DNA of 42,538 nt, from the IMG/VR virus record IMGVR_UViG_3300046009_004474, positions 1 through 42,538 of that record; one strand, written 5' to 3'. Source of the stretch: a virus. This document shows, one piece after another, positions 1-42,538 of the stretch. The notes beneath the pieces were generated by a model. It ran no database searches and was not told where the DNA came from. It saw only the letters and a list, made by a program, of their open reading frames with translations. The translations under genes were made by a program, and so were the position numbers. How positions within the stretch are numbered: position 1 is the first letter of the stretch; every line of letters starts with the position of its first letter.

Positions 1-126
1 TAACGAAGCTCGTTTCCAGAAATACTTTGATGCTTATGCTGAGAACGGTAATCTGTCAGAAGAAGATTATTCAGCGTTAGCACAAGAAGGTCTACCTAAG
101 GATGTCGTTGATGCGTACATCGAAGG
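1..126. repeat. Terminal overlap of the circular assembly
   Basis: Bases 1-126 are identical to bases 42410-42535; only the last three bases of the window (CTC) depart from the continuation at 127-129 (TCT). The overlap lies inside the scaffolding gene and restores its reading frame. It therefore reads as an assembly overlap of a circular map rather than the physical terminal repeat of the virion DNA, which in T7-like phages is found in non-coding DNA near the early genes. Confidence 0.9.
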
Positions 127-493
127 TCTACAACTTAAAGCCACTGTAGCAGTCAATAACATTCTTGACTCTGTTGGTGGTAAAGAACAATACACACGCA
201 TTACTGAGTGGGCAAAGACTAATCTATCTGCGGAAGAATTAGCTACCTTCAATGAAAGCGTCCGTGTACTTGGTCCAAACACAGCAGCAGCTGTGAGTAA
301 TCTACAGAAACGTTATGAAGCATCCGTGGGTAAGCCTCCAAAGTTGATCGACGGTGGTAAAGCAGGGGAATCCTCTGTGTACCAATCGTGGGCGCAAGTC
401 AAGGCTGACATGAAGGATACTCGATATAAGAGTGACCCAGCGTTCAGACACTCTGTAGAACAAAAGTTAGAACGGTCCCCAGGACTGGTATAG
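2..493 (+). CDS. Capsid scaffolding protein, C-terminal part (gene split by window ends)
   Basis: This is the 3' part of the T7 gp9-type scaffolding (capsid assembly) protein gene. The frame is open from base 2 and the 5' part is at 42150-42538; joined across the 126-bp overlap they give about 250 residues (T7 gp9 is 307). The protein is acidic and mainly helical, rich in E, D, K and A, and ends in a basic, helical tail (WAQVKADMKDTRYKSDPAFR followed by HSVEQKLE). That tail matches the usual C-terminal coat-binding segment of gp9-like scaffolds. Its position between the portal and the major capsid protein is the normal T7 order. It should direct procapsid assembly and leave before DNA packaging. 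The GTG at 293 is internal and is not the start. Confidence 0.88.
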   Translation, partial: NEARFQKYFDAYAENGNLSEEDYSALAQEGLPKDVVDAYIEGLQLKATVAVNNILDSVGGKEQYTRITEWAKTNLSAEELATFNESVRVLGPNTAAAVSNLQKRYEASVGKPPKLIDGGKAGESSVYQSWAQVKADMKDTRYKSDPAFRHSVEQKLERSPGLV

Positions 494-596
494 AAGACAT
501 AAGGTTGCACAAGTGTTTACCTGAGGGTAATACACAAGGAGAACTGTAGGTCAACAAATGACAAACTTAAATAGTAAACAAAAAGGATTTAAATAG

Positions 597-1526
597 ATGG
601 CAACTTTTGCAAACGTATTAGGTGGTGGTCAGGTCAATAGCGCCGGTGATCGTAAAGCCTTATTCTTGAAAGTTTATGGTGGTGAGGTTCTTACTGCCTT
701 TGAAGAGATGACTCGGTTTAAAGATCGTCATTTCATCCGTACCATCAGCAATGGTAAGAGCGCACAGTTCCCTGTAACATGGAAAGTAGGTGCATCTTAT
801 CACACCCCAGGTGCTGAGATTGATGGTCAAACCGCTAACAACAACGAGCGTACTATCAACGTTGATGACCTGTTGATTTCTCCTGTGTTCTTTGCGAACA
901 TCGAAGAAGCAATGTCTCACTATGATTATCGCTCTGAGTACACCAAGCAAGCCGGTATTGCTTTGGCTAATCAGTTCGATAAGAACGTAGCTCAGGTTGG
1001 TGTACTTGCTGCTCGTGCTGCTGCTACCGTAACTGGTGGCTTTGGTGGTGCATCACTAACCAACGCAGCTTTCAACACAGACTCAACAGCATTGGCTAAT
1101 GGTTTGTGGTCAGCAGCTCAAACGCTGGATGAGAAAGATGTTCCAGAAACAGATCGTGCTGCTTTCTTCCGTCCAGCTCAATACTACCTGTTGACACAGA
1201 ACGTTGCCTTGTTGAATCAAGAGTACGGTGGTGTTGGTTCTATCTCAGAAGGTAACATTCCTAAGCTTGCTGGTATTGAAATCATCAAGACCAACCGCTT
1301 GCCAAGCACCAACGTTAACACTGGTCCTACCGCTTATCAAGGTAACTTCTCTAATACCTTTGGTCTGGTAATGAACAAGATGGCTGTTGGTACTGTGAAG
1401 TTGATGGACTTGGCTGTTGAAGAAGAATACTCAGCTCGTCACCAAGGCACTTTGGTTGTCGCTAAGTACGCAGTAGGTCATGGTATCTTGCGTCCTGACT
1501 GTGCTGTTGAGTTGAAGACAGCTTAA
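597..1526 (+). CDS. Major capsid protein (T7 gp10A-like)
   Basis: This 309-residue protein should form the icosahedral shell (T7 gp10A is 345). The N-terminus MATFANVLGGGQVN, the segment KALFLKVYGGEVLTAFEEMT and the YRSEYTKQAGIALANQFDKN region are recognisable hallmarks of Autographiviridae capsid proteins, which adopt the HK97 fold. The start ATG directly follows an in-frame TAG and has an AAGG-type ribosome site about 10 bases upstream. It follows the scaffold gene and precedes a strong terminator, as in T7. There is no evident slippery extension producing a long gp10B form; the next reading frame starts independently at 1537. Codons are strongly biased to T and C third positions with few rare codons, fitting very high expression. 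Confidence 0.95.
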   Translation: MATFANVLGGGQVNSAGDRKALFLKVYGGEVLTAFEEMTRFKDRHFIRTISNGKSAQFPVTWKVGASYHTPGAEIDGQTANNNERTINVDDLLISPVFFANIEEAMSHYDYRSEYTKQAGIALANQFDKNVAQVGVLAARAAATVTGGFGGASLTNAAFNTDSTALANGLWSAAQTLDEKDVPETDRAAFFRPAQYYLLTQNVALLNQEYGGVGSISEGNIPKLAGIEIIKTNRLPSTNVNTGPTAYQGNFSNTFGLVMNKMAVGTVKLMDLAVEEEYSARHQGTLVVAKYAVGHGILRPDCAVELKTA

Positions 1527-1536
1527 GGAGAACCTA

Positions 1537-1749
1537 ATGGCTGACTTAACAACTTTTAGGTTACAAGGTCAGACCCATCCAGGTGCTGTGGCTATCACTA
1601 CTGTCAATGTTGTTTTAACATCTGATGGTAACTTCAAGTTCACACCTACGGGTCAACAACCTGTAATCATCGACGACCCAAACGCTATGCGGTTGCTCGG
1701 TAAGGTATTCAATATTAAAACCACTGGATACCCATCAATCGCTCTTTAA
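1537..1749 (+). CDS. Small hypothetical protein downstream of the capsid
   Basis: This 70-residue ORF has a good Shine-Dalgarno (AAGGAG, six bases before ATG) and starts 10 bases after the capsid stop, so it is co-transcribed with the capsid and lies ahead of the terminator. No family is recognised. The sequence is polar and beta-prone (alternating T and V), with no signal peptide or membrane segment. The position suggests a minor capsid or decoration component, but this is inference only. In some T7-like phages the region after gp10A carries capsid extensions or decorating proteins. Confidence 0.75.
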   Translation: MADLTTFRLQGQTHPGAVAITTVNVVLTSDGNFKFTPTGQQPVIIDDPNAMRLLGKVFNIKTTGYPSIAL

Positions 1750-1763
1750 ACAGTAACCTCCTT

Positions 1764-1800
1764 GGGGAACTTACGGTCTATCCGTGGGTTCCCCTTTTTT
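1764..1800 (+). terminator. Rho-independent terminator after the capsid genes
   Basis: GGGGAAC (1764-1770) pairs with GTTCCCC (1788-1794), and an inner ACGG/CCGT helix (1773-1776 with 1782-1785) extends the stem. Six T residues follow (1795-1800). The position corresponds to the T-phi terminator behind T7 gene 10, which reduces expression of the downstream tail genes relative to the capsid. Confidence 0.92.
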
Positions 1801-1816
1801 GCGAGATTAGAAAACT

Positions 1817-2410
1817 ATGGCATACGAACAGTCTACAGAGCTGGAAGCTGTAAATGTAATTTTAGGGTCAATAGGTGAATCCCCAGTTAACTCCATAGTT
1901 AACACAGGGTTACTCTATGTGGATGTAGCTGTTGGTATCCTTAACGAAACATCCAGAGAAGTACAGTCAAGTGGTTGGACATTCAATACCGAACCTGCTT
2001 ATCCGTTGACGCTTAGTGTTGGCAACGAGTTGGTACTTCCTGCTAATACCCTAAAGATGGACGCTCAGTCCTTCTCTGACCTATCTAAAGTTGTTACCCG
2101 AAGAGGTAGCAAGGTTTATGATGTGGTCAATCACACAACGATATTTACGAGTGGAGCTAAGGTTGATTTAGTCCTTTATCTACCATTCACAGATTTACCA
2201 GAAACAGCTAGAAACTACATCACCACCAAAGCAGCTAGGAGATTCCAAGCGAGATTCCTTGGGTCAGCTGAGTTGGGTAGATTCACCTTTCAAGACGAAC
2301 AAGACGCAAGGGTGTCCTTTATCTCAGAGGATACTGAGAACGGTGGATACAACATGGTTAAGGATAACTCATCTGCTGTCATAGTTGATAGGTACACAAC
2401 ATGGCCTTAA
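1817..2410 (+). CDS. Tail tubular protein A (gp11-like adaptor)
   Basis: At 197 residues this matches T7 gp11 (196). The start MAYEQSTELEAVNVILGSIG followed by ESPVNSI is the typical opening of the gp11/TTPA family, which forms a dodecameric ring that joins the portal to the nozzle. It is the first gene after the capsid terminator and overlaps the nozzle gene (2401) by 10 bases, so the two are likely translationally coupled. The C-terminal part (ITTKAARRFQARFLGS) is also family-typical. Confidence 0.92.
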   Translation: MAYEQSTELEAVNVILGSIGESPVNSIVNTGLLYVDVAVGILNETSREVQSSGWTFNTEPAYPLTLSVGNELVLPANTLKMDAQSFSDLSKVVTRRGSKVYDVVNHTTIFTSGAKVDLVLYLPFTDLPETARNYITTKAARRFQARFLGSAELGRFTFQDEQDARVSFISEDTENGGYNMVKDNSSAVIVDRYTTWP

Positions 2411-4428
2411 CATCCTACACAGTACCTGGATTCTACAATGGTGTATCACAGCAAGCACCTGAGGTACGACACGCTACGCAATGTGACGAACAGGTTAACG
2501 CTGTGAGTTCGTTGGTCAGAGGCTTATGTAAACGACCTGAGACTGAACATATCGCAAAGATACTGACAGACTCAGTGAACACCTCTAACTCCTACATCCA
2601 TATCATCAATAGGGATGAGGTTGAAAGATACGTAGTGGCTATCTTCAATGGTGATCTTAAGGTGTTTGACCTTGAGGGAAACCAGAAGACAGTAGCATTT
2701 CCAAACGGTAAAGGATACCTAACAGCAGCTAACCCAAGGACATCCTTTAAGGTGATGACCATAGCTGACTATTCATTTATTCTGAATACCACCATCACAG
2801 TCACAGAAGCCTCAGATACGTTCCCAGGCACACTCACAGGTTCTCGTCAGTTGTTCTCTGACTTATCAGGGACAGCACCTGAGGGACAGATATGGGAAGT
2901 AGCAGGAGACCCTGGGAATAACTTTGACAACTATTACGTCAAGAGGACCGGAGGTGTTTACCTTGAGTGTCCTAAGCCTGGAACTAAGATAAAGTTCACA
3001 GCGTCAACCATGCCGTTCTCTTTGGTAAGACTTTCAGATGGTACATTCTCATTTAAGGTCAGCACCTGGGACGATAAGTCCGTTGGGGATGAGAACTCTT
3101 CACCAATGCCTAGCTTTGTTGGTAACAAGATCAGTGATCTATTCTTATACAGAAACAGATTAGGGTTCGTATCCAATGAAAACGTAGTTTTGTCTAAGGC
3201 TGGGGAATACTTTAACTTCTGGCGTGATACCGCTATGGATGTCCTAGACTCTGACCCTATAGATGTCGCTGTGTCACACAGTAAGGTTTCCAACATCCAC
3301 CATGCGATACCCTTCAATAAGAACCTGATGTTGTTCTCCGAGCAGACTCAGTTTACTTTAACAGGTGGTGATGCTTTAACAGCTAAGACAGTACGGATAG
3401 ATCAAACAACAGAGTTTGAAACAACAGCTACGGTCAAACCCGTGGGTTGTGGTCCTAATATTTACTTCATCACCCCTCGTAGTGGTGGTACAGCTGTTAG
3501 AGAATACTTTGTCTCTGATGACACAGTAACCAATGATGCAGCTGAAATAACCAAACATGTACCAACGTACATCCCTGAGAATGTCTTTAGGTTATCCGCA
3601 AGTCCAACCGAAGATAAACTCTTCATTCTTTCAACAGATACACCTAATGAGATTTATGTTTATGAGTTCTACTGGCAAGGTAATGAAAAGAAACAAGCAA
3701 GCTGGTCACGGTGGGAGCTTGATGCAGACTCTACAGTTCTTTGCATTGAGGTTCTCAACTCAGTCGCTTATATGGTGGTCCATCGTACCAGTGGTGTTTA
3801 TTTAGAGAAGGTTGACCTTAACCTCTCAAAGCTGGATACCGTGGGTTATCGTGTATTGTTAGACCGTAAGGTTACACTCACAGGTAGCTATAACAGCTTC
3901 ACTAATACAACCACCTGGACACTACCTTATGATGAGGAAGGTTCACTTCAAGCAATCTTAGGGACAGCCTTTGGTGAACTATCGGGGTCACTCTTACCGT
4001 TAACTCGAGTCAACAGTGCAACCTACACAGCAACAGGTAACTATACAGCTGGGTCTGTGTTCATCGGTAAGAAGTACACCACACTGTATAGATTCTCAAG
4101 GATGATCTTCAAGGATTTACAGAAGGACATCGCTAGGCTTGGACCAATTATACGAATGAGAAATCTTCTGATTGACTATTCTGATACAGGAAACTTTGAA
4201 GTTAAGGTAACACAGGCCGGTAGAACACCCACAACCACACCATTCAAAGGAAGAAGGATTGGTACAGGTAATCTACTACTGAACAAACCTGTGTTTGATT
4301 CAGATCGAGTCAGGGTTCCTATCTTCTCAGACCCTAAGGAAGTCACTGTGGAAATCATCAACGATACCCCTATGCCTTGTTTCTTTACGAGTGCTGAGTG
4401 GGAACCATTCATTCAACGTAGATCATAG
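2401..4428 (+). CDS. Tail tubular protein B (gp12-like nozzle)
   Basis: This 675-residue protein should be the hexameric nozzle of the short tail (T7 gp12 is 794). The N-terminus MALTSYTVPGFYNGVSQQAP and the phrase FLYRNRLGFVSNENVVLSKAG are highly characteristic of gp12 homologues. The C-terminus (MPCFFTSAEWEPFIQRRS) matches the usual end of the family (a W-x-P segment followed by basic residues). It begins inside the end of tail tubular A and is followed two bases later by the gp13-like gene. The tail fibre should attach at the tube A/tube B interface. Confidence 0.93.
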   Translation: MALTSYTVPGFYNGVSQQAPEVRHATQCDEQVNAVSSLVRGLCKRPETEHIAKILTDSVNTSNSYIHIINRDEVERYVVAIFNGDLKVFDLEGNQKTVAFPNGKGYLTAANPRTSFKVMTIADYSFILNTTITVTEASDTFPGTLTGSRQLFSDLSGTAPEGQIWEVAGDPGNNFDNYYVKRTGGVYLECPKPGTKIKFTASTMPFSLVRLSDGTFSFKVSTWDDKSVGDENSSPMPSFVGNKISDLFLYRNRLGFVSNENVVLSKAGEYFNFWRDTAMDVLDSDPIDVAVSHSKVSNIHHAIPFNKNLMLFSEQTQFTLTGGDALTAKTVRIDQTTEFETTATVKPVGCGPNIYFITPRSGGTAVREYFVSDDTVTNDAAEITKHVPTYIPENVFRLSASPTEDKLFILSTDTPNEIYVYEFYWQGNEKKQASWSRWELDADSTVLCIEVLNSVAYMVVHRTSGVYLEKVDLNLSKLDTVGYRVLLDRKVTLTGSYNSFTNTTTWTLPYDEEGSLQAILGTAFGELSGSLLPLTRVNSATYTATGNYTAGSVFIGKKYTTLYRFSRMIFKDLQKDIARLGPIIRMRNLLIDYSDTGNFEVKVTQAGRTPTTTPFKGRRIGTGNLLLNKPVFDSDRVRVPIFSDPKEVTVEIINDTPMPCFFTSAEWEPFIQRRS

Positions 4429-4430
4429 AC

Positions 4431-4898
4431 ATGGATAGAGCAGTAACCTTACAACCAACAACACTTGAGGATTGCCTGGAGTTATCCGAAACGATAAGAC
4501 CTCAGGACGCTTTAGAGGTTCTCAAAGCAGGAGCTACAGACCCACTAGAAGCAATCATCAAGGGCTACCATGTGTCCGACCAATGCATAACAGCTAGGGA
4601 TTCCCAAGGAGTTATCGCTATATATGGCACATGTCCTTCTCCATTTGAGGGTGTTGGGGTTGTTTGGTTACTTGCCAGTCACCTGATTGATAATTATTGG
4701 GTGAAGTTAGCTAGGATGTCAAGACCTGTGGTTGCTGACCTAATGAGTAACTACAGGACTTTAACCAATGCTACAGATCAGGACAACGTTAAGGTCATCC
4801 GTTGGTTACGGTGGTGTGGGTTTTCCTTCATAGACGAACCTGTGTTGATAGACAATTCATTCCCATTCAAAGTGTTTTATAAACACAAGGATAACTAA
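4431..4898 (+). CDS. Internal virion protein A (gp13-like, acetyltransferase-type fold)
   Basis: This 155-residue protein is in the slot of T7 gp13 (138) and resembles the gp13 family (DUF2833), which has a GNAT-like fold. Visible features are the N-terminal ATLEDCLEL-type helix region (TTLEDCLELSETIRPQDALE), the strand GVIAIYGTCP and the segment VVWLLASHLIDNYWVKLAR, followed by VKVIRWLRWCGFSF, a GNAT-like late helix and strand. In T7 gp13 is needed for normal morphogenesis. No acetyl-CoA binding loop (R/Q-x-x-G-x-G/A) is evident, so enzymatic activity is doubtful. It starts two bases after the nozzle stop. Confidence 0.8.
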   Translation: MDRAVTLQPTTLEDCLELSETIRPQDALEVLKAGATDPLEAIIKGYHVSDQCITARDSQGVIAIYGTCPSPFEGVGVVWLLASHLIDNYWVKLARMSRPVVADLMSNYRTLTNATDQDNVKVIRWLRWCGFSFIDEPVLIDNSFPFKVFYKHKDN

Positions 4899-4900
4899 CT

Positions 4901-5407
4901 ATGTGTGGTCCTTTATTAATACCTCTTGTTACCTTAGCTATTTCAGCTGCTGGTACAGCTATGTCTTATTCACAGCAAGCAAGTCAAGCTAAGAAACAAG
5001 AGCAAGCTATAAGAGCAGATCAAGAAAACAGATATGCTGCTATGGCTGAAAAGAACAATCAAACAGTAAGGCAGGAAGCAGGAGCATTACTTGAGGTACG
5101 ACGACAGCAACAACGTGAGGCAGCATCCGCAAGGGTAGCCTCAGGTGAGGCTGGGGTTACTGGGGTAAGTATGGATTCAATTCTCAATGACACCTTTATG
5201 CAAGCTGGGTTTGAATCCTCAAGAATCATTGCAGACACCCAAGCACGACTTAAGCAGAACGAGTTGGAAGCTAAGGGTATAGCCTCACAATCCGAGTCAG
5301 CATACAACTCTATTAATAGACCTAGTGCTGTAGCAGCAGGTTTACAGATAGCTGGTTCAGCACTAAAAGCCTATAACTCCTACTCTCAATCCGGTGGAGG
5401 GAAGTAA
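4901..5407 (+). CDS. Internal virion protein B (gp14-like)
   Basis: This 168-residue protein (T7 gp14 is 196) begins with a short hydrophobic stretch (residues 4-22, LLIPLVTLAISAAGTA) followed by a long A/Q/E-rich helical region (about 25-125). That is the usual architecture of the gp14 ejection protein, which is proposed to form the outer-membrane pore of the DNA-ejection channel. The motif GEAGVTGVSMDSILND is typical of this family. The stop overlaps the next start (TAATG), so it is coupled to the gp15-like gene. Confidence 0.87.
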   Translation: MCGPLLIPLVTLAISAAGTAMSYSQQASQAKKQEQAIRADQENRYAAMAEKNNQTVRQEAGALLEVRRQQQREAASARVASGEAGVTGVSMDSILNDTFMQAGFESSRIIADTQARLKQNELEAKGIASQSESAYNSINRPSAVAAGLQIAGSALKAYNSYSQSGGGK

Positions 5408-7545
5408 TGCAAGAGCAATCGAGAAGAGTAGGTAACGTCCCCAGGCTACAATCAAGCATAGGTTCTAATCAGGTGGGTGTGTTTGCTAACCCAGTGAACA
5501 CCTATGTAGAACCTAGAAACAACCAAGGAATGTTAGCCATAGGTGATGCACTGGGTAAATTAGTCCCAGGTGTCACTGAGGCTTTTAACAATGTCTTGGA
5601 GAAGCAAGCACAGGCTGATTACGCTAAGGGTTACATGGCTGGAAACTTAGGGGACCAACCCAATCCAGAAGCTAGTGGTTCTGAGTTTGCAGGTTACAGT
5701 AAAGCAAGAGCCATTAAGCATGGCCTTGAGTTATCCCAAAGTATTGAGCAAGAAGCAGCACAGATCAGACCTGAGGATAGTAAGACATGGGGTGACTATA
5801 AGTCTCCTATAGATGCTCTTCAAGGTTTAATCTCGGCAAGGGTTCATGAAGCAACAGCAGGTATTGACCCTCAGTATGCGATTTATACAGCAGCTGCTAT
5901 TGATCGGATTACACCAAGTCTGTTTGATACAAAGCATAAGGAAATCAGGGATTACACTGTAGGTAACTTAACAGACTCTGTAGCGAGCATCGCTCAGACA
6001 CATCTTCAAGAGTTCGTTAAGAATAACCCTTTGTCAATGGAAGTTCGTAACTATGACCCTGCTCAGTTAAGAAAGTTATATGACCAGCATCTAACATTGT
6101 TGACTCAAGACGGTCTAATCAACAAGAAGCAAGCCTCAGAGTTCTTAGGGAATGTTTGGGGTGATGTTGCTGTTCAGCAGAAGATTCCTGAGTTGTTAAA
6201 CTTCATGGACTATAAGGACGAATCAGGTATATCCATAGGTATGACCTCAGCTGGTGATAGGTTGAGGGCAGGACAAGCAGCTGCTGCTGATGAACGTAAG
6301 AAAACTTTGAGTGCTGATATGGCGAACAATAAGGCGTTCTATCGTAAGTTAGCAGATGAAGGTAAGTTCACCTTAGAGTTTGCAAGGGAATTAGTTAATG
6401 ACCCTGTAGCTAGTACCTATCTAACTAATGATGAGTTAGAGAATCTACTCTATACATCACGAGTGGCTGGACTACAGGAAGAAACCAAGGTAGTTAACAC
6501 AGATGCTCTTCATGCCGGTCAAGGTTGGTTGATTCCAGACGGTTCTGATAAGAACAAAGCAACAGACCTTTACATGGAACAGCTTGCAGAAACCGCTAGT
6601 GCCACCTCAGGAGACCCCAGTGAAGGACTTAAAGCTCAACTCAAGGGTCTAAACATTAACGGTGCTATGGTGTATGACAAGTTCAAATCTGTCATTAACA
6701 ATGGTGCTGCCATTATCCCTGATGATAAGAACGCTCAGGCAGCTGAGGGTTTCAAAGCTGGTGTCTCTCTGTTCAATCAGATGATGCAAATGAACCCAGC
6801 GTTAGCCTTTCGTCATGCCACAAGTAAAGACGCTAGGGATAACATCTTACGTTTCAATGCTGCTACAGCTGCTGGTAAAACCGATGAAGAAGCTTGGGCT
6901 TGGGTTAAACAGATTGCCAATAAACCCATCATGGAACAAGAGGTATTCTTTAAGTCAGACCTCCCAGGGAAGATCAGGGAAACCGTTGATGGACACTTCA
7001 AGCAAGGCTTTTGGGATAAAGCTTTCAATGGCGAGGGTGTTGATAATGGTGGTGCTAGGTACGATGTTGTTATGAAAATGGCTATGCACTATGGCGAACT
7101 TGGTCTATCACCTGATAAAGCACTTGAGGCTTCCTTAGGTTTCTTTGAGGCTAACTATGTCAATGTTCGTGGTACATCTGTCTACACAGGTGGAACACAG
7201 TTACCAGAAGACTTCGAGAAGTTTAGTGATTGGTACATTGAGACTAAGCTAAAGAAAGACCCTGAGAAATACTATGTGGTTCCTACAAACACCAAGGGTG
7301 CTTATGCAATCATGGGTGACTTTGGGTGGACCAATGACCCACTCTTTGTCTTCAATGATGCGTACAAGGAGTTTACTCTTAAGGATGCACCTACGGTTGA
7401 CCAGTTCAATCAACTTCAACAAGACAGAGCAACACAGAAGATTGAGTACATGAAACGGTTGGATGCTGTTGAAAGCAAGGCTAAGGAGTTAGAACAACAA
7501 CGAATGAACCGCGCACCAACAACACCATTCTCTATAGTTCAATAG
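5407..7545 (+). CDS. Internal virion protein C (gp15-like)
   Basis: This 712-residue, mainly helical protein is close in length to T7 gp15 (747) and lies between gp14-like and gp16-like genes. The opening with R-V-G-N-V-P-R-L-Q and the early segment LGKLVPGVTEAFNNVLEKQA, then YAKGYMAG, are typical of the family. Its expected role is the periplasmic tube of the ejectosome that carries genome and gp16 into the cell. The start overlaps the gp14-like stop by one base. Confidence 0.88.
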   Translation: MQEQSRRVGNVPRLQSSIGSNQVGVFANPVNTYVEPRNNQGMLAIGDALGKLVPGVTEAFNNVLEKQAQADYAKGYMAGNLGDQPNPEASGSEFAGYSKARAIKHGLELSQSIEQEAAQIRPEDSKTWGDYKSPIDALQGLISARVHEATAGIDPQYAIYTAAAIDRITPSLFDTKHKEIRDYTVGNLTDSVASIAQTHLQEFVKNNPLSMEVRNYDPAQLRKLYDQHLTLLTQDGLINKKQASEFLGNVWGDVAVQQKIPELLNFMDYKDESGISIGMTSAGDRLRAGQAAAADERKKTLSADMANNKAFYRKLADEGKFTLEFARELVNDPVASTYLTNDELENLLYTSRVAGLQEETKVVNTDALHAGQGWLIPDGSDKNKATDLYMEQLAETASATSGDPSEGLKAQLKGLNINGAMVYDKFKSVINNGAAIIPDDKNAQAAEGFKAGVSLFNQMMQMNPALAFRHATSKDARDNILRFNAATAAGKTDEEAWAWVKQIANKPIMEQEVFFKSDLPGKIRETVDGHFKQGFWDKAFNGEGVDNGGARYDVVMKMAMHYGELGLSPDKALEASLGFFEANYVNVRGTSVYTGGTQLPEDFEKFSDWYIETKLKKDPEKYYVVPTNTKGAYAIMGDFGWTNDPLFVFNDAYKEFTLKDAPTVDQFNQLQQDRATQKIEYMKRLDAVESKAKELEQQRMNRAPTTPFSIVQ

Positions 7546-7553
7546 GATAAACA

Positions 7554-10500
7554 ATGGATACACAACAGCAGGAACAACCTGCGGTAATTAACTCGACAGA
7601 TTTCCCTGCTGTAACAACCATTCCAAACATTGAGAAGGAAAGACTACAGCAGGAAGCTGAGAAAGCTAAACCGTCCTTCACAGATGCCTTTAAGATTTCC
7701 AGAGACTTAGACGCAGCGTTACCAGCTATAGAACGACTCAGGGCTGGAACACAACATTTACACGATGAGAACTTTAGGTTATCCCAAGAAGACTGGGATG
7801 TTAAGACCCAAGGTATCAACCCCGAGAACCTCCCTAGTTTACTTGATGCTAAAAGCTCAGAACACTTTGACAGTATCTTACGTCGAATCAAGTTAGAACA
7901 GGATGCAGAGAAACAGATTGCTTCTATGGGTTTCACAGGGACTGGCGCTAGGTTGTTAGCTAATCTGTTTGATGAGACAGCCTTAGGTCTGACCATAGCA
8001 TCAGAAGGGTTAGCATCCCCGTGGATAGCAGCGTCAAAGGCTGGGTCATTCGCTAGGATAGCTAAGAGTGCTATTGTGGGTGGTTCAGTTAATGCTGGTT
8101 TAGAAGGTCTGGTTCAACAATCATCAGAAGCTAGGGATGCTAATAACATTCTATGGGCAGCTGCTGCGGGGTCTATCTTAGGTCCACTGGCTTACAGGGG
8201 TATTAAAGGTGCTGATGAATTACCAGACACCAGCAGAGCATTACAGGGAATCTCAGAGAGCATCCAGAGGGAGACCTTAGGTAACGGTGGGGTTGACACA
8301 GCGGGAGCCATGAGAGCTACTGTAGTGCCTGATTTACCTTATGATATGCCTGTGGATGATGCTATAGCTAGAATGGCTAATGAACACTCAGGTCTTCAAG
8401 AACTCCCTTGGTATCTTGGGGGTAAGACTGTCGGTAAAGCTTTAGATGCTACTAGGTTCTCCTTAGCTGGACTCATGAAGAAATCTGAATGGAACACCTC
8501 AAGGTACATCGCTAAGAACTTCCTTGAGGATGGTGTTGATGGTGGGGACATTACGTCTTCTCTTATTCAACACACTGAGTTCAACCACCTGATGAGTGGT
8601 TACGCAAGAGTTCGTAATGATGCTTATAAGGGTTGGAAGGTTGAACAAGGAAAGACTACCAATCCATTCAGAATCTTCTCTGATGCAGAAGCAAGACAAG
8701 AGTTTAACGTGCAGGTGGCTAGGGCAGTCAGAGGGGAAGACATTGAGTCTCCTTTTGTCAAACAAGTAGCAGCACAGATAGCTGATGACAATAAGCGTAT
8801 CGTAGGTATGCTTAAGAAAGCTGGTGTTGAAGGTTTTGAGAATGTCAGTGAAGACCCTCATTACTTATCCCGTATCTGGCAATCAGAGAAGATGCACGGG
8901 TTCAACGCTAGGTATGGTGGTGACGCAACCAGAGGTCTTATCTCAGGTGCAATACGTTCAGCTGTTCCTGAGATTGAAGAAGAGTTAGCTTCAAGATTAT
9001 CTAAAGCAATCTTCAATAGGTTCACCAAAGGTACAGGTGCTGAGGGTTTCAACCTACAGAGACTCTTTGGTAACGAACGTTATGATGACATTGAGGAGTT
9101 CTTGTTAGACTCAGGTGTTGCTGCTAATGATGTTGAAACATTGTTATATTCACTCAGGAACGCAGCTAAGGTAGAAGGTAAAGGTGTTCCCTCAAGAGCT
9201 AAACGTCGAGTCTTACTTGATGAGAACTTTGGGATGCACATGAAGGATGGTTCAGGTAACACTGAGTTTCGTAGGGTGTCTGAGCTGTTTGAAGAGGATG
9301 CTGATAGATTGCATTCATCCTATGTTAGACAGATGACGGGTTACTATGCCTTAGCTATGAAGGGTGTTAAGTCAAGAGCTGATTGGAATAGATTGACAAG
9401 ACGTATGGCTGATGAAGCTGTAGGTTCAGCTAAGATGACAGAGAAGCTCCAAAGGGAAATGGATAAGGCTGACTTCATCTATGATACCTTGATAGGTAGA
9501 CCACCTAAGGATTCACTCAGGGACAAACACCCTGAGATGGCTCGATACTTATCTATGGTCAGAGACCATGAGTTCTTAGTCAGTATGGGTCAAACAGGAT
9601 GGGCACAGATACCTGAGTTTGCAGCTGTAGTTTCTCAGCTGGGTGTTCGGTCTATCATGACTCATGTACCAGGATTTAAGGAAATCATCAACATCTTCCG
9701 TAAGGGTGACATTGAGCAAACAGCTAAACCATTGTTCAATGAGATCAATGATCTACTAGGTGGGTTTGGTGTTGGTCGTATCCTTCATCAACCTGATGCT
9801 AGACATTTGGATGTCACTGAGGTTATGGGAAACAACAAGGGATGGTTCGACAGTACCATAGGGAAACTCGATACAGCACAACAGTATGGTAAACGTGTTA
9901 TCTCAGATGTCTCAGGGATGGCTCCAATCACTTTGTTGTTGGAGAAGATTGCTGTTGTTGGTATTGCTCAGAAGTTTACCCGTATGGCTTTTAAGCCAAC
10001 CAAAGCTAATATGGCAAGGATGCAGTCATTAGGTTTATCTGAGGAAATGCTGGGTAGGGTGTTAAATCAAATCAGGCAACACTCCACAACAGAGAACAGC
10101 CTGATGTCTGGACCTAAAGTCAAAACCTTAGGTCTACAACAGTGGGATGATGAAGATGCTTTTACAGCATTCAAGTATGCGTCTAATCGTTGGGCAGCTC
10201 GTATGGTTCAACAAAATATGTTTGGTGAAACTAACCCATTCTTCTCAACAGAGTTAGGTAAGACCTTAGCCCAGTTTAGGTCATTCGTACTGACTGCTTA
10301 TGAGAAACAGCTGCTCCATAACATCAGGATGCACGATGGGGAGACCTTAGCTTACGCTTTAGGTAGCACCTTCCTTGCTGGCTTGGCTTACTCAGGTCAG
10401 ACCTACATCAACAGTATTGGTCGTAAGGATGAGCAGAAATACAGAGACAAGATGTTGTCACCAGAAAAGATTGGTGCTGCTGCTTTCTCAAGATCAGGCA

Positions 10501-10808
10501 TGGCAACACTGATACCTGGAACCATAGACTCTGTATTGCAAACAACAGGTCGTGACCCAATGTTCAACTACAGGTCATCCGGTTATTCATCTAATTTCTT
10601 TGATGGGGTTCCTGCTGTTGCTTTCGCTAAGAAACTCCAAGGGTCTGCAACCACGCTTGGTGGGTTGACAAATGACAACTATACATACTCTAAGCAAGAC
10701 TGGAGAAACAACACAGGTCTTGTTTGGTTTTCTAACACGTTAGGCATGAGGAACCTCCTTGAGATTATGGGAGGTGATTTACCTGCCAGATCGAAACCGA
10801 GGGAATAA
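7554..10808 (+). CDS. Internal virion protein D (gp16-like) without a visible transglycosylase domain
   Basis: This 1084-residue protein occupies the gp16 slot (T7 gp16 is 1318). The C-terminal two thirds resemble gp16: for example KTLAQFRSFVLTAYEKQLLH and the C-terminal AFAKKLQGSA and NNTGLVWFSNTLG segments. T7 gp16 starts with a soluble lytic transglycosylase domain of about 150 residues. Here the N-terminus is a Q/E/P-rich segment leading straight into helical repeats and a hydrophobic stretch (about 140-200), with no catalytic E-S or G-x-M-Q-x-x-P pattern. Peptidoglycan hydrolysis during ejection would have to come from elsewhere, such as the spike or another internal protein. It ends at TAATG, overlapping the tail-fibre start. 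Confidence 0.88.
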   Translation: MDTQQQEQPAVINSTDFPAVTTIPNIEKERLQQEAEKAKPSFTDAFKISRDLDAALPAIERLRAGTQHLHDENFRLSQEDWDVKTQGINPENLPSLLDAKSSEHFDSILRRIKLEQDAEKQIASMGFTGTGARLLANLFDETALGLTIASEGLASPWIAASKAGSFARIAKSAIVGGSVNAGLEGLVQQSSEARDANNILWAAAAGSILGPLAYRGIKGADELPDTSRALQGISESIQRETLGNGGVDTAGAMRATVVPDLPYDMPVDDAIARMANEHSGLQELPWYLGGKTVGKALDATRFSLAGLMKKSEWNTSRYIAKNFLEDGVDGGDITSSLIQHTEFNHLMSGYARVRNDAYKGWKVEQGKTTNPFRIFSDAEARQEFNVQVARAVRGEDIESPFVKQVAAQIADDNKRIVGMLKKAGVEGFENVSEDPHYLSRIWQSEKMHGFNARYGGDATRGLISGAIRSAVPEIEEELASRLSKAIFNRFTKGTGAEGFNLQRLFGNERYDDIEEFLLDSGVAANDVETLLYSLRNAAKVEGKGVPSRAKRRVLLDENFGMHMKDGSGNTEFRRVSELFEEDADRLHSSYVRQMTGYYALAMKGVKSRADWNRLTRRMADEAVGSAKMTEKLQREMDKADFIYDTLIGRPPKDSLRDKHPEMARYLSMVRDHEFLVSMGQTGWAQIPEFAAVVSQLGVRSIMTHVPGFKEIINIFRKGDIEQTAKPLFNEINDLLGGFGVGRILHQPDARHLDVTEVMGNNKGWFDSTIGKLDTAQQYGKRVISDVSGMAPITLLLEKIAVVGIAQKFTRMAFKPTKANMARMQSLGLSEEMLGRVLNQIRQHSTTENSLMSGPKVKTLGLQQWDDEDAFTAFKYASNRWAARMVQQNMFGETNPFFSTELGKTLAQFRSFVLTAYEKQLLHNIRMHDGETLAYALGSTFLAGLAYSGQTYINSIGRKDEQKYRDKMLSPEKIGAAAFSRSGMATLIPGTIDSVLQTTGRDPMFNYRSSGYSSNFFDGVPAVAFAKKLQGSATTLGGLTNDNYTYSKQDWRNNTGLVWFSNTLGMRNLLEIMGGDLPARSKPRE

Positions 10809-12478
10809 TGGCTAATTCGTATGTGGAATACACAGGTAATGCAGTAACTAACTTGTTCTCTGTTCCATTTCCTTATTTAGATAAAGCACATGTCAAGGCT
10901 AGTGTGAATGGTGTGGATGCTGTGTTCAGGTGGGAATCCCCCAACACAGTGACCATCATCCCTACGCCAGCTAACGGTGCTACTGTCTTTATCAGCAGGA
11001 ATACACCTAAGGATACACCCCTGATTGACTTTCAAGATGGGGTGATTCTGACAGAGACTGATCTTGATATTTCATTTCTACAGAACTTCTATCTGTGTCA
11101 AGAACTCACAGATAAGTATGAACAGGTAATCAACGATGCTGCTGTAAGGGTGGCTACGGGTTCAGGGATAATCACAACACCCTCAGCCAACATAGCAGAC
11201 CAGATTGTAGCTGATGTGGTTGAATCCGGTCTCTACACGGAGCTATCAACAAGGATTGCTGACCTTGATGCTTTAGGTGAGGTAGTCGCACAGGACGCTG
11301 TTTATCGGACAAATACTGATGGAACAATCCAAACGTTGACCTCAAGAATCACCACGTTGGAAGAGAATGGTGGAACATCGGTTGAGACTCAAGCTTCTAT
11401 TGATGCTTTAAAAGCTCAGTACACAGTTAAGATTGATGTTGATGGTTACGTTGCTGGATACGGTTTAGCAGCTTACACAAACAATGATGGAACACATACG
11501 TCCAGCTTTGTGATACGGGCTGATACTTTTACCATAGTTGCACCTGGGGTTACACCTGTGGTTCCATTCACAGCTGGTGTTGTTGGTGGAGTCTCGACGG
11601 TTGGTATCAATGGTCAGTTGATTGTTGATGGAACTATCTATGGTGATTCCATTGCTGCTGGGGAGATTGGTGCGACACATATCACAACCAACAACCTAGC
11701 AGCTATTAATGCTGACCTTGGGGTTATTACAGCTGGTTCTATTACGTTTGACTATGGGTCATCCAGAAAGTTTGAGATTGATAAAACAGGGTCGTATCCT
11801 GTGTGGTATGGGGTTGGGGCTAAGAACGATACTAATGGTATCTTCTATGTTAAGACCGATGGTACAGCTAAGTTCAAGGGTGCTATAGATGCTGGGTCTG
11901 GTCAGTTCACTGTGGATTCTGCGGGTAATGTTGAGGCTAAATCTATTACGATTAGAGACTCAGGGAATAACATTATCTTGTCCTCAGGTGGTGGTTTAGG
12001 TACATCCATAGTTGGGAACACACAGTTAGACCGCGCGTCCGCTAATAAACTATCTGTGGGTGAGTTAGACATCCAAGGTAATGCCGTATCACTATCAGCA
12101 GCTGCTGTTACAGCTGGTCAAGTAACACTCCCGCTTTATACCTGGACAACAATACAAACCTTAAATACAGGGGTTGTGTCCACAACCGTTGACTCAAAGA
12201 TACTCGCATCGTTTGGCGCTGAACTGGAAGCATCTAGTAACAGCCCAACAGGTGGTGCTGTAATCAACCTAAGGTTGTTAGTGAATGGGTCTGTTGTGTA
12301 CGGTCCATTGTCAGCTATTTATGGAGAACCAACTGCTTTCAGTTTGGTTTCTGCGGCTACAATGTTCACACTCCCAGCTGGTCAGAACTATTCTATTCAA
12401 CTGCAAGTAGATAAGGACTACTCAGATAATGGGTATGCCCGGAATAGATATATTAATACCTTGGGGATTAAAAAATAA
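10808..12478 (+). CDS. Tail fibre with gp17-type N-terminal anchor and lambda gpJ-like middle
   Basis: Residues 1 to about 150 form the T7 gp17 tail-attachment domain, recognisable by MANSYVEYTGNAVTNLFSVP, VFISRNTPKDTPLIDFQDG and FLQNFYLCQELTDKYEQ. A coiled-coil-prone segment follows (about 155-205). The part near 205-245 (QYTVKIDVDGYVAGYGLAAY then SSFVIRADTF) looks like the DUF1983/central-tail-fibre module of lambda gpJ-like proteins of siphoviruses. The rest is G/T/S-rich beta structure ending in a compact C-terminal domain. At 556 residues it matches T7 gp17 (553) in length but not in composition. No enzymatic motif is seen; it should be the adsorption fibre or an adaptor for it. Confidence 0.88.
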   Translation: MANSYVEYTGNAVTNLFSVPFPYLDKAHVKASVNGVDAVFRWESPNTVTIIPTPANGATVFISRNTPKDTPLIDFQDGVILTETDLDISFLQNFYLCQELTDKYEQVINDAAVRVATGSGIITTPSANIADQIVADVVESGLYTELSTRIADLDALGEVVAQDAVYRTNTDGTIQTLTSRITTLEENGGTSVETQASIDALKAQYTVKIDVDGYVAGYGLAAYTNNDGTHTSSFVIRADTFTIVAPGVTPVVPFTAGVVGGVSTVGINGQLIVDGTIYGDSIAAGEIGATHITTNNLAAINADLGVITAGSITFDYGSSRKFEIDKTGSYPVWYGVGAKNDTNGIFYVKTDGTAKFKGAIDAGSGQFTVDSAGNVEAKSITIRDSGNNIILSSGGGLGTSIVGNTQLDRASANKLSVGELDIQGNAVSLSAAAVTAGQVTLPLYTWTTIQTLNTGVVSTTVDSKILASFGAELEASSNSPTGGAVINLRLLVNGSVVYGPLSAIYGEPTAFSLVSAATMFTLPAGQNYSIQLQVDKDYSDNGYARNRYINTLGIKK

Positions 12479-12479
12479 A

Positions 12480-13106
12480 ATGTTTAATATAATATATGAA
12501 ACAACCTCCGGTAAAATAACAAGAGTTATTAGTAGTTCTTACTTAGATTTTGAACCAACATTATTGAACGGGGAGTCAAACCTAACATCAGAAGATTATG
12601 TTGACGATTCTCTGTTTTATATTAACCAAGAAACTGTTACTGCTTTCCCCAGTAAACCTTCTCAATATCACATATGGGATTGGACAAGTAAAACTTATAC
12701 CTTAAACACTCAGCAATTAAACCTTGCTAAAGAAAAGAAAGTAACAGAGATAGATAAGCTTCGAGGTTCAAAGGCTTTACAATCAGTAACTTACGATAAT
12801 AAAACCCTCGACGCAGACGCTCAAGCTCAGAGTAATATCAACGGGAAACTCCAAGAGATATTTGCTAGGGAAGCAATAAGTTTGCCTCTAGTCTCCGGTG
12901 AGATGTTCTGGAAAGATACTAATAATGTTATTCATTCTTGGAGTAACCAAACAGATTACAAACTATGGTTACAGGGTTTAGTTATTGCAATCTCATCAAG
13001 AAATACTCAGTTATATTCTATTGCTTGGACTAAAAAAGCTGAGGTAGAAGCGTTAACAGGTATTGACGACATACTCGCTTATGATATTAACTCAGGGTGG
13101 ACCTAA
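12480..13106 (+). CDS. Fibre-associated protein with a DUF4376-like C-terminal domain
   Basis: This 208-residue protein starts at the ATG immediately after the fibre stop. An upstream in-frame ATG at 12429 would overlap the fibre by 50 bases and is unlikely. The C-terminal half (VTYDNKTLDADAQAQSNING, later MFWKDTNNVIHSWSNQTDYK and AWTKKAEVEAL) has the layout of DUF4376: a D-A-x-S/Q-x-x-N-I helix, then W-x-x-x-x-N, then a basic helical tail. That domain is frequent in phage tail-fibre accessory proteins. The gene is more AT-rich than its neighbours. It may be a fibre chaperone or distal fibre subunit; the role is inferred from position. Confidence 0.75.
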   Translation: MFNIIYETTSGKITRVISSSYLDFEPTLLNGESNLTSEDYVDDSLFYINQETVTAFPSKPSQYHIWDWTSKTYTLNTQQLNLAKEKKVTEIDKLRGSKALQSVTYDNKTLDADAQAQSNINGKLQEIFAREAISLPLVSGEMFWKDTNNVIHSWSNQTDYKLWLQGLVIAISSRNTQLYSIAWTKKAEVEALTGIDDILAYDINSGWT

Positions 13107-13648
13107 TGAGTATCACAAACTCTACCTTAGCAGCTGACCTAAAGGCAATGGTTGACTTATGGAACACCAGAGAAACTCAAATGGTAAACTGGTTATCAGG
13201 GTCAGCTACAGGTGGACCTTCGAATGACGGAAAGTATCCACTAACTAATGCAGCGGGTACGACATACTACGTTGATTGTCCCGCTAAAATGGCAGCTACT
13301 ATTTCTAATTTAGTAACAGGGGTTGCTGCAAGTGCAACCTCAGCTTCCTCCTCAGCATCAGCTAGTGCCTCCTCAGCAACCTCAGCGTCAACCTCAGCAA
13401 CCTCAGCGTCAACCTCAGCAACCAATGCTGCAACCTCAGCAACCTCAGCCTCCACCCAACGTAGTCTAGCAGCGAATCATGAAGCTGCTTGTCTTAGTAT
13501 CTACGACGACATGAGAGCTTGGTACTTAGGTCCGGCATCAACAGCACCTACGGTTGATCTTAAGGGTAATCCCCTGATGGTTGGTGCTTTATATTTTAAT
13601 ACAACATCCAACACTATCAAGGTTTGGAATGGAACATCTTGGACATAA
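13106..13648 (+). CDS. Ala/Ser/Thr-repeat tail fibre component
   Basis: This 180-residue protein starts at the ATG overlapping the previous stop (TAATG). Residues about 75-118 are a low-complexity A-S-A-T/S-A-S-T-S repeat, the trimeric stalk type common in phage side-tail fibres. The C-terminus GALYFNTTSNTIKVWNGTSW is a frequent fibre motif after such stalks. The first 60 residues form a small globular N-domain. It probably forms a thin trimeric segment of the adsorption apparatus. The repeat is encoded by near-identical 15-18 base units (13330-13455) and could vary in length by slippage. Confidence 0.75.
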   Translation: MSITNSTLAADLKAMVDLWNTRETQMVNWLSGSATGGPSNDGKYPLTNAAGTTYYVDCPAKMAATISNLVTGVAASATSASSSASASASSATSASTSATSASTSATNAATSATSASTQRSLAANHEAACLSIYDDMRAWYLGPASTAPTVDLKGNPLMVGALYFNTTSNTIKVWNGTSWT

Positions 13649-13657
13649 GAGGGAACT

Positions 13658-13942
13658 ATGCCGGACAGATTATGTTGGACACACTTTCTGACCTTAGGTG
13701 GTATCGCGGGGTTCATCAGCCTTGGGTCAATACTCAAGGAGAAACACATGATTAGCTTTAGAGCAGCTGTAGGTAGGGTGATGTGTTCAATGGGCTTAGG
13801 AGGTAGTGCAGCTTTCCTAGGGTTTATATCCCCCAATGCGCCCTTCTATGTTCAGATGGGGTTGGCCTGTGGGTTGGCAACCTTAGGAACAGATGTGGTA
13901 ACCGCTATAGTACGGAAACGAACAGGAGTAGAACATGAGTAA
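13658..13942 (+). CDS. Probable holin
   Basis: This 94-residue protein has three likely membrane segments (about residues 10-26, 42-59 and 65-85) and a short charged C-terminus (RKRTGVEHE). It has a good Shine-Dalgarno (GAGGGA before ATG). It sits directly upstream of the small terminase, exactly where T7 places its class II holin gp17.5. Its expected job is to permeabilise the inner membrane late in infection and release the amidase encoded at 30345. Length and topology fit a class I/LydA-like holin better than two-helix T7 gp17.5. No spanin pair is evident nearby. Confidence 0.8.
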   Translation: MPDRLCWTHFLTLGGIAGFISLGSILKEKHMISFRAAVGRVMCSMGLGGSAAFLGFISPNAPFYVQMGLACGLATLGTDVVTAIVRKRTGVEHE

Positions 13943-14174
13943 AGCAACAGTTGAGCTGTTAGATCAATTACACGGTGGTATCGCTAAGTCGATGCTTGAA
14001 GAGTTGGATAGGTATAAGACCTCAGGTGAACCTGTACCTCCTCAGTTATACAGTAACATCATAAAGTTCTTAAAGGACAATGGTATTGAAGCAGAGATGA
14101 GTACAGGGAACAATACAGAGATTGATAGACTGTTTAGTTCATTACCCTTTAACCACTCACTAGCGGCTAATTAA
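13935..14174 (+). CDS. Terminase small subunit (gp18-like)
   Basis: This 79-residue protein (T7 gp18 is 89) overlaps the holin by 8 bases, with its ribosome site AGGAG inside the holin gene. The sequence pattern ELLDQLHGGIAKSMLEEL, then PPQLYSNIIKFLKDNGIEA, is typical of the T7-type small terminase: two helices and a K-F-L-K-D-N-G-I motif. It recognises the concatemer junction and regulates TerL. In T7 the large subunit follows directly; here a foreign-looking gene (14205-14564) intervenes. Confidence 0.9.
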   Translation: MSKATVELLDQLHGGIAKSMLEELDRYKTSGEPVPPQLYSNIIKFLKDNGIEAEMSTGNNTEIDRLFSSLPFNHSLAAN

Positions 14175-14204
14175 GTAACGTTAAAACATTTAGGATTGAT
14201 AACA

Positions 14205-14564
14205 ATGACAGACCATGAAATTGAAAAAGAAATCATTGAAAAAGGCTTAACAGCGCCGCGTGTAACGCCTGCTGATATTGAGGCGAATATTAAAGAAGAA
14301 CACTACTTCACTGCTGGTGATGCGCTTGTTCATGTGTATCAAGGCGGTCCAGCTTGGCAAGCAACGTCAACAGCAGTTGATCTACTGACTTTTTGTGTGC
14401 TGGTTTTAAACAACGGCTTTACTGTGACCGGCGAGTCAGCCTGTGCAAGTCCTGAAAATTTTGATGCAGAAATCGGCAGAAAGATTGCTCGCAGTAATGC
14501 GGTGCAAAAAATTTGGCCGTTGATGGGTTATGAGTTAAAGCAAGGGTTATATAAACGAGATTAA
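14205..14564 (+). CDS. N4 gp49 / Sf6 gp66-family protein inserted between the terminase genes
   Basis: This 119-residue protein begins at ATG 14205, with AGGATT upstream. The pattern I-x-x-x-H-Y-F-T-A-x-D (KEEHYFTAGDALVH), then LTFCVLVLNNGFTVTGESAC, ending in Y-x-L-K-Q-G-L-Y-K-R, is characteristic of the Phage_gp49_66 family. That family is small, common in phages and prophages and of unknown function. Codon choice (GCG, CGC, GGC) differs from the neighbours, where GCT, AGA and GGT dominate, and the gene splits the normally adjacent TerS and TerL. This suggests a recent acquisition as a moron. Confidence 0.82.
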   Translation: MTDHEIEKEIIEKGLTAPRVTPADIEANIKEEHYFTAGDALVHVYQGGPAWQATSTAVDLLTFCVLVLNNGFTVTGESACASPENFDAEIGRKIARSNAVQKIWPLMGYELKQGLYKRD

Positions 14565-14652
14565 TGACGACCTGAGGCTTACCCTAGGCTACCCTAGCTG
14601 GTAGACCCTAGGATGGCCTTAGAGAGGCTCTACGGAGCTTTAAAGGACTATT

Positions 14653-16278
14653 ATGGAACAGATCACATCCGACTTTAGGAACTTCCTTTGGATTGTATGG
14701 CAGCACCTTAACTTACCAGAACCAACAGCATTACAGTATGACATAGCGTCCTACCTTCAACACGGACCTAACAGGTGTGTCATTGAAGCTTTCAGGGGTG
14801 TTGGTAAATCTTGGGTAACCTCAGCGTTTGTACTTTGGGTGTTACTCAGAGACCCACAAAAGAAAATCCTTGTGGTATCAGCCAGTAAAGAACGTGCTGA
14901 TTCCTTCACAACATTTACCAGAAGGTTAATCAATGAGATACCCATCTTGGCTCATCTTAAGGCCGGACCTGAGCAGCGTGATTCGAGTATCGCGTTTGAT
15001 GTCGGTCCTGCTTTGGCAGCTCACGCTCCTAGTGTTAAGTCAGTTGGTATTACTGGTCAGATTGCTGGTAGTCGTGCTGATATTATTATTCCAGATGATA
15101 TTGAAACCCCGAAGAACTCCCTGACACAGTTAATGAGGGATAGACTCGCTGAGGCTATCAAGGAGTTTGACGCAGTATTAACACCTAAGGTTGACTCTCG
15201 TATCATCTACCTAGGGACACCCCAAACGGAAATGTCGGTGTACAACCTCTTACCAGAGAGGGGTTACGAGATACGGGTTTGGCCTGCTAGGGTTCCTAAA
15301 GACCCGCTAAAGTACAATGGACAGTTAGCACCCTATATTGAATCCTTAGGTCTACCCGAAGGACACCCAACAGACGTTGCTAGGTTCGATGACTTCGACC
15401 TGATGAAACGTGAGGCTTCCTATGGTAGATCAGGGTTTGCCTTACAGTTCATGTTAGATACAACCCTGAGTGACCAAGACAGACACCCATTGAAACTGGG
15501 TGATCTCATCGTGATGGACCTGGATACCACCAAAGGTCCAGTATCCGTGACATGGGCTAGTGGTCCTGACAGAACTATTCAGGATTTACCCTGTGTTGGA
15601 CTCCAAGGAGACCACTTCCATTCGCCAATGTTTGTATCCAGAGATAACTATGTGGATTACACAGGGTCTGTCATGGCGATTGACCCCTCAGGTGGTGGCT
15701 CAGATGAAACAGCTTATGCAGTAGTTAAGATACTGTTAGGTAAGCTTTATCTGGTTGCATCGGGTGGATTTACGGAAGGGTACTCGCAAGCAACACTAGA
15801 GGGACTTACTGACATCGCTAAGTTACACAATGTCAACTATTGCATTGTTGAACAGAACTTTGGTGATGGTATGTTCACTGAACTATTGAAACCAGTGATG
15901 TTCAGAAAACATAGATGTGCCATAGAGGAAGTCAGACACAGCACTCAGAAAGAGAAGCGAATCATTGACACCCTAGAACCACTCATGAATCAGCATAGGT
16001 TGGTAGTCTCTAAGGAACTCATTAAGAGGGACTACGAGGCAAACAGGGAGACCTTTGCTTACCAACTCTTCTATCAGATGTCTCGGATTACAAAGGACAG
16101 GGGTTCCCTTAAGCATGATGACAGATTAGAAGCGTTAGCTATGGCTGTCAGTTATTGGGTTGAACAGATGGCTAGAGATGAAGTTACAGCAGCAGAAGAC
16201 CATAGAAATACACTGGTTGAAATGGAGCTGGAAAGGTTCATGGAGAGTGCAACGCATTTCTATGATTTGATTGGATAA
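14653..16278 (+). CDS. Terminase large subunit (gp19-like packaging ATPase/nuclease)
   Basis: This 541-residue protein (T7 gp19 is 586) is the packaging motor. Walker A is AFRGVGKSW (residues 46-54) and Walker B ADIIIPDDIE (142-151). The C-terminal RNase H-like nuclease begins around VMAIDPSGGGSDETAY (near 340), and a later conserved acidic/basic stretch HDDRLEALAMAVSYWVEQMA lies near the end. It cuts concatemers and pumps DNA through the portal. The preceding 88 bases contain CCTAGG-type repeats and no separate gene. The phage promoter at 16279 starts at the base after its stop. Confidence 0.95.
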   Translation: MEQITSDFRNFLWIVWQHLNLPEPTALQYDIASYLQHGPNRCVIEAFRGVGKSWVTSAFVLWVLLRDPQKKILVVSASKERADSFTTFTRRLINEIPILAHLKAGPEQRDSSIAFDVGPALAAHAPSVKSVGITGQIAGSRADIIIPDDIETPKNSLTQLMRDRLAEAIKEFDAVLTPKVDSRIIYLGTPQTEMSVYNLLPERGYEIRVWPARVPKDPLKYNGQLAPYIESLGLPEGHPTDVARFDDFDLMKREASYGRSGFALQFMLDTTLSDQDRHPLKLGDLIVMDLDTTKGPVSVTWASGPDRTIQDLPCVGLQGDHFHSPMFVSRDNYVDYTGSVMAIDPSGGGSDETAYAVVKILLGKLYLVASGGFTEGYSQATLEGLTDIAKLHNVNYCIVEQNFGDGMFTELLKPVMFRKHRCAIEEVRHSTQKEKRIIDTLEPLMNQHRLVVSKELIKRDYEANRETFAYQLFYQMSRITKDRGSLKHDDRLEALAMAVSYWVEQMARDEVTAAEDHRNTLVEMELERFMESATHFYDLIG

Positions 16279-16299
16279 TTTTAAAACCCTGACCCGAAG
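16279..16299 (+). promoter_or_regulatory. Putative phage RNA polymerase promoter A (spike unit)
   Basis: TTTTAAAACCCT (16279-16290), then GACCCGAA, then G at 16299 as the inferred start of transcription. It is one of six copies of the element in which a G always lies nine bases after CCCT. It resembles the upstream half of T3 and gh-1 promoters (A-C-C-C-T-C-A-C). It serves the 41-residue ORF and the tailspike. Confidence 0.78.
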
Positions 16300-16313
16300 G
16301 GGAAAGGAAAGAA

Positions 16314-16552
16314 CCTTAGGATACTACCTTAGGTAATACCTTAGGTGTTACTCAAGGTGAACCTAAGGTTACTCCTTAGGTTTGACCTTAGGATACAGAC
16401 CTTAGGTTTGTTAGTTAATGTTATTACTAAATAATAGTAATCCTAAGGTAATACCTAAAGAGATACCTCATGTCAGACCTTGGGAGTTACCTTAGGTCTT
16501 AACCTTGGGAGTTACCTTAGGTATGACACAAGTCTCTTTAGGGTTCCTTAGG
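16314..16552. repeat. Array of CCTWAGG heptamers
   Basis: The 311-base stretch between TerL and the next ORF contains eleven copies of CCTTAGG or its complement CCTAAGG within 239 bases, plus CCTTGGG and CCTAAAG variants. There is no ORF. T7 carries arrays of CCTAAAG just inside its terminal repeats, and this array follows the terminase gene as the T7 right-end array does. A role in replication or packaging near the end is possible. An untranslated leader for the spike unit is an alternative. Confidence 0.8.
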
Positions 16553-16589
16553 TGTTTATGTTCAATGATGATTGATTAAAGGATTATTC

Positions 16590-16715
16590 ATGACAAAGTT
16601 AAAACGTAAGAGGGTAGTGCTGGTAATCCTATCAGTGGTCTTTATTGTTTCAGAATGGGGTGAGTTGTCTGTAGATAGTTTACTTAGACTAGCAACAGTC
16701 TTGGTGGGTCTCTAG
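16590..16715 (+). CDS. 41-residue putative single-span membrane peptide
   Basis: ATG at 16590 has AAGGA seven bases upstream. The product starts with a basic segment (MTKLKRKR) followed by a hydrophobic helix (VVLVILSVVFIVSEW, residues 9-23) and a second weakly hydrophobic stretch (SLLRLATVLVGL). The N-in positive charge pattern suggests an inner-membrane peptide. It lies between TerL and the spike, where T7 has small gene 19.5. No homologue is recognised; a lysis accessory or superinfection function would be guesswork. Confidence 0.6.
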   Translation: MTKLKRKRVVLVILSVVFIVSEWGELSVDSLLRLATVLVGL

Positions 16716-16798
16716 GGATTTAACAGAAGGAATTACGACAGGTGTACTTAAGGGTGTTAGACCTTGAGTGGACTCAAAGATTAACTTAAGGAGATTTA

Positions 16799-19789
16799 AT
16801 GAGAATAGATACGGTGGCTACTAAGCCGACTCCAAGTCAGTTCGTAGGTAGATATATTGTAACAGATGAAGACCCCTCAGGGCTAGTGACCTATACGAAT
16901 ACAGCTGGGGAAGTAATCAAGGATGACATAGCTGATATTGAGTCAATGGAAGATTTTACCTTAGCTGGTGGTGTAGGTGTTCACACAGGTCCGGTTAGGA
17001 TTGACGGGGTTCTATATTGGTCTGATGGTACACAACTAGCAGCCAGTGGCGGGACTACATTACCAACAGTTTCTTACCCAAACCTACTAGAACCCGTCGA
17101 TTTTTACGGCGCACAAATCACTGATTATTTTGTTAGCAAATCGGATGGTAAAACCTACTTATTAGGCCGTTGCGATGATTCCAACTATGTCACTAATCTT
17201 GCGGTAGCCTGTAACAATCAAAGCGTTTACAGGTGGGAACGTAACAGCAGAACACCAGGTGTTACACCATCAGCACCAGTTTTGTTACGCAGTTTCAGTG
17301 CTGAGGCTTTATTTGTTAAACAGGGACCATTCTATTATCACGACCATGATTTGCTTGTTGTGCAAACTGCCAACACAGCTGGTTCTGATACTGCTACAAC
17401 AGCTTATCAATTATGGTTTAGTTGGGACCAGGGTGAAACCTGGATTCGTTACGACTTAGGTAATCGCTGGGCGGGTGGTGCTACTAAAGTCGGCACTATT
17501 CAAATGTTGAATAAGCAAACGCTGTCTGTGTTCAACATGCCCACAACAGGCCAAAAAGCGATTTTCTTTGGATGGTATAACACCGAAGGAACAGCTAACT
17601 TCGAAGAGATTCAGATTGTTGCCAGTTTCGACCGTGGGCAAACATTCAAAACACAATACGCTTGGAACTTGACTGCTACCAGCGACCTGAATAACCGGGT
17701 TCGTCACATTCATTTCTGTCAGTACAACAAATACAACGGCTGTTTATATGTCGGTTTTGGTGACGGTAAAGTCGATGCTACTACCGATAGTAACGGTGTG
17801 CTGTATGTCAACAAGTTCGGTATTCTTGAAGTTGACATGACTCAGTATGCCGGGTTTCCTGCTACGCCTGATTTGTATCTAAATGATTCTGCATTTAACA
17901 GTGGCGCATTTAAAGCATTGATTGGAAATCAAATATATCGTGCTGTGCAACTTGCTATTGATAGCACGGGTAAAATGTATTACGGGGCAGATCAGGTATC
18001 TAACCAAGACGAGCCAACCAAGTACAGCGGTTTTTATAGCTTTTCCAAGAACTTTGCGGGCCATACTAAATTAGGCGGCGATCTACCTGCTTGGTACGAC
18101 GAAGCCTGGAACAGTCATGCAATGGATGACGGTACGGTTATTTTCACAAGTTCACCGGCGATTGATGTTAATCGCGGCACAGTCACGATTTCAGCCGTAA
18201 ACGCAACAACAGATGAAATAACCCTAACATTTGACGTAACAAAAGGACGTAGAGAGATAGCTCAGGGTGAATGTATTTGGCTAACGGGTACGGGCGCTCC
18301 TGGTGGTACTGTCATTACATCCGGCGCGGCTGTCGCGTATTACTGGCTTATTAAAACTGGCACTAATACGGCAAAACTGGCAATCAGTCCGAAACATGCA
18401 GAAAAAGGCATAGCGGTTGATTTGACCAATACCACAGCGGGCGCAACCGTAAACTTTATGGAAGCCAAAGATATTAGCATTTATGCCAGCACTGACGGTG
18501 CTAATGCCTATCGTATTGGTTTGCACAGATTGAGTTCGACAGCGGAAGGTGTGAACATTCAAGGTATTTTCGACCTGAATAATGAGCTATATCTGACAAC
18601 ATCAGGCGGCGCTGCTACTAACGCGCGTAAATCCGCACGGGCAACCTCAGTATCAAGGTTTAGTAACTTAGTGCCTGGACAAGTACCCACACCTGTCGTA
18701 CATCCGACTTATTTTATAGCCACTACTGGTACAAATGTTGGCTCTACAGAGGCATTAAAAGGTGGTTTTTATCCCTGCACAGCAATGGCAGACCCTAACT
18801 TTTTGTTAAGAGCATCCCCGGCAACCCAGGTCGGTTGTGGTTGTCGTGTGCAGATAGCAGCAGGCACTTACACAACACCAAGAACAACGCTTCGCGCGGA
18901 CAATCCTATTACACTAGATTTGCGAGCCTGTTCTTTCGGTACACCTGTGCAAGTGTGGGGCGCTGGTAAAGACCTAACAATATGGGAGCATGATACAGCG
19001 GCGATTTATCACATTCAGTCTACTGTTCGTGCGGCTGGTGGTTCTACGGCTCTCAACCTAGAGTTTTACAACCTACACCTAAATAGCTTAGCTAATGCTG
19101 CCACGACTACAGAGCGAATCATTAGGCACGATGCCGAAAACAATTACATGAAGTTCTATAACGTGCGCATTGGTGATGGTAGCGGTAACTTCCACCATAT
19201 TAACGGCGGCAATAATCAGGTGTCGCTATTGCAGGGCACAGAGGTTATACCAAGCCAAACAGGCACAAGTGCATCGGCTTTTTATAACCGGACTGGCATC
19301 AGCTACGCATTGGAAATTAAAGGCGCTGTTATTGAGAAAGGATACAAAGGCATTTTGTCTAATGATGTATTCACACAGCCTGTAATATGGGACATTGACC
19401 ATGCTGCATTCCATCGGTTCGGTAATCGTGGGATTGATATAACTGTTGCATTGCCATTAACTGCAAACTCAAACATTACTAACACTATTATCGCCAGTGA
19501 TGCTGTTGGCTCAAATTTAGCGGTTAGTGATGCTGGAAGTGGGTTTGATTGGAATGACGGGCAAGTTAATAACAATGCAATATGGACTGAGTTCGGTACT
19601 AAGGTCAGTCCTGCAAGTGTTGCTAGTGCAAGTGATGCTTCGGTTGCAAGCTATGCCTCTCTACAGGTAGTACCTGGTGGAAAGCACACAGTTGCTACTG
19701 ATGCAACAGCCTCAGTGTTAAACGGACGGTCAGCAAATCTAGTGTCATTTGGCGGCGAGCTGACTGTCAAAAACATCGGACCATTCTAG
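16799..19789 (+). CDS. Tailspike / receptor-binding protein with Asp-box and beta-helix-like regions
   Basis: This 996-residue protein starts with a strong ribosome site (AAGGAGA). Residues 1-85 look like a virion-anchoring head. From about 90 the sequence resembles a beta-propeller with sialidase-type Asp boxes: FSWDQGETW (about 206-214), ASFDRGQTF (about 275-283) and the weaker ASTDGANAYR (about 564-573). The C-terminal third (VQIAAGTYTTPRTTLRADNP, LNLEFYNLHLNSLANA, VIWDIDHAAFHRFGNRGIDI) has the repeating pattern of a right-handed beta-helix, as in polysaccharide-degrading spikes. From about base 17050 the DNA becomes richer in GGC, GCG and CGC codons than the surrounding phage genes, so the receptor-binding part looks transferred. 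No catalytic residues can be assigned with confidence. Confidence 0.82.
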   Translation: MRIDTVATKPTPSQFVGRYIVTDEDPSGLVTYTNTAGEVIKDDIADIESMEDFTLAGGVGVHTGPVRIDGVLYWSDGTQLAASGGTTLPTVSYPNLLEPVDFYGAQITDYFVSKSDGKTYLLGRCDDSNYVTNLAVACNNQSVYRWERNSRTPGVTPSAPVLLRSFSAEALFVKQGPFYYHDHDLLVVQTANTAGSDTATTAYQLWFSWDQGETWIRYDLGNRWAGGATKVGTIQMLNKQTLSVFNMPTTGQKAIFFGWYNTEGTANFEEIQIVASFDRGQTFKTQYAWNLTATSDLNNRVRHIHFCQYNKYNGCLYVGFGDGKVDATTDSNGVLYVNKFGILEVDMTQYAGFPATPDLYLNDSAFNSGAFKALIGNQIYRAVQLAIDSTGKMYYGADQVSNQDEPTKYSGFYSFSKNFAGHTKLGGDLPAWYDEAWNSHAMDDGTVIFTSSPAIDVNRGTVTISAVNATTDEITLTFDVTKGRREIAQGECIWLTGTGAPGGTVITSGAAVAYYWLIKTGTNTAKLAISPKHAEKGIAVDLTNTTAGATVNFMEAKDISIYASTDGANAYRIGLHRLSSTAEGVNIQGIFDLNNELYLTTSGGAATNARKSARATSVSRFSNLVPGQVPTPVVHPTYFIATTGTNVGSTEALKGGFYPCTAMADPNFLLRASPATQVGCGCRVQIAAGTYTTPRTTLRADNPITLDLRACSFGTPVQVWGAGKDLTIWEHDTAAIYHIQSTVRAAGGSTALNLEFYNLHLNSLANAATTTERIIRHDAENNYMKFYNVRIGDGSGNFHHINGGNNQVSLLQGTEVIPSQTGTSASAFYNRTGISYALEIKGAVIEKGYKGILSNDVFTQPVIWDIDHAAFHRFGNRGIDITVALPLTANSNITNTIIASDAVGSNLAVSDAGSGFDWNDGQVNNNAIWTEFGTKVSPASVASASDASVASYASLQVVPGGKHTVATDATASVLNGRSANLVSFGGELTVKNIGPF

Positions 19790-19875
19790 TGTGGTGTTTA
19801 GGTGTGACCTTGGGTTGCTTGATTTTTGTTAGAAAAATTTGAAAGCCTATCTGATAGTAAGCAGCGCAGCAATCC

Positions 19876-19950
19876 CCCCTTGGGCCTCCTTTGGTTCTAC
19901 CTGAGGGTGGTGGCTGATGCTGCCAGTGTGGAAGGGACTCACCCAAGGGG
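19876..19950. repeat. Long-range 9-bp inverted repeat enclosing about 57 bases
   Basis: CCCCTTGGG (19876-19884) is the exact reverse complement of CCCAAGGGG (19942-19950). Short helices can form inside (CCTC with GAGG, TGGC with GCCA). No T tract follows, so a simple terminator is unlikely. It could be a structured RNA or a feature of the genome end. Confidence 0.5.
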
Positions 19951-20021
19951 CACACTAAGTAGTAAGTGATTGATTTACTTAGTTTTGCACCTGATATGGG
20001 ATCAGCTGGTTGTAGTAAATG

Positions 20022-20064
20022 AACCACCTCGAGGTTGCTTTGAGTGATCTTGAGGTGGTTTTTT
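20022..20064 (+). terminator. Rho-independent terminator ending the late region
   Basis: AACCACCTC (20022-20030) pairs with GAGGTGGTT (20052-20060) and runs straight into a T tract. It separates the spike unit from the early region and is the expected end of late transcription. Confidence 0.9.
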
Positions 20065-20144
20065 ATGTTATAATATAACATCACACTATTCATTGTTCTC
20101 TGTTTGTTCTTGTTTTTTGGTTTTATCGGTTTCTGCATTAATTA

Positions 20145-20194
20145 AACACTGTATCTAGTGTTCCACCAAACGATTCACCACTATATCTAGTGTT
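20145..20194. repeat. Two palindromic ATCTAGTGTT elements
   Basis: AACACT-GTATCT-AGTGTT (20145-20162) is a perfect 6-bp inverted repeat around a 6-base spacer. A second copy, CACT-ATATCT-AGTG followed by TT (20179-20194), lies 32 bases downstream and runs into the palindrome GTGTTAACAC (20190-20199). The spacing of about three helical turns and the shared AGTGTT half-site (also in the operator at 21921) fit protein-binding sites, but no binding protein is shown. Confidence 0.45.
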
Positions 20195-20200
20195 AACACA

Positions 20201-20320
20201 CCCAAAGTAACACCTGATGCTTTACCCAAAGTAACACCTGATGCTTTACCTAAAGTAACACCTGATGCTTTACCTTGGGTAACACCTGATGCTTTACCTT
20301 GGGTAACACCTGATGCTTTA
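20201..20320. repeat. Five 24-bp direct tandem repeats
   Basis: Units start at 20201, 20225, 20249, 20273 and 20297. The last 17 bases of each unit (GTAACACCTGATGCTTTA, allowing one base at the edge) are invariant, while the first six change stepwise: CCCAAA, CCCAAA, CCTAAA, CCTTGG, CCTTGG. The array lies between the late terminator and the first early promoter. Iteron-like replication elements or T7-style end-proximal repeats are the obvious candidates. The open frame on the opposite strand is only the repeat read through. Confidence 0.9.
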
Positions 20321-20580
20321 CCCATGAAGCAAAAGTGCATCAAATGATCTACCTATGAAGCACACCCAAGGCCACACCAAAAGTCACCCATTAAACCAAC
20401 GTAGACGCTCATCACGCTCGACCTGATACAACACAGGTAGGGTAGCCAGGGTTGGACACTGGGTAAGCCTTAAATGCTTGTATGATAACTCTAGGATTGC
20501 ATCTATATTGATGACACTGGGTTACATTGTGTGGACCTTGGATAGCACTGGTTACACCTTAAGCTTGATTAAATTTATTG

Positions 20581-20609
20581 TTGACAAACTGAAACAATCG
20601 GCGGATAGT
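20581..20609 (+). promoter_or_regulatory. Host sigma70-type early promoter
   Basis: TTGACA (20581-20586), a 17-base spacer and GATAGT (20604-20609). It is the first strong host promoter before the early ORFs at 20666 and 20814, and corresponds in position to the T7 early A promoters. Confidence 0.75.
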
Positions 20610-20665
20610 TCGCACCAAGCCAGCAAACAAGGCGAAACATCTAGCAACTAACAAGGGGAATAACA

Positions 20666-20803
20666 ATGACCACACAACAATTAAAAGTAAGATTGCTCGT
20701 TATAGCCAACCAAGGTCTATCAACAGCAAACCAAGGGAATCCGTTTTGGACTAAATCCCAAGCTATGCAAGCAATTAATAATAGTAGATTGATTAGTAAA
20801 TAA
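20666..20803 (+). CDS. 45-residue early protein
   Basis: ATG at 20666 is preceded by a good ribosome site (AAGGGGAATAAC). The product is basic, with the repeated motif TANQGNPFWTKSQAMQAINN. It lies about 55 bases downstream of the early promoter and 10 bases upstream of the next ORF, as the first gene of the early operon. No family is recognised; small basic early proteins in T7-like phages often target host enzymes, but nothing in the sequence shows this. Confidence 0.65.
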   Translation: MTTQQLKVRLLVIANQGLSTANQGNPFWTKSQAMQAINNSRLISK

Positions 20804-20813
20804 GGTGAATGAA

Positions 20814-21062
20814 ATGAACGCATACATCAAACCAGAATATGCAGAGGTCTCAGTAAAGCAGCACATAACACCCAAGATGGAAGCCGAAGCACTCTTGCCA
20901 TTTGGACGTGGTGGTACTGGGTATGGCTCAAAGATTCCAACCAGCTACATGATACAAGACGGTAAAAGGTGGAAACGTGTTTACTGTATGATCTATTCAA
21001 ACAGTGGAAGCCTGTACATCCTCAGGGGTAAAGAAAAAGTATTTGTTGATATAGATAGATAA
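20814..21062 (+). CDS. 82-residue early protein of unknown function
   Basis: The chosen start is ATG 20814, preceded by AAGGTGA; a GTG at 20805 is an alternative. The product has a polar N-terminus (YIKPEYAEVSVKQHITPKME), a glycine-rich centre (PFGRGGTGYGSKIP) and a C-terminal beta-rich half (YMIQDGKRWKRVYCMIYSNS, then LYILRGKEKVFVDID). It might bind nucleic acid or protein, but no family is recognised. It is co-transcribed with the 45-residue ORF and followed by a separate promoter for the ardA-like gene. Confidence 0.65.
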   Translation: MNAYIKPEYAEVSVKQHITPKMEAEALLPFGRGGTGYGSKIPTSYMIQDGKRWKRVYCMIYSNSGSLYILRGKEKVFVDIDR

Positions 21063-21065
21063 CAG

Positions 21066-21094
21066 TTGACAAACAAAAACAGTTACACTAAGAT
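21066..21094 (+). promoter_or_regulatory. Host sigma70-type promoter for the ardA-like gene
   Basis: TTGACA (21066-21071), a 17-base spacer and TAAGAT (21089-21094). It lies 42 bases before the ardA-like start codon and immediately after the previous stop. Confidence 0.75.
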
Positions 21095-21136
21095 CAACCA
21101 CGAAATAACATTAACTCAAACCAATAGGTAAACAAA

Positions 21137-21646
21137 ATGAACACTCAAAACACAACAACAGCACGTCTTTATGTCGGTACATACGCGAAATACAACAATG
21201 GTTCGATAGGTGGTGAATGGGTAGACCTGGAAGACTTTGCTGATGCAACAGAGTTCTATGATTATTGCCATAAACTACATAGTGACGAAGAAGACCCAGA
21301 GTTTATGTTCCAAGACTTCGAAGGATTCCCTAAAGACCTCTATAGTGAATGCGGTAACGTGGAGGCTATTTATGAGTATCTTGACTTTGTGAATGATAGT
21401 CATCTAGATCAAGAGATAATAGACTCCGGTCTTGATCTAGGGATTCCACTTGATAAAATCGAAGAAGCCTATTACGGTTCATTTGATAACGATACCGACC
21501 TTGCATATGAGTACATAGATTCCACAGGTTTACTTCACGGCGTACCTGAATCAATCACTAACTATTTCGATTATGAAGCTTTTGGTTGTGATCTCTCTAT
21601 GGACTTTATAGAGTCCGATGGTCATTACTTTTTAGCTAACTGGTAG
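21137..21646 (+). CDS. ardA: ArdA-type antirestriction protein
   Basis: This 169-residue, very acidic protein opens with ARLYVGTYAKYNNGSIGGEW, the signature of ArdA (R-I-Y-V-G-T-Y-x-K-Y-N-x-G-S-x-x-G-x-W). The D/E-rich body and the usual ArdA length of about 165-170 residues support the call. ArdA is an elongated DNA mimic that occupies type I restriction-modification enzymes. It is expressed from its own host-type promoter at the leading side of the early region, the functional slot held in T7 by Ocr (gp0.3), an unrelated DNA mimic. ArdA is otherwise typical of conjugative plasmids and transposons. Confidence 0.93.
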   Translation: MNTQNTTTARLYVGTYAKYNNGSIGGEWVDLEDFADATEFYDYCHKLHSDEEDPEFMFQDFEGFPKDLYSECGNVEAIYEYLDFVNDSHLDQEIIDSGLDLGIPLDKIEEAYYGSFDNDTDLAYEYIDSTGLLHGVPESITNYFDYEAFGCDLSMDFIESDGHYFLANW

Positions 21647-21655
21647 CACATATAG

Positions 21656-21865
21656 ATGACAAACAGAGATAAGAGACCTGGCGAACGTATCCTAAACACA
21701 GATGGACGCTTCAACAGATACTACGACATACAAGCATCAACAACCAAAGCTAAGGTAGAACAGTGGGGATGCCACGATGAAACCTTAACACCCAACCAAC
21801 GCGCCGCCGAAAATGAGAGCCAAAACAATACGTCAAGCCAGGGACAAACAAAAATTAATCCGTAA
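21656..21865 (+). CDS. 69-residue hypothetical protein (doubtful)
   Basis: This ORF starts 10 bases after the ardA-like stop but has no clear ribosome site. The product is polar, rich in N, T, Q and R, without hydrophobic core segments (RPGERILNTDGRFNRYYDI is the most structured part). It may be a real early gene or an accidental frame. A shorter basic ORF (21813-21902, 29 residues) overlaps in another frame. Confidence 0.4.
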   Translation: MTNRDKRPGERILNTDGRFNRYYDIQASTTKAKVEQWGCHDETLTPNQRAAENESQNNTSSQGQTKINP

Positions 21866-21920
21866 ACAGTTACAACAAAAACTGTTAATCAACTCATATT
21901 AATCTATTTTTAATTATCAT

Positions 21921-21959
21921 AGTGTTGACTTCATGTTACAGTGGTCTAAAGTCAACACT
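21921..21959 (+). promoter_or_regulatory. Promoter embedded in a 10-bp inverted repeat (probable operator)
   Basis: AGTGTTGACT (21921-21930) and AGTCAACACT (21950-21959) are perfect reverse complements 19 bases apart. The left arm contains the -35 box TTGACT (21925-21930). A -10-like TAAAGT (21947-21952) follows at 16 bases and overlaps the right arm. A protein bound to both arms would block RNA polymerase. The next gene encodes a winged-helix regulator, so autoregulation is the natural reading. Confidence 0.8.
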
Positions 21960-21986
21960 CTAATAATTCAAAAGGGGAGTCATCCA

Positions 21987-22319
21987 GTGTATAACCTTAT
22001 CCAGATTCTAAAGACATTTAGAGACATTAATCCCGATGCCACGGTGGCAGCTCTTCTATTATTCTGTCTGATTAAAAGAGACGGGAACACACACGTATCC
22101 GACCTAATACAAAACAGTGGTCTAAACAAAACAACAGTCAGTAGAAACATTGATATATTAACTGCTAGAGGCAGAGGCGCTAAGCAAGGATTAGGACTCA
22201 TACAAGACATGGAAGACCCTGTAGACAGACGTTACAAGGTAGTAACATTCACTGAAAAAGGCAAAACAATACACGATTCCCTTTTGCAAAACCTAGGAAA
22301 GTCCCGTGTCTCTCATTAA
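21987..22319 (+). CDS. MarR-like winged-helix regulator, candidate lysogeny regulator
   Basis: The chosen start is GTG 21987 because AAAGGGGAG lies seven bases upstream; an in-frame ATG at 21933 would begin inside the operator. The 110-residue product has a winged-helix layout: HVSDLIQNSGLNKTTVSRNI is the helix-turn-helix (about residues 37-56), followed by a basic wing ending in DPVDRRYKVVTFTEKGKTIH, typical of MarR-type proteins (D-x-R-x-x-x-x-x-L-T-x-x-G). It overlaps the integrase start by 14 bases, so the two are probably co-transcribed and coupled. It may act as repressor or as directionality factor. No classical CI/Cro or Xis gene is seen elsewhere. Confidence 0.8.
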   Translation: MYNLIQILKTFRDINPDATVAALLLFCLIKRDGNTHVSDLIQNSGLNKTTVSRNIDILTARGRGAKQGLGLIQDMEDPVDRRYKVVTFTEKGKTIHDSLLQNLGKSRVSH

Positions 22320-23364
22320 GAAATCAAATAGTCCTTACTGGTGTTACGACATAAAGCTCTCACCAGATCAAGCCAAGCGCCTTGGGTATAGTTCACCCAG
22401 GTTTCGTGGTTCAACCAAGACCACCAACAAACAGGAAGCCCAGTCTGTTGAAGCATCAATCAGAATGTCCATTCTAGCGGGTCTATACACGCCAGGAAGG
22501 CCCGTGCGGGACGCTATGGGTATTACCCTACGTGATGCCCTTGGACGCTGCTTAGTGGAGCTGTGGAAAGACCACAAGAGCTATAAAAGTTTCTATCTGG
22601 TGAGCGTCCGTGCTATTGATAAGGACTCGATAAGTAGTTACCAAATAGGGAAAGTTGATTCTAATTTAATCAATGATTGGATTAACCTAAAGTTGACCCA
22701 AGGAAACAGTAAGTCAACCATAAACCAAAAACTAGGATTGATAAAGAACGCTATAGACCGAGCGTCAAACGTTTGGGGTCTCGAAGTTCAACATGTAGAC
22801 TGGTCATCATTAAAGCTTAAGAAAGCAACCAAGAGCCATTCCGTGTGGTTCACAGAAGAGATGGAACAACAGATTTTTAATAGACTGGCTGAGTTGGGCC
22901 GTCAAGACATGATAGATTTGTTTACTGTCCTAGCCGATGTCGGGGCTAGATTCAGCTCAATTATTAATTTACATAAAAATGATGTGGATTTAACAGGAAG
23001 AACCGTTACACTACGAGACACAAAGAATGGTGATGATATAACCTTACCTCTCACATCAAGAGCAGCTGAGGTTTTCTCTCGCCGTATCCATAATGAATAC
23101 CCTTTCCACGATCTAACCTATTCAGCTGCTAGACAGTGCTGGGATAGACTCAGAGACCACTTCGGATGGCCCAGTGGGGAAGGCTATAAGATTCACGCAC
23201 TAAGACACACCTGTGGTACTCGTCTAGCCCAAGCTGGGGTGGACATCAGGGTTATCCAGAAGTGGCTTGGTCATCGTGATATACGCCAAACAGCTCGCTA
23301 TACACAGGTTATAGATGAGCAGTTGGTATCTGCAATGTATAAATTAGAGGGAAATAATGACTGA
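22306..23364 (+). CDS. int: Tyrosine-family phage integrase
   Basis: This 352-residue protein carries the full catalytic set of tyrosine recombinases: R215 (DVGARFSSIINL), K240 (DTKNGDD), H297 and R300 (HALRHTCGTRLAQAG), H323 (LGHRDI) and Y332 (ARYTQV). The N-terminal part (1-60) fits an arm-binding domain and 75-170 a core-binding SAM-like domain. The start GTG lies inside the regulator gene. Downstream, a tRNA-Thr 3' end flanked by repeats forms a probable attP. Integrases are exceptional among T7-like phages but are known in some marine podoviruses that integrate into tRNA genes. Confidence 0.96.
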   Translation: MSLIKKSNSPYWCYDIKLSPDQAKRLGYSSPRFRGSTKTTNKQEAQSVEASIRMSILAGLYTPGRPVRDAMGITLRDALGRCLVELWKDHKSYKSFYLVSVRAIDKDSISSYQIGKVDSNLINDWINLKLTQGNSKSTINQKLGLIKNAIDRASNVWGLEVQHVDWSSLKLKKATKSHSVWFTEEMEQQIFNRLAELGRQDMIDLFTVLADVGARFSSIINLHKNDVDLTGRTVTLRDTKNGDDITLPLTSRAAEVFSRRIHNEYPFHDLTYSAARQCWDRLRDHFGWPSGEGYKIHALRHTCGTRLAQAGVDIRVIQKWLGHRDIRQTARYTQVIDEQLVSAMYKLEGNND

Positions 23365-23599
23365 AACCTTATACGGACTTAATGATCTCCAAAGCGCACC
23401 TGAGGGGTGGTACTGGTACAAACACGATGGGTGGGGTTATGAAGTCCCTGTGGTAATCAGCGTTACACAACACAAAGACCGCACCTTGTTAAGCCTACCG
23501 TACCCTGATGAATACTCAATAATTAAAGGTGAACACCCAAACCATTTACTTGATATAAAACTGATCGGGCCATTAGAAGTTCCGACAGTTATCATCTGA
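23357..23599 (+). CDS. 80-residue hypothetical protein downstream of the integrase
   Basis: ATG overlaps the integrase 3' end by 8 bases, with GAGGG upstream, so translation is likely coupled. The product has an aromatic N-terminal half (APEGWYWYKHDGWGYEVPVV) and a beta-strand-rich remainder without transmembrane segments. No family is recognised. Its size and position beside int could suit an excisionase, but it lacks the basic helix-turn-helix expected of Xis proteins, so this is not claimed. Confidence 0.65.
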   Translation: MTETLYGLNDLQSAPEGWYWYKHDGWGYEVPVVISVTQHKDRTLLSLPYPDEYSIIKGEHPNHLLDIKLIGPLEVPTVII

Positions 23600-23602
23600 T
23601 CG

Positions 23603-23623
23603 TTTTAAAACCCTTACCCTAAG
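23603..23623 (+). promoter_or_regulatory. Putative phage RNA polymerase promoter F (variant)
   Basis: TTTTAAAACCCT (23603-23614), TACCCTAA, then G at 23623. It differs from the consensus in having T instead of G after CCCT. It is the first phage-type promoter of the map and would transcribe through the attachment region toward the RNA polymerase gene. Confidence 0.65.
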
Positions 23624-23625
23624 CA

Positions 23626-23662
23626 GGTGGTGATACACTGAGTCCTAACAGTGTGTCCCACC
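23626..23662 (+). other. Strong hairpin three bases after promoter F
   Basis: GGTGG-t-GATACACTG (23626-23640) pairs with CAGTGTGTCCCACC (23649-23662), a 14-bp stem with one bulged T and an eight-base loop. The inferred transcript start is at 23623, so the RNA would begin with this hairpin. There is no T tract, so it may be a stabilising 5' structure, an RNase III site or part of the attachment region. Confidence 0.7.
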
Positions 23663-23747
23663 TTAACTAACAGCACATGATTACGGATTCTAAGTAGATG
23701 ATTTATAATGGAATAAGAAAAACAGTTGTAAGAACTTTAGGCTCTAA

Positions 23748-23797
23748 GCTGATTTGTAATCAGCCGGTCGCGGGTTCGAGTCCCATCACCAGCTCCA
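23748..23797 (+). other. attP: Probable attP core: 3' part of tRNA-Thr(UGU)
   Basis: The segment can be read as a tRNA 3' half. The anticodon stem GCTGA/TCAGC (23748-23752, 23760-23764) carries loop TTTGTAA with anticodon TGT. The variable loop CGGTC, a T arm with TTCGAGT, the acceptor strand CACCAGC, discriminator T and CCA (ending 23797) follow. No D arm or 5' acceptor strand (expected GCTGGTG) is present upstream, so it is not a complete gene. Two T-stem pairs are imperfect. A tRNA 3' fragment next to an integrase gene is the classic form of a phage attachment core: integration would rebuild the host tRNA gene. Confidence 0.88.
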
Positions 23798-23823
23798 AAT
23801 ATATCAAAGGCTTAGGGAAACCT

Positions 23824-23952
23824 AGGACACACTCAAAGGGACACAAAGACACACCCACTGTGTCCCTATCAAACAAAACAAGGTCTTTACAGGCTAAGTT
23901 TTACTCAAAGAAAAGACTGTATCAGGACACACTGAGTTACTTAATGTGTCCC
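23824..23952. repeat. Cluster of GGACACACT / GTGTCCC elements beside the tRNA core (arm-type site candidates)
   Basis: AGGACACACT occurs at 23824-23833 and again exactly 100 bases later (23924-23933). GGGACAC lies at 23838-23844 and the inverted form GTGTCCC at 23860-23866 and 23946-23952; another GTGTCCC is on the other side of the core at 23653-23659. Direct and inverted short repeats flanking a crossover core are the layout of integrase arm sites. Isolated GTGTCCC copies also exist elsewhere (for example 28554-28560), so the motif alone is not specific. Confidence 0.65.
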
Positions 23953-23968
23953 TTGAAACAGCTCTTAA

Positions 23969-23989
23969 TTTTAAAACCCTGACCCGAAG
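23969..23989 (+). promoter_or_regulatory. Putative phage RNA polymerase promoter B (upstream of its own gene)
   Basis: TTTTAAAACCCT (23969-23980), GACCCGAA, start G at 23989. It is 159 bases upstream of the RNA polymerase start codon, which implies positive feedback once some polymerase is made. Confidence 0.78.
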
Positions 23990-24003
23990 GGCAGAGGATA
24001 CAA

Positions 24004-24088
24004 ACCTTAGGATACTACCTTAGGTCTAACCTTAGGTGTTACCCAAGGTCAATCATTTAGTCCACCTTAAGTCTAACCTTAAGTACCT
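24004..24088. repeat. CCTTAGG / CCTTAAG repeats in the RNA polymerase leader
   Basis: Three CCTTAGG copies and two CCTTAAG copies follow promoter B. The first part (23966-24049) is nearly the same as 16276-16358 behind promoter A. The second part shares the 22-base block ACCTTAAGTCTAACC-TTAAGTAC with the leader behind promoter C. No ORF lies here. The 548 bases from 23600 to 24147 thus hold promoter F, a hairpin, the attachment region, promoter B and these repeats. Confidence 0.75.
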
Positions 24089-24147
24089 TCCCAAGAAGGA
24101 CCGGACTATTACGTTCTATCAGTTGACAATAAGAAAAGGTAATCAAC

Positions 24148-26574
24148 ATGAATAAAGATGCTTTAGAAAGACAGTTGGAATTAGAAGAGTATTCCGTAGA
24201 GTTAGGTATAGCTCGCTACCGTAAGGAACGTCTTGAGTATCACCTTAAGTCACCCTCTGAGCAGAAAGAAGCTGACTCTCAGCCTGGGAATATATTAATC
24301 AAGACTTACTTATTACCTTTGTCAGAGACCATCCAGGCATGGAAGGACGACATCACTGTAGGTAAAGCTAGAAAACAAGCATTGATGATTAAGTTCCTCA
24401 ATCAACTTGATTCAGACACCATAGCTTTCATCACGCTAAGGGGTGTCATTAACTGTCTCCATAAGTCAGTAACCTTACAAGAAGCTTGTGGTCACATCCT
24501 GACGCATCTAGTTGAGGAGATTAACTTTAGGAAACTTAGAGATGCCGCCCCAGGTTACGCTGTGGTGCTGGAGAATAAGTTCAAGAAGTCAACCAGTGCT
24601 ACACACAGGAAGAACGTAACAAGAGTAGCTATGGAGAACGCTGAGGTTAAAACCTTGTCTATTGACCTGTCAGAACGTCAGCGTCTTACTAATCTGTTGA
24701 TCGGGTTTGTCATTGAGTCAACTGGCTTAGTGGTGTTGGAAACAAGGAAGAGAGGGAAGAATGATTCAGCTGTAATTGTGTCGCCAACACCGAGAGTCCT
24801 AGAGTGGTTAGAATCAGCACACTCTAAGTGCGAACTAAGATCACCCTTTCTGTTACCTATGTTAGTTAAGCCTAGACCTTGGGTGTCACCTAAAGACGGT
24901 GGATACTTAACTGGTAAGATCAAACTATCATTAATCAAATCCCACGATGAAGACTACATAGGGGAGTTAGATAACTGGGATATGCCTGAGGTTTACAAAG
25001 CTGTCAACGCTATACAAGAGACACCTTGGAGAATCAATAAGAACGTACTCAATACTATGCAAAGTGTGTGGGAGGGAAATCTTACGCTTGGAAAGTTACC
25101 AATGCGGGACTGTCTTGAGTTACCAACTAAACCATTCGACATAGATACCAATGAAGAAGCTAAGAAAGAATGGAAACAAAGAGCAGCTGTAGTTCACGAA
25201 CAAAACAACAAGTTGGTATCCAAACGTATTGCTCTAAGTCAGAAGCTTTGGGTTGCCAACAAGTTTAAAGATGAGGAAGTAATCTACTATCCTCATGTCC
25301 TTGACTGGAGGGGTCGTGTCTATCCAGCAGCGGGTGTTGGTACAGTGTGTCCTCAAGGTGATGACACAGGGAAAGCACTTTTAGAGTTCGCTGAGGGTAA
25401 GACCTTAGGTGAAGACGGTGCTTACTGGTTAGCGTGTCACATTGCTGGATTGTTTGGTGTTGATAAGGTTCCCTTTGATGATCGTGTTCAATGGGTAGAA
25501 GATCATTCAACTATCCTGTCAATGTGCGCCTTAGACCCACTTGAGTACACCTTCTGGACCAAAGCAGATAAACCTTATCAAGCCTTAGCTGCTATCTATG
25601 AGTGGGAAGGCTATCAGACCCAAGGTATCAACTTTGTGTCTCACCTTCCTATTGCAATGGATGGCTCTAACAATGGCGCACAGCATCTGTCAGCTATGGG
25701 TAGAGACAGCAGAGCAACAGTTAATCTGGTTCCTTGTGAGAAACCTCAGGACATCTATATGGATGTGGCTAATGAGGTAGCTAAGATTGTCGATGAGAAA
25801 GCAGCTGAGGGGGACGCTATGGCTGAACTTTGGGCAGGTAAGATCACTAGGTCGATCGCTAAGAGACCCGTGATGACACTTTGTTATGGCGCTACTGTCA
25901 ATGGTATGTCGAATCAGATCATAGAGGAAGTGAAGAAAGCTAAGGCTGATGGTAAACCTATCTTACTGACTGATGAGATTGTTCCTGCTTGTAATTGGTT
26001 AGCTGGTGTCATGTATCCTGCTATTGGAACCATCACAACAGCAGCGGTAACCATCATGGACTGGCTTAAGAACACAGCTAAGGTTGCAGCTTCAAACGAC
26101 CTACCAGTCCATTGGGAGACACCCGTAGGATTCCCTGTGCTTCAACACTACAGGACATTAAACCTTAAGGTTGTCGACGCTGTTATTGCTGGGTGTCGCA
26201 TACAGGTGTCCATAGGTGAAGAGACAAGAGAACTTAACAGAAGAAGACAGGCAGCAGGTATCAGTCCTAACTTTGTTCATTCATTAGACTCAGCTCATCT
26301 AATGAAAACTGTCAATGCAATGGTTGATAGAGGTGTCACCAGTTTTGCTATGATTCATGATTCATATGGAACACATGCAACTGATACGGATTTACTTAAT
26401 GTTGTACTCAGAGAAGAGTTCATTAAGTTGTATTCTGATGATGTACTTGAGGAGTTCAGACAGCAAATCATTAAGCAGTTGCCTGATGAGTTGGCCGAAC
26501 AGATCAAGGAGATCCCGCCTAAAGGTGCGCTGGATATATCTGTAATCAAAGATTCGCAGTATTTCTTTGCCTGA
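24148..26574 (+). CDS. Single-subunit DNA-directed RNA polymerase (T7 gp1-like)
   Basis: This 808-residue enzyme (T7 883) transcribes middle and late phage genes. Hallmarks are DWRGRVYPAAG (T7 DWRGRVYA), the palm motif AMDGSNNGAQHLSAMGRD (around 505, with the first catalytic Asp), RSIAKRPVMTLCYGATVNG (the O-helix with Lys and Tyr, near 570-588), PNFVHSLDSAHLMKTV and IHDSYGTH (second catalytic Asp near 737). The C-terminus YFFA mirrors the T7 FAFA foot. The specificity-loop region precedes PNFVHS and differs from T7, fitting a distinct promoter. It is the first gene downstream of the attachment site and is followed by a strong terminator. Confidence 0.97.
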   Translation: MNKDALERQLELEEYSVELGIARYRKERLEYHLKSPSEQKEADSQPGNILIKTYLLPLSETIQAWKDDITVGKARKQALMIKFLNQLDSDTIAFITLRGVINCLHKSVTLQEACGHILTHLVEEINFRKLRDAAPGYAVVLENKFKKSTSATHRKNVTRVAMENAEVKTLSIDLSERQRLTNLLIGFVIESTGLVVLETRKRGKNDSAVIVSPTPRVLEWLESAHSKCELRSPFLLPMLVKPRPWVSPKDGGYLTGKIKLSLIKSHDEDYIGELDNWDMPEVYKAVNAIQETPWRINKNVLNTMQSVWEGNLTLGKLPMRDCLELPTKPFDIDTNEEAKKEWKQRAAVVHEQNNKLVSKRIALSQKLWVANKFKDEEVIYYPHVLDWRGRVYPAAGVGTVCPQGDDTGKALLEFAEGKTLGEDGAYWLACHIAGLFGVDKVPFDDRVQWVEDHSTILSMCALDPLEYTFWTKADKPYQALAAIYEWEGYQTQGINFVSHLPIAMDGSNNGAQHLSAMGRDSRATVNLVPCEKPQDIYMDVANEVAKIVDEKAAEGDAMAELWAGKITRSIAKRPVMTLCYGATVNGMSNQIIEEVKKAKADGKPILLTDEIVPACNWLAGVMYPAIGTITTAAVTIMDWLKNTAKVAASNDLPVHWETPVGFPVLQHYRTLNLKVVDAVIAGCRIQVSIGEETRELNRRRQAAGISPNFVHSLDSAHLMKTVNAMVDRGVTSFAMIHDSYGTHATDTDLLNVVLREEFIKLYSDDVLEEFRQQIIKQLPDELAEQIKEIPPKGALDISVIKDSQYFFA

Positions 26575-26630
26575 ATAGTTGACAATGACTGAGAGTAAGT
26601 AACAAGTAATTAGTAAGAGTAAGTAAACGG

Positions 26631-26667
26631 AAGACCTTGGGTGTGAACTCAGGGTCTTTTCTTTTTT
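26631..26667 (+). terminator. Rho-independent terminator after the RNA polymerase gene
   Basis: AAGACCTTGGGT (26631-26642) pairs over 12 bp (with G-U pairs) with ACTCAGGGTCTT (26647-26658) around a GTGA loop, followed by TTCTTTTTT. It corresponds to the T7 early terminator TE, although placed directly after the polymerase gene. Its T tract runs into promoter D. Confidence 0.92.
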
Positions 26668-26684
26668 AAAACCCTGACCCTTTG
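26664..26684 (+). promoter_or_regulatory. Putative phage RNA polymerase promoter D
   Basis: TTTTAAAACCCT (26664-26675), GACCCTTT, start G at 26684, with initial transcript GAGGGAGAC, which resembles the GGGAGA start of T7/T3 transcripts. It overlaps the T tract of the upstream terminator: host transcription would stop where phage transcription begins. Confidence 0.78.
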
Positions 26685-26721
26685 AGGGAGACACTTTTAG
26701 TTAACTTTAGGAGATTCTTAG

Positions 26722-27390
26722 ATGACACAAAGAAATATTGTGGTCAGTTTGTTTGATGTTAGTGGGAAGATGGTTGAGCCGTGGTTGAACCAAGGTTATG
26801 AGTGTTGGATTGTGGATATTCAACACCCACCGGCGTATTCAACATGCGGCGTGACAACAGAAGGAAACCTTCACAAAGTACATTATGATTTGACGAAACC
26901 TTGGCTACCACCGTTTGATAAAAATAGGATAGCTTTTGTAGCAGCTTTCCCGCCTTGCGATCACTTAGCCGTATCAGGGTCTAGATGGTTTACGGGAAAA
27001 GGTTTAAGAAAACTAAGCACAGCAGTTGAAATGTTCGCTACAGCTGCGGAGTTCTGTGAGTGGGCTAACGCTCCTTATCTTATCGAGAACCCTGTTAGCA
27101 CCATCAGTAGTTACTGGCGAAAACCAGACCACACATTTAGCCCGCACCACTTCACAGGTTACAACTTAGAAGATAACTACACAAAGAAAACCTGTCTATG
27201 GGTTGCTGGGGGTTTTGTTATGCCAGAAAAATTTGAATTAGATGATCTACCACCACCAGATGACCGGATACATAAATGTCCGCCTGGTCCTGATAGACAC
27301 AACATACGGAGTGCTACTCCAACAGGTTTTGCACATGCGGTTTATTTAGCAAACAGTCAAAACACAAAGCAGGAGAAACACAATGCTTGA
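26722..27390 (+). CDS. C5-cytosine methyltransferase-like phage protein
   Basis: This 222-residue protein has a compact C5-methyltransferase layout. A motif I-like start ([15 protein letters not shown], residues 7-21) is followed by VDIQHP as the acidic end of strand 2. Motif IV is [12 protein letters not shown] with the candidate nucleophile C79, and the motif VI position has IENPVS (ENP at 122-124 in place of the usual ENV). The target-recognition region is very short. Similar proteins are widespread in phages and usually annotated DNA cytosine methyltransferase; activity here is uncertain. It might protect phage DNA from host restriction together with ArdA. AGGAGA precedes the start. Confidence 0.75.
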
Positions 27391-27460
27391 AACAGCAGTA
27401 ATCGTTATAGCAGCAACGCTGTTCACAATCAGAATCTTTATGGGAGACCTTGATGGTTAG
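27383..27460 (+). CDS. 25-residue hydrophobic mini-protein
   Basis: ATG 27383 overlaps the methyltransferase stop and has AGGAGAAAC upstream. The product, [20 protein letters not shown] and a short acidic tail, is a single hydrophobic helix. Its stop overlaps the start of the pentapeptide gene by eight bases, so it is embedded in a coupled chain of genes. It may be a small membrane protein or serve only to couple translation. Confidence 0.5.
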
Positions 27461-27989
27461 TATAAAACATAGGTTGACAGGCGAGAACCTATTCACGCTG
27501 TACACCGAAGGTAGCACTTTAAAAGGCGCTGTTGAAGCTTCGGTTAGTATGGGTGCTAACCTTAGGGATGCTGACCTTAGGGGTGCTAACCTTGGGGGTG
27601 CTAACCTTGGGGGTGCTAACCTTGGGTGTGCTAACCTTAGGGGTGCTGACCTTGGGGGTGCTGACCTTGGGGGTGCTAACCTTGGGGGTGCTAACCTTAG
27701 GGGTGCTGACCTTGGGGGTGCTTACCTTGGGGGTGCTTACCTTAGGGGTGCTGACCTTAGGTGTCATGGTGATATGCGCTACATCTTCACCATACAGCTA
27801 GATATGTGGCCCATAGGGTTCACCAAAACAACCCTGCAAATCGGTTGTCAGAGACATTCAATAGATTCTTGGCGAAACTTCACTGATATAGAAATTAACA
27901 GGATGGAACCCGATGCCCTTGCATGGTGGAAACGCTGGAAGGTTCCCTTGTTTTGCATCATTGATGAACGACTAAAGGATGCACCATGA
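27453..27989 (+). CDS. Pentapeptide-repeat protein
   Basis: The chosen start is ATG 27453 (a TTG three bases upstream is less likely). The 178-residue product has an N-terminal strand region (1-33), 14 pentapeptide repeats of type A-(N/D/Y)-L-(G/R)-G (about 34-103) forming a right-handed beta-helix, and a conserved-looking C-terminal domain ([20 protein letters not shown], then WWKRWK). Known pentapeptide proteins such as Qnr/MfpA mimic DNA and protect gyrase, but repeat number and surface here do not prove that. The repeat DNA (27554-27763) is 14 near-identical 15-base units and may expand or contract. Its 3' end overlaps the next ORF (ATGA). Confidence 0.88.
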
Positions 27990-28075
27990 GTATCTCTCAG
28001 GCAGATAAAGATTCAATCAAGGAAGCCTTTAGAAAGGCATTAAGTAAAACTAAGAGTAGAGGTAAGACCACATGA
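27986..28075 (+). CDS. 29-residue basic mini-protein
   Basis: ATG 27986 overlaps the pentapeptide gene stop (ATGA), and its own stop overlaps the next start in the same way (28072-28075). The product, [20 protein letters not shown] followed by KTKSRGKTT, is a plausible amphipathic helix with a basic tail. The double four-base overlap is good evidence that it is translated. No family is recognised. Confidence 0.6.
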
Positions 28076-28275
28076 AAATAGAGTTAGTAGAGTTTAAGGA
28101 TGGGACTTTCGGTGTTAGACGTAAGAAGCTGTTTAGATCGTATGAGTTCGTTAGTAGGAATCACTACTGGTATTCAGAAAACGAACGACTCACCAGTAAC
28201 GCCGTTACAGCGTTCACCCAGGAGGAAGCTATGGCTTTATTTGTTAAAGCATCCGACCTAGGGACACCCGTATGA
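28072..28275 (+). CDS. 67-residue hypothetical protein
   Basis: This ORF is coupled by ATGA to the mini-protein upstream and overlaps the next start by four bases. The product is basic at the N-terminus with aromatic residues (FGVRRKKLFRSYEFVSRNHY) and ends in a helix (QEEAMALFVKASDL). No membrane segment or known motif is visible. Position in a middle-gene cluster suggests a host-interaction or DNA-metabolism accessory, but the function is unknown. Confidence 0.7.
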   Translation: MKIELVEFKDGTFGVRRKKLFRSYEFVSRNHYWYSENERLTSNAVTAFTQEEAMALFVKASDLGTPV

Positions 28276-28463
28276 CCACCGGAGGTAAAGGCTCAAGGCA
28301 AAGACCCACGGACCACGCTAAGTTCTCGGCCAACTACGACCTAATATTCAACAAGAAGGAGACACCATGTCCGAAGAAGACAACGACTGTCCTACGTGCA
28401 ATGGAACAGGTGAAGGAAGAAGTGATTACACAAGCTGTAGTCAGTGTAGGGGCTCAGGTGTAA
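28272..28463 (+). CDS. 63-residue hypothetical protein, C-terminal half overlapping the next gene
   Basis: ATG 28272 overlaps the previous stop. The first 30 residues (MTTGGKGSRQRPTDHAKFSA then NYDLIFN) match a short conserved phage protein type that begins S/T-x-G-G-K-G-S-x-x-R-P. The rest (from about residue 33) is read through 97 bases of the zinc-ribbon ORF in another frame and looks like non-coding sequence. Homologues that I recall are shorter, so a lost stop codon or indel near 28350-28370 is possible. Confidence 0.6.
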   Translation: MTTGGKGSRQRPTDHAKFSANYDLIFNKKETPCPKKTTTVLRAMEQVKEEVITQAVVSVGAQV

Positions 28464-28525
28464 CACAGGTTGACCACACTGAGGATGACTACTGGTTAGA
28501 GCTTGCTGAACTGTTTTGTTTTTAA
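28367..28525 (+). CDS. 52-residue zinc-ribbon (DnaJ-type CxxCxGxG) protein
   Basis: ATG 28367 has AAGGAG upstream. The product has two CXXCXGXG motifs, CPTCNGTGE (residues 8-16) and CSQCRGSGV (24-32), the DnaJ-type zinc-binding pattern, followed by an acidic tail. Small phage proteins of this kind are common; the function is unknown, possibly protein or nucleic-acid binding. Its 3' end lies inside promoter E. Confidence 0.72.
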   Translation: MSEEDNDCPTCNGTGEGRSDYTSCSQCRGSGVTQVDHTEDDYWLELAELFCF

Positions 28526-28540
28526 AACCCTGACCTTTCG
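28520..28540 (+). promoter_or_regulatory. Putative phage RNA polymerase promoter E (replication unit)
   Basis: TTTTAAAACCCT (28520-28531), GACCTTTC, start G at 28540. The initial transcript GAGGGAGACA, then UUUCG, then UGUCCC can fold into a short 5' hairpin. It lies upstream of SSB and the whole DNA-metabolism block. Confidence 0.78.
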
Positions 28541-28582
28541 AGGGAGACATTTCGTGTCCCACCTACAGCTACAGGACAGACA

Positions 28583-28867
28583 ATGACAAAACTGATTGAA
28601 CAATTAAACAATGCAGATTCAAACGAAGTGGCCTTAGGTTCACTTGCAGTCCTCAATAGCATCCAGAACTTACACCCCACGATACAGATAGCGTCACTCA
28701 TAACGATGACTGGTTTGTTGATGGAGGTATTCGGTCTGGATGTTAGAGCAGAACTCACTAGGTTAGAACGATTGGTTGCCAATGCTGAAAGCAACGGGTG
28801 GGACAAGAAGTTTGCAGCTGTGAGGGCTTACATTGAGGGTGAATTAGGTAAACACTTGAATGGTTAA
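28583..28867 (+). CDS. 94-residue hypothetical protein of the replication block
   Basis: This is the first gene after promoter E. The product is mostly helical, with a moderately hydrophobic centre (IQIASLITMTGLLMEVFGLD, about 34-53) and a C-terminal helix (LERLVANAESNGWDKKFAAV). No catalytic or metal-binding pattern is evident. T7-like phages carry several small genes here (for example T7 2 and 2.8), but no match is recognised. Confidence 0.72.
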   Translation: MTKLIEQLNNADSNEVALGSLAVLNSIQNLHPTIQIASLITMTGLLMEVFGLDVRAELTRLERLVANAESNGWDKKFAAVRAYIEGELGKHLNG

Positions 28868-28885
28868 TTTTAAATAGGAACAAAC

Positions 28886-29098
28886 ATGGCAGAAGCTACA
28901 GTAAAAACATCAGTAACGCTCACATTAACAGGGAAAGAGGCTGAAACATTAGTTGGAATCCTTGGGAGGGTTGGTGGAAGCCCTGATAACTCAGATAGAA
29001 AGTACGTAGACAGTATTTATAAAGCTCTTAGTGGATGTGCTATTGAGTACAACGGCTCTGAACTAGACGATTCTATATATCTTCCAACATATAAATAG
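28886..29098 (+). CDS. 70-residue hypothetical protein upstream of SSB
   Basis: The start has the same leader as the SSB gene (AAATAGGAACAAACATGGCAG precedes both, allowing for small changes), suggesting a duplicated ribosome-binding region. The product MAEATVKTSVTLTLTGKEAE ... has a beta strand, then a helix (EAETLVGILGRVGG) and a conserved-looking KYVDSIYKAL segment. No family is recognised. Confidence 0.72.
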   Translation: MAEATVKTSVTLTLTGKEAETLVGILGRVGGSPDNSDRKYVDSIYKALSGCAIEYNGSELDDSIYLPTYK

Positions 29099-29106
29099 GA
29101 ACAAAC

Positions 29107-29757
29107 ATGGCAGAAAAGAAAAAGAAGTTTATCAAGACAACACCAGAAGGAATCGCAATGTTCCCCTGGCTAACCAAAGCAGACACAAAGTTCAACCCTG
29201 ATGGTGACTACAAGGTTGACCTAAAGATGGACCGTGCAGTTGCTGATGAGTTGATTGAACAGTTAGATGAATACTTGGACACTGAGTTCAACAAGGTAAT
29301 CGAAGCTGCTAAACCTGCTGATCGCAAGAAGATCACTAAGGCTGATACATACCACCTTGTTTATGATGATGAAGGTGAAGAAACAGGTGAAGTATTCTTA
29401 CGCTTTAAGTTGAAAGCTAAGGTCACACCCAAGGACGGTAAACCCTTTGCACAGAAACCAAACGGATTTGATGCTGATGGTTCTCCTTGGGATGACGAGA
29501 CTCCGGTCTATGGTGGTTCTGTTATCAAGGTTAACTTTGAAGCTGTACCTTATGGGCCAGACAGTAACAAGAAAGTTGGATTGACCTTAAGACTACGAGC
29601 TTTCCAAGTGAAAGAACTTGTTACCACGGGTGGAGCCTCAGCTTCTGGCTATGGGTTTGACTCAGACGGTGACGCAACGACAACCAAGTCAACACCTAAG
29701 GCTCAACCTCAGGACAACTACGAAGAAGATGAAGACGATGGAAGCGACGATTTCTAA
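29107..29757 (+). CDS. Single-stranded DNA-binding protein (gp2.5-like)
   Basis: This 216-residue protein (T7 gp2.5 is 232) has an OB-fold-type body (PWLTKADTKFNPDGDYKVDL, later FRFKLKAKVTP-like strands and VGLTLRLRAFQV) and a strongly acidic C-terminal tail ending in DDGSDDF. The terminal aromatic residue after acidic residues is the hallmark by which gp2.5 contacts DNA polymerase and helicase. It should coat single-stranded DNA and organise the replisome. Its end overlaps the RusA-like gene by 29 bases. Confidence 0.92.
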   Translation: MAEKKKKFIKTTPEGIAMFPWLTKADTKFNPDGDYKVDLKMDRAVADELIEQLDEYLDTEFNKVIEAAKPADRKKITKADTYHLVYDDEGEETGEVFLRFKLKAKVTPKDGKPFAQKPNGFDADGSPWDDETPVYGGSVIKVNFEAVPYGPDSNKKVGLTLRLRAFQVKELVTTGGASASGYGFDSDGDATTTKSTPKAQPQDNYEEDEDDGSDDF

Positions 29758-30169
29758 GATCGAACTTTCCATTGCTGAGGTTGTATCCTCAGGTTCACCT
29801 GTAGTCACCATCACGATACCACTCAACCCTGTTCCAGCTAGTAGACCTAGGGTAACTCGTTGGGGTGTCTATTATTCAAAGAAGTATCAAGAGTTCATTG
29901 ATGCTGCTAAGGAAATCCTAGAAGAATCTAAGTCACAACTCACAGGTCCACTCGTGGTTGTCGTTGAGTCTCACATTACGAGAGCCAAGACTTCAAAGCT
30001 TAAGTGGCCTAGGGGGGACGTTGATAACTATGCTAAGGGTCCACTTGATGTCATCACTAAGTTCAGTAAGGTTTGGAAAGATGATGACCAAGTGGTTGGT
30101 TTGTGGACAAGCAAGAGGTTTGCTAGTGGTGAACCAAAGATTGTTGTGTCAATCTATGAGTTGACATAA
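29729..30169 (+). CDS. RusA-family Holliday junction resolvase
   Basis: The chosen start is ATG 29729 (ATG 29738 is possible); a longer frame upstream runs through the SSB gene and is not used. The 146-residue product has the RusA signature: PLNPVPASRPRVTR (about 31-44) with YYSKKY, then GDVDNYAKGPLD with D97, D99 and K103, and the acidic run KDDD (118-120) after W116. RusA enzymes resolve four-way junctions in a metal-dependent way. It occupies the place of T7 gene 3 endonuclease I, a different fold with the same task of debranching before packaging. Confidence 0.9.
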   Translation: MKTMEATISKIELSIAEVVSSGSPVVTITIPLNPVPASRPRVTRWGVYYSKKYQEFIDAAKEILEESKSQLTGPLVVVVESHITRAKTSKLKWPRGDVDNYAKGPLDVITKFSKVWKDDDQVVGLWTSKRFASGEPKIVVSIYELT

Positions 30170-30178
30170 GGAAACATT

Positions 30179-30367
30179 ATGGAACCTGAGGATAGAGACA
30201 GACTGATTCAGCTAAGGAATGAACAGGATGTACTACAGGATGCTCTTGGGAAGGTTATCAAAGTGGTTAGTGACAAGATCGTTGCTAACCAGATTGAGAT
30301 AACCAATATCAGAGGTGACTCTAAATTAAATAACAGGATTAGAAATGGCAATACAGAAGTTAGTTAA
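30179..30367 (+). CDS. 62-residue hypothetical protein
   Basis: AAGGAAAC lies before the ATG. The product is charged and helical, probably a coiled coil (RLIQLRNEQDVLQDALGKVI, then KVVSDKIVANQIEI), with a polar tail. It overlaps the amidase gene by 23 bases. No family is recognised. Confidence 0.65.
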   Translation: MEPEDRDRLIQLRNEQDVLQDALGKVIKVVSDKIVANQIEITNIRGDSKLNNRIRNGNTEVS

Positions 30368-30794
30368 GGAGGCTGTCAAGTACATTGTTGTTCATTGTTC
30401 AGCTACGCCAGAACACATGGACATTGGTGCTGAGGAAATCAGTAGGTGGCATAGGGGGAAGGGTTGGGTAACTATAGGTTATCACTTTGTCATCAGAAGA
30501 GATGGTGAGTTAGAACACGGTAGAAGTATTGATTCTGTTGGCGCTCATGTGCAAGGTCGTAACAAGGAATCAGTAGGTGTGTGTTTGGTTGGAGGTACAG
30601 ACATCGACTTTCAACCTGAGAACAACTTTACAGACCCCCAGTTTGAGACACTAAAGGAAATACTCAGAGAGTTAATCGCTGAGTTTCCTAATGCTAAGAT
30701 CGTGGGACACCACGAGTTAGACGCTTGGAAAGATTGTCCATCGTTTGATGTACAGAAGTGGCTTAAAGAGAACGAAGAAGAAATCTACAGCTAA
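30345..30794 (+). CDS. N-acetylmuramoyl-L-alanine amidase (T7 lysozyme gp3.5-like)
   Basis: This 149-residue protein (T7 151) is an amidase_2 zinc enzyme. The zinc ligands H17 (YIVVHCSAT), H122 (GHHELDAWKDCPSF) and C131 and the catalytic pair Y46 (TIGYHF) and K129 correspond to T7 H17, H122, C130, Y46 and K128. It cleaves peptidoglycan at lysis after the holin acts, and in T7 it also binds and inhibits the phage RNA polymerase. Its early position, ahead of the primase-helicase, is the T7 order and fits this second role. Confidence 0.95.
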   Translation: MAIQKLVKEAVKYIVVHCSATPEHMDIGAEEISRWHRGKGWVTIGYHFVIRRDGELEHGRSIDSVGAHVQGRNKESVGVCLVGGTDIDFQPENNFTDPQFETLKEILRELIAEFPNAKIVGHHELDAWKDCPSFDVQKWLKENEEEIYS

Positions 30795-30803
30795 GGAGTA
30801 ACA

Positions 30804-32486
30804 ATGGATGATCGTGAAGACTCTACTTTTATCTCTCACATTCCTTGTGATAGCTGCGGTTCACGGGATGCTGGCTCATTGTATTCAGACGGACACACCC
30901 ATTGTTTCTCTTGTGGGTATCACACAAACCCAACTGAGGGACATGATAGTTCACCCATCAAATCACAAAGAGGATATGCAGGCATGGTTGAGTCGTACCA
31001 GTTCGAGTCTTCAAGACGGTCCATCTCAGTTGAGACCTTCAACAAGTTCAGATACCACCAAGCAACAGTCAAAGAGAAAACATCGGAGAAAGGTAAGACC
31101 TACCTTGTCAACGACGATGACGGAGATAGAGTCCATGTAGCTAATTACATTGTAGATGGTGAGGTGGTAGCTCAGAAGGTTCGCTTTGCTGACAAGAGGT
31201 TCAGACTTTTAGGTGACACTAAGAATCTACCTTTGTTTGGTCAATGGTTGTGGAAGGATGGTGGTAAACGAATCACTATTACTGAGGGTGAAATAGATTG
31301 CATGTCTGTCTCTCAGGTACAAGACAACAAGTGGGCTGTGGTGTCTGTCCCTAATGGCGCACAGGCAGCTAAGAAAGACCTAAGCAAACACCTAACGTGG
31401 CTCGAAAGGTTTGATGAGATTGTTATCTGCTTTGACAATGATGAACCAGGAAACAAAGCAGCTAAGGAGTGCGCTCAACTGTTTACCCCAGGTAAAGCTA
31501 AGATCGCTAGGTTGCCTAAGAAGGACGCTAATGAGATGCTTAAGGCCGGACTCATCAAGGAACTCATTAATGCCTTATGGGATGCTAAGTCTGATAGACC
31601 CATAGGTGTTTACTCAGGTACTGATGTGGTTGAATCAGGTGAGTTTGAGGTAACTTGGGGTGACACCTTTCCATTTGAATCCATGTCCAACTGGACTTAC
31701 GGTATGCGTCCTAACGAGATGTATGCCTATGGTGCTGGAACAGGTGTAGGTAAGACTGATTTGTTGAAGAGAATCATAGGGCATGTCATCAAGACCTACC
31801 GAAAGAAAGTCGGTACGTTACTACTTGAGGAACCAAACCTTATGTTAACCGTAGAGACAATCGCAGGTCAGATTGATGGTCAGTTTTATCACATCCCTGG
31901 GTTTACATTTGACAACAGTAAACACGAAGCAACTAAATCTTTAGTCTCTAAACACCTAGAGATGTATCGTGCTGATGGACCTTTGGATACAGAGTATGTG
32001 TGTTCCATTATCAGATACATGGTGGTTGCCTTAGGTTGTACTCATATTGTTCTCGACCATGTCACTTACATCCTTGATGGTGAGGAAGGTGAGAACCAAA
32101 ACTCAGCAATGAAGAAGCTCATGAGGTCACTCAATGATCTCAACAAGGAGTTACCTTTTGTCCTTCATTATGTCTCCCATCTCCGCAAATCAAAACAAGG
32201 TGGTAAGACCCATGAGGAAGGTGGAAGGGTAACTTTAGATGACTTCGTTGGTGGGAAAGCTGTAACTCAGTATGCCAACTTTGTGTTTGCCATTGAGAGA
32301 GACCAGCAGTCTGACACTGAGGATGATCGTGATCTGTCTGTTATCAGATGTTTGAAGGATAGATACACAGGGTTTGCCACAGGTAAGACTCAATTATTTC
32401 GTTACGACAGAACTACAGGATTAAAACATGAGGTGGATAGAGAGGAAGATTCAACGGCTAAAGTGGAAGGTTCAGATTTTTTCTGA
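30804..32486 (+). CDS. Primase-helicase (gp4-like)
   Basis: This 560-residue protein (T7 566) carries an N-terminal zinc finger (C15, C18, C34, C37: CDSCGS...HCFSCGYH), a TOPRIM primase core (ITEGEIDCMSV near 158; ICFDNDEPGNKAA near 207) and a RecA-type helicase with Walker A GAGTGVGKTD (about 310-319), LDHVTYILDG and the C-terminal KDRYTGFATGKTQLFRYDR. It unwinds DNA at the fork and makes primers. The acidic end (EGSDFF) matches the T7 acidic tail that contacts DNA polymerase. Confidence 0.96.
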   Translation: MDDREDSTFISHIPCDSCGSRDAGSLYSDGHTHCFSCGYHTNPTEGHDSSPIKSQRGYAGMVESYQFESSRRSISVETFNKFRYHQATVKEKTSEKGKTYLVNDDDGDRVHVANYIVDGEVVAQKVRFADKRFRLLGDTKNLPLFGQWLWKDGGKRITITEGEIDCMSVSQVQDNKWAVVSVPNGAQAAKKDLSKHLTWLERFDEIVICFDNDEPGNKAAKECAQLFTPGKAKIARLPKKDANEMLKAGLIKELINALWDAKSDRPIGVYSGTDVVESGEFEVTWGDTFPFESMSNWTYGMRPNEMYAYGAGTGVGKTDLLKRIIGHVIKTYRKKVGTLLLEEPNLMLTVETIAGQIDGQFYHIPGFTFDNSKHEATKSLVSKHLEMYRADGPLDTEYVCSIIRYMVVALGCTHIVLDHVTYILDGEEGENQNSAMKKLMRSLNDLNKELPFVLHYVSHLRKSKQGGKTHEEGGRVTLDDFVGGKAVTQYANFVFAIERDQQSDTEDDRDLSVIRCLKDRYTGFATGKTQLFRYDRTTGLKHEVDREEDSTAKVEGSDFF

Positions 32487-32539
32487 TCTTCTTATTCTAT
32501 TTTTAATATCTCAGGATGTTCCATTGAGTCCAACCTGGG

Positions 32540-32797
32540 GTGAACGTAAATCAAGACGAACGAGGTTATAAGGTGGAACTTAAAGATACAAAACTAACAG
32601 AACAAGAGCGTGACTTTTACTTGTCCATAGCTGAGGTAGATGGCGCTGACAGAGCTGGTGTTTATTTAGCAGCTGTTGTTTGTAAACATGTTACTGAAAC
32701 TGTGGCAGAAGCTTTAAAAGAAGCTTTTGATGATGTCCTGTCACAGGTGTCTGCTGGGGTGAGTGTGCTTAATGAAATTATTAAGGACTTTGAATGA
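32540..32797 (+). CDS. 85-residue hypothetical protein
   Basis: The start is uncertain: GTG 32540, or GTG 32573 closer to an AAGG. The product is acidic and helical, with VDGADRAGVYLAAVVCKHVT and a C-terminal helix VLSQVSAGVSVLNEIIKDFE. The stop overlaps the next start (ATGA), indicating coupling. No family is recognised. Confidence 0.65.
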   Translation: MNVNQDERGYKVELKDTKLTEQERDFYLSIAEVDGADRAGVYLAAVVCKHVTETVAEALKEAFDDVLSQVSAGVSVLNEIIKDFE

Positions 32798-33075
32798 GAC
32801 ATAAACATTTTAATGTGATCGTTGCTTATGCTGAGGGTCAAACTATTCAGTGTGAAACAGCTGCTGGTGAGTGGGCTGATTGTAAGAACCCTAACTTTTC
32901 TGAGGGGTTAAACTATAGGGTTAAACCGACAACTAAGAAGTATCGGGTTGCCTTGTTTAAAATCAATGATTGTGTATGGACAGACATCGTTGATAACCCA
33001 ATTTCCGAAGTAGCAGCTTACAATACCCCAGGGTTCGTCAGGTGTTTAACACCTTGGATTGAATACGAGGTCTAA
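32794..33075 (+). CDS. 93-residue conserved-type phage protein
   Basis: The sequence follows a pattern frequent in phages: M-(R/K)-H-K-H at the start, A-E/D-G-x-x-I-Q, then GEWADCKNPNFSEGLNYRVK (a G-x-W-x-D-x-x-x-P-x-(F/W) motif). The function of this type is unknown. It is coupled to the upstream gene by ATGA and ends five bases before the DNA polymerase start. Confidence 0.75.
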   Translation: MRHKHFNVIVAYAEGQTIQCETAAGEWADCKNPNFSEGLNYRVKPTTKKYRVALFKINDCVWTDIVDNPISEVAAYNTPGFVRCLTPWIEYEV

Positions 33076-33079
33076 CCCA

Positions 33080-34900
33080 ATGTCACGACTAATATTCGAC
33101 CTTGAGTCTAATGGTTTGTTAGATGAGTTGACAACCATCCACTGTCTAGTTACTTATGACTTAGACACTCGCGTAACAATTGTTTATAACAGTCAACGTA
33201 AGGACATTAAGTTCGGTATTCAGTCACTTGAGGAAGCTCAAGAAATCATTGGACATAACATCTTAGACTTTGACATTAGGGCAATCCAGAAGTTATACCC
33301 AAGGTTCAAACCTAAGGGTATCGTAACGGATACCTTAGTGTGTTCTCAGCTGATATGGACTGACCTTAAAGATAGGGACTTCTCATTTGCAAGAAAGAAC
33401 CCTGAGTTTCCTAAGAGACTCATAGGGTCACACTCGTTGAAAGCTTGGGGTTACAGATTAAGTAATCTTAAGGACGACTACAGCGGCGGATGGGAGTCTT
33501 GGAATCAGGACATGGAGGACTACTGTGTTCAGGACGTTAGCGCAACAACAACCTTGTTCAATAAGATTGTTGAGAAACAATATTCAGAGGAAGCAGTAAG
33601 GCTTGAGCATGATGTCAAAAGGATTATCCTTAGGCAATCAGCTAGAGGTTTCTGCTTTGATGAACGAGCTGCTGCTGTCCTTTATGGAACACTATCGAAA
33701 CGTAAGGCTGAACTTGAAGATGCGCTCAAGGTTAGCTTTGGGTCTTGGTATGTCAATAAAGGAAAGTTCACGCCTAAGGTAAACAGTACGAAGAATGGAT
33801 ATACCTCAGGTGTTACCTTAACTAAGGTTGAGTTAGTAGAGTTCAACCCCTCATCCAGACAGCACATTGGAGATAGATTAATCAAGGTGTATGGCTGGAG
33901 ACCAACTGAGTTTGGTAACAATGGGTGTCCTACGGTTGACGAAAGTACACTTGAGGGTCTTCACTATCCAGAAGCTAAGTTGTTGGTTGAGTATCTCACA
34001 GTGGATAAACGATTAGGACAACTAGCTAATGGTTCAAATGGGCTGTTGAAACTATCAAAGAACGGTAGGATACATGGACGGGTTAATACCAACGGTGCTG
34101 TCACAGGTAGGATGACCCATAACACACCCAACGTTGCTCAAACTCCATCAGTAAGAAAGAACAAAGCTGGAGAGATACTGTATGACTTTGAGGGTGGTTG
34201 GGGGTACGAGTTCAGAGACTTGTATAAGCCTACCGAGGGGTGGTTATTGACAGGGGCTGACGCAAGTGGTCTTGAGCTGAGATGCTTGGCTCATTACATG
34301 GCTAAGTGGGATGGTGGTGCTTATGGTGACATCGTATTACACGGTGATATTCATACAGCCAACCAACAGGCAGCTGAACTACCAACCAGGAATGATGCCA
34401 AGACGTTCATCTATGCTTTCCTTTATGGAGCAGGTGACGCAAAGATAGGGTCAATCGTTGGGTCTGGACCTAAGCGTGGCAAAGAGTTAAAGGCTAAGTT
34501 TCTCTCAGGACTACCAGCCTTAGGTGCTTTACTTAAAGCTGTTCAGTCAGCAGCTGAGAAGAACGGTTACGTCAGGGGTCTTGATGGAAGATTATTAAAC
34601 ATCCGTAGTTCACATGCAGCACTTAACACTTTGTTACAAGGTGCTGGTGCTATCGTGATGAAGAAAGCTCTTGTCATATTAGATGACAAACTTCAACAGT
34701 TAGGGTTAGTACCCTGTGTTGACTATGAGTTTGTAGCCAATGTCCACGATGAGTGGCAAATAGAACATAAGGAACAACATGCAGAACTTATTAGAACAAC
34801 AGCCACAGAATCCATCACAGCAGCAGGGGACCACTTTGGGTTCAGATGTAGGCTTGATGGAGAAGCTAAGACAGGAAGAAGCTGGGCAGAAACTCACTAA
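33080..34900 (+). CDS. Family A DNA polymerase (gp5-like)
   Basis: The chosen start is ATG 33080; an upstream TTG would overlap the previous gene. The 606-residue enzyme (T7 704) has the 3'-5' exonuclease Exo I motif IFDLESNGL (D7, E9), then Exo II (HNILDFDIRAIQ). Polymerase motif A is GADASGLELRCLAHYM (near 392), motif B AKTFIYAFLYGAGDAKIGSI (near 440) and motif C ANVHDEWQIEH (near 553). These match T7 gp5 closely. T7 gp5 uses host thioredoxin as processivity factor via a thumb insertion; the shorter length here suggests that loop is reduced, which needs alignment to confirm. Confidence 0.96.
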   Translation: MSRLIFDLESNGLLDELTTIHCLVTYDLDTRVTIVYNSQRKDIKFGIQSLEEAQEIIGHNILDFDIRAIQKLYPRFKPKGIVTDTLVCSQLIWTDLKDRDFSFARKNPEFPKRLIGSHSLKAWGYRLSNLKDDYSGGWESWNQDMEDYCVQDVSATTTLFNKIVEKQYSEEAVRLEHDVKRIILRQSARGFCFDERAAAVLYGTLSKRKAELEDALKVSFGSWYVNKGKFTPKVNSTKNGYTSGVTLTKVELVEFNPSSRQHIGDRLIKVYGWRPTEFGNNGCPTVDESTLEGLHYPEAKLLVEYLTVDKRLGQLANGSNGLLKLSKNGRIHGRVNTNGAVTGRMTHNTPNVAQTPSVRKNKAGEILYDFEGGWGYEFRDLYKPTEGWLLTGADASGLELRCLAHYMAKWDGGAYGDIVLHGDIHTANQQAAELPTRNDAKTFIYAFLYGAGDAKIGSIVGSGPKRGKELKAKFLSGLPALGALLKAVQSAAEKNGYVRGLDGRLLNIRSSHAALNTLLQGAGAIVMKKALVILDDKLQQLGLVPCVDYEFVANVHDEWQIEHKEQHAELIRTTATESITAAGDHFGFRCRLDGEAKTGRSWAETH

Positions 34901-34910
34901 CAATTAACCA

Positions 34911-35201
34911 ATGAATATTAAATCACAACCTACAGATGCACCTTACGATCTAAAGGTCTACGGACCGATGACCGTAAGGTCTTACCTCATGGCTTTCACT
35001 CCTATCAATGTTGAGAAAGCTGATTCAATCAAACGCTTTGCTTATGAGTACCAACAACTGTTCTTTAAGTTGAACGGTGTTGAAGCTGATGGTAGAGACT
35101 TCAATGGCTCAGTGTTGTTTCCTGTGGCATTTCTTCATGCCCACTTTGACGAAGCAACCAGAAGAGTTCAACAAGATTTATTCACTAAGGAGTTCTTATG
35201 A
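34911..35201 (+). CDS. 96-residue hypothetical protein
   Basis: The ORF follows the polymerase by 10 bases. The product begins MNIKSQPTDAPYDLKVYGPM and contains helices FAYEYQQLFFKLNGVEADGR and FLHAHFDEATRRVQQDLFTK. It is soluble with no recognised motif. It overlaps the next membrane protein start by four bases. Confidence 0.68.
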   Translation: MNIKSQPTDAPYDLKVYGPMTVRSYLMAFTPINVEKADSIKRFAYEYQQLFFKLNGVEADGRDFNGSVLFPVAFLHAHFDEATRRVQQDLFTKEFL

Positions 35202-35401
35202 ACCGAAAGTTAAGCAAGCGAAAGTTATTAGAGTTCTCAACACTTCTGTTCTTTATGGCCTTTGTTTTATACATGTTCACAGAAAGCCCTGAACTCTTCT
35301 GGCTGTCTGTCTATGGAACCATAAGCACAGTCATCGGGATACTCCTTTCGTGGATACCTGGGGCTTTCACAGAGGAGGACGATGATGTCTTTACAGTCTA
35401 A
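35198..35401 (+). CDS. 67-residue two-span membrane protein
   Basis: A basic N-terminus (MNRKLSKRK) precedes two hydrophobic segments (about 11-28, FSTLLFFMAFVLYMF, and 33-54, LFWLSVYGTISTVIGILLSW) and an acidic tail (EEDDD). It probably inserts in the host inner membrane. T7-like phages encode small membrane proteins such as gp5.9/5.5-region products, but no match is recognised. It overlaps the next gene by 17-20 bases. Confidence 0.7.
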   Translation: MNRKLSKRKLLEFSTLLFFMAFVLYMFTESPELFWLSVYGTISTVIGILLSWIPGAFTEEDDDVFTV

Positions 35402-35831
35402 ACAGTTAGAGTTCATGCAAGCCTGTGGTCAACCCACGTTCACCCTAGAACAGTCAGCGTATGACGATGTGTTGGACTTTGAGTCACCCGTAGGACAACA
35501 GACAGCGTTATGGTGGAAGTTAATCAAAGAGGAGTTCATTGAGTTAGCTGATGCTATTGGGGATTTCTCTTATCCAAGTCACTCAGGGGATAACCTAGTG
35601 AATCTTCGTGATGTTGTATCAGAAGCTGTTGACTTGGTTTATGTGACGATGGGTCTGATGAACGCTTTAGGTCTTCCCTTTGATGAAGTCTTTGATGCCA
35701 TCCACCAAGCTAACATGAACAAGTGTGTTGATGGTCAAGTTATCAGAAGAGCAGATGGAAAGATTCTAAAACCTGATGGATGGAAACCAGCTAACGTCCT
35801 TGACCTATTGAAGAAACACTTGGAGTCCTAA
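35385..35831 (+). CDS. MazG-like nucleotide pyrophosphohydrolase
   Basis: Of two tandem ATGs (35382, 35385) the second has better spacing from AGGAGGA. The 148-residue product has the all-alpha NTP pyrophosphatase pattern: KEEFIELADAI (E-E-x-x-E), then SEAVDLVYVTMGLMNALGLP (E-x-x-D), then an N-M-N-K motif (QANMNKCVDG), followed by the typical C-terminal ADGKILKPDGWKPAN. Such enzymes hydrolyse NTPs or dNTPs to monophosphates and are common in phages, either to clean the pool or to lower alarmone levels. It sits among nucleotide-metabolism genes. Confidence 0.82.
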   Translation: MSLQSKQLEFMQACGQPTFTLEQSAYDDVLDFESPVGQQTALWWKLIKEEFIELADAIGDFSYPSHSGDNLVNLRDVVSEAVDLVYVTMGLMNALGLPFDEVFDAIHQANMNKCVDGQVIRRADGKILKPDGWKPANVLDLLKKHLES

Positions 35832-36403
35832 TGGAAGTCCTTGACGTAGAAGAGTACGGTTTATCCAAAGCGTTATTAGGTATGGCCTTATCTTACTGGG
35901 ATGGTAAAGAACCATTACACCTGTGGTGGACACCTGAGAGACAACAGAAGGCTTTACATAGAGCTAACCTCTTAGCGTTCAAGCAAGGTGGTCATAATAA
36001 GTTTCTTGAGTCAATCGGCGTGTGGATAACCATGAGAGGAACCAGAGGTTTCTGGCAAGAGTTTGACACCTATCGTGTTGGTGTTACCAAACAATCAGCA
36101 AGCACCATGCACACCTTAAGTAAACGTCAGCTGACACCTGAGGATTTCCATCAGAGTACAGATGAAGAGGTCATTAGGATTCTCAATGGGTTGATCGTGA
36201 GTGGTGCTGATGTTCAAACCCTCAAGGCTAACTTACCTGAGGGTTTCTATCAGATGCGTGTTGTATTTACTAACTACAAAACACTACAGAACATGGTCTA
36301 CCAAAGGTCTAAGCATAGACTGAAAGAGTGGCCTGCTTTTATTGGTCAAATAGTTGACAAGCTGGAATACCCTCAGTTTGTCATCCAATCAACGGAGTCT
36401 TAA
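35831..36403 (+). CDS. 190-residue protein, possible remote ThyX-like fold
   Basis: The gene overlaps the MazG-like stop by one base. Two stretches recall flavin-dependent thymidylate synthase: ITMRGTRGFWQEFDTYRVGV followed by TKQSASTMHTLSKR (position of the R-H-R-x-x-S-x-N-E-x-S motif) and the late YQRSKHRLKEWPAFI helix. The canonical ThyX motif itself is absent, so enzymatic activity is doubtful. Proteins with the D-T-Y-R-x-G-V-x-K-Q-S-x-S-T-M-H string occur in other phages as uncharacterised products. The neighbours (MazG-like, reductase) suggest a nucleotide role. Confidence 0.6.
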   Translation: MEVLDVEEYGLSKALLGMALSYWDGKEPLHLWWTPERQQKALHRANLLAFKQGGHNKFLESIGVWITMRGTRGFWQEFDTYRVGVTKQSASTMHTLSKRQLTPEDFHQSTDEEVIRILNGLIVSGADVQTLKANLPEGFYQMRVVFTNYKTLQNMVYQRSKHRLKEWPAFIGQIVDKLEYPQFVIQSTES

Positions 36404-36405
36404 GT

Positions 36406-36606
36406 ATGAAAGTTATTTATAAAAAAGTGATGAGTGAACTCTTATTTGCCGCCATAAGGCAAGCTGCTAAGGAGGGAAAGGAGATTGAATACATCGAGTT
36501 AACACAAAAGGAGTTTAGCTTACTAAAGTCGGAGTCGCCACTGACCAACCGTACAGGTGGTTATCTGTTCTCAGGTGTTCCCCTGGTGATCGAGCAGGAA
36601 TGGTAA
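36406..36606 (+). CDS. 66-residue hypothetical protein
   Basis: This small protein has an N-terminal helix (SELLFAAIRQAAKEGKEIEY) and strands at the end (GGYLFSGVPLVIEQEW). It starts two bases after the previous stop and ends six bases before the exonuclease gene. No family is recognised. Confidence 0.68.
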   Translation: MKVIYKKVMSELLFAAIRQAAKEGKEIEYIELTQKEFSLLKSESPLTNRTGGYLFSGVPLVIEQEW

Positions 36607-36612
36607 CTAACA

Positions 36613-37380
36613 ATGGCAACACATGAGAAGGTAACTTTATTACTCGACTCAGACATCATCGCCTATCAGATTGCCTCAGTGAATCAACAGGATATTGACT
36701 GGGGTGATGACATACAAACCAGAAGTCTCAACCTGAACAGAGCCTTAGAGCAAGCTGAGGAAATCGTTGAGAGTCTCTTAGATAAACTCCAAGCAAACAC
36801 GGCTATTGTTTGTCTAACAGATAAGACTAACTGGCGTAAGGAAGTCCTACCGACCTACAAGAGTAATCGTAGTGGTGTTGAAAAACCTGAGTTATTAAAC
36901 ATTGTTAAGGATTACTTAGCTGGTCGGTATGACAGCTTTATCCGTCCATCATTGGAAGCAGATGATGTGATGGGAATCCTAAGTACACACCCAACGTTAA
37001 TCCCAGGGAAGAAGATCATTGTCTCAGAAGATAAAGACATGAAGACAATCCCTGGGTGGCTGTTCAATCCACGCAAGGATGACAAACCTAAGCACATCCG
37101 TGAGGAAGAAGCTGACAGATACCACCTGTATCAATCCCTAATAGGTGACTCTACAGATGGTTATAAGGGGTGTCCTGGGGTTGGACCTAAGGGTGCTGAT
37201 AGGGTTTTAGATAGTGTGTCCCCCAGTGACTGGTGGAAAGCCATAGTCGAGCAGTATGAAAAGAAAGGTTTAACTGAGGGTGATGCTTTGGTTCAGGCTA
37301 GGGTGGCTCGTATCTGTAGAGCTGATGATTATGATTTCAAAAAGAAGGAGGTTTTATTGTGGAACCCAAGAGAAGACTAA
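36613..37380 (+). CDS. 5'-3' exonuclease (gp6-like, FEN/RNase H family)
   Basis: This 255-residue protein (T7 gp6 is 300) shows the FEN-family acidic residues: LLLDSDIIAYQ (about 8-18), LEADDVMGI (about 115-123), SEDKDMKTI (about 139-147), and the helix-hairpin-helix GDSTDGYKGCPGVGPKGADR (about 179-198). It removes RNA primers and degrades host DNA to supply nucleotides. It is followed, with a 22-base overlap, by the dATP/dGTP diphosphohydrolase-like gene. Confidence 0.93.
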   Translation: MATHEKVTLLLDSDIIAYQIASVNQQDIDWGDDIQTRSLNLNRALEQAEEIVESLLDKLQANTAIVCLTDKTNWRKEVLPTYKSNRSGVEKPELLNIVKDYLAGRYDSFIRPSLEADDVMGILSTHPTLIPGKKIIVSEDKDMKTIPGWLFNPRKDDKPKHIREEEADRYHLYQSLIGDSTDGYKGCPGVGPKGADRVLDSVSPSDWWKAIVEQYEKKGLTEGDALVQARVARICRADDYDFKKKEVLLWNPRED

Positions 37381-37868
37381 GGGTGGGAGATAAGGTCAAA
37401 GTTATTGATGTTAACTTTTTTCCTAATCATGGGCCAGGATACGGAGGACAAATAGCTACTGTCCACGGACTATGTGACCATACTGAGTGCCACGATTTTC
37501 TGTTTGCTGACGGTAATATCCACTCAATGCTCCCTTATAGATACGAAGTTTTAGGAGAGGATGTAGCACAGGAGACACCTGATGTAGGCAAGAAGTTTGA
37601 CCAAGGGAAGCTTAGGTTTGACCTAGTACCACCAGAGTTTGAACAAGAGGTTGCTAAAGCTTTCACCTACGGAGCAAACAAGTACGGAGACCGTAACTGG
37701 GAGAAGGGGATAGACCCTAATCGTCTATATGCCGCAACTAGAAGACACCTACATTCGTGGTTCACAGGTGAACTCTTGGATGAAGAATCCGGTAACTATC
37801 ACTTAGCACACGCAGCAGCTTGTATAGCAATGATGCTAACGTTCGACATAAAGGAATTGAATGAATAA
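37359..37868 (+). CDS. Fusion of an SH3-like N-domain with a dATP/dGTP diphosphohydrolase-type domain
   Basis: GTG start with AAGGAGG upstream, inside the exonuclease gene. Residues 1-65 (LRVGDKVKVIDVNFFPNHGP, then YEVLGED) look like a small SH3-type beta barrel. Residues 77-169 match the dATP/dGTP diphosphohydrolase N-terminal type (DUF5664): KFDQGKLRFDLVPPEFEQEV, FTYGANKYGDRNWEKG, RRHLHSWFTGELLDEESGNY, HLAHAAACIAMML. Related enzymes hydrolyse purine dNTPs to monophosphates, and in Z-genome phages remove dATP. No PurZ gene is seen here, so a general pool-adjusting role is more likely. It overlaps the reductase start by 8 bases. Confidence 0.8.
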   Translation: MEPKRRLRVGDKVKVIDVNFFPNHGPGYGGQIATVHGLCDHTECHDFLFADGNIHSMLPYRYEVLGEDVAQETPDVGKKFDQGKLRFDLVPPEFEQEVAKAFTYGANKYGDRNWEKGIDPNRLYAATRRHLHSWFTGELLDEESGNYHLAHAAACIAMMLTFDIKELNE

Positions 37869-39837
37869 GAATAATCAACCATCAACACGCGCACAGATCA
37901 TTACCAGAAGAACCTATAACAGACCACGCAATGATACGGGCACAGTGTTTGAAACATGGGAACAAACAGTTGCACGAGTTATTGACCATCAGTTCTGGCT
38001 GTGGGAAAGAGCTAAAGGTTCTGAACTAACAGTTGAAGAACTCCGTGAGTTAGACACCTTAGAACGCTTGATGTTAGAACGTAAGGTATTAATGTCAGGT
38101 CGCTCATTGTGGTTAGGTGGTACTGAAATATCACGAACCAGAGAATCCTCAATGTTCAACTGTAGCTTCACCCATGTTGAGACAGTGTATGACGCAGTGG
38201 ATTGTCTTTGGTTGTTACTTCAAGGGTGTGGTGTGGGTTTCAAAATGATTCGTGGAACCTTGAATGGCTTTATGAAACCCATCAAGGACATTGAAGTAAT
38301 CAGATCAACAAGGACTGAAAAGGGTGGACAAGAATACAACACAGAAACCTGGGATTCAGAATCAAAGACCTGGACTATCACAGTCGGAGATAGCGCAGAG
38401 GCTTGGGCCAAGAGCATCGGTAAGATGCTTGCTGGTAAGTATCCCGCCAATAAACTTGTACTCGATTTCTCAAATATACGCCCTGCTGGGGAGCGTCTAA
38501 AGGGTTACGGTTGGATTAGCTCAGGTGACGAAGCGTTTGCCAAAGCTTTTAAAGCAGTTGCTGACATCATGAATAAACGAGCAGGAAGCCTGTTGTCGGC
38601 TCTAGATATACTTGATGTACTCAACTGGTTGGGTACTGTTCTATCGTCCCGTAGATCAGCTGAGATTGCCTTAATTGATGCTGATGACCCTGAGTGGAAA
38701 GAGTTTGCTGTAGCTAAGAAAGAGTTCTGGATGCACGATAACTTTCATCGCTGTCAATCAAACAACTCTATTGTGTTTTACAGTAAGCCCTCTAAGGAGA
38801 AACTCAAGGAAATCTTCACGTTGATGGAAGAAGCTGGAGGTTCAGAACCAGGATTCATTAACGGTCAAGCAGCATTGAAACGTGCGCCTTGGTTTAAAGG
38901 TTCAAACCCTTGCTGTGAAATCCTATTGGGTAATAAATCGTTTTGTAATCTTACTGAATGTGACATAGGGAAGTTCAAAGGTGACTCAGCAGGTTTACGT
39001 GAAGCACTCACTATCGCTGCTAGAGCAAACTACCGACAAACCTGTGTTGATCTTCGTGATGGTATCCTGCAAGAAGCATGGCATTTGAACAATGAGTTCT
39101 TACGTCTATGTGGGGTTGGTCTAACAGGTATTGCACGGAGAGGAGACCTGAGTGCTTATGATTACCAAGAGTTACAACGAGTCACCACAAGTGCTGCTTA
39201 CAGTATGGCTGATGAGTTGGGCTTACAGCACCCTAAGAATGTAACTACGGTTAAACCTAGTGGAACCTTAAGTAAAATTATGGATACAACAGAGGGAGTT
39301 CATAAGCCTCTTGGTAGATACATATTTAACAACGTTAACTTCTCTAAGCATGACCCTATAGTTGACAAGCTGAGACAGTCTGGATACAACGTATTCAATA
39401 ACCCAGCAGACCCTGAGGGAGTCCTAGTGACTCTACCTGTGGAGTGGGCTGATGTTGAGTTCACCAGTGTCAACGGTGTTGAGGTTAACACTGAGACCGC
39501 TATAGAGCAGCTTGAGAGATACAAGCTAATCCAGAACAACTGGAATCAGCAGAACACCTCAGCAACCATTAGCTATTCACCTGAAGAAGCTGATGAGATT
39601 GTTGACTGGTTACTGTTGAACTGGGATTTGTATGTTGGTGTGTCGTTTCTTTATCGAGCTGACCCAACGAAAACCGCAGCTGACCTTGGGTATCTGTACC
39701 TACCACAAGAGGTTGTAACCAAAGAAGTGTACGAAGCGTATGTTGCTAAGTTGCTCCCTGTTGATATTGATTCTGCTAATTCATTTGAAGAAATCAGAGA
39801 ACAGGAATGCGCTGGTGGCGTATGTCCGGTTAAGTAG
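37861..39837 (+). CDS. nrdJ: Class II (adenosylcobalamin-dependent) ribonucleotide reductase, monomeric type
   Basis: This 658-residue protein reduces ribonucleotides to deoxyribonucleotides using B12. Visible features are SMFNCSF with redox C101, the finger-loop NPCCEILLG with the radical Cys (near 351), GLTGIARRGD, VKPSGTLSKIMDTTEGVHKP, and the C-terminal CAGGVC pair (C650, C655) that is re-reduced by thioredoxin. The CX4C tail and length resemble the monomeric triphosphate reductase of Lactobacillus leichmannii. No small subunit or NrdD activase is present, supporting class II. It relies on host cobalamin. Phage-encoded class II reductases are frequent in aquatic podoviruses. Confidence 0.92.
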   Translation: MNKNNQPSTRAQIITRRTYNRPRNDTGTVFETWEQTVARVIDHQFWLWERAKGSELTVEELRELDTLERLMLERKVLMSGRSLWLGGTEISRTRESSMFNCSFTHVETVYDAVDCLWLLLQGCGVGFKMIRGTLNGFMKPIKDIEVIRSTRTEKGGQEYNTETWDSESKTWTITVGDSAEAWAKSIGKMLAGKYPANKLVLDFSNIRPAGERLKGYGWISSGDEAFAKAFKAVADIMNKRAGSLLSALDILDVLNWLGTVLSSRRSAEIALIDADDPEWKEFAVAKKEFWMHDNFHRCQSNNSIVFYSKPSKEKLKEIFTLMEEAGGSEPGFINGQAALKRAPWFKGSNPCCEILLGNKSFCNLTECDIGKFKGDSAGLREALTIAARANYRQTCVDLRDGILQEAWHLNNEFLRLCGVGLTGIARRGDLSAYDYQELQRVTTSAAYSMADELGLQHPKNVTTVKPSGTLSKIMDTTEGVHKPLGRYIFNNVNFSKHDPIVDKLRQSGYNVFNNPADPEGVLVTLPVEWADVEFTSVNGVEVNTETAIEQLERYKLIQNNWNQQNTSATISYSPEEADEIVDWLLLNWDLYVGVSFLYRADPTKTAADLGYLYLPQEVVTKEVYEAYVAKLLPVDIDSANSFEEIREQECAGGVCPVK

Positions 39838-39898
39838 ATTGTGAACACCCAAGCCTCTATTTAAAGCTCAAACTGGGTGGCCTGCTAGGGACGAATTA

Positions 39899-39914
39899 AT
39901 GACAAGGATGTCAT
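39899..39914 (+). terminator. Short hairpin before promoter C (possible weak terminator)
   Basis: ATGACA (39899-39904), loop AGGA, TGTCAT (39909-39914), then CTTAATTTT. The stem is AT-rich and the T tract short, so termination would be weak. It lies between the reductase gene and the late promoter. Confidence 0.4.
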
Positions 39915-39919
39915 CTTAA

Positions 39920-39940
39920 TTTTAAAACCCTGACCCGAAG
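39920..39940 (+). promoter_or_regulatory. Putative phage RNA polymerase promoter C (late structural unit)
   Basis: TTTTAAAACCCT (39920-39931), GACCCGAA, start G at 39940 (GGGGGAAGG). It is the only such element between the reductase and TerL, so it likely drives portal, scaffold, capsid and tail genes. It is followed by CCTTAAG repeats shared with the RNA polymerase leader. Confidence 0.78.
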
Positions 39941-39994
39941 GGGGAAGGAAGAGAACCTTAAGTCTAACCTTAAGTACAACCCTAGGTAAACCCT

Positions 39995-40189
39995 ATGTTA
40001 ACCCTAAGTCAAACCACAGGTAAGCTCATTGTCACAGCTGAGGATTTAATCCAGCTGTTAGATGAACAGATACCACACAGATGTCCAACAGCTGATATGT
40101 CTGAAAGAGAGATATGGATGTATGTTGGTTCAAGAAAATTAATTGATGATCTCAAGATACGTTTTGAGGTAAACACTTCACCAACCTAA
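39995..40189 (+). CDS. 64-residue hypothetical protein at the head of the late unit
   Basis: ATG 39995 lies inside the CCTTAAG/CCTAAGT repeat leader and has no convincing ribosome site, so the first residues (MLTLSQTTG) may be an artefact of the repeats. From residue 10 the sequence LIVTAEDLIQLLDEQIPHRC, then SEREIWMYVGSRKLIDDLKI, looks like a real small helical protein. No family is recognised. It is followed by the poly-proline protein and the portal. Confidence 0.6.
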   Translation: MLTLSQTTGKLIVTAEDLIQLLDEQIPHRCPTADMSEREIWMYVGSRKLIDDLKIRFEVNTSPT

Positions 40190-40199
40190 GGAGTTGCTT

Positions 40200-40421
40200 A
40201 TGTGTATGTCAGGAGGAGGCGGAGGATACACACCACCGCCACCACCACCGCCACCCCCACCACCACCTATTCTTGGTAACAAGTCCGATGTTAAAGGTGA
40301 TACCTCAGCTGTAAACAGCTCAACATCAACAACCAAACGTAAGGGTGGTAGAACAGATTTAGTCATCGACTTAACACCAGGGGTCAACTTTGGGACAGGC
40401 TTGTCTATACCTCAGGTGTAA
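40200..40421 (+). CDS. Proline-rich small virion-type protein (gp7.3-like position)
   Basis: ATG 40200 has AAGGAG upstream; an in-frame TTG six bases earlier is ignored. The 73-residue product starts MCMSGGGGGY, followed by an uninterrupted run of 12 prolines, and ends in TDLVIDLTPGVNFGTGLSIP. Proteins with a glycine stretch, poly-proline and a basic then L-T-x-G tail stand just upstream of the portal in many T7-like phages. In T7 this slot holds gp7.3, a tail/ejection component. The CCN repeat (about 40231-40268) is prone to length change. Confidence 0.75.
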   Translation: MCMSGGGGGYTPPPPPPPPPPPPILGNKSDVKGDTSAVNSSTSTTKRKGGRTDLVIDLTPGVNFGTGLSIPQV

Positions 40422-40424
40422 CCT

Positions 40425-41966
40425 ATGGACTATAAATCAGCAAAGAGTTTGTTTGATGAATTAGAAACAGACAGACTGCATTATGATCGAAGAGCTAGGG
40501 AGTGTGCTAAGGTTACAATCCCATCGTTATTCCCTGAGAAGGGTACATCATCAGCTTCTAAGTTTAGGACACCTTATCAGAGCTTAGGTTCCAGAGGTTT
40601 AAAGAATCTATCCAGTAAACTGTTATTAGCATTGTTACCACCTAATGCTAATTTCTTTAGGATGACCATATCAAGTTCTGACCTACAGCAACTCTCTAAT
40701 GATGAGACAGCACGTAACAGAATAGAAGAAGCTTTCGCTGCTTATGAAAGGGAAGTAACACAGAACATCGAATCATCTAATATTCGACCAGTGATCTTTG
40801 AGGCACTCAAGCAGTTTCTCTTAGCTGGTAATGTTCTATTGTATTTACCCGACAAAGGTGGTGTCAAGTATTACAGGTTGGATAGGTATGTCGTTAAGCG
40901 AGACCCAATGGGCGAGCCAACGTTAATCATAGTGAGAGACTCTTTATCAAGAGAGACACTACCACCTGAACTTAAGGGTTTCGATGAGTCACTCTCAAAG
41001 TCCTCCTCAGGTAGAACCAAAGACAACAACATTGATCTTTATACGGTGATACGTCTTGAAGATGACAAATGGGTGGTCCATCAAGAACTTGAGGAAACAA
41101 AGGTAGCTGACTCAGAGGGTTGGTATCCTAAGGATGAATCCCCTTGGTTGGCCTTACGGTGTGTTGCTATTGCAGATGAGGACTACGGAAGGTCTTACGT
41201 TGAGGAACACCTTGGAGACCTTATCTCATTCGAGAAGTTAAGCCAAGCTGTTGTTCAAGGGTCAGCAGAGGCTGCTCGTATTATACACCTTATTGACCCC
41301 AATGGTATCACTAAAGCATCAGCTATAACCAAAGCTGAATCTGGTGATGTTGTTGCTGGCCGAGAAGCAGATGTTCATACACATCAACTGAATAAATCAA
41401 TGGACTTGTCGGTTGCTTCAAATACCTTAAGAGAACTCAAAGAAGCACTATCGTTTGCTTTCCTGTTGAACACAGCAATCCAAAGGAACGGAGAACGTGT
41501 AACAGCAGAAGAGATTAGGTACATGGCGGGTGAACTTGAGGACGCTTTAGGTGGTATGTATTCCATACTGTCAAGAGAGTTCCAGTTACCTTTTGTACGA
41601 AGGATTATCGCAAGGATGACCACCAATGGTGAACTACCAAGATTACCTGATGGAACAGTTAAACCAGCAATCACTACAGGCTTGGAAGCTTTAGGTCGTG
41701 GTCAGGATTTGAACAAGCTAGACCTGTTCGTTTCTAAGATTGTAATGCTGGGTCCACAAGTAGTTGAGAAGTACATCAAGATGGATGGTCTCATATCAAG
41801 GATTGGTTCAGCAACTAATGTTGACCCTAAGGGACTCATTAGGACACCTGAGGAAATCCAAGTAGAAGAACAAAGACAGATGCTAATGGCAGCTGCTCAA
41901 TCTTCTATCCCTAATGCGGTAAATAATTTAACACCAAACATATCAGCACCAATACAAAATGGCTAA
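40425..41966 (+). CDS. Portal protein (gp8-like head-tail connector)
   Basis: This 513-residue protein (T7 gp8 is 536) forms the dodecameric portal. Typical segments are RARECAKVTIPSLFPEKGTS near the N-terminus, FRTPYQSLGSRGLKNLSSKL, LLALLPPNANFFRM, the KYYRLDRYVVKRDPMGEP wing and the late GERVTAEEIRYMAGELEDAL. It precedes scaffold and capsid as in T7. It overlaps the next small ORF by 8 bases. Confidence 0.95.
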   Translation: MDYKSAKSLFDELETDRLHYDRRARECAKVTIPSLFPEKGTSSASKFRTPYQSLGSRGLKNLSSKLLLALLPPNANFFRMTISSSDLQQLSNDETARNRIEEAFAAYEREVTQNIESSNIRPVIFEALKQFLLAGNVLLYLPDKGGVKYYRLDRYVVKRDPMGEPTLIIVRDSLSRETLPPELKGFDESLSKSSSGRTKDNNIDLYTVIRLEDDKWVVHQELEETKVADSEGWYPKDESPWLALRCVAIADEDYGRSYVEEHLGDLISFEKLSQAVVQGSAEAARIIHLIDPNGITKASAITKAESGDVVAGREADVHTHQLNKSMDLSVASNTLRELKEALSFAFLLNTAIQRNGERVTAEEIRYMAGELEDALGGMYSILSREFQLPFVRRIIARMTTNGELPRLPDGTVKPAITTGLEALGRGQDLNKLDLFVSKIVMLGPQVVEKYIKMDGLISRIGSATNVDPKGLIRTPEEIQVEEQRQMLMAAAQSSIPNAVNNLTPNISAPIQNG

Positions 41967-42147
41967 GAAAACAGAAGAAGTACAAAGCGAACAACCTGAG
42001 GTAACACCTGAGGTAACTCAAGAAGCTTACAACCCGTTGAGCTACGTTGACGATCAACCTGTGATTGACCCAGCGTATCTAGCTCAGGTTCCAGAGGGTT
42101 ATGTTGTCGATGTTGTCAATGGATGTATCCGTGTTCAAGGTGAATAA
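41959..42147 (+). CDS. 62-residue hypothetical protein between portal and scaffold
   Basis: The ATG overlaps the portal stop. The product has an acidic, T/E/P-rich first half (EEVQSEQPEVTPEVTQEA) and a conserved-looking second half (YNPLSYVDDQPVIDPAYLAQ, then VPEGYVVDVVNGCIRV). No family is recognised. Its similarity in composition to the N-terminus of the scaffold, which follows two bases later, suggests an assembly-related role; this is inference. Confidence 0.7.
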   Translation: MAKKTEEVQSEQPEVTPEVTQEAYNPLSYVDDQPVIDPAYLAQVPEGYVVDVVNGCIRVQGE

Positions 42148-42149
42148 TC

Positions 42150-42538
42150 GTGTCTTTAGAGATTAACACCCCAACGGAAGTAGCGCCAGAGAATCACGAT
42201 GCCGACATGGTGGCTAAGTTTGAGCAAGCTCAGGCTGTCATTAGTTCACCAGATGCACCTGAGGTTAAACCAGAGGACAAACCTGCTGATAGACCTGAGT
42301 GGTTGCCTGAGGGTTTCAACTCAGTAGAAGACTTTGTGGCTGACTATAACAACCTAAAGTCTGGTAAGCAGGAACCTGAGGTCAAACCTGAGGACTTACA
42401 AGTTCAAGGTAACGAAGCTCGTTTCCAGAAATACTTTGATGCTTATGCTGAGAACGGTAATCTGTCAGAAGAAGATTATTCAGCGTTAGCACAAGAAGGT
42501 CTACCTAAGGATGTCGTTGATGCGTACATCGAAGGCTC
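42150..42538 (+). CDS. Capsid scaffolding protein, N-terminal part (continues at base 2)
   Basis: The gene starts with GTG at 42150, two bases after the previous stop. The product opens MSLEINTPTEVAPENHDADM and has a long acidic, P/E-rich region with PEWLPEGFNSVEDFVADYNN, a string characteristic of T7-like scaffolds (P-E-W/K-L-P-E-G-F-x-S-x-E-x-F/L). The frame stays open to the window end and continues in frame from base 2 through the duplicated 126 bases. The last three bases of the window do not match the continuation and should not be trusted. Confidence 0.88.
   Translation, partial: MSLEINTPTEVAPENHDADMVAKFEQAQAVISSPDAPEVKPEDKPADRPEWLPEGFNSVEDFVADYNNLKSGKQEPEVKPEDLQVQGNEARFQKYFDAYAENGNLSEEDYSALAQEGLPKDVVDAYIEG

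Follow-up and report, generated by a model that had tools for sequence, protein, structure and literature searches.

Six copies of a putative promoter in a T7-like phage and a residue-to-base code by which its own RNA polymerase may read them

The window analyzed here, a 42,538-base IMG/VR virus record taken at its full length, repeats its first 130 bases at its end and hence represents a circularized assembly of about 42.4 kb. Judging from protein homologies, the gene set is that of an uncultured, probably temperate T7-like phage. It comprises genes for a major head protein (597-1526), tail proteins, an internal virion protein, a tail fiber and an ArdA antirestriction protein as well as for the terminase large subunit (TerL, 14653-16278, Pfam). 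A MarR-like winged-helix transcription regulator (21933-22319, plus strand; Pfam HTH_27 8.6e-07, PHROG transcriptional regulator 1.2e-22) is encoded beside a tyrosine integrase (22306-23364, plus strand; Pfam Phage_integrase 1e-23). Further genes can be assigned to a DNA methyltransferase (26722-27390, PHROGs), to the replication side (ssDNA-binding protein, RusA, amidase, primase-helicase, DNA polymerase and exonuclease), to a class II-like ribonucleotide reductase (RNR, 37861-39837, Pfam) and to the portal (40425-41966, Pfam).

Between the integrase and methyltransferase genes lies a gene for a T7-type single-subunit RNA polymerase of 808 aa (24148-26574, plus strand; Pfam RNA_pol 6.7e-114). 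The enzyme is 35% identical to T7 RNAP, which provides its solved relatives (1aro/1cez), and the five catalytic residues checked (DRKYD), equivalent to T7 D537, R627, K631, Y639 and D812, are kept. According to alignments, the specificity loop is encoded at 26137-26244 (plus strand), with V675, D677, R684 and Q686 at the positions of T7 R746, N748, R756 and Q758, respectively. Hence, the position of T7 N748 is occupied by D, as in T3 and gh-1. In the phage collection, the nearest polymerases are those of Caulobacter phage S2B and "Mycobacterium phage jiawei", at about 42%. A single-protein search with the window polymerase found no relative, while a profile search of IMG/VR starting from a three-sequence alignment did, resulting in 80 loci with polymerase homologues; a profile search of bacterial genomes yielded 17.

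Throughout the window, the string TTTTAAAACCCT occurs exactly six times, at 16279, 23603, 23969, 26664, 28520 and 39920, always on the plus strand, whereas neither an exact copy on the minus strand nor a match to the reversed pattern used as control was found in the whole window. Behind each copy come (G/T)ACC, then four bases that vary and finally a G that does not, the latter being the ninth base past CCCT at all six sites; in a pattern search of the window, these features of the original prediction, including the six coordinates and the strand, were all reproduced exactly. Directly after CCCT, five sites show G and only that at 23603 shows T. The downstream sequence is GACCCGAAG at 16279, 23969 and 39920, TACCCTAAG at 23603, GACCCTTTG at 26664 and GACCTTTCG at 28520. 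Overall, the element is composed of an AT-rich box (TTTTAAAA), the block CCCTG, AC, a short spacer and a purine-rich start region (A/N, then the fixed G), and its asymmetric conserved part spans up to 21 bases. When allowing up to two mismatches, the 12-mer is found at 18 places versus 5.85 expected (sd 2.5), but the 12 inexact matches do not qualify as promoters by a full 27-position matrix built from the six sites. With this matrix, the sites themselves score 34.8-41.6 bits (26.3-39.0 in leave-one-out), while the best other place in the genome reaches 10.3 bits, a value equal to the mean best score of 60 random first-order genomes (10.3, sd 2.0, highest 16.2). Consequently, there are no weaker copies in the whole-genome scan and none upstream of the capsid gene, a region for which the original prediction had suggested such a scan in particular. 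The element is thus real and sharply bounded.

All six sites are oriented in gene direction. The first (16279-16305, 40.4 bits) is an exact TTTTAAAACCCTGACCCGAAGGGG and begins with the first base after the TerL stop codon, a location which matches T7 phiOR and LUZ100 phi8. Two sites precede the polymerase gene. The distal one (23603-23629; 34.8 bits, 26.3 in leave-one-out) is divergent, combining the T after CCCT with a GCAGG start region, and is possibly weak. The proximal one (23969-23995, 37.2 bits) is located 179 bases upstream of the polymerase gene, an autoregulatory position as in LUZ100 phi1 that is also occupied in most relatives; it overlaps the 3' end of a 94-aa ORF, the TGA stop codon of which lies inside the motif. 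Another copy (26664-26690, 38.8 bits) precedes the DNA methyltransferase gene, with 90 bases separating it from the end of the polymerase gene. Immediately before it, an intrinsic terminator is predicted at 26629-26660 on the plus strand (14-bp hairpin, -19.3 kcal/mol, z -4.15). As its T run merges into the 26664 copy, early transcription can stop at the very place from which the following unit starts. The remaining copies are found before the run of ssDNA-binding protein, RusA, amidase and primase-helicase genes (28520-28546, 36.7 bits) and between the RNR gene and the portal and capsid genes (39920-39946, 41.6 bits). The latter is the only one of the six able to serve the structural genes.

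Many of the loci from the profile searches yielded motifs that recur close to the polymerase gene as well as at a distance from it. For related phages, repeated 24-mers were clustered. Each of these phages carries its own repeated element with the same layout as in the window, for example, CAATTACCACACAGTTATGGA in LUZ100, AATTAACCCCCACTAATAGAGG in YIMV22061, GGTTGCACATAAGGATA in BB8 and TTACACTTTTAGATG in HTVC019P. In LUZ100, these sites agree with the 5' ends that ONT-cappable-seq revealed (PMC10134795). When applying family-specific patterns, the motif was present no more than 900 bases past the polymerase gene in all 15 relatives checked and no more than 700 bases ahead of it in 13, the exceptions being L083 and L028; with looser matching, L083 shows an upstream copy at 138 bases and L028 one at about 825 bases. 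Scans of L038, L042-L044, L058, L108, L110, L112, L114, L115 and L119 gave no clear motif. Besides the promoter motif, relatives bear a second dispersed intergenic repeat, often palindromic and distinct in sequence. In S2B, the repeat CTTGCGTCAATCCAT was dropped as a promoter candidate, as it recurs in the early region too, while AATTACCCCATG fits the code described below; comparable palindromic repeats elsewhere among the relatives were treated as an element of another kind. The exact 16-mer TTTTAAAACCCTGACC has nine matches in IMG/VR, none of which shows the downstream half or a polymerase homologue in the available stretch, and these matches were judged to be due to chance.

Loop residues at T7 positions 746, 748, 756 and 758 were tabulated against promoter bases -11 to -7. 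Promoter motifs were assembled for 24 other T7-like phages, and about 718 polymerase alignment columns were screened. Registers were assigned manually, with the start purine, a four-base spacer and the AT-rich box as guides, that of the window from the CCCT block and its likeness to L027; L040, L046, L059 and L061 were excluded from the table due to an ambiguous motif register. In this order of residues and bases, R, D, R, Q is found with CCCTC in T3, gh-1, L028 and L047, V, D, R, Q with CCCTG in the window and Q, D, R, Q with CCCTT in jiawei. Other combinations are S, D, R, R with ACCCA (L034), D, N, R, R with TGCCA (L049), R, E, R, R with CCCCC (L051 and L053), R, I, R, D with CACGC (L083), I, R, R, D with TCAGG (L045), V, K, R, E with GGCGG (L027), A, R, R, E with GTCGG (L036), T, N, R, Q with TGCTG (L107) and Q, E, R, V with CCCAT (S2B). 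Among the columns screened, residue 746 ranks first for base -7, residue 758 for base -8 and residue 748 for bases -10 and -11, and these first ranks are unchanged when omitting the window and adding S2B. For the nearly constant base -9, residue 756 is not the best predictor in the same screen. Over 24 phages, the information in base -7 is fully accounted for by residue 746 and that in base -8 by residue 758, and none of 20,000 shuffles equaled this, although the permutation p-values are optimistic and overstate significance because the phages are related and the registers hand-set. At 746, the code reads R-C (16 phages), V/I/A/T-G, Q-T and S/D-A, and at 758 Q-T, R/K-C, D/E/F/Y-G and L/A/V-A, while D at 748 goes with CC at -11/-10. 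For V746, D748, R756 and Q758 of the window, CCCTG is predicted, and precisely this block is observed, given the register that places it at -11 to -7.

The pairing of V746 with G was first noticed in the window and in L045; L027 was searched next and gave G. Motifs read after the rule had been written down agree with it, namely that of L107 (T746, G) and that of S2B (Q746, T), the latter present in three copies of AATTACCCCATG. Moreover, the polymerases of L034 and L028, although 91% identical, diverge at 746 and 758, as do their promoters at the corresponding bases. In the polymerase tree, L027 and the window are sisters, and the V-G pair of the two may go back to a single event; additional cases of G are found in L045 (I), L036 (A) and L107 (T). 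Counted on the tree, there are 7 changes at residue 746 and 7 at base -7 as well as 15 at residue 758 and 14 at base -8, and by this reconstruction the changes at both pairs are repeated. The top-ranked columns were not preselected in the screen and agree with known T7 contacts (PMC5937735, PMC7948468), N748, R756 and Q758 contacting bases -10/-11, -9 and -8, respectively (PMC5937735). Arg746 is located at the -6/-7 template bases (PMC6486633). It is conserved in T7, T3, SP6 and K11, and the R746A substitution inactivates T7 RNAP (PMC11477551); hence, a natural valine at this position would need a matching promoter change, as is found in the window. On balance, we favor, with some reserve, residue 746 as a natural specificity switch for base -7 that together with 748 and 758 would allow for predicting the promoter from the loop, the V746/GAC combination of the window being orthogonal and missed by searches for a CAC core. 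Matching phage polymerases to their promoters is, in general, a known approach, reportedly taken by Zhu et al. (NAR 2025, cited in PMC12272871), so that part of the residue-to-base code may already have been published.

With CCCTG at -11 to -7 and a four-base spacer (CCGA etc.), the invariant G takes position +2, preceded at +1 by A in four of the sites, by T in that at 26664 and by C in that at 28520. A five-base spacer, on the other hand, places G at +1 at all six sites. Taking the fixed G as +1 shifts the block by one base, and the residue-base match then fails at -7, -8 and -9. For the CCCTG block to fit the code, either the fixed G has to be +2 or the melted spacer has to exceed that of T3 and close relatives by one base. 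YIMV22061, HTVC019P, L109 and L062 likewise show a fifth base ahead of G, and its identity as C in three sites of L109 suggests an A start with a four-base spacer in this phage. If the element works, starts lie almost certainly within one base of the fixed G, and A+1G+2 at the four A sites with a G start at the other two appears somewhat more likely. Consequently, the proposal of a fixed start G holds for the invariance of this base, whereas its role as start site is uncertain by one base (G being +1 or +2).

Very probably, the six elements are middle/late promoters read by the phage's own polymerase (24148-26574), a phage promoter function having been proposed for them. This is in line with the scores of 34.8-41.6 bits, where the background peaks at about 10, and the common orientation in gene direction, with positions equivalent to those of mapped LUZ100 promoters, i.e., upstream and downstream of the polymerase gene and after TerL (PMC10134795), and with the occurrence of own motifs of the same layout in relatives together with the residue-base covariation. 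The typical feature of this promoter class, a short conserved stretch of some 20 bases that recurs in a single orientation ahead of phage transcription units, is present. A different function would be that of a dispersed operator or silencer of a temperate phage, to which the MarR-like regulator (21933-22319) or some other protein of the phage would bind through the palindrome TTTTAAAA plus CCCT. Of the six sites, two are indeed upstream of the polymerase gene, and the second, often palindromic repeat of the relatives could be taken as a precedent. However, speaking against an operator are the single orientation at all six sites, the asymmetry of a conserved part of up to 21 bases that ends in a start-like purine run and, across phages, the tracking of the polymerase specificity loop by the conserved block. 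In the relatives, moreover, palindromic element and promoter motif are different sequences. Overall, this function is very unlikely.

Terminators, RNA hairpins or RNA-processing sites come into consideration in view of the RNA folds CCC-GAA-GGG and CCT-TTCG-AGG close to the sites, and short complementary pairs (CCCGAAGGG, CCTTTCGAGG) are found at five sites. Yet the copy at 23603 is without such a pair, the T run is placed upstream instead of downstream and the pairing bases vary while TTTTAAAACCCTGACC is fixed, which is the opposite of structural conservation. Besides, the clear terminator nearby is a separate hairpin (26629-26660). Overall, such a role of the element is extremely improbable. 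Even less likely are promoters used by the host polymerase or by a further phage factor in place of the 24148-26574 enzyme, since a scan revealed no -35/-10 layout at the six sites and the block exactly matches the loop residues of this very enzyme.

Assuming promoters served by the phage polymerase, we infer initiation at the six elements and the following order of events. By analogy with T7 and LUZ100, the host polymerase would make early transcripts from sigma-type promoters, and read-through of the early region would yield the first mRNA for the phage enzyme. A sigma-type candidate, TTGACA-17-TAAGAT, is found at 21066 before ArdA; such matches are no commoner than expected by chance here. 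The specificity loop would then read CCCTG in the major groove, with D at 748 recognizing CC at -11/-10, R756 C at -9, Q758 T at -8 and V746 G at -7. The polymerase might amplify its own gene from 23969 and perhaps 23603, while 26664 and 28520 would drive the replication genes, 39920 the portal, capsid and tail genes and 16279 the genome end. Due to promoters on both sides of the polymerase gene, positive feedback is to be expected. The MarR-like regulator beside the integrase suggests a control of lysogeny like that proposed for LUZ100 (PMC10134795).

Compared with known systems, the upstream half of the element is indeed gh-1/T3-like, with a change at -7. As predicted, T3 and gh-1 promoters contain ACCCTCAC, and one of the gh-1 promoters (TTTAAAACCCTCACTATGGC) shares the identical upstream half TTTAAAACCCT. 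CCCT at -11 to -8 combined with D748, R756 and Q758, as in the T3/gh-1 group, is present, and D748 goes with CC at -11/-10. In contrast, C at -7 combined with R746, as in both T3 and gh-1, is absent, being replaced by G at five sites and T at 23603 and by V in the polymerase. This G-for-C exchange after CCCT, accompanying the R-to-V change at T7 position 746, was not part of the original prediction. In addition, the gh-1 spacer to the start is one base shorter. T3 promoters (ATTAACCCTCACTAAAGGGAGA type) resemble the window in the ACCCT block and the purine-rich start, and sites 26664 and 28520 even carry the T3-type GGGAGA, but G follows 8 bases after CCCT in T3 and 9 in the window. LUZ100, likewise an integrase-carrying T7-like phage, shows the same arrangement, with promoters on either side of the polymerase gene and behind TerL, and its polymerase is 37% identical to that of the window and bears D748, whereas its promoter sequence (CAATTACCACACAGTTATGGA) is different, with a CAC core and R746. 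In cyanophage Syn5 (ATTGGGCACCCGTAA/G; PMC3950665), ACCCG(T)AAG, located right before the start, is similar to ACCCGAAG of the window, while a GGG block, K748 and only 28% polymerase identity set it apart. The likeness of ACCCGAAG to Syn5 was judged weak due to the differing polymerase loop, chance or convergence being likely. Also comparable is the IMG/VR relative L027 (GGCGGACCCTAGGA, two copies, before and after the polymerase gene as in the window), which has the sister polymerase (46%), V746 and the GAC core, but GGCG for CCCT, K748 and E758 and a four-base spacer to a G start.

The window would thus represent a cognate polymerase-promoter pair with a -7 base that is excluded by the usual core (CACTA), and a search for CAC would miss its GAC core. 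Beyond this pair, the comparison provides a residue-to-base code that can be tested and, for uncharacterized polymerases, promoter consensus sequences numbering about 20 more. With the motif on either side of the polymerase gene in most relatives, a positive feedback loop common to integrase-carrying T7-like phages is indicated, which has so far been described for LUZ100.

The gapped palindrome CCTNAGG, most commonly in the form ACCTTAGGT, occurs in 78 copies throughout the window versus 14.4 expected from trinucleotide composition, the top enrichment among the 64 words of the same gapped-palindrome type. Dense arrays of it lie downstream of three of the six predicted phage-polymerase promoters, at positions 16313-16560, 24004-24085 and 39956-39990 following the promoters at 16279, 23969 and 39920, respectively. 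Most of the related phages lack this enrichment. The arrays are reminiscent of phage T7, which carries CCTAAAG arrays near its genome ends. As the terminal 130 bases of the window are identical (1-130 and 42409-42538) and lie within a gene, the assembly represents a circle. In such a circular record the true genome ends are unmarked; they are probably located near the array at 16300-16560.

Several relatives, namely LUZ100 (L020), S2B (L016), L029, L034, L035, L042, L043, L045, L051, L056, L107, L109 and L113, possess a second dispersed intergenic repeat distinct from their own promoter motif, which is frequently palindromic and found immediately past gene ends as well as in the early region. 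Its sequence is of the TTCCACTAGCGCA type in LUZ100 and L034, AGGCACGTTAACGTGC in L042 and L043, and GGTGCAGTCACTGCACC in L109. These elements could be operators or stoperator-like sites of temperate T7-like phages.

Among the other ORFs of the window, the early region contains one of 996 aa (16799-19789) with zero matches in Pfam or PHROGs. A 179-aa ORF (27450-27989) shows tandem AN/DLRG-type units, arising from repeats of GCTAACCTTGGGGGT, and looks like a pentapeptide-repeat protein, possibly acting as a DNA mimic. Besides, this ORF is situated close to the methyltransferase gene (26722-27390) in a phage also bearing ArdA.

The 'Mycobacterium phage jiawei' (L017, OR464703.1) and Caulobacter phage S2B have polymerases with 61% identity and the same gene order; for the jiawei record, Mycobacterium as the host looks doubtful.

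What the first reader, a model, noticed from the sequence alone, without database searches (positions are those of the whole stretch)
21987..23797. T7-like phage with an integration module: regulator, integrase and tRNA-Thr attP core
Seen: a tyrosine recombinase with all six catalytic residues (R215, K240, H297, R300, H323, Y332) is encoded about 380 bases from a tRNA-Thr(UGU) 3' half ending in CCA, with a winged-helix gene coupled upstream. Known: temperate siphoviruses and a few marine podoviruses use tRNA 3' ends as attP. Inference: this T7-type phage can lysogenise by recombining at a host tRNA-Thr gene, despite carrying its own RNA polymerase and a full lytic gene set.
Basis: partly seen in the sequence, partly recalled or inferred. 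Interest (0 to 1): 0.88.

Follow-up and report, generated by a model that had tools for sequence, protein, structure and literature searches.

The report
Temperate T7-like phage of methanotrophs
A T7-type phage, normally thought of as purely killing, carries an integrase and a 70-base piece of its host's tRNA-Thr gene that fits methane-eating bacteria (Methylococcales), so it very probably can insert itself into their chromosome at that gene; the kind of module is already known, the host group and the details are new.

Summary
Window 21987-23797 holds a MarR-like winged-helix gene, an overlapping tyrosine integrase (all six catalytic residues) and, 382 bases later, the 3' half of a tRNA-Thr(UGU). 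The piece is exact over 51 nt (23747-23797) to tRNA-Thr(UGU) of Methylococcales methanotrophs, and the similarity runs on into the tRNA's terminator (23747-23816, 97%; 92% to 23826 in one genome). An exact 45-mer searched in 84,980 species hit 28 genomes, 27 of them in that order, the other an unplaced gammaproteobacterial MAG. So the host group is inferred and the attP reading is strong. No lysogen of this phage was found among 311 Methylococcales genomes. In related T7-like proviruses the predicted layout is seen directly: a 45-bp and a 52-bp direct repeat of tRNA 3' sequence, with the RNA polymerase gene next to the (in one case intact) tRNA and the integrase at the far end next to the truncated copy. 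The module is the one described in LUZ100-type temperate Autographiviridae: new member of a known kind. Most novel open reading: integration at this spot cuts the phage RNA polymerase gene off from the early host promoters, so integration itself would help silence lysis.

The parts
21907..21973 (.). 25-nt inverted repeat (88% complementary, 17-nt spacer; inner AGTGTTGACTT/AAGTCAACACT perfect) over a sigma70-like promoter (TTGACT-16-TAAAGT, 21925-21952): candidate operator/promoter of the regulator-integrase pair
   Evidence: the only inverted repeat of that quality in the whole window. Promoter match alone is not above chance. Binding inferred.
21987..22319 (+). MarR-like winged-helix regulator (110 aa)
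   Evidence: PF13463, phrog_9665; 31% identical over 96 aa to the LUZ100 MarR-like regulator and 32% over 100 aa to the gene at the same place in Limnohabitans phage YIMV22061; alignment
22306..23364 (+). tyrosine recombinase (integrase), six catalytic residues present
23357..23599 (+). small ORF, 80 aa, overlaps int end by 8 nt; unknown (possible excisionase by position only)
   Evidence: no family
23603..23619 (+). degenerate copy of the phage-promoter-like motif TTTTAAAACCCTGACCC
23652..23658 (-). GGACACA repeat left of the core; candidate integrase arm-type site
   Evidence: 6 of the 12 copies in the window lie in 23600-24147; function inferred
23747..23797 (+). attP core: 3' half of tRNA-Thr(UGU), anticodon-stem 5' strand to CCA
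   Evidence: exact to Methylococcales tRNA-Thr genes
23798..23826 (+). captured start of the host tRNA terminator: ATATATCAAAGGCTTAGG-GAA-ACCTAGG, now a short hairpin without a T run
   Evidence: 97% identity over 23747-23816 and 92% over 84 columns to 23826; hairpin -7.6 kcal/mol against -19.3 and -19.5 in hosts
23825..23951 (.). five GGACACA/TGTGTCC repeats right of the core; candidate arm-type sites
   Evidence: inferred
23969..23985 (+). phage-promoter-like motif TTTTAAAACCCTGACCC between attP and the RNA polymerase gene (others at 16279, 26664, 28520, 39920)
   Evidence: six copies, all + strand and between genes; 26664 and 28520 are followed by GAGGGAGAC
24148..26574 (+). T7-type single-subunit RNA polymerase (808 aa)
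   Evidence: phrog_414 E=1.5e-245, PF00940; 42% to Caulobacter phage S2B

Best explanation
This is a T7-like phage of Methylococcales (type I methanotrophs) with an intact-looking site-specific integration module. The integrase recombines attP (23747-23797, with captured terminator sequence to about 23826) with the host tRNA-Thr(UGU) gene; the phage core restores the tRNA's 3' half, so the host gene stays whole. Because attP lies between int and the RNA polymerase gene, the provirus would be: restored tRNA-Thr, then RNA polymerase and all lytic genes in the same direction, then ArdA, regulator and integrase at the far end beside a truncated tRNA copy. The MarR-like regulator, made together with integrase, probably acts on its own promoter through the inverted repeat and helps hold the RNA polymerase loop off. 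Shown: genes, residues, core match, host group of the match, the same layout with direct repeats in related proviruses. Inferred: recombination in this phage, host, operator, arm sites, lysogeny.
For: Gene families and catalytic residues. Core exact to tRNA-Thr of Methylococcales, in 36 of 311 genomes of the order and in 28 of 84,980 species; similarity goes past the tRNA into its terminator, which a functional tRNA fragment would not need. The same tRNA-Thr gene is used by other elements: second, truncated copies 6 to 87 kb away in several genomes, with integrase-like ORFs beside some. Regulator-integrase-RNA polymerase order in LUZ100, S2B, jiawei, YIMV22061 and in many IMG/VR contigs, often with a tRNA 3' piece between int and RNA polymerase. 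Eleven related records are permuted, RNA polymerase near one end and int near the other; eleven others have int just beside RNA polymerase. Provirus G323: intact tRNA-Met 167-245 upstream of RNA polymerase and a 45-bp repeat of its 3' end after int; G334: 52-bp repeat at both ends.
Against: No provirus or relic of this phage in 311 Methylococcales genomes by RNA polymerase (301 of them), terminase or DNA (bases 40001-42538 not searched). No junction reads available. The regulator half-site was not found near the RNA polymerase gene. T7-like cyanophages with the same parts integrate but gave no stable lysogens (PMC8776855), and LUZ100 gave none either (PMC10134795). No intrinsic terminator was found between attP and the RNA polymerase gene, so a provirus might be leaky.
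Confidence: 0.86

Rival explanations
1. Integration without lysogeny: the module recombines into tRNA-Thr during a lytic infection, as in T7-like cyanophages, but no stable repressed state exists.
For: S-TIP37 and P-SSP7 integrate at tRNA-Leu, and in S-TIP37 this needs int and attP, yet no stable lysogens were found (PMC8776855). No lysogen of this phage among 311 genomes. No terminator between the restored tRNA and the RNA polymerase gene.
Against: This phage has the MarR-like regulator next to int; no repressor homologues were found in those cyanophages. Relatives with the regulator occur as permuted provirus records, some from isolates' genomes (isolate origin read from the record number, my knowledge).
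Confidence: 0.25
2. Vestige: int and attP are left over from a temperate ancestor and no longer work.
For: The captured terminator is shortened and lacks its T run. The T-stem has a C-A mismatch, but so do the host genes.
Against: Int is full length with all catalytic residues, regulator and int frames are open and overlapping, core exact over 51 nt to hosts: no decay.
Confidence: 0.08
3. The tRNA piece serves something else (decoy tRNA fragment, chance host DNA pick-up, or assembly chimera) and is not attP.
For: Phages carry tRNA genes and fragments for other reasons; ARAGORN finds no whole tRNA.
Against: It breaks in the anticodon stem, as att cores do; it sits at the same place as tRNA pieces in relatives and as the direct repeats of proviruses. 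Its flanks are phage sequence with promoter-motif copies on both sides, which speaks against a chimera.
Confidence: 0.04

Closest known systems
Pseudomonas phage LUZ100 (temperate-featured Autographiviridae, PMC10134795)
   Same: MarR-like regulator and integrase as neighbours just upstream of a T7-type RNA polymerase; tRNA sequence in the module; phage promoter directly upstream of the RNA polymerase gene; terminase 61% identical
   Different: LUZ100 carries a tRNA-Leu upstream of int on the other strand and a terminator after int; here a tRNA-Thr half lies after int, codirectional, with no terminator found
Caulobacter phage S2B, Mycobacterium phage jiawei, Limnohabitans phage YIMV22061
   Same: same order regulator, integrase, small gap, RNA polymerase; closest RNA polymerases (42%, 41%, 36%)
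   Different: integrases only 22-28% identical; YIMV22061 has a tRNA-Leu in the gap; no tRNA feature annotated in the other two (their gaps were not searched)
T7-like cyanophages P-SSP7 and S-TIP37 (PMC8776855)
   Same: int followed by a tRNA-derived attP in a T7-like genome; integration shown by PCR, and in S-TIP37 by deletion of int or attP
   Different: tRNA-Leu of cyanobacteria; no repressor homologue found; no stable lysogens
Temperate T7-like pelagiphages (HTVC019P) and Agrobacterium phage Pasto
   Same: T7-like phages with int, reported to lysogenise (as cited in PMC10134795); HTVC019P RNA polymerase 36% identical
   Different: other hosts; primary papers not read here

Membership tests
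Autographiviridae (T7-like podoviruses) | single-subunit RNA polymerase with T7-type replication and structural genes, one coding direction | tested here: met
   RNA polymerase, DNA polymerase A, primase/helicase, exonuclease, terminase, connector, internal virion and tail proteins, all on +
Autographiviridae (T7-like podoviruses) | podovirus particle | not testable with these tools
   no virion
tRNA-targeting tyrosine integrases | catalytic R-K-H-R-H-Y set | tested here: met
tRNA-targeting tyrosine integrases | attP core identical to the 3' part of a host tRNA, near int | tested here: met
   51 nt exact, 382 nt from int
tRNA-targeting tyrosine integrases | attL/attR junctions of this phage in a host genome | tested here: inconclusive
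   none for this phage in 311 Methylococcales genomes; absence among sampled genomes does not show inability. Seen in relatives G323 and G334
Temperate T7-like (LUZ100-type) module | MarR-like regulator next to integrase upstream of RNA polymerase | tested here: met
Temperate T7-like (LUZ100-type) module | regulator sites at the RNA polymerase promoter | tested here: inconclusive
   the half-site AGTGTTGACTT is absent near 23969-24148 at up to 2 mismatches; other repeats there are unassigned
Temperate T7-like (LUZ100-type) module | stable, immune, inducible lysogen | not testable with these tools
   needs a culture; not obtained for LUZ100 either

The most novel reading that the evidence does not exclude
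Integration-coupled switch: the RNA polymerase gene is first expressed by host transcription coming through the regulator-integrase operon; recombination at an attP placed between int and the RNA polymerase gene cuts that path, leaves the polymerase with only its own phage promoter behind a host tRNA gene, and so makes integration itself part of the repression. Excision restores the path.
Probability: 0.35. Interest if true: 0.65.

Novelty: new member of a known kind. Interest (0 to 1): 0.45.

Why it matters
It ties a T7-like phage of unknown host to methane-oxidising bacteria through a 70-base host-derived segment, and gives a testable site for prophages in methanotrophs, whose phages are little described in the papers found here. 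The recurring position of attP between integrase and RNA polymerase in this phage and in related proviruses suggests a simple way in which integration could silence a T7-type lytic programme; the LUZ100 paper says that it is unclear how the polymerase is first activated.

Tried and rejected
Close relatives of the integrase or RNA polymerase in viral contigs from the single sequences: none. The exact tRNA core in other viral contigs: none; one looser match is a whole tRNA-Thr in a tRNA array of a 126-kb contig, unrelated. RNA polymerase hits in two Methylococcales genomes and one other gammaproteobacterium (1025-1034 aa, or split) lie in ordinary host contigs for the two that were read, no prophage. 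Similarity of gene 14196-14564 to Methylococcales DNA was considered as host evidence and dropped: the gene is widespread in phages. Direct repeats at the record ends of nine other permuted relatives: not found, most records are cut at gene ends. One 360-genome draw from the class of the host for integrated relatives with flanks: no T7-like prophage found.

Full report
What is there. The window is a 42,538-base virus record whose first 126 bases recur at 42410-42535, so it is probably a complete genome assembled as a circle. It has a full T7-like gene set on one strand: RNA polymerase, Gp2.5-like protein, RusA-like nuclease, amidase, primase/helicase, DNA polymerase, exonuclease, ribonucleotide reductase, connector, capsid, tail, internal virion protein, tail fibre and terminase. 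Between the early region and the RNA polymerase gene sits the finding: regulator 21987-22319, integrase 22306-23364, a small unknown ORF, then a tRNA-Thr 3' half at 23747-23797.

The core. An exact 45-mer of the tRNA half, scanned over one genome for each of 84,980 species, hit 32 stretches in 28 genomes, all methanotrophs or gammaproteobacterial or proteobacterial MAGs; 27 of the 28 reappear among the 311 genomes of the order to which Methylotuvimicrobium buryatense belongs, the exception being a MAG with only a truncated copy (L005). Identity to whole tRNA-Thr(UGU) genes is 51 nt. It does not stop at the CCA: window 23747-23816 is 97% identical to many of these genomes, and in one, 84 alignment columns to 23826 are 92% identical, covering both arms of the tRNA's terminator hairpin. 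Alignment of the downstream 45 bases beats all of 300 shuffles for the ten best places, the best being Methylomonas sp. WSC-6. Terminator sequence is host chromosomal sequence, not tRNA function, so the phage took this segment from a Methylococcales chromosome. That makes the order the likely host; it remains an inference.

The site is in use. Several of these genomes have a second, truncated copy of the tRNA 3' half 6 to 87 kb from the first (G003, G006, G173, G242), where read starting at the anticodon loop, and integrase-like ORFs lie beside some of them. No provirus of this phage turned up: RNA polymerase, terminase and DNA searches found none.

The module is a known one. LUZ100 has the regulator and integrase next to its RNA polymerase gene and a tRNA-Leu in the module; S2B, jiawei and YIMV22061 have the same order. 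The regulators of LUZ100 and YIMV22061 are 31-32% identical to this one. In IMG/VR relatives found with an RNA polymerase alignment, regulator, integrase and polymerase recur, and many have a tRNA 3' piece between the last two.

Proviruses show the layout. Of 22 related records with an integrase, eleven have it directly beside the polymerase gene, and eleven are permuted, polymerase near one end and integrase near the other. In G323 the polymerase follows an intact tRNA-Met, and a 45-bp copy of that tRNA's 3' end lies at the other end, by the end of int; in G334 a 52-bp tRNA repeat marks both ends. This is what recombination between int and polymerase predicts, with tRNA and polymerase in the same direction, as in the window.

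Control elements. A motif TTTTAAAACCCTGACCC occurs six times (allowing one mismatch), only on the + strand and between genes, twice followed by GAGGGAGAC; by position and by likeness to T7 start sites it is the likely phage promoter, and one copy (23969) lies between attP and the polymerase gene. The single best inverted repeat of the window overlaps the regulator's promoter-like site. GGACACA repeats flank the core, half of all copies in the window lying within 548 bases; chosen after the fact, so only a candidate for arm-type sites.

Mechanism and the open point. After infection host RNA polymerase would transcribe regulator, integrase and, with no terminator found in between, the phage polymerase, which then drives its own promoter. 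The LUZ100 authors propose such read-through for the first polymerase and repression by the MarR-like protein in lysogeny. Integration at this attP would in addition part the polymerase gene from that operon. I found no statement of this in the papers read; the primary paper on temperate T7-like phages cited there was not available, so priority is unknown. Against it: in the provirus the host tRNA promoter reads towards the polymerase gene, and the captured terminator is weak (-7.6 against about -19 kcal/mol, no T run). The provirus could therefore be leaky, as the cyanophage case of integration without lysogeny warns.

Verdict. Observation confirmed, interpretation supported, with a host group and provirus evidence from relatives added. 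Known kind, new member.

Noticed in passing
window 21137-21646: ArdA-type anti-restriction gene in the early region (PF07275).
   Followed up: no
window 16279, 23603, 23969, 26664, 28520, 39920: Six copies of a likely phage RNA polymerase promoter TTTTAAAACCCTGACCC.
   Followed up: partly
window 27450-27989: Pentapeptide-repeat protein encoded by near-perfect 15-base DNA repeats (ACCTTGGGGGTGCTA).
   Followed up: no
window 16313-16514 and 24004-24084: Clusters of ACCTTAGG-type repeats after two of the promoter-like motifs; the 8-mer occurs 21 times on + against 1.5 expected.
   Followed up: no
window 19790-20800: About 1 kb with tandem copies of ACACCTGATGCTTTACC; perhaps the true genome end or an origin.
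   Followed up: no
window 16799-19789 and 5407-7545: 996-aa and 712-aa proteins without any Pfam or PHROG match.
   Followed up: no
L052 4367-7456, L053 1660-4741: Methylococcales genomes hold a chromosomal T7-type RNA polymerase (about 1030 aa, or split) outside any phage; in L052 the gene beside it looks like a CARF-domain (CRISPR-associated) protein, from memory only.
   Followed up: partly
G242, G173, G006, G003, also G135, G196, G101, G223: tRNA-Thr(UGU) of methanotrophs looks like an integration hotspot: second copies of its 3' end lie 6-87 kb away.
   Followed up: partly
window 14196-14564: gp49/66-family gene; some homologues in Pseudomonas and Escherichia phages are annotated as anti-CRISPR.
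   Followed up: partly
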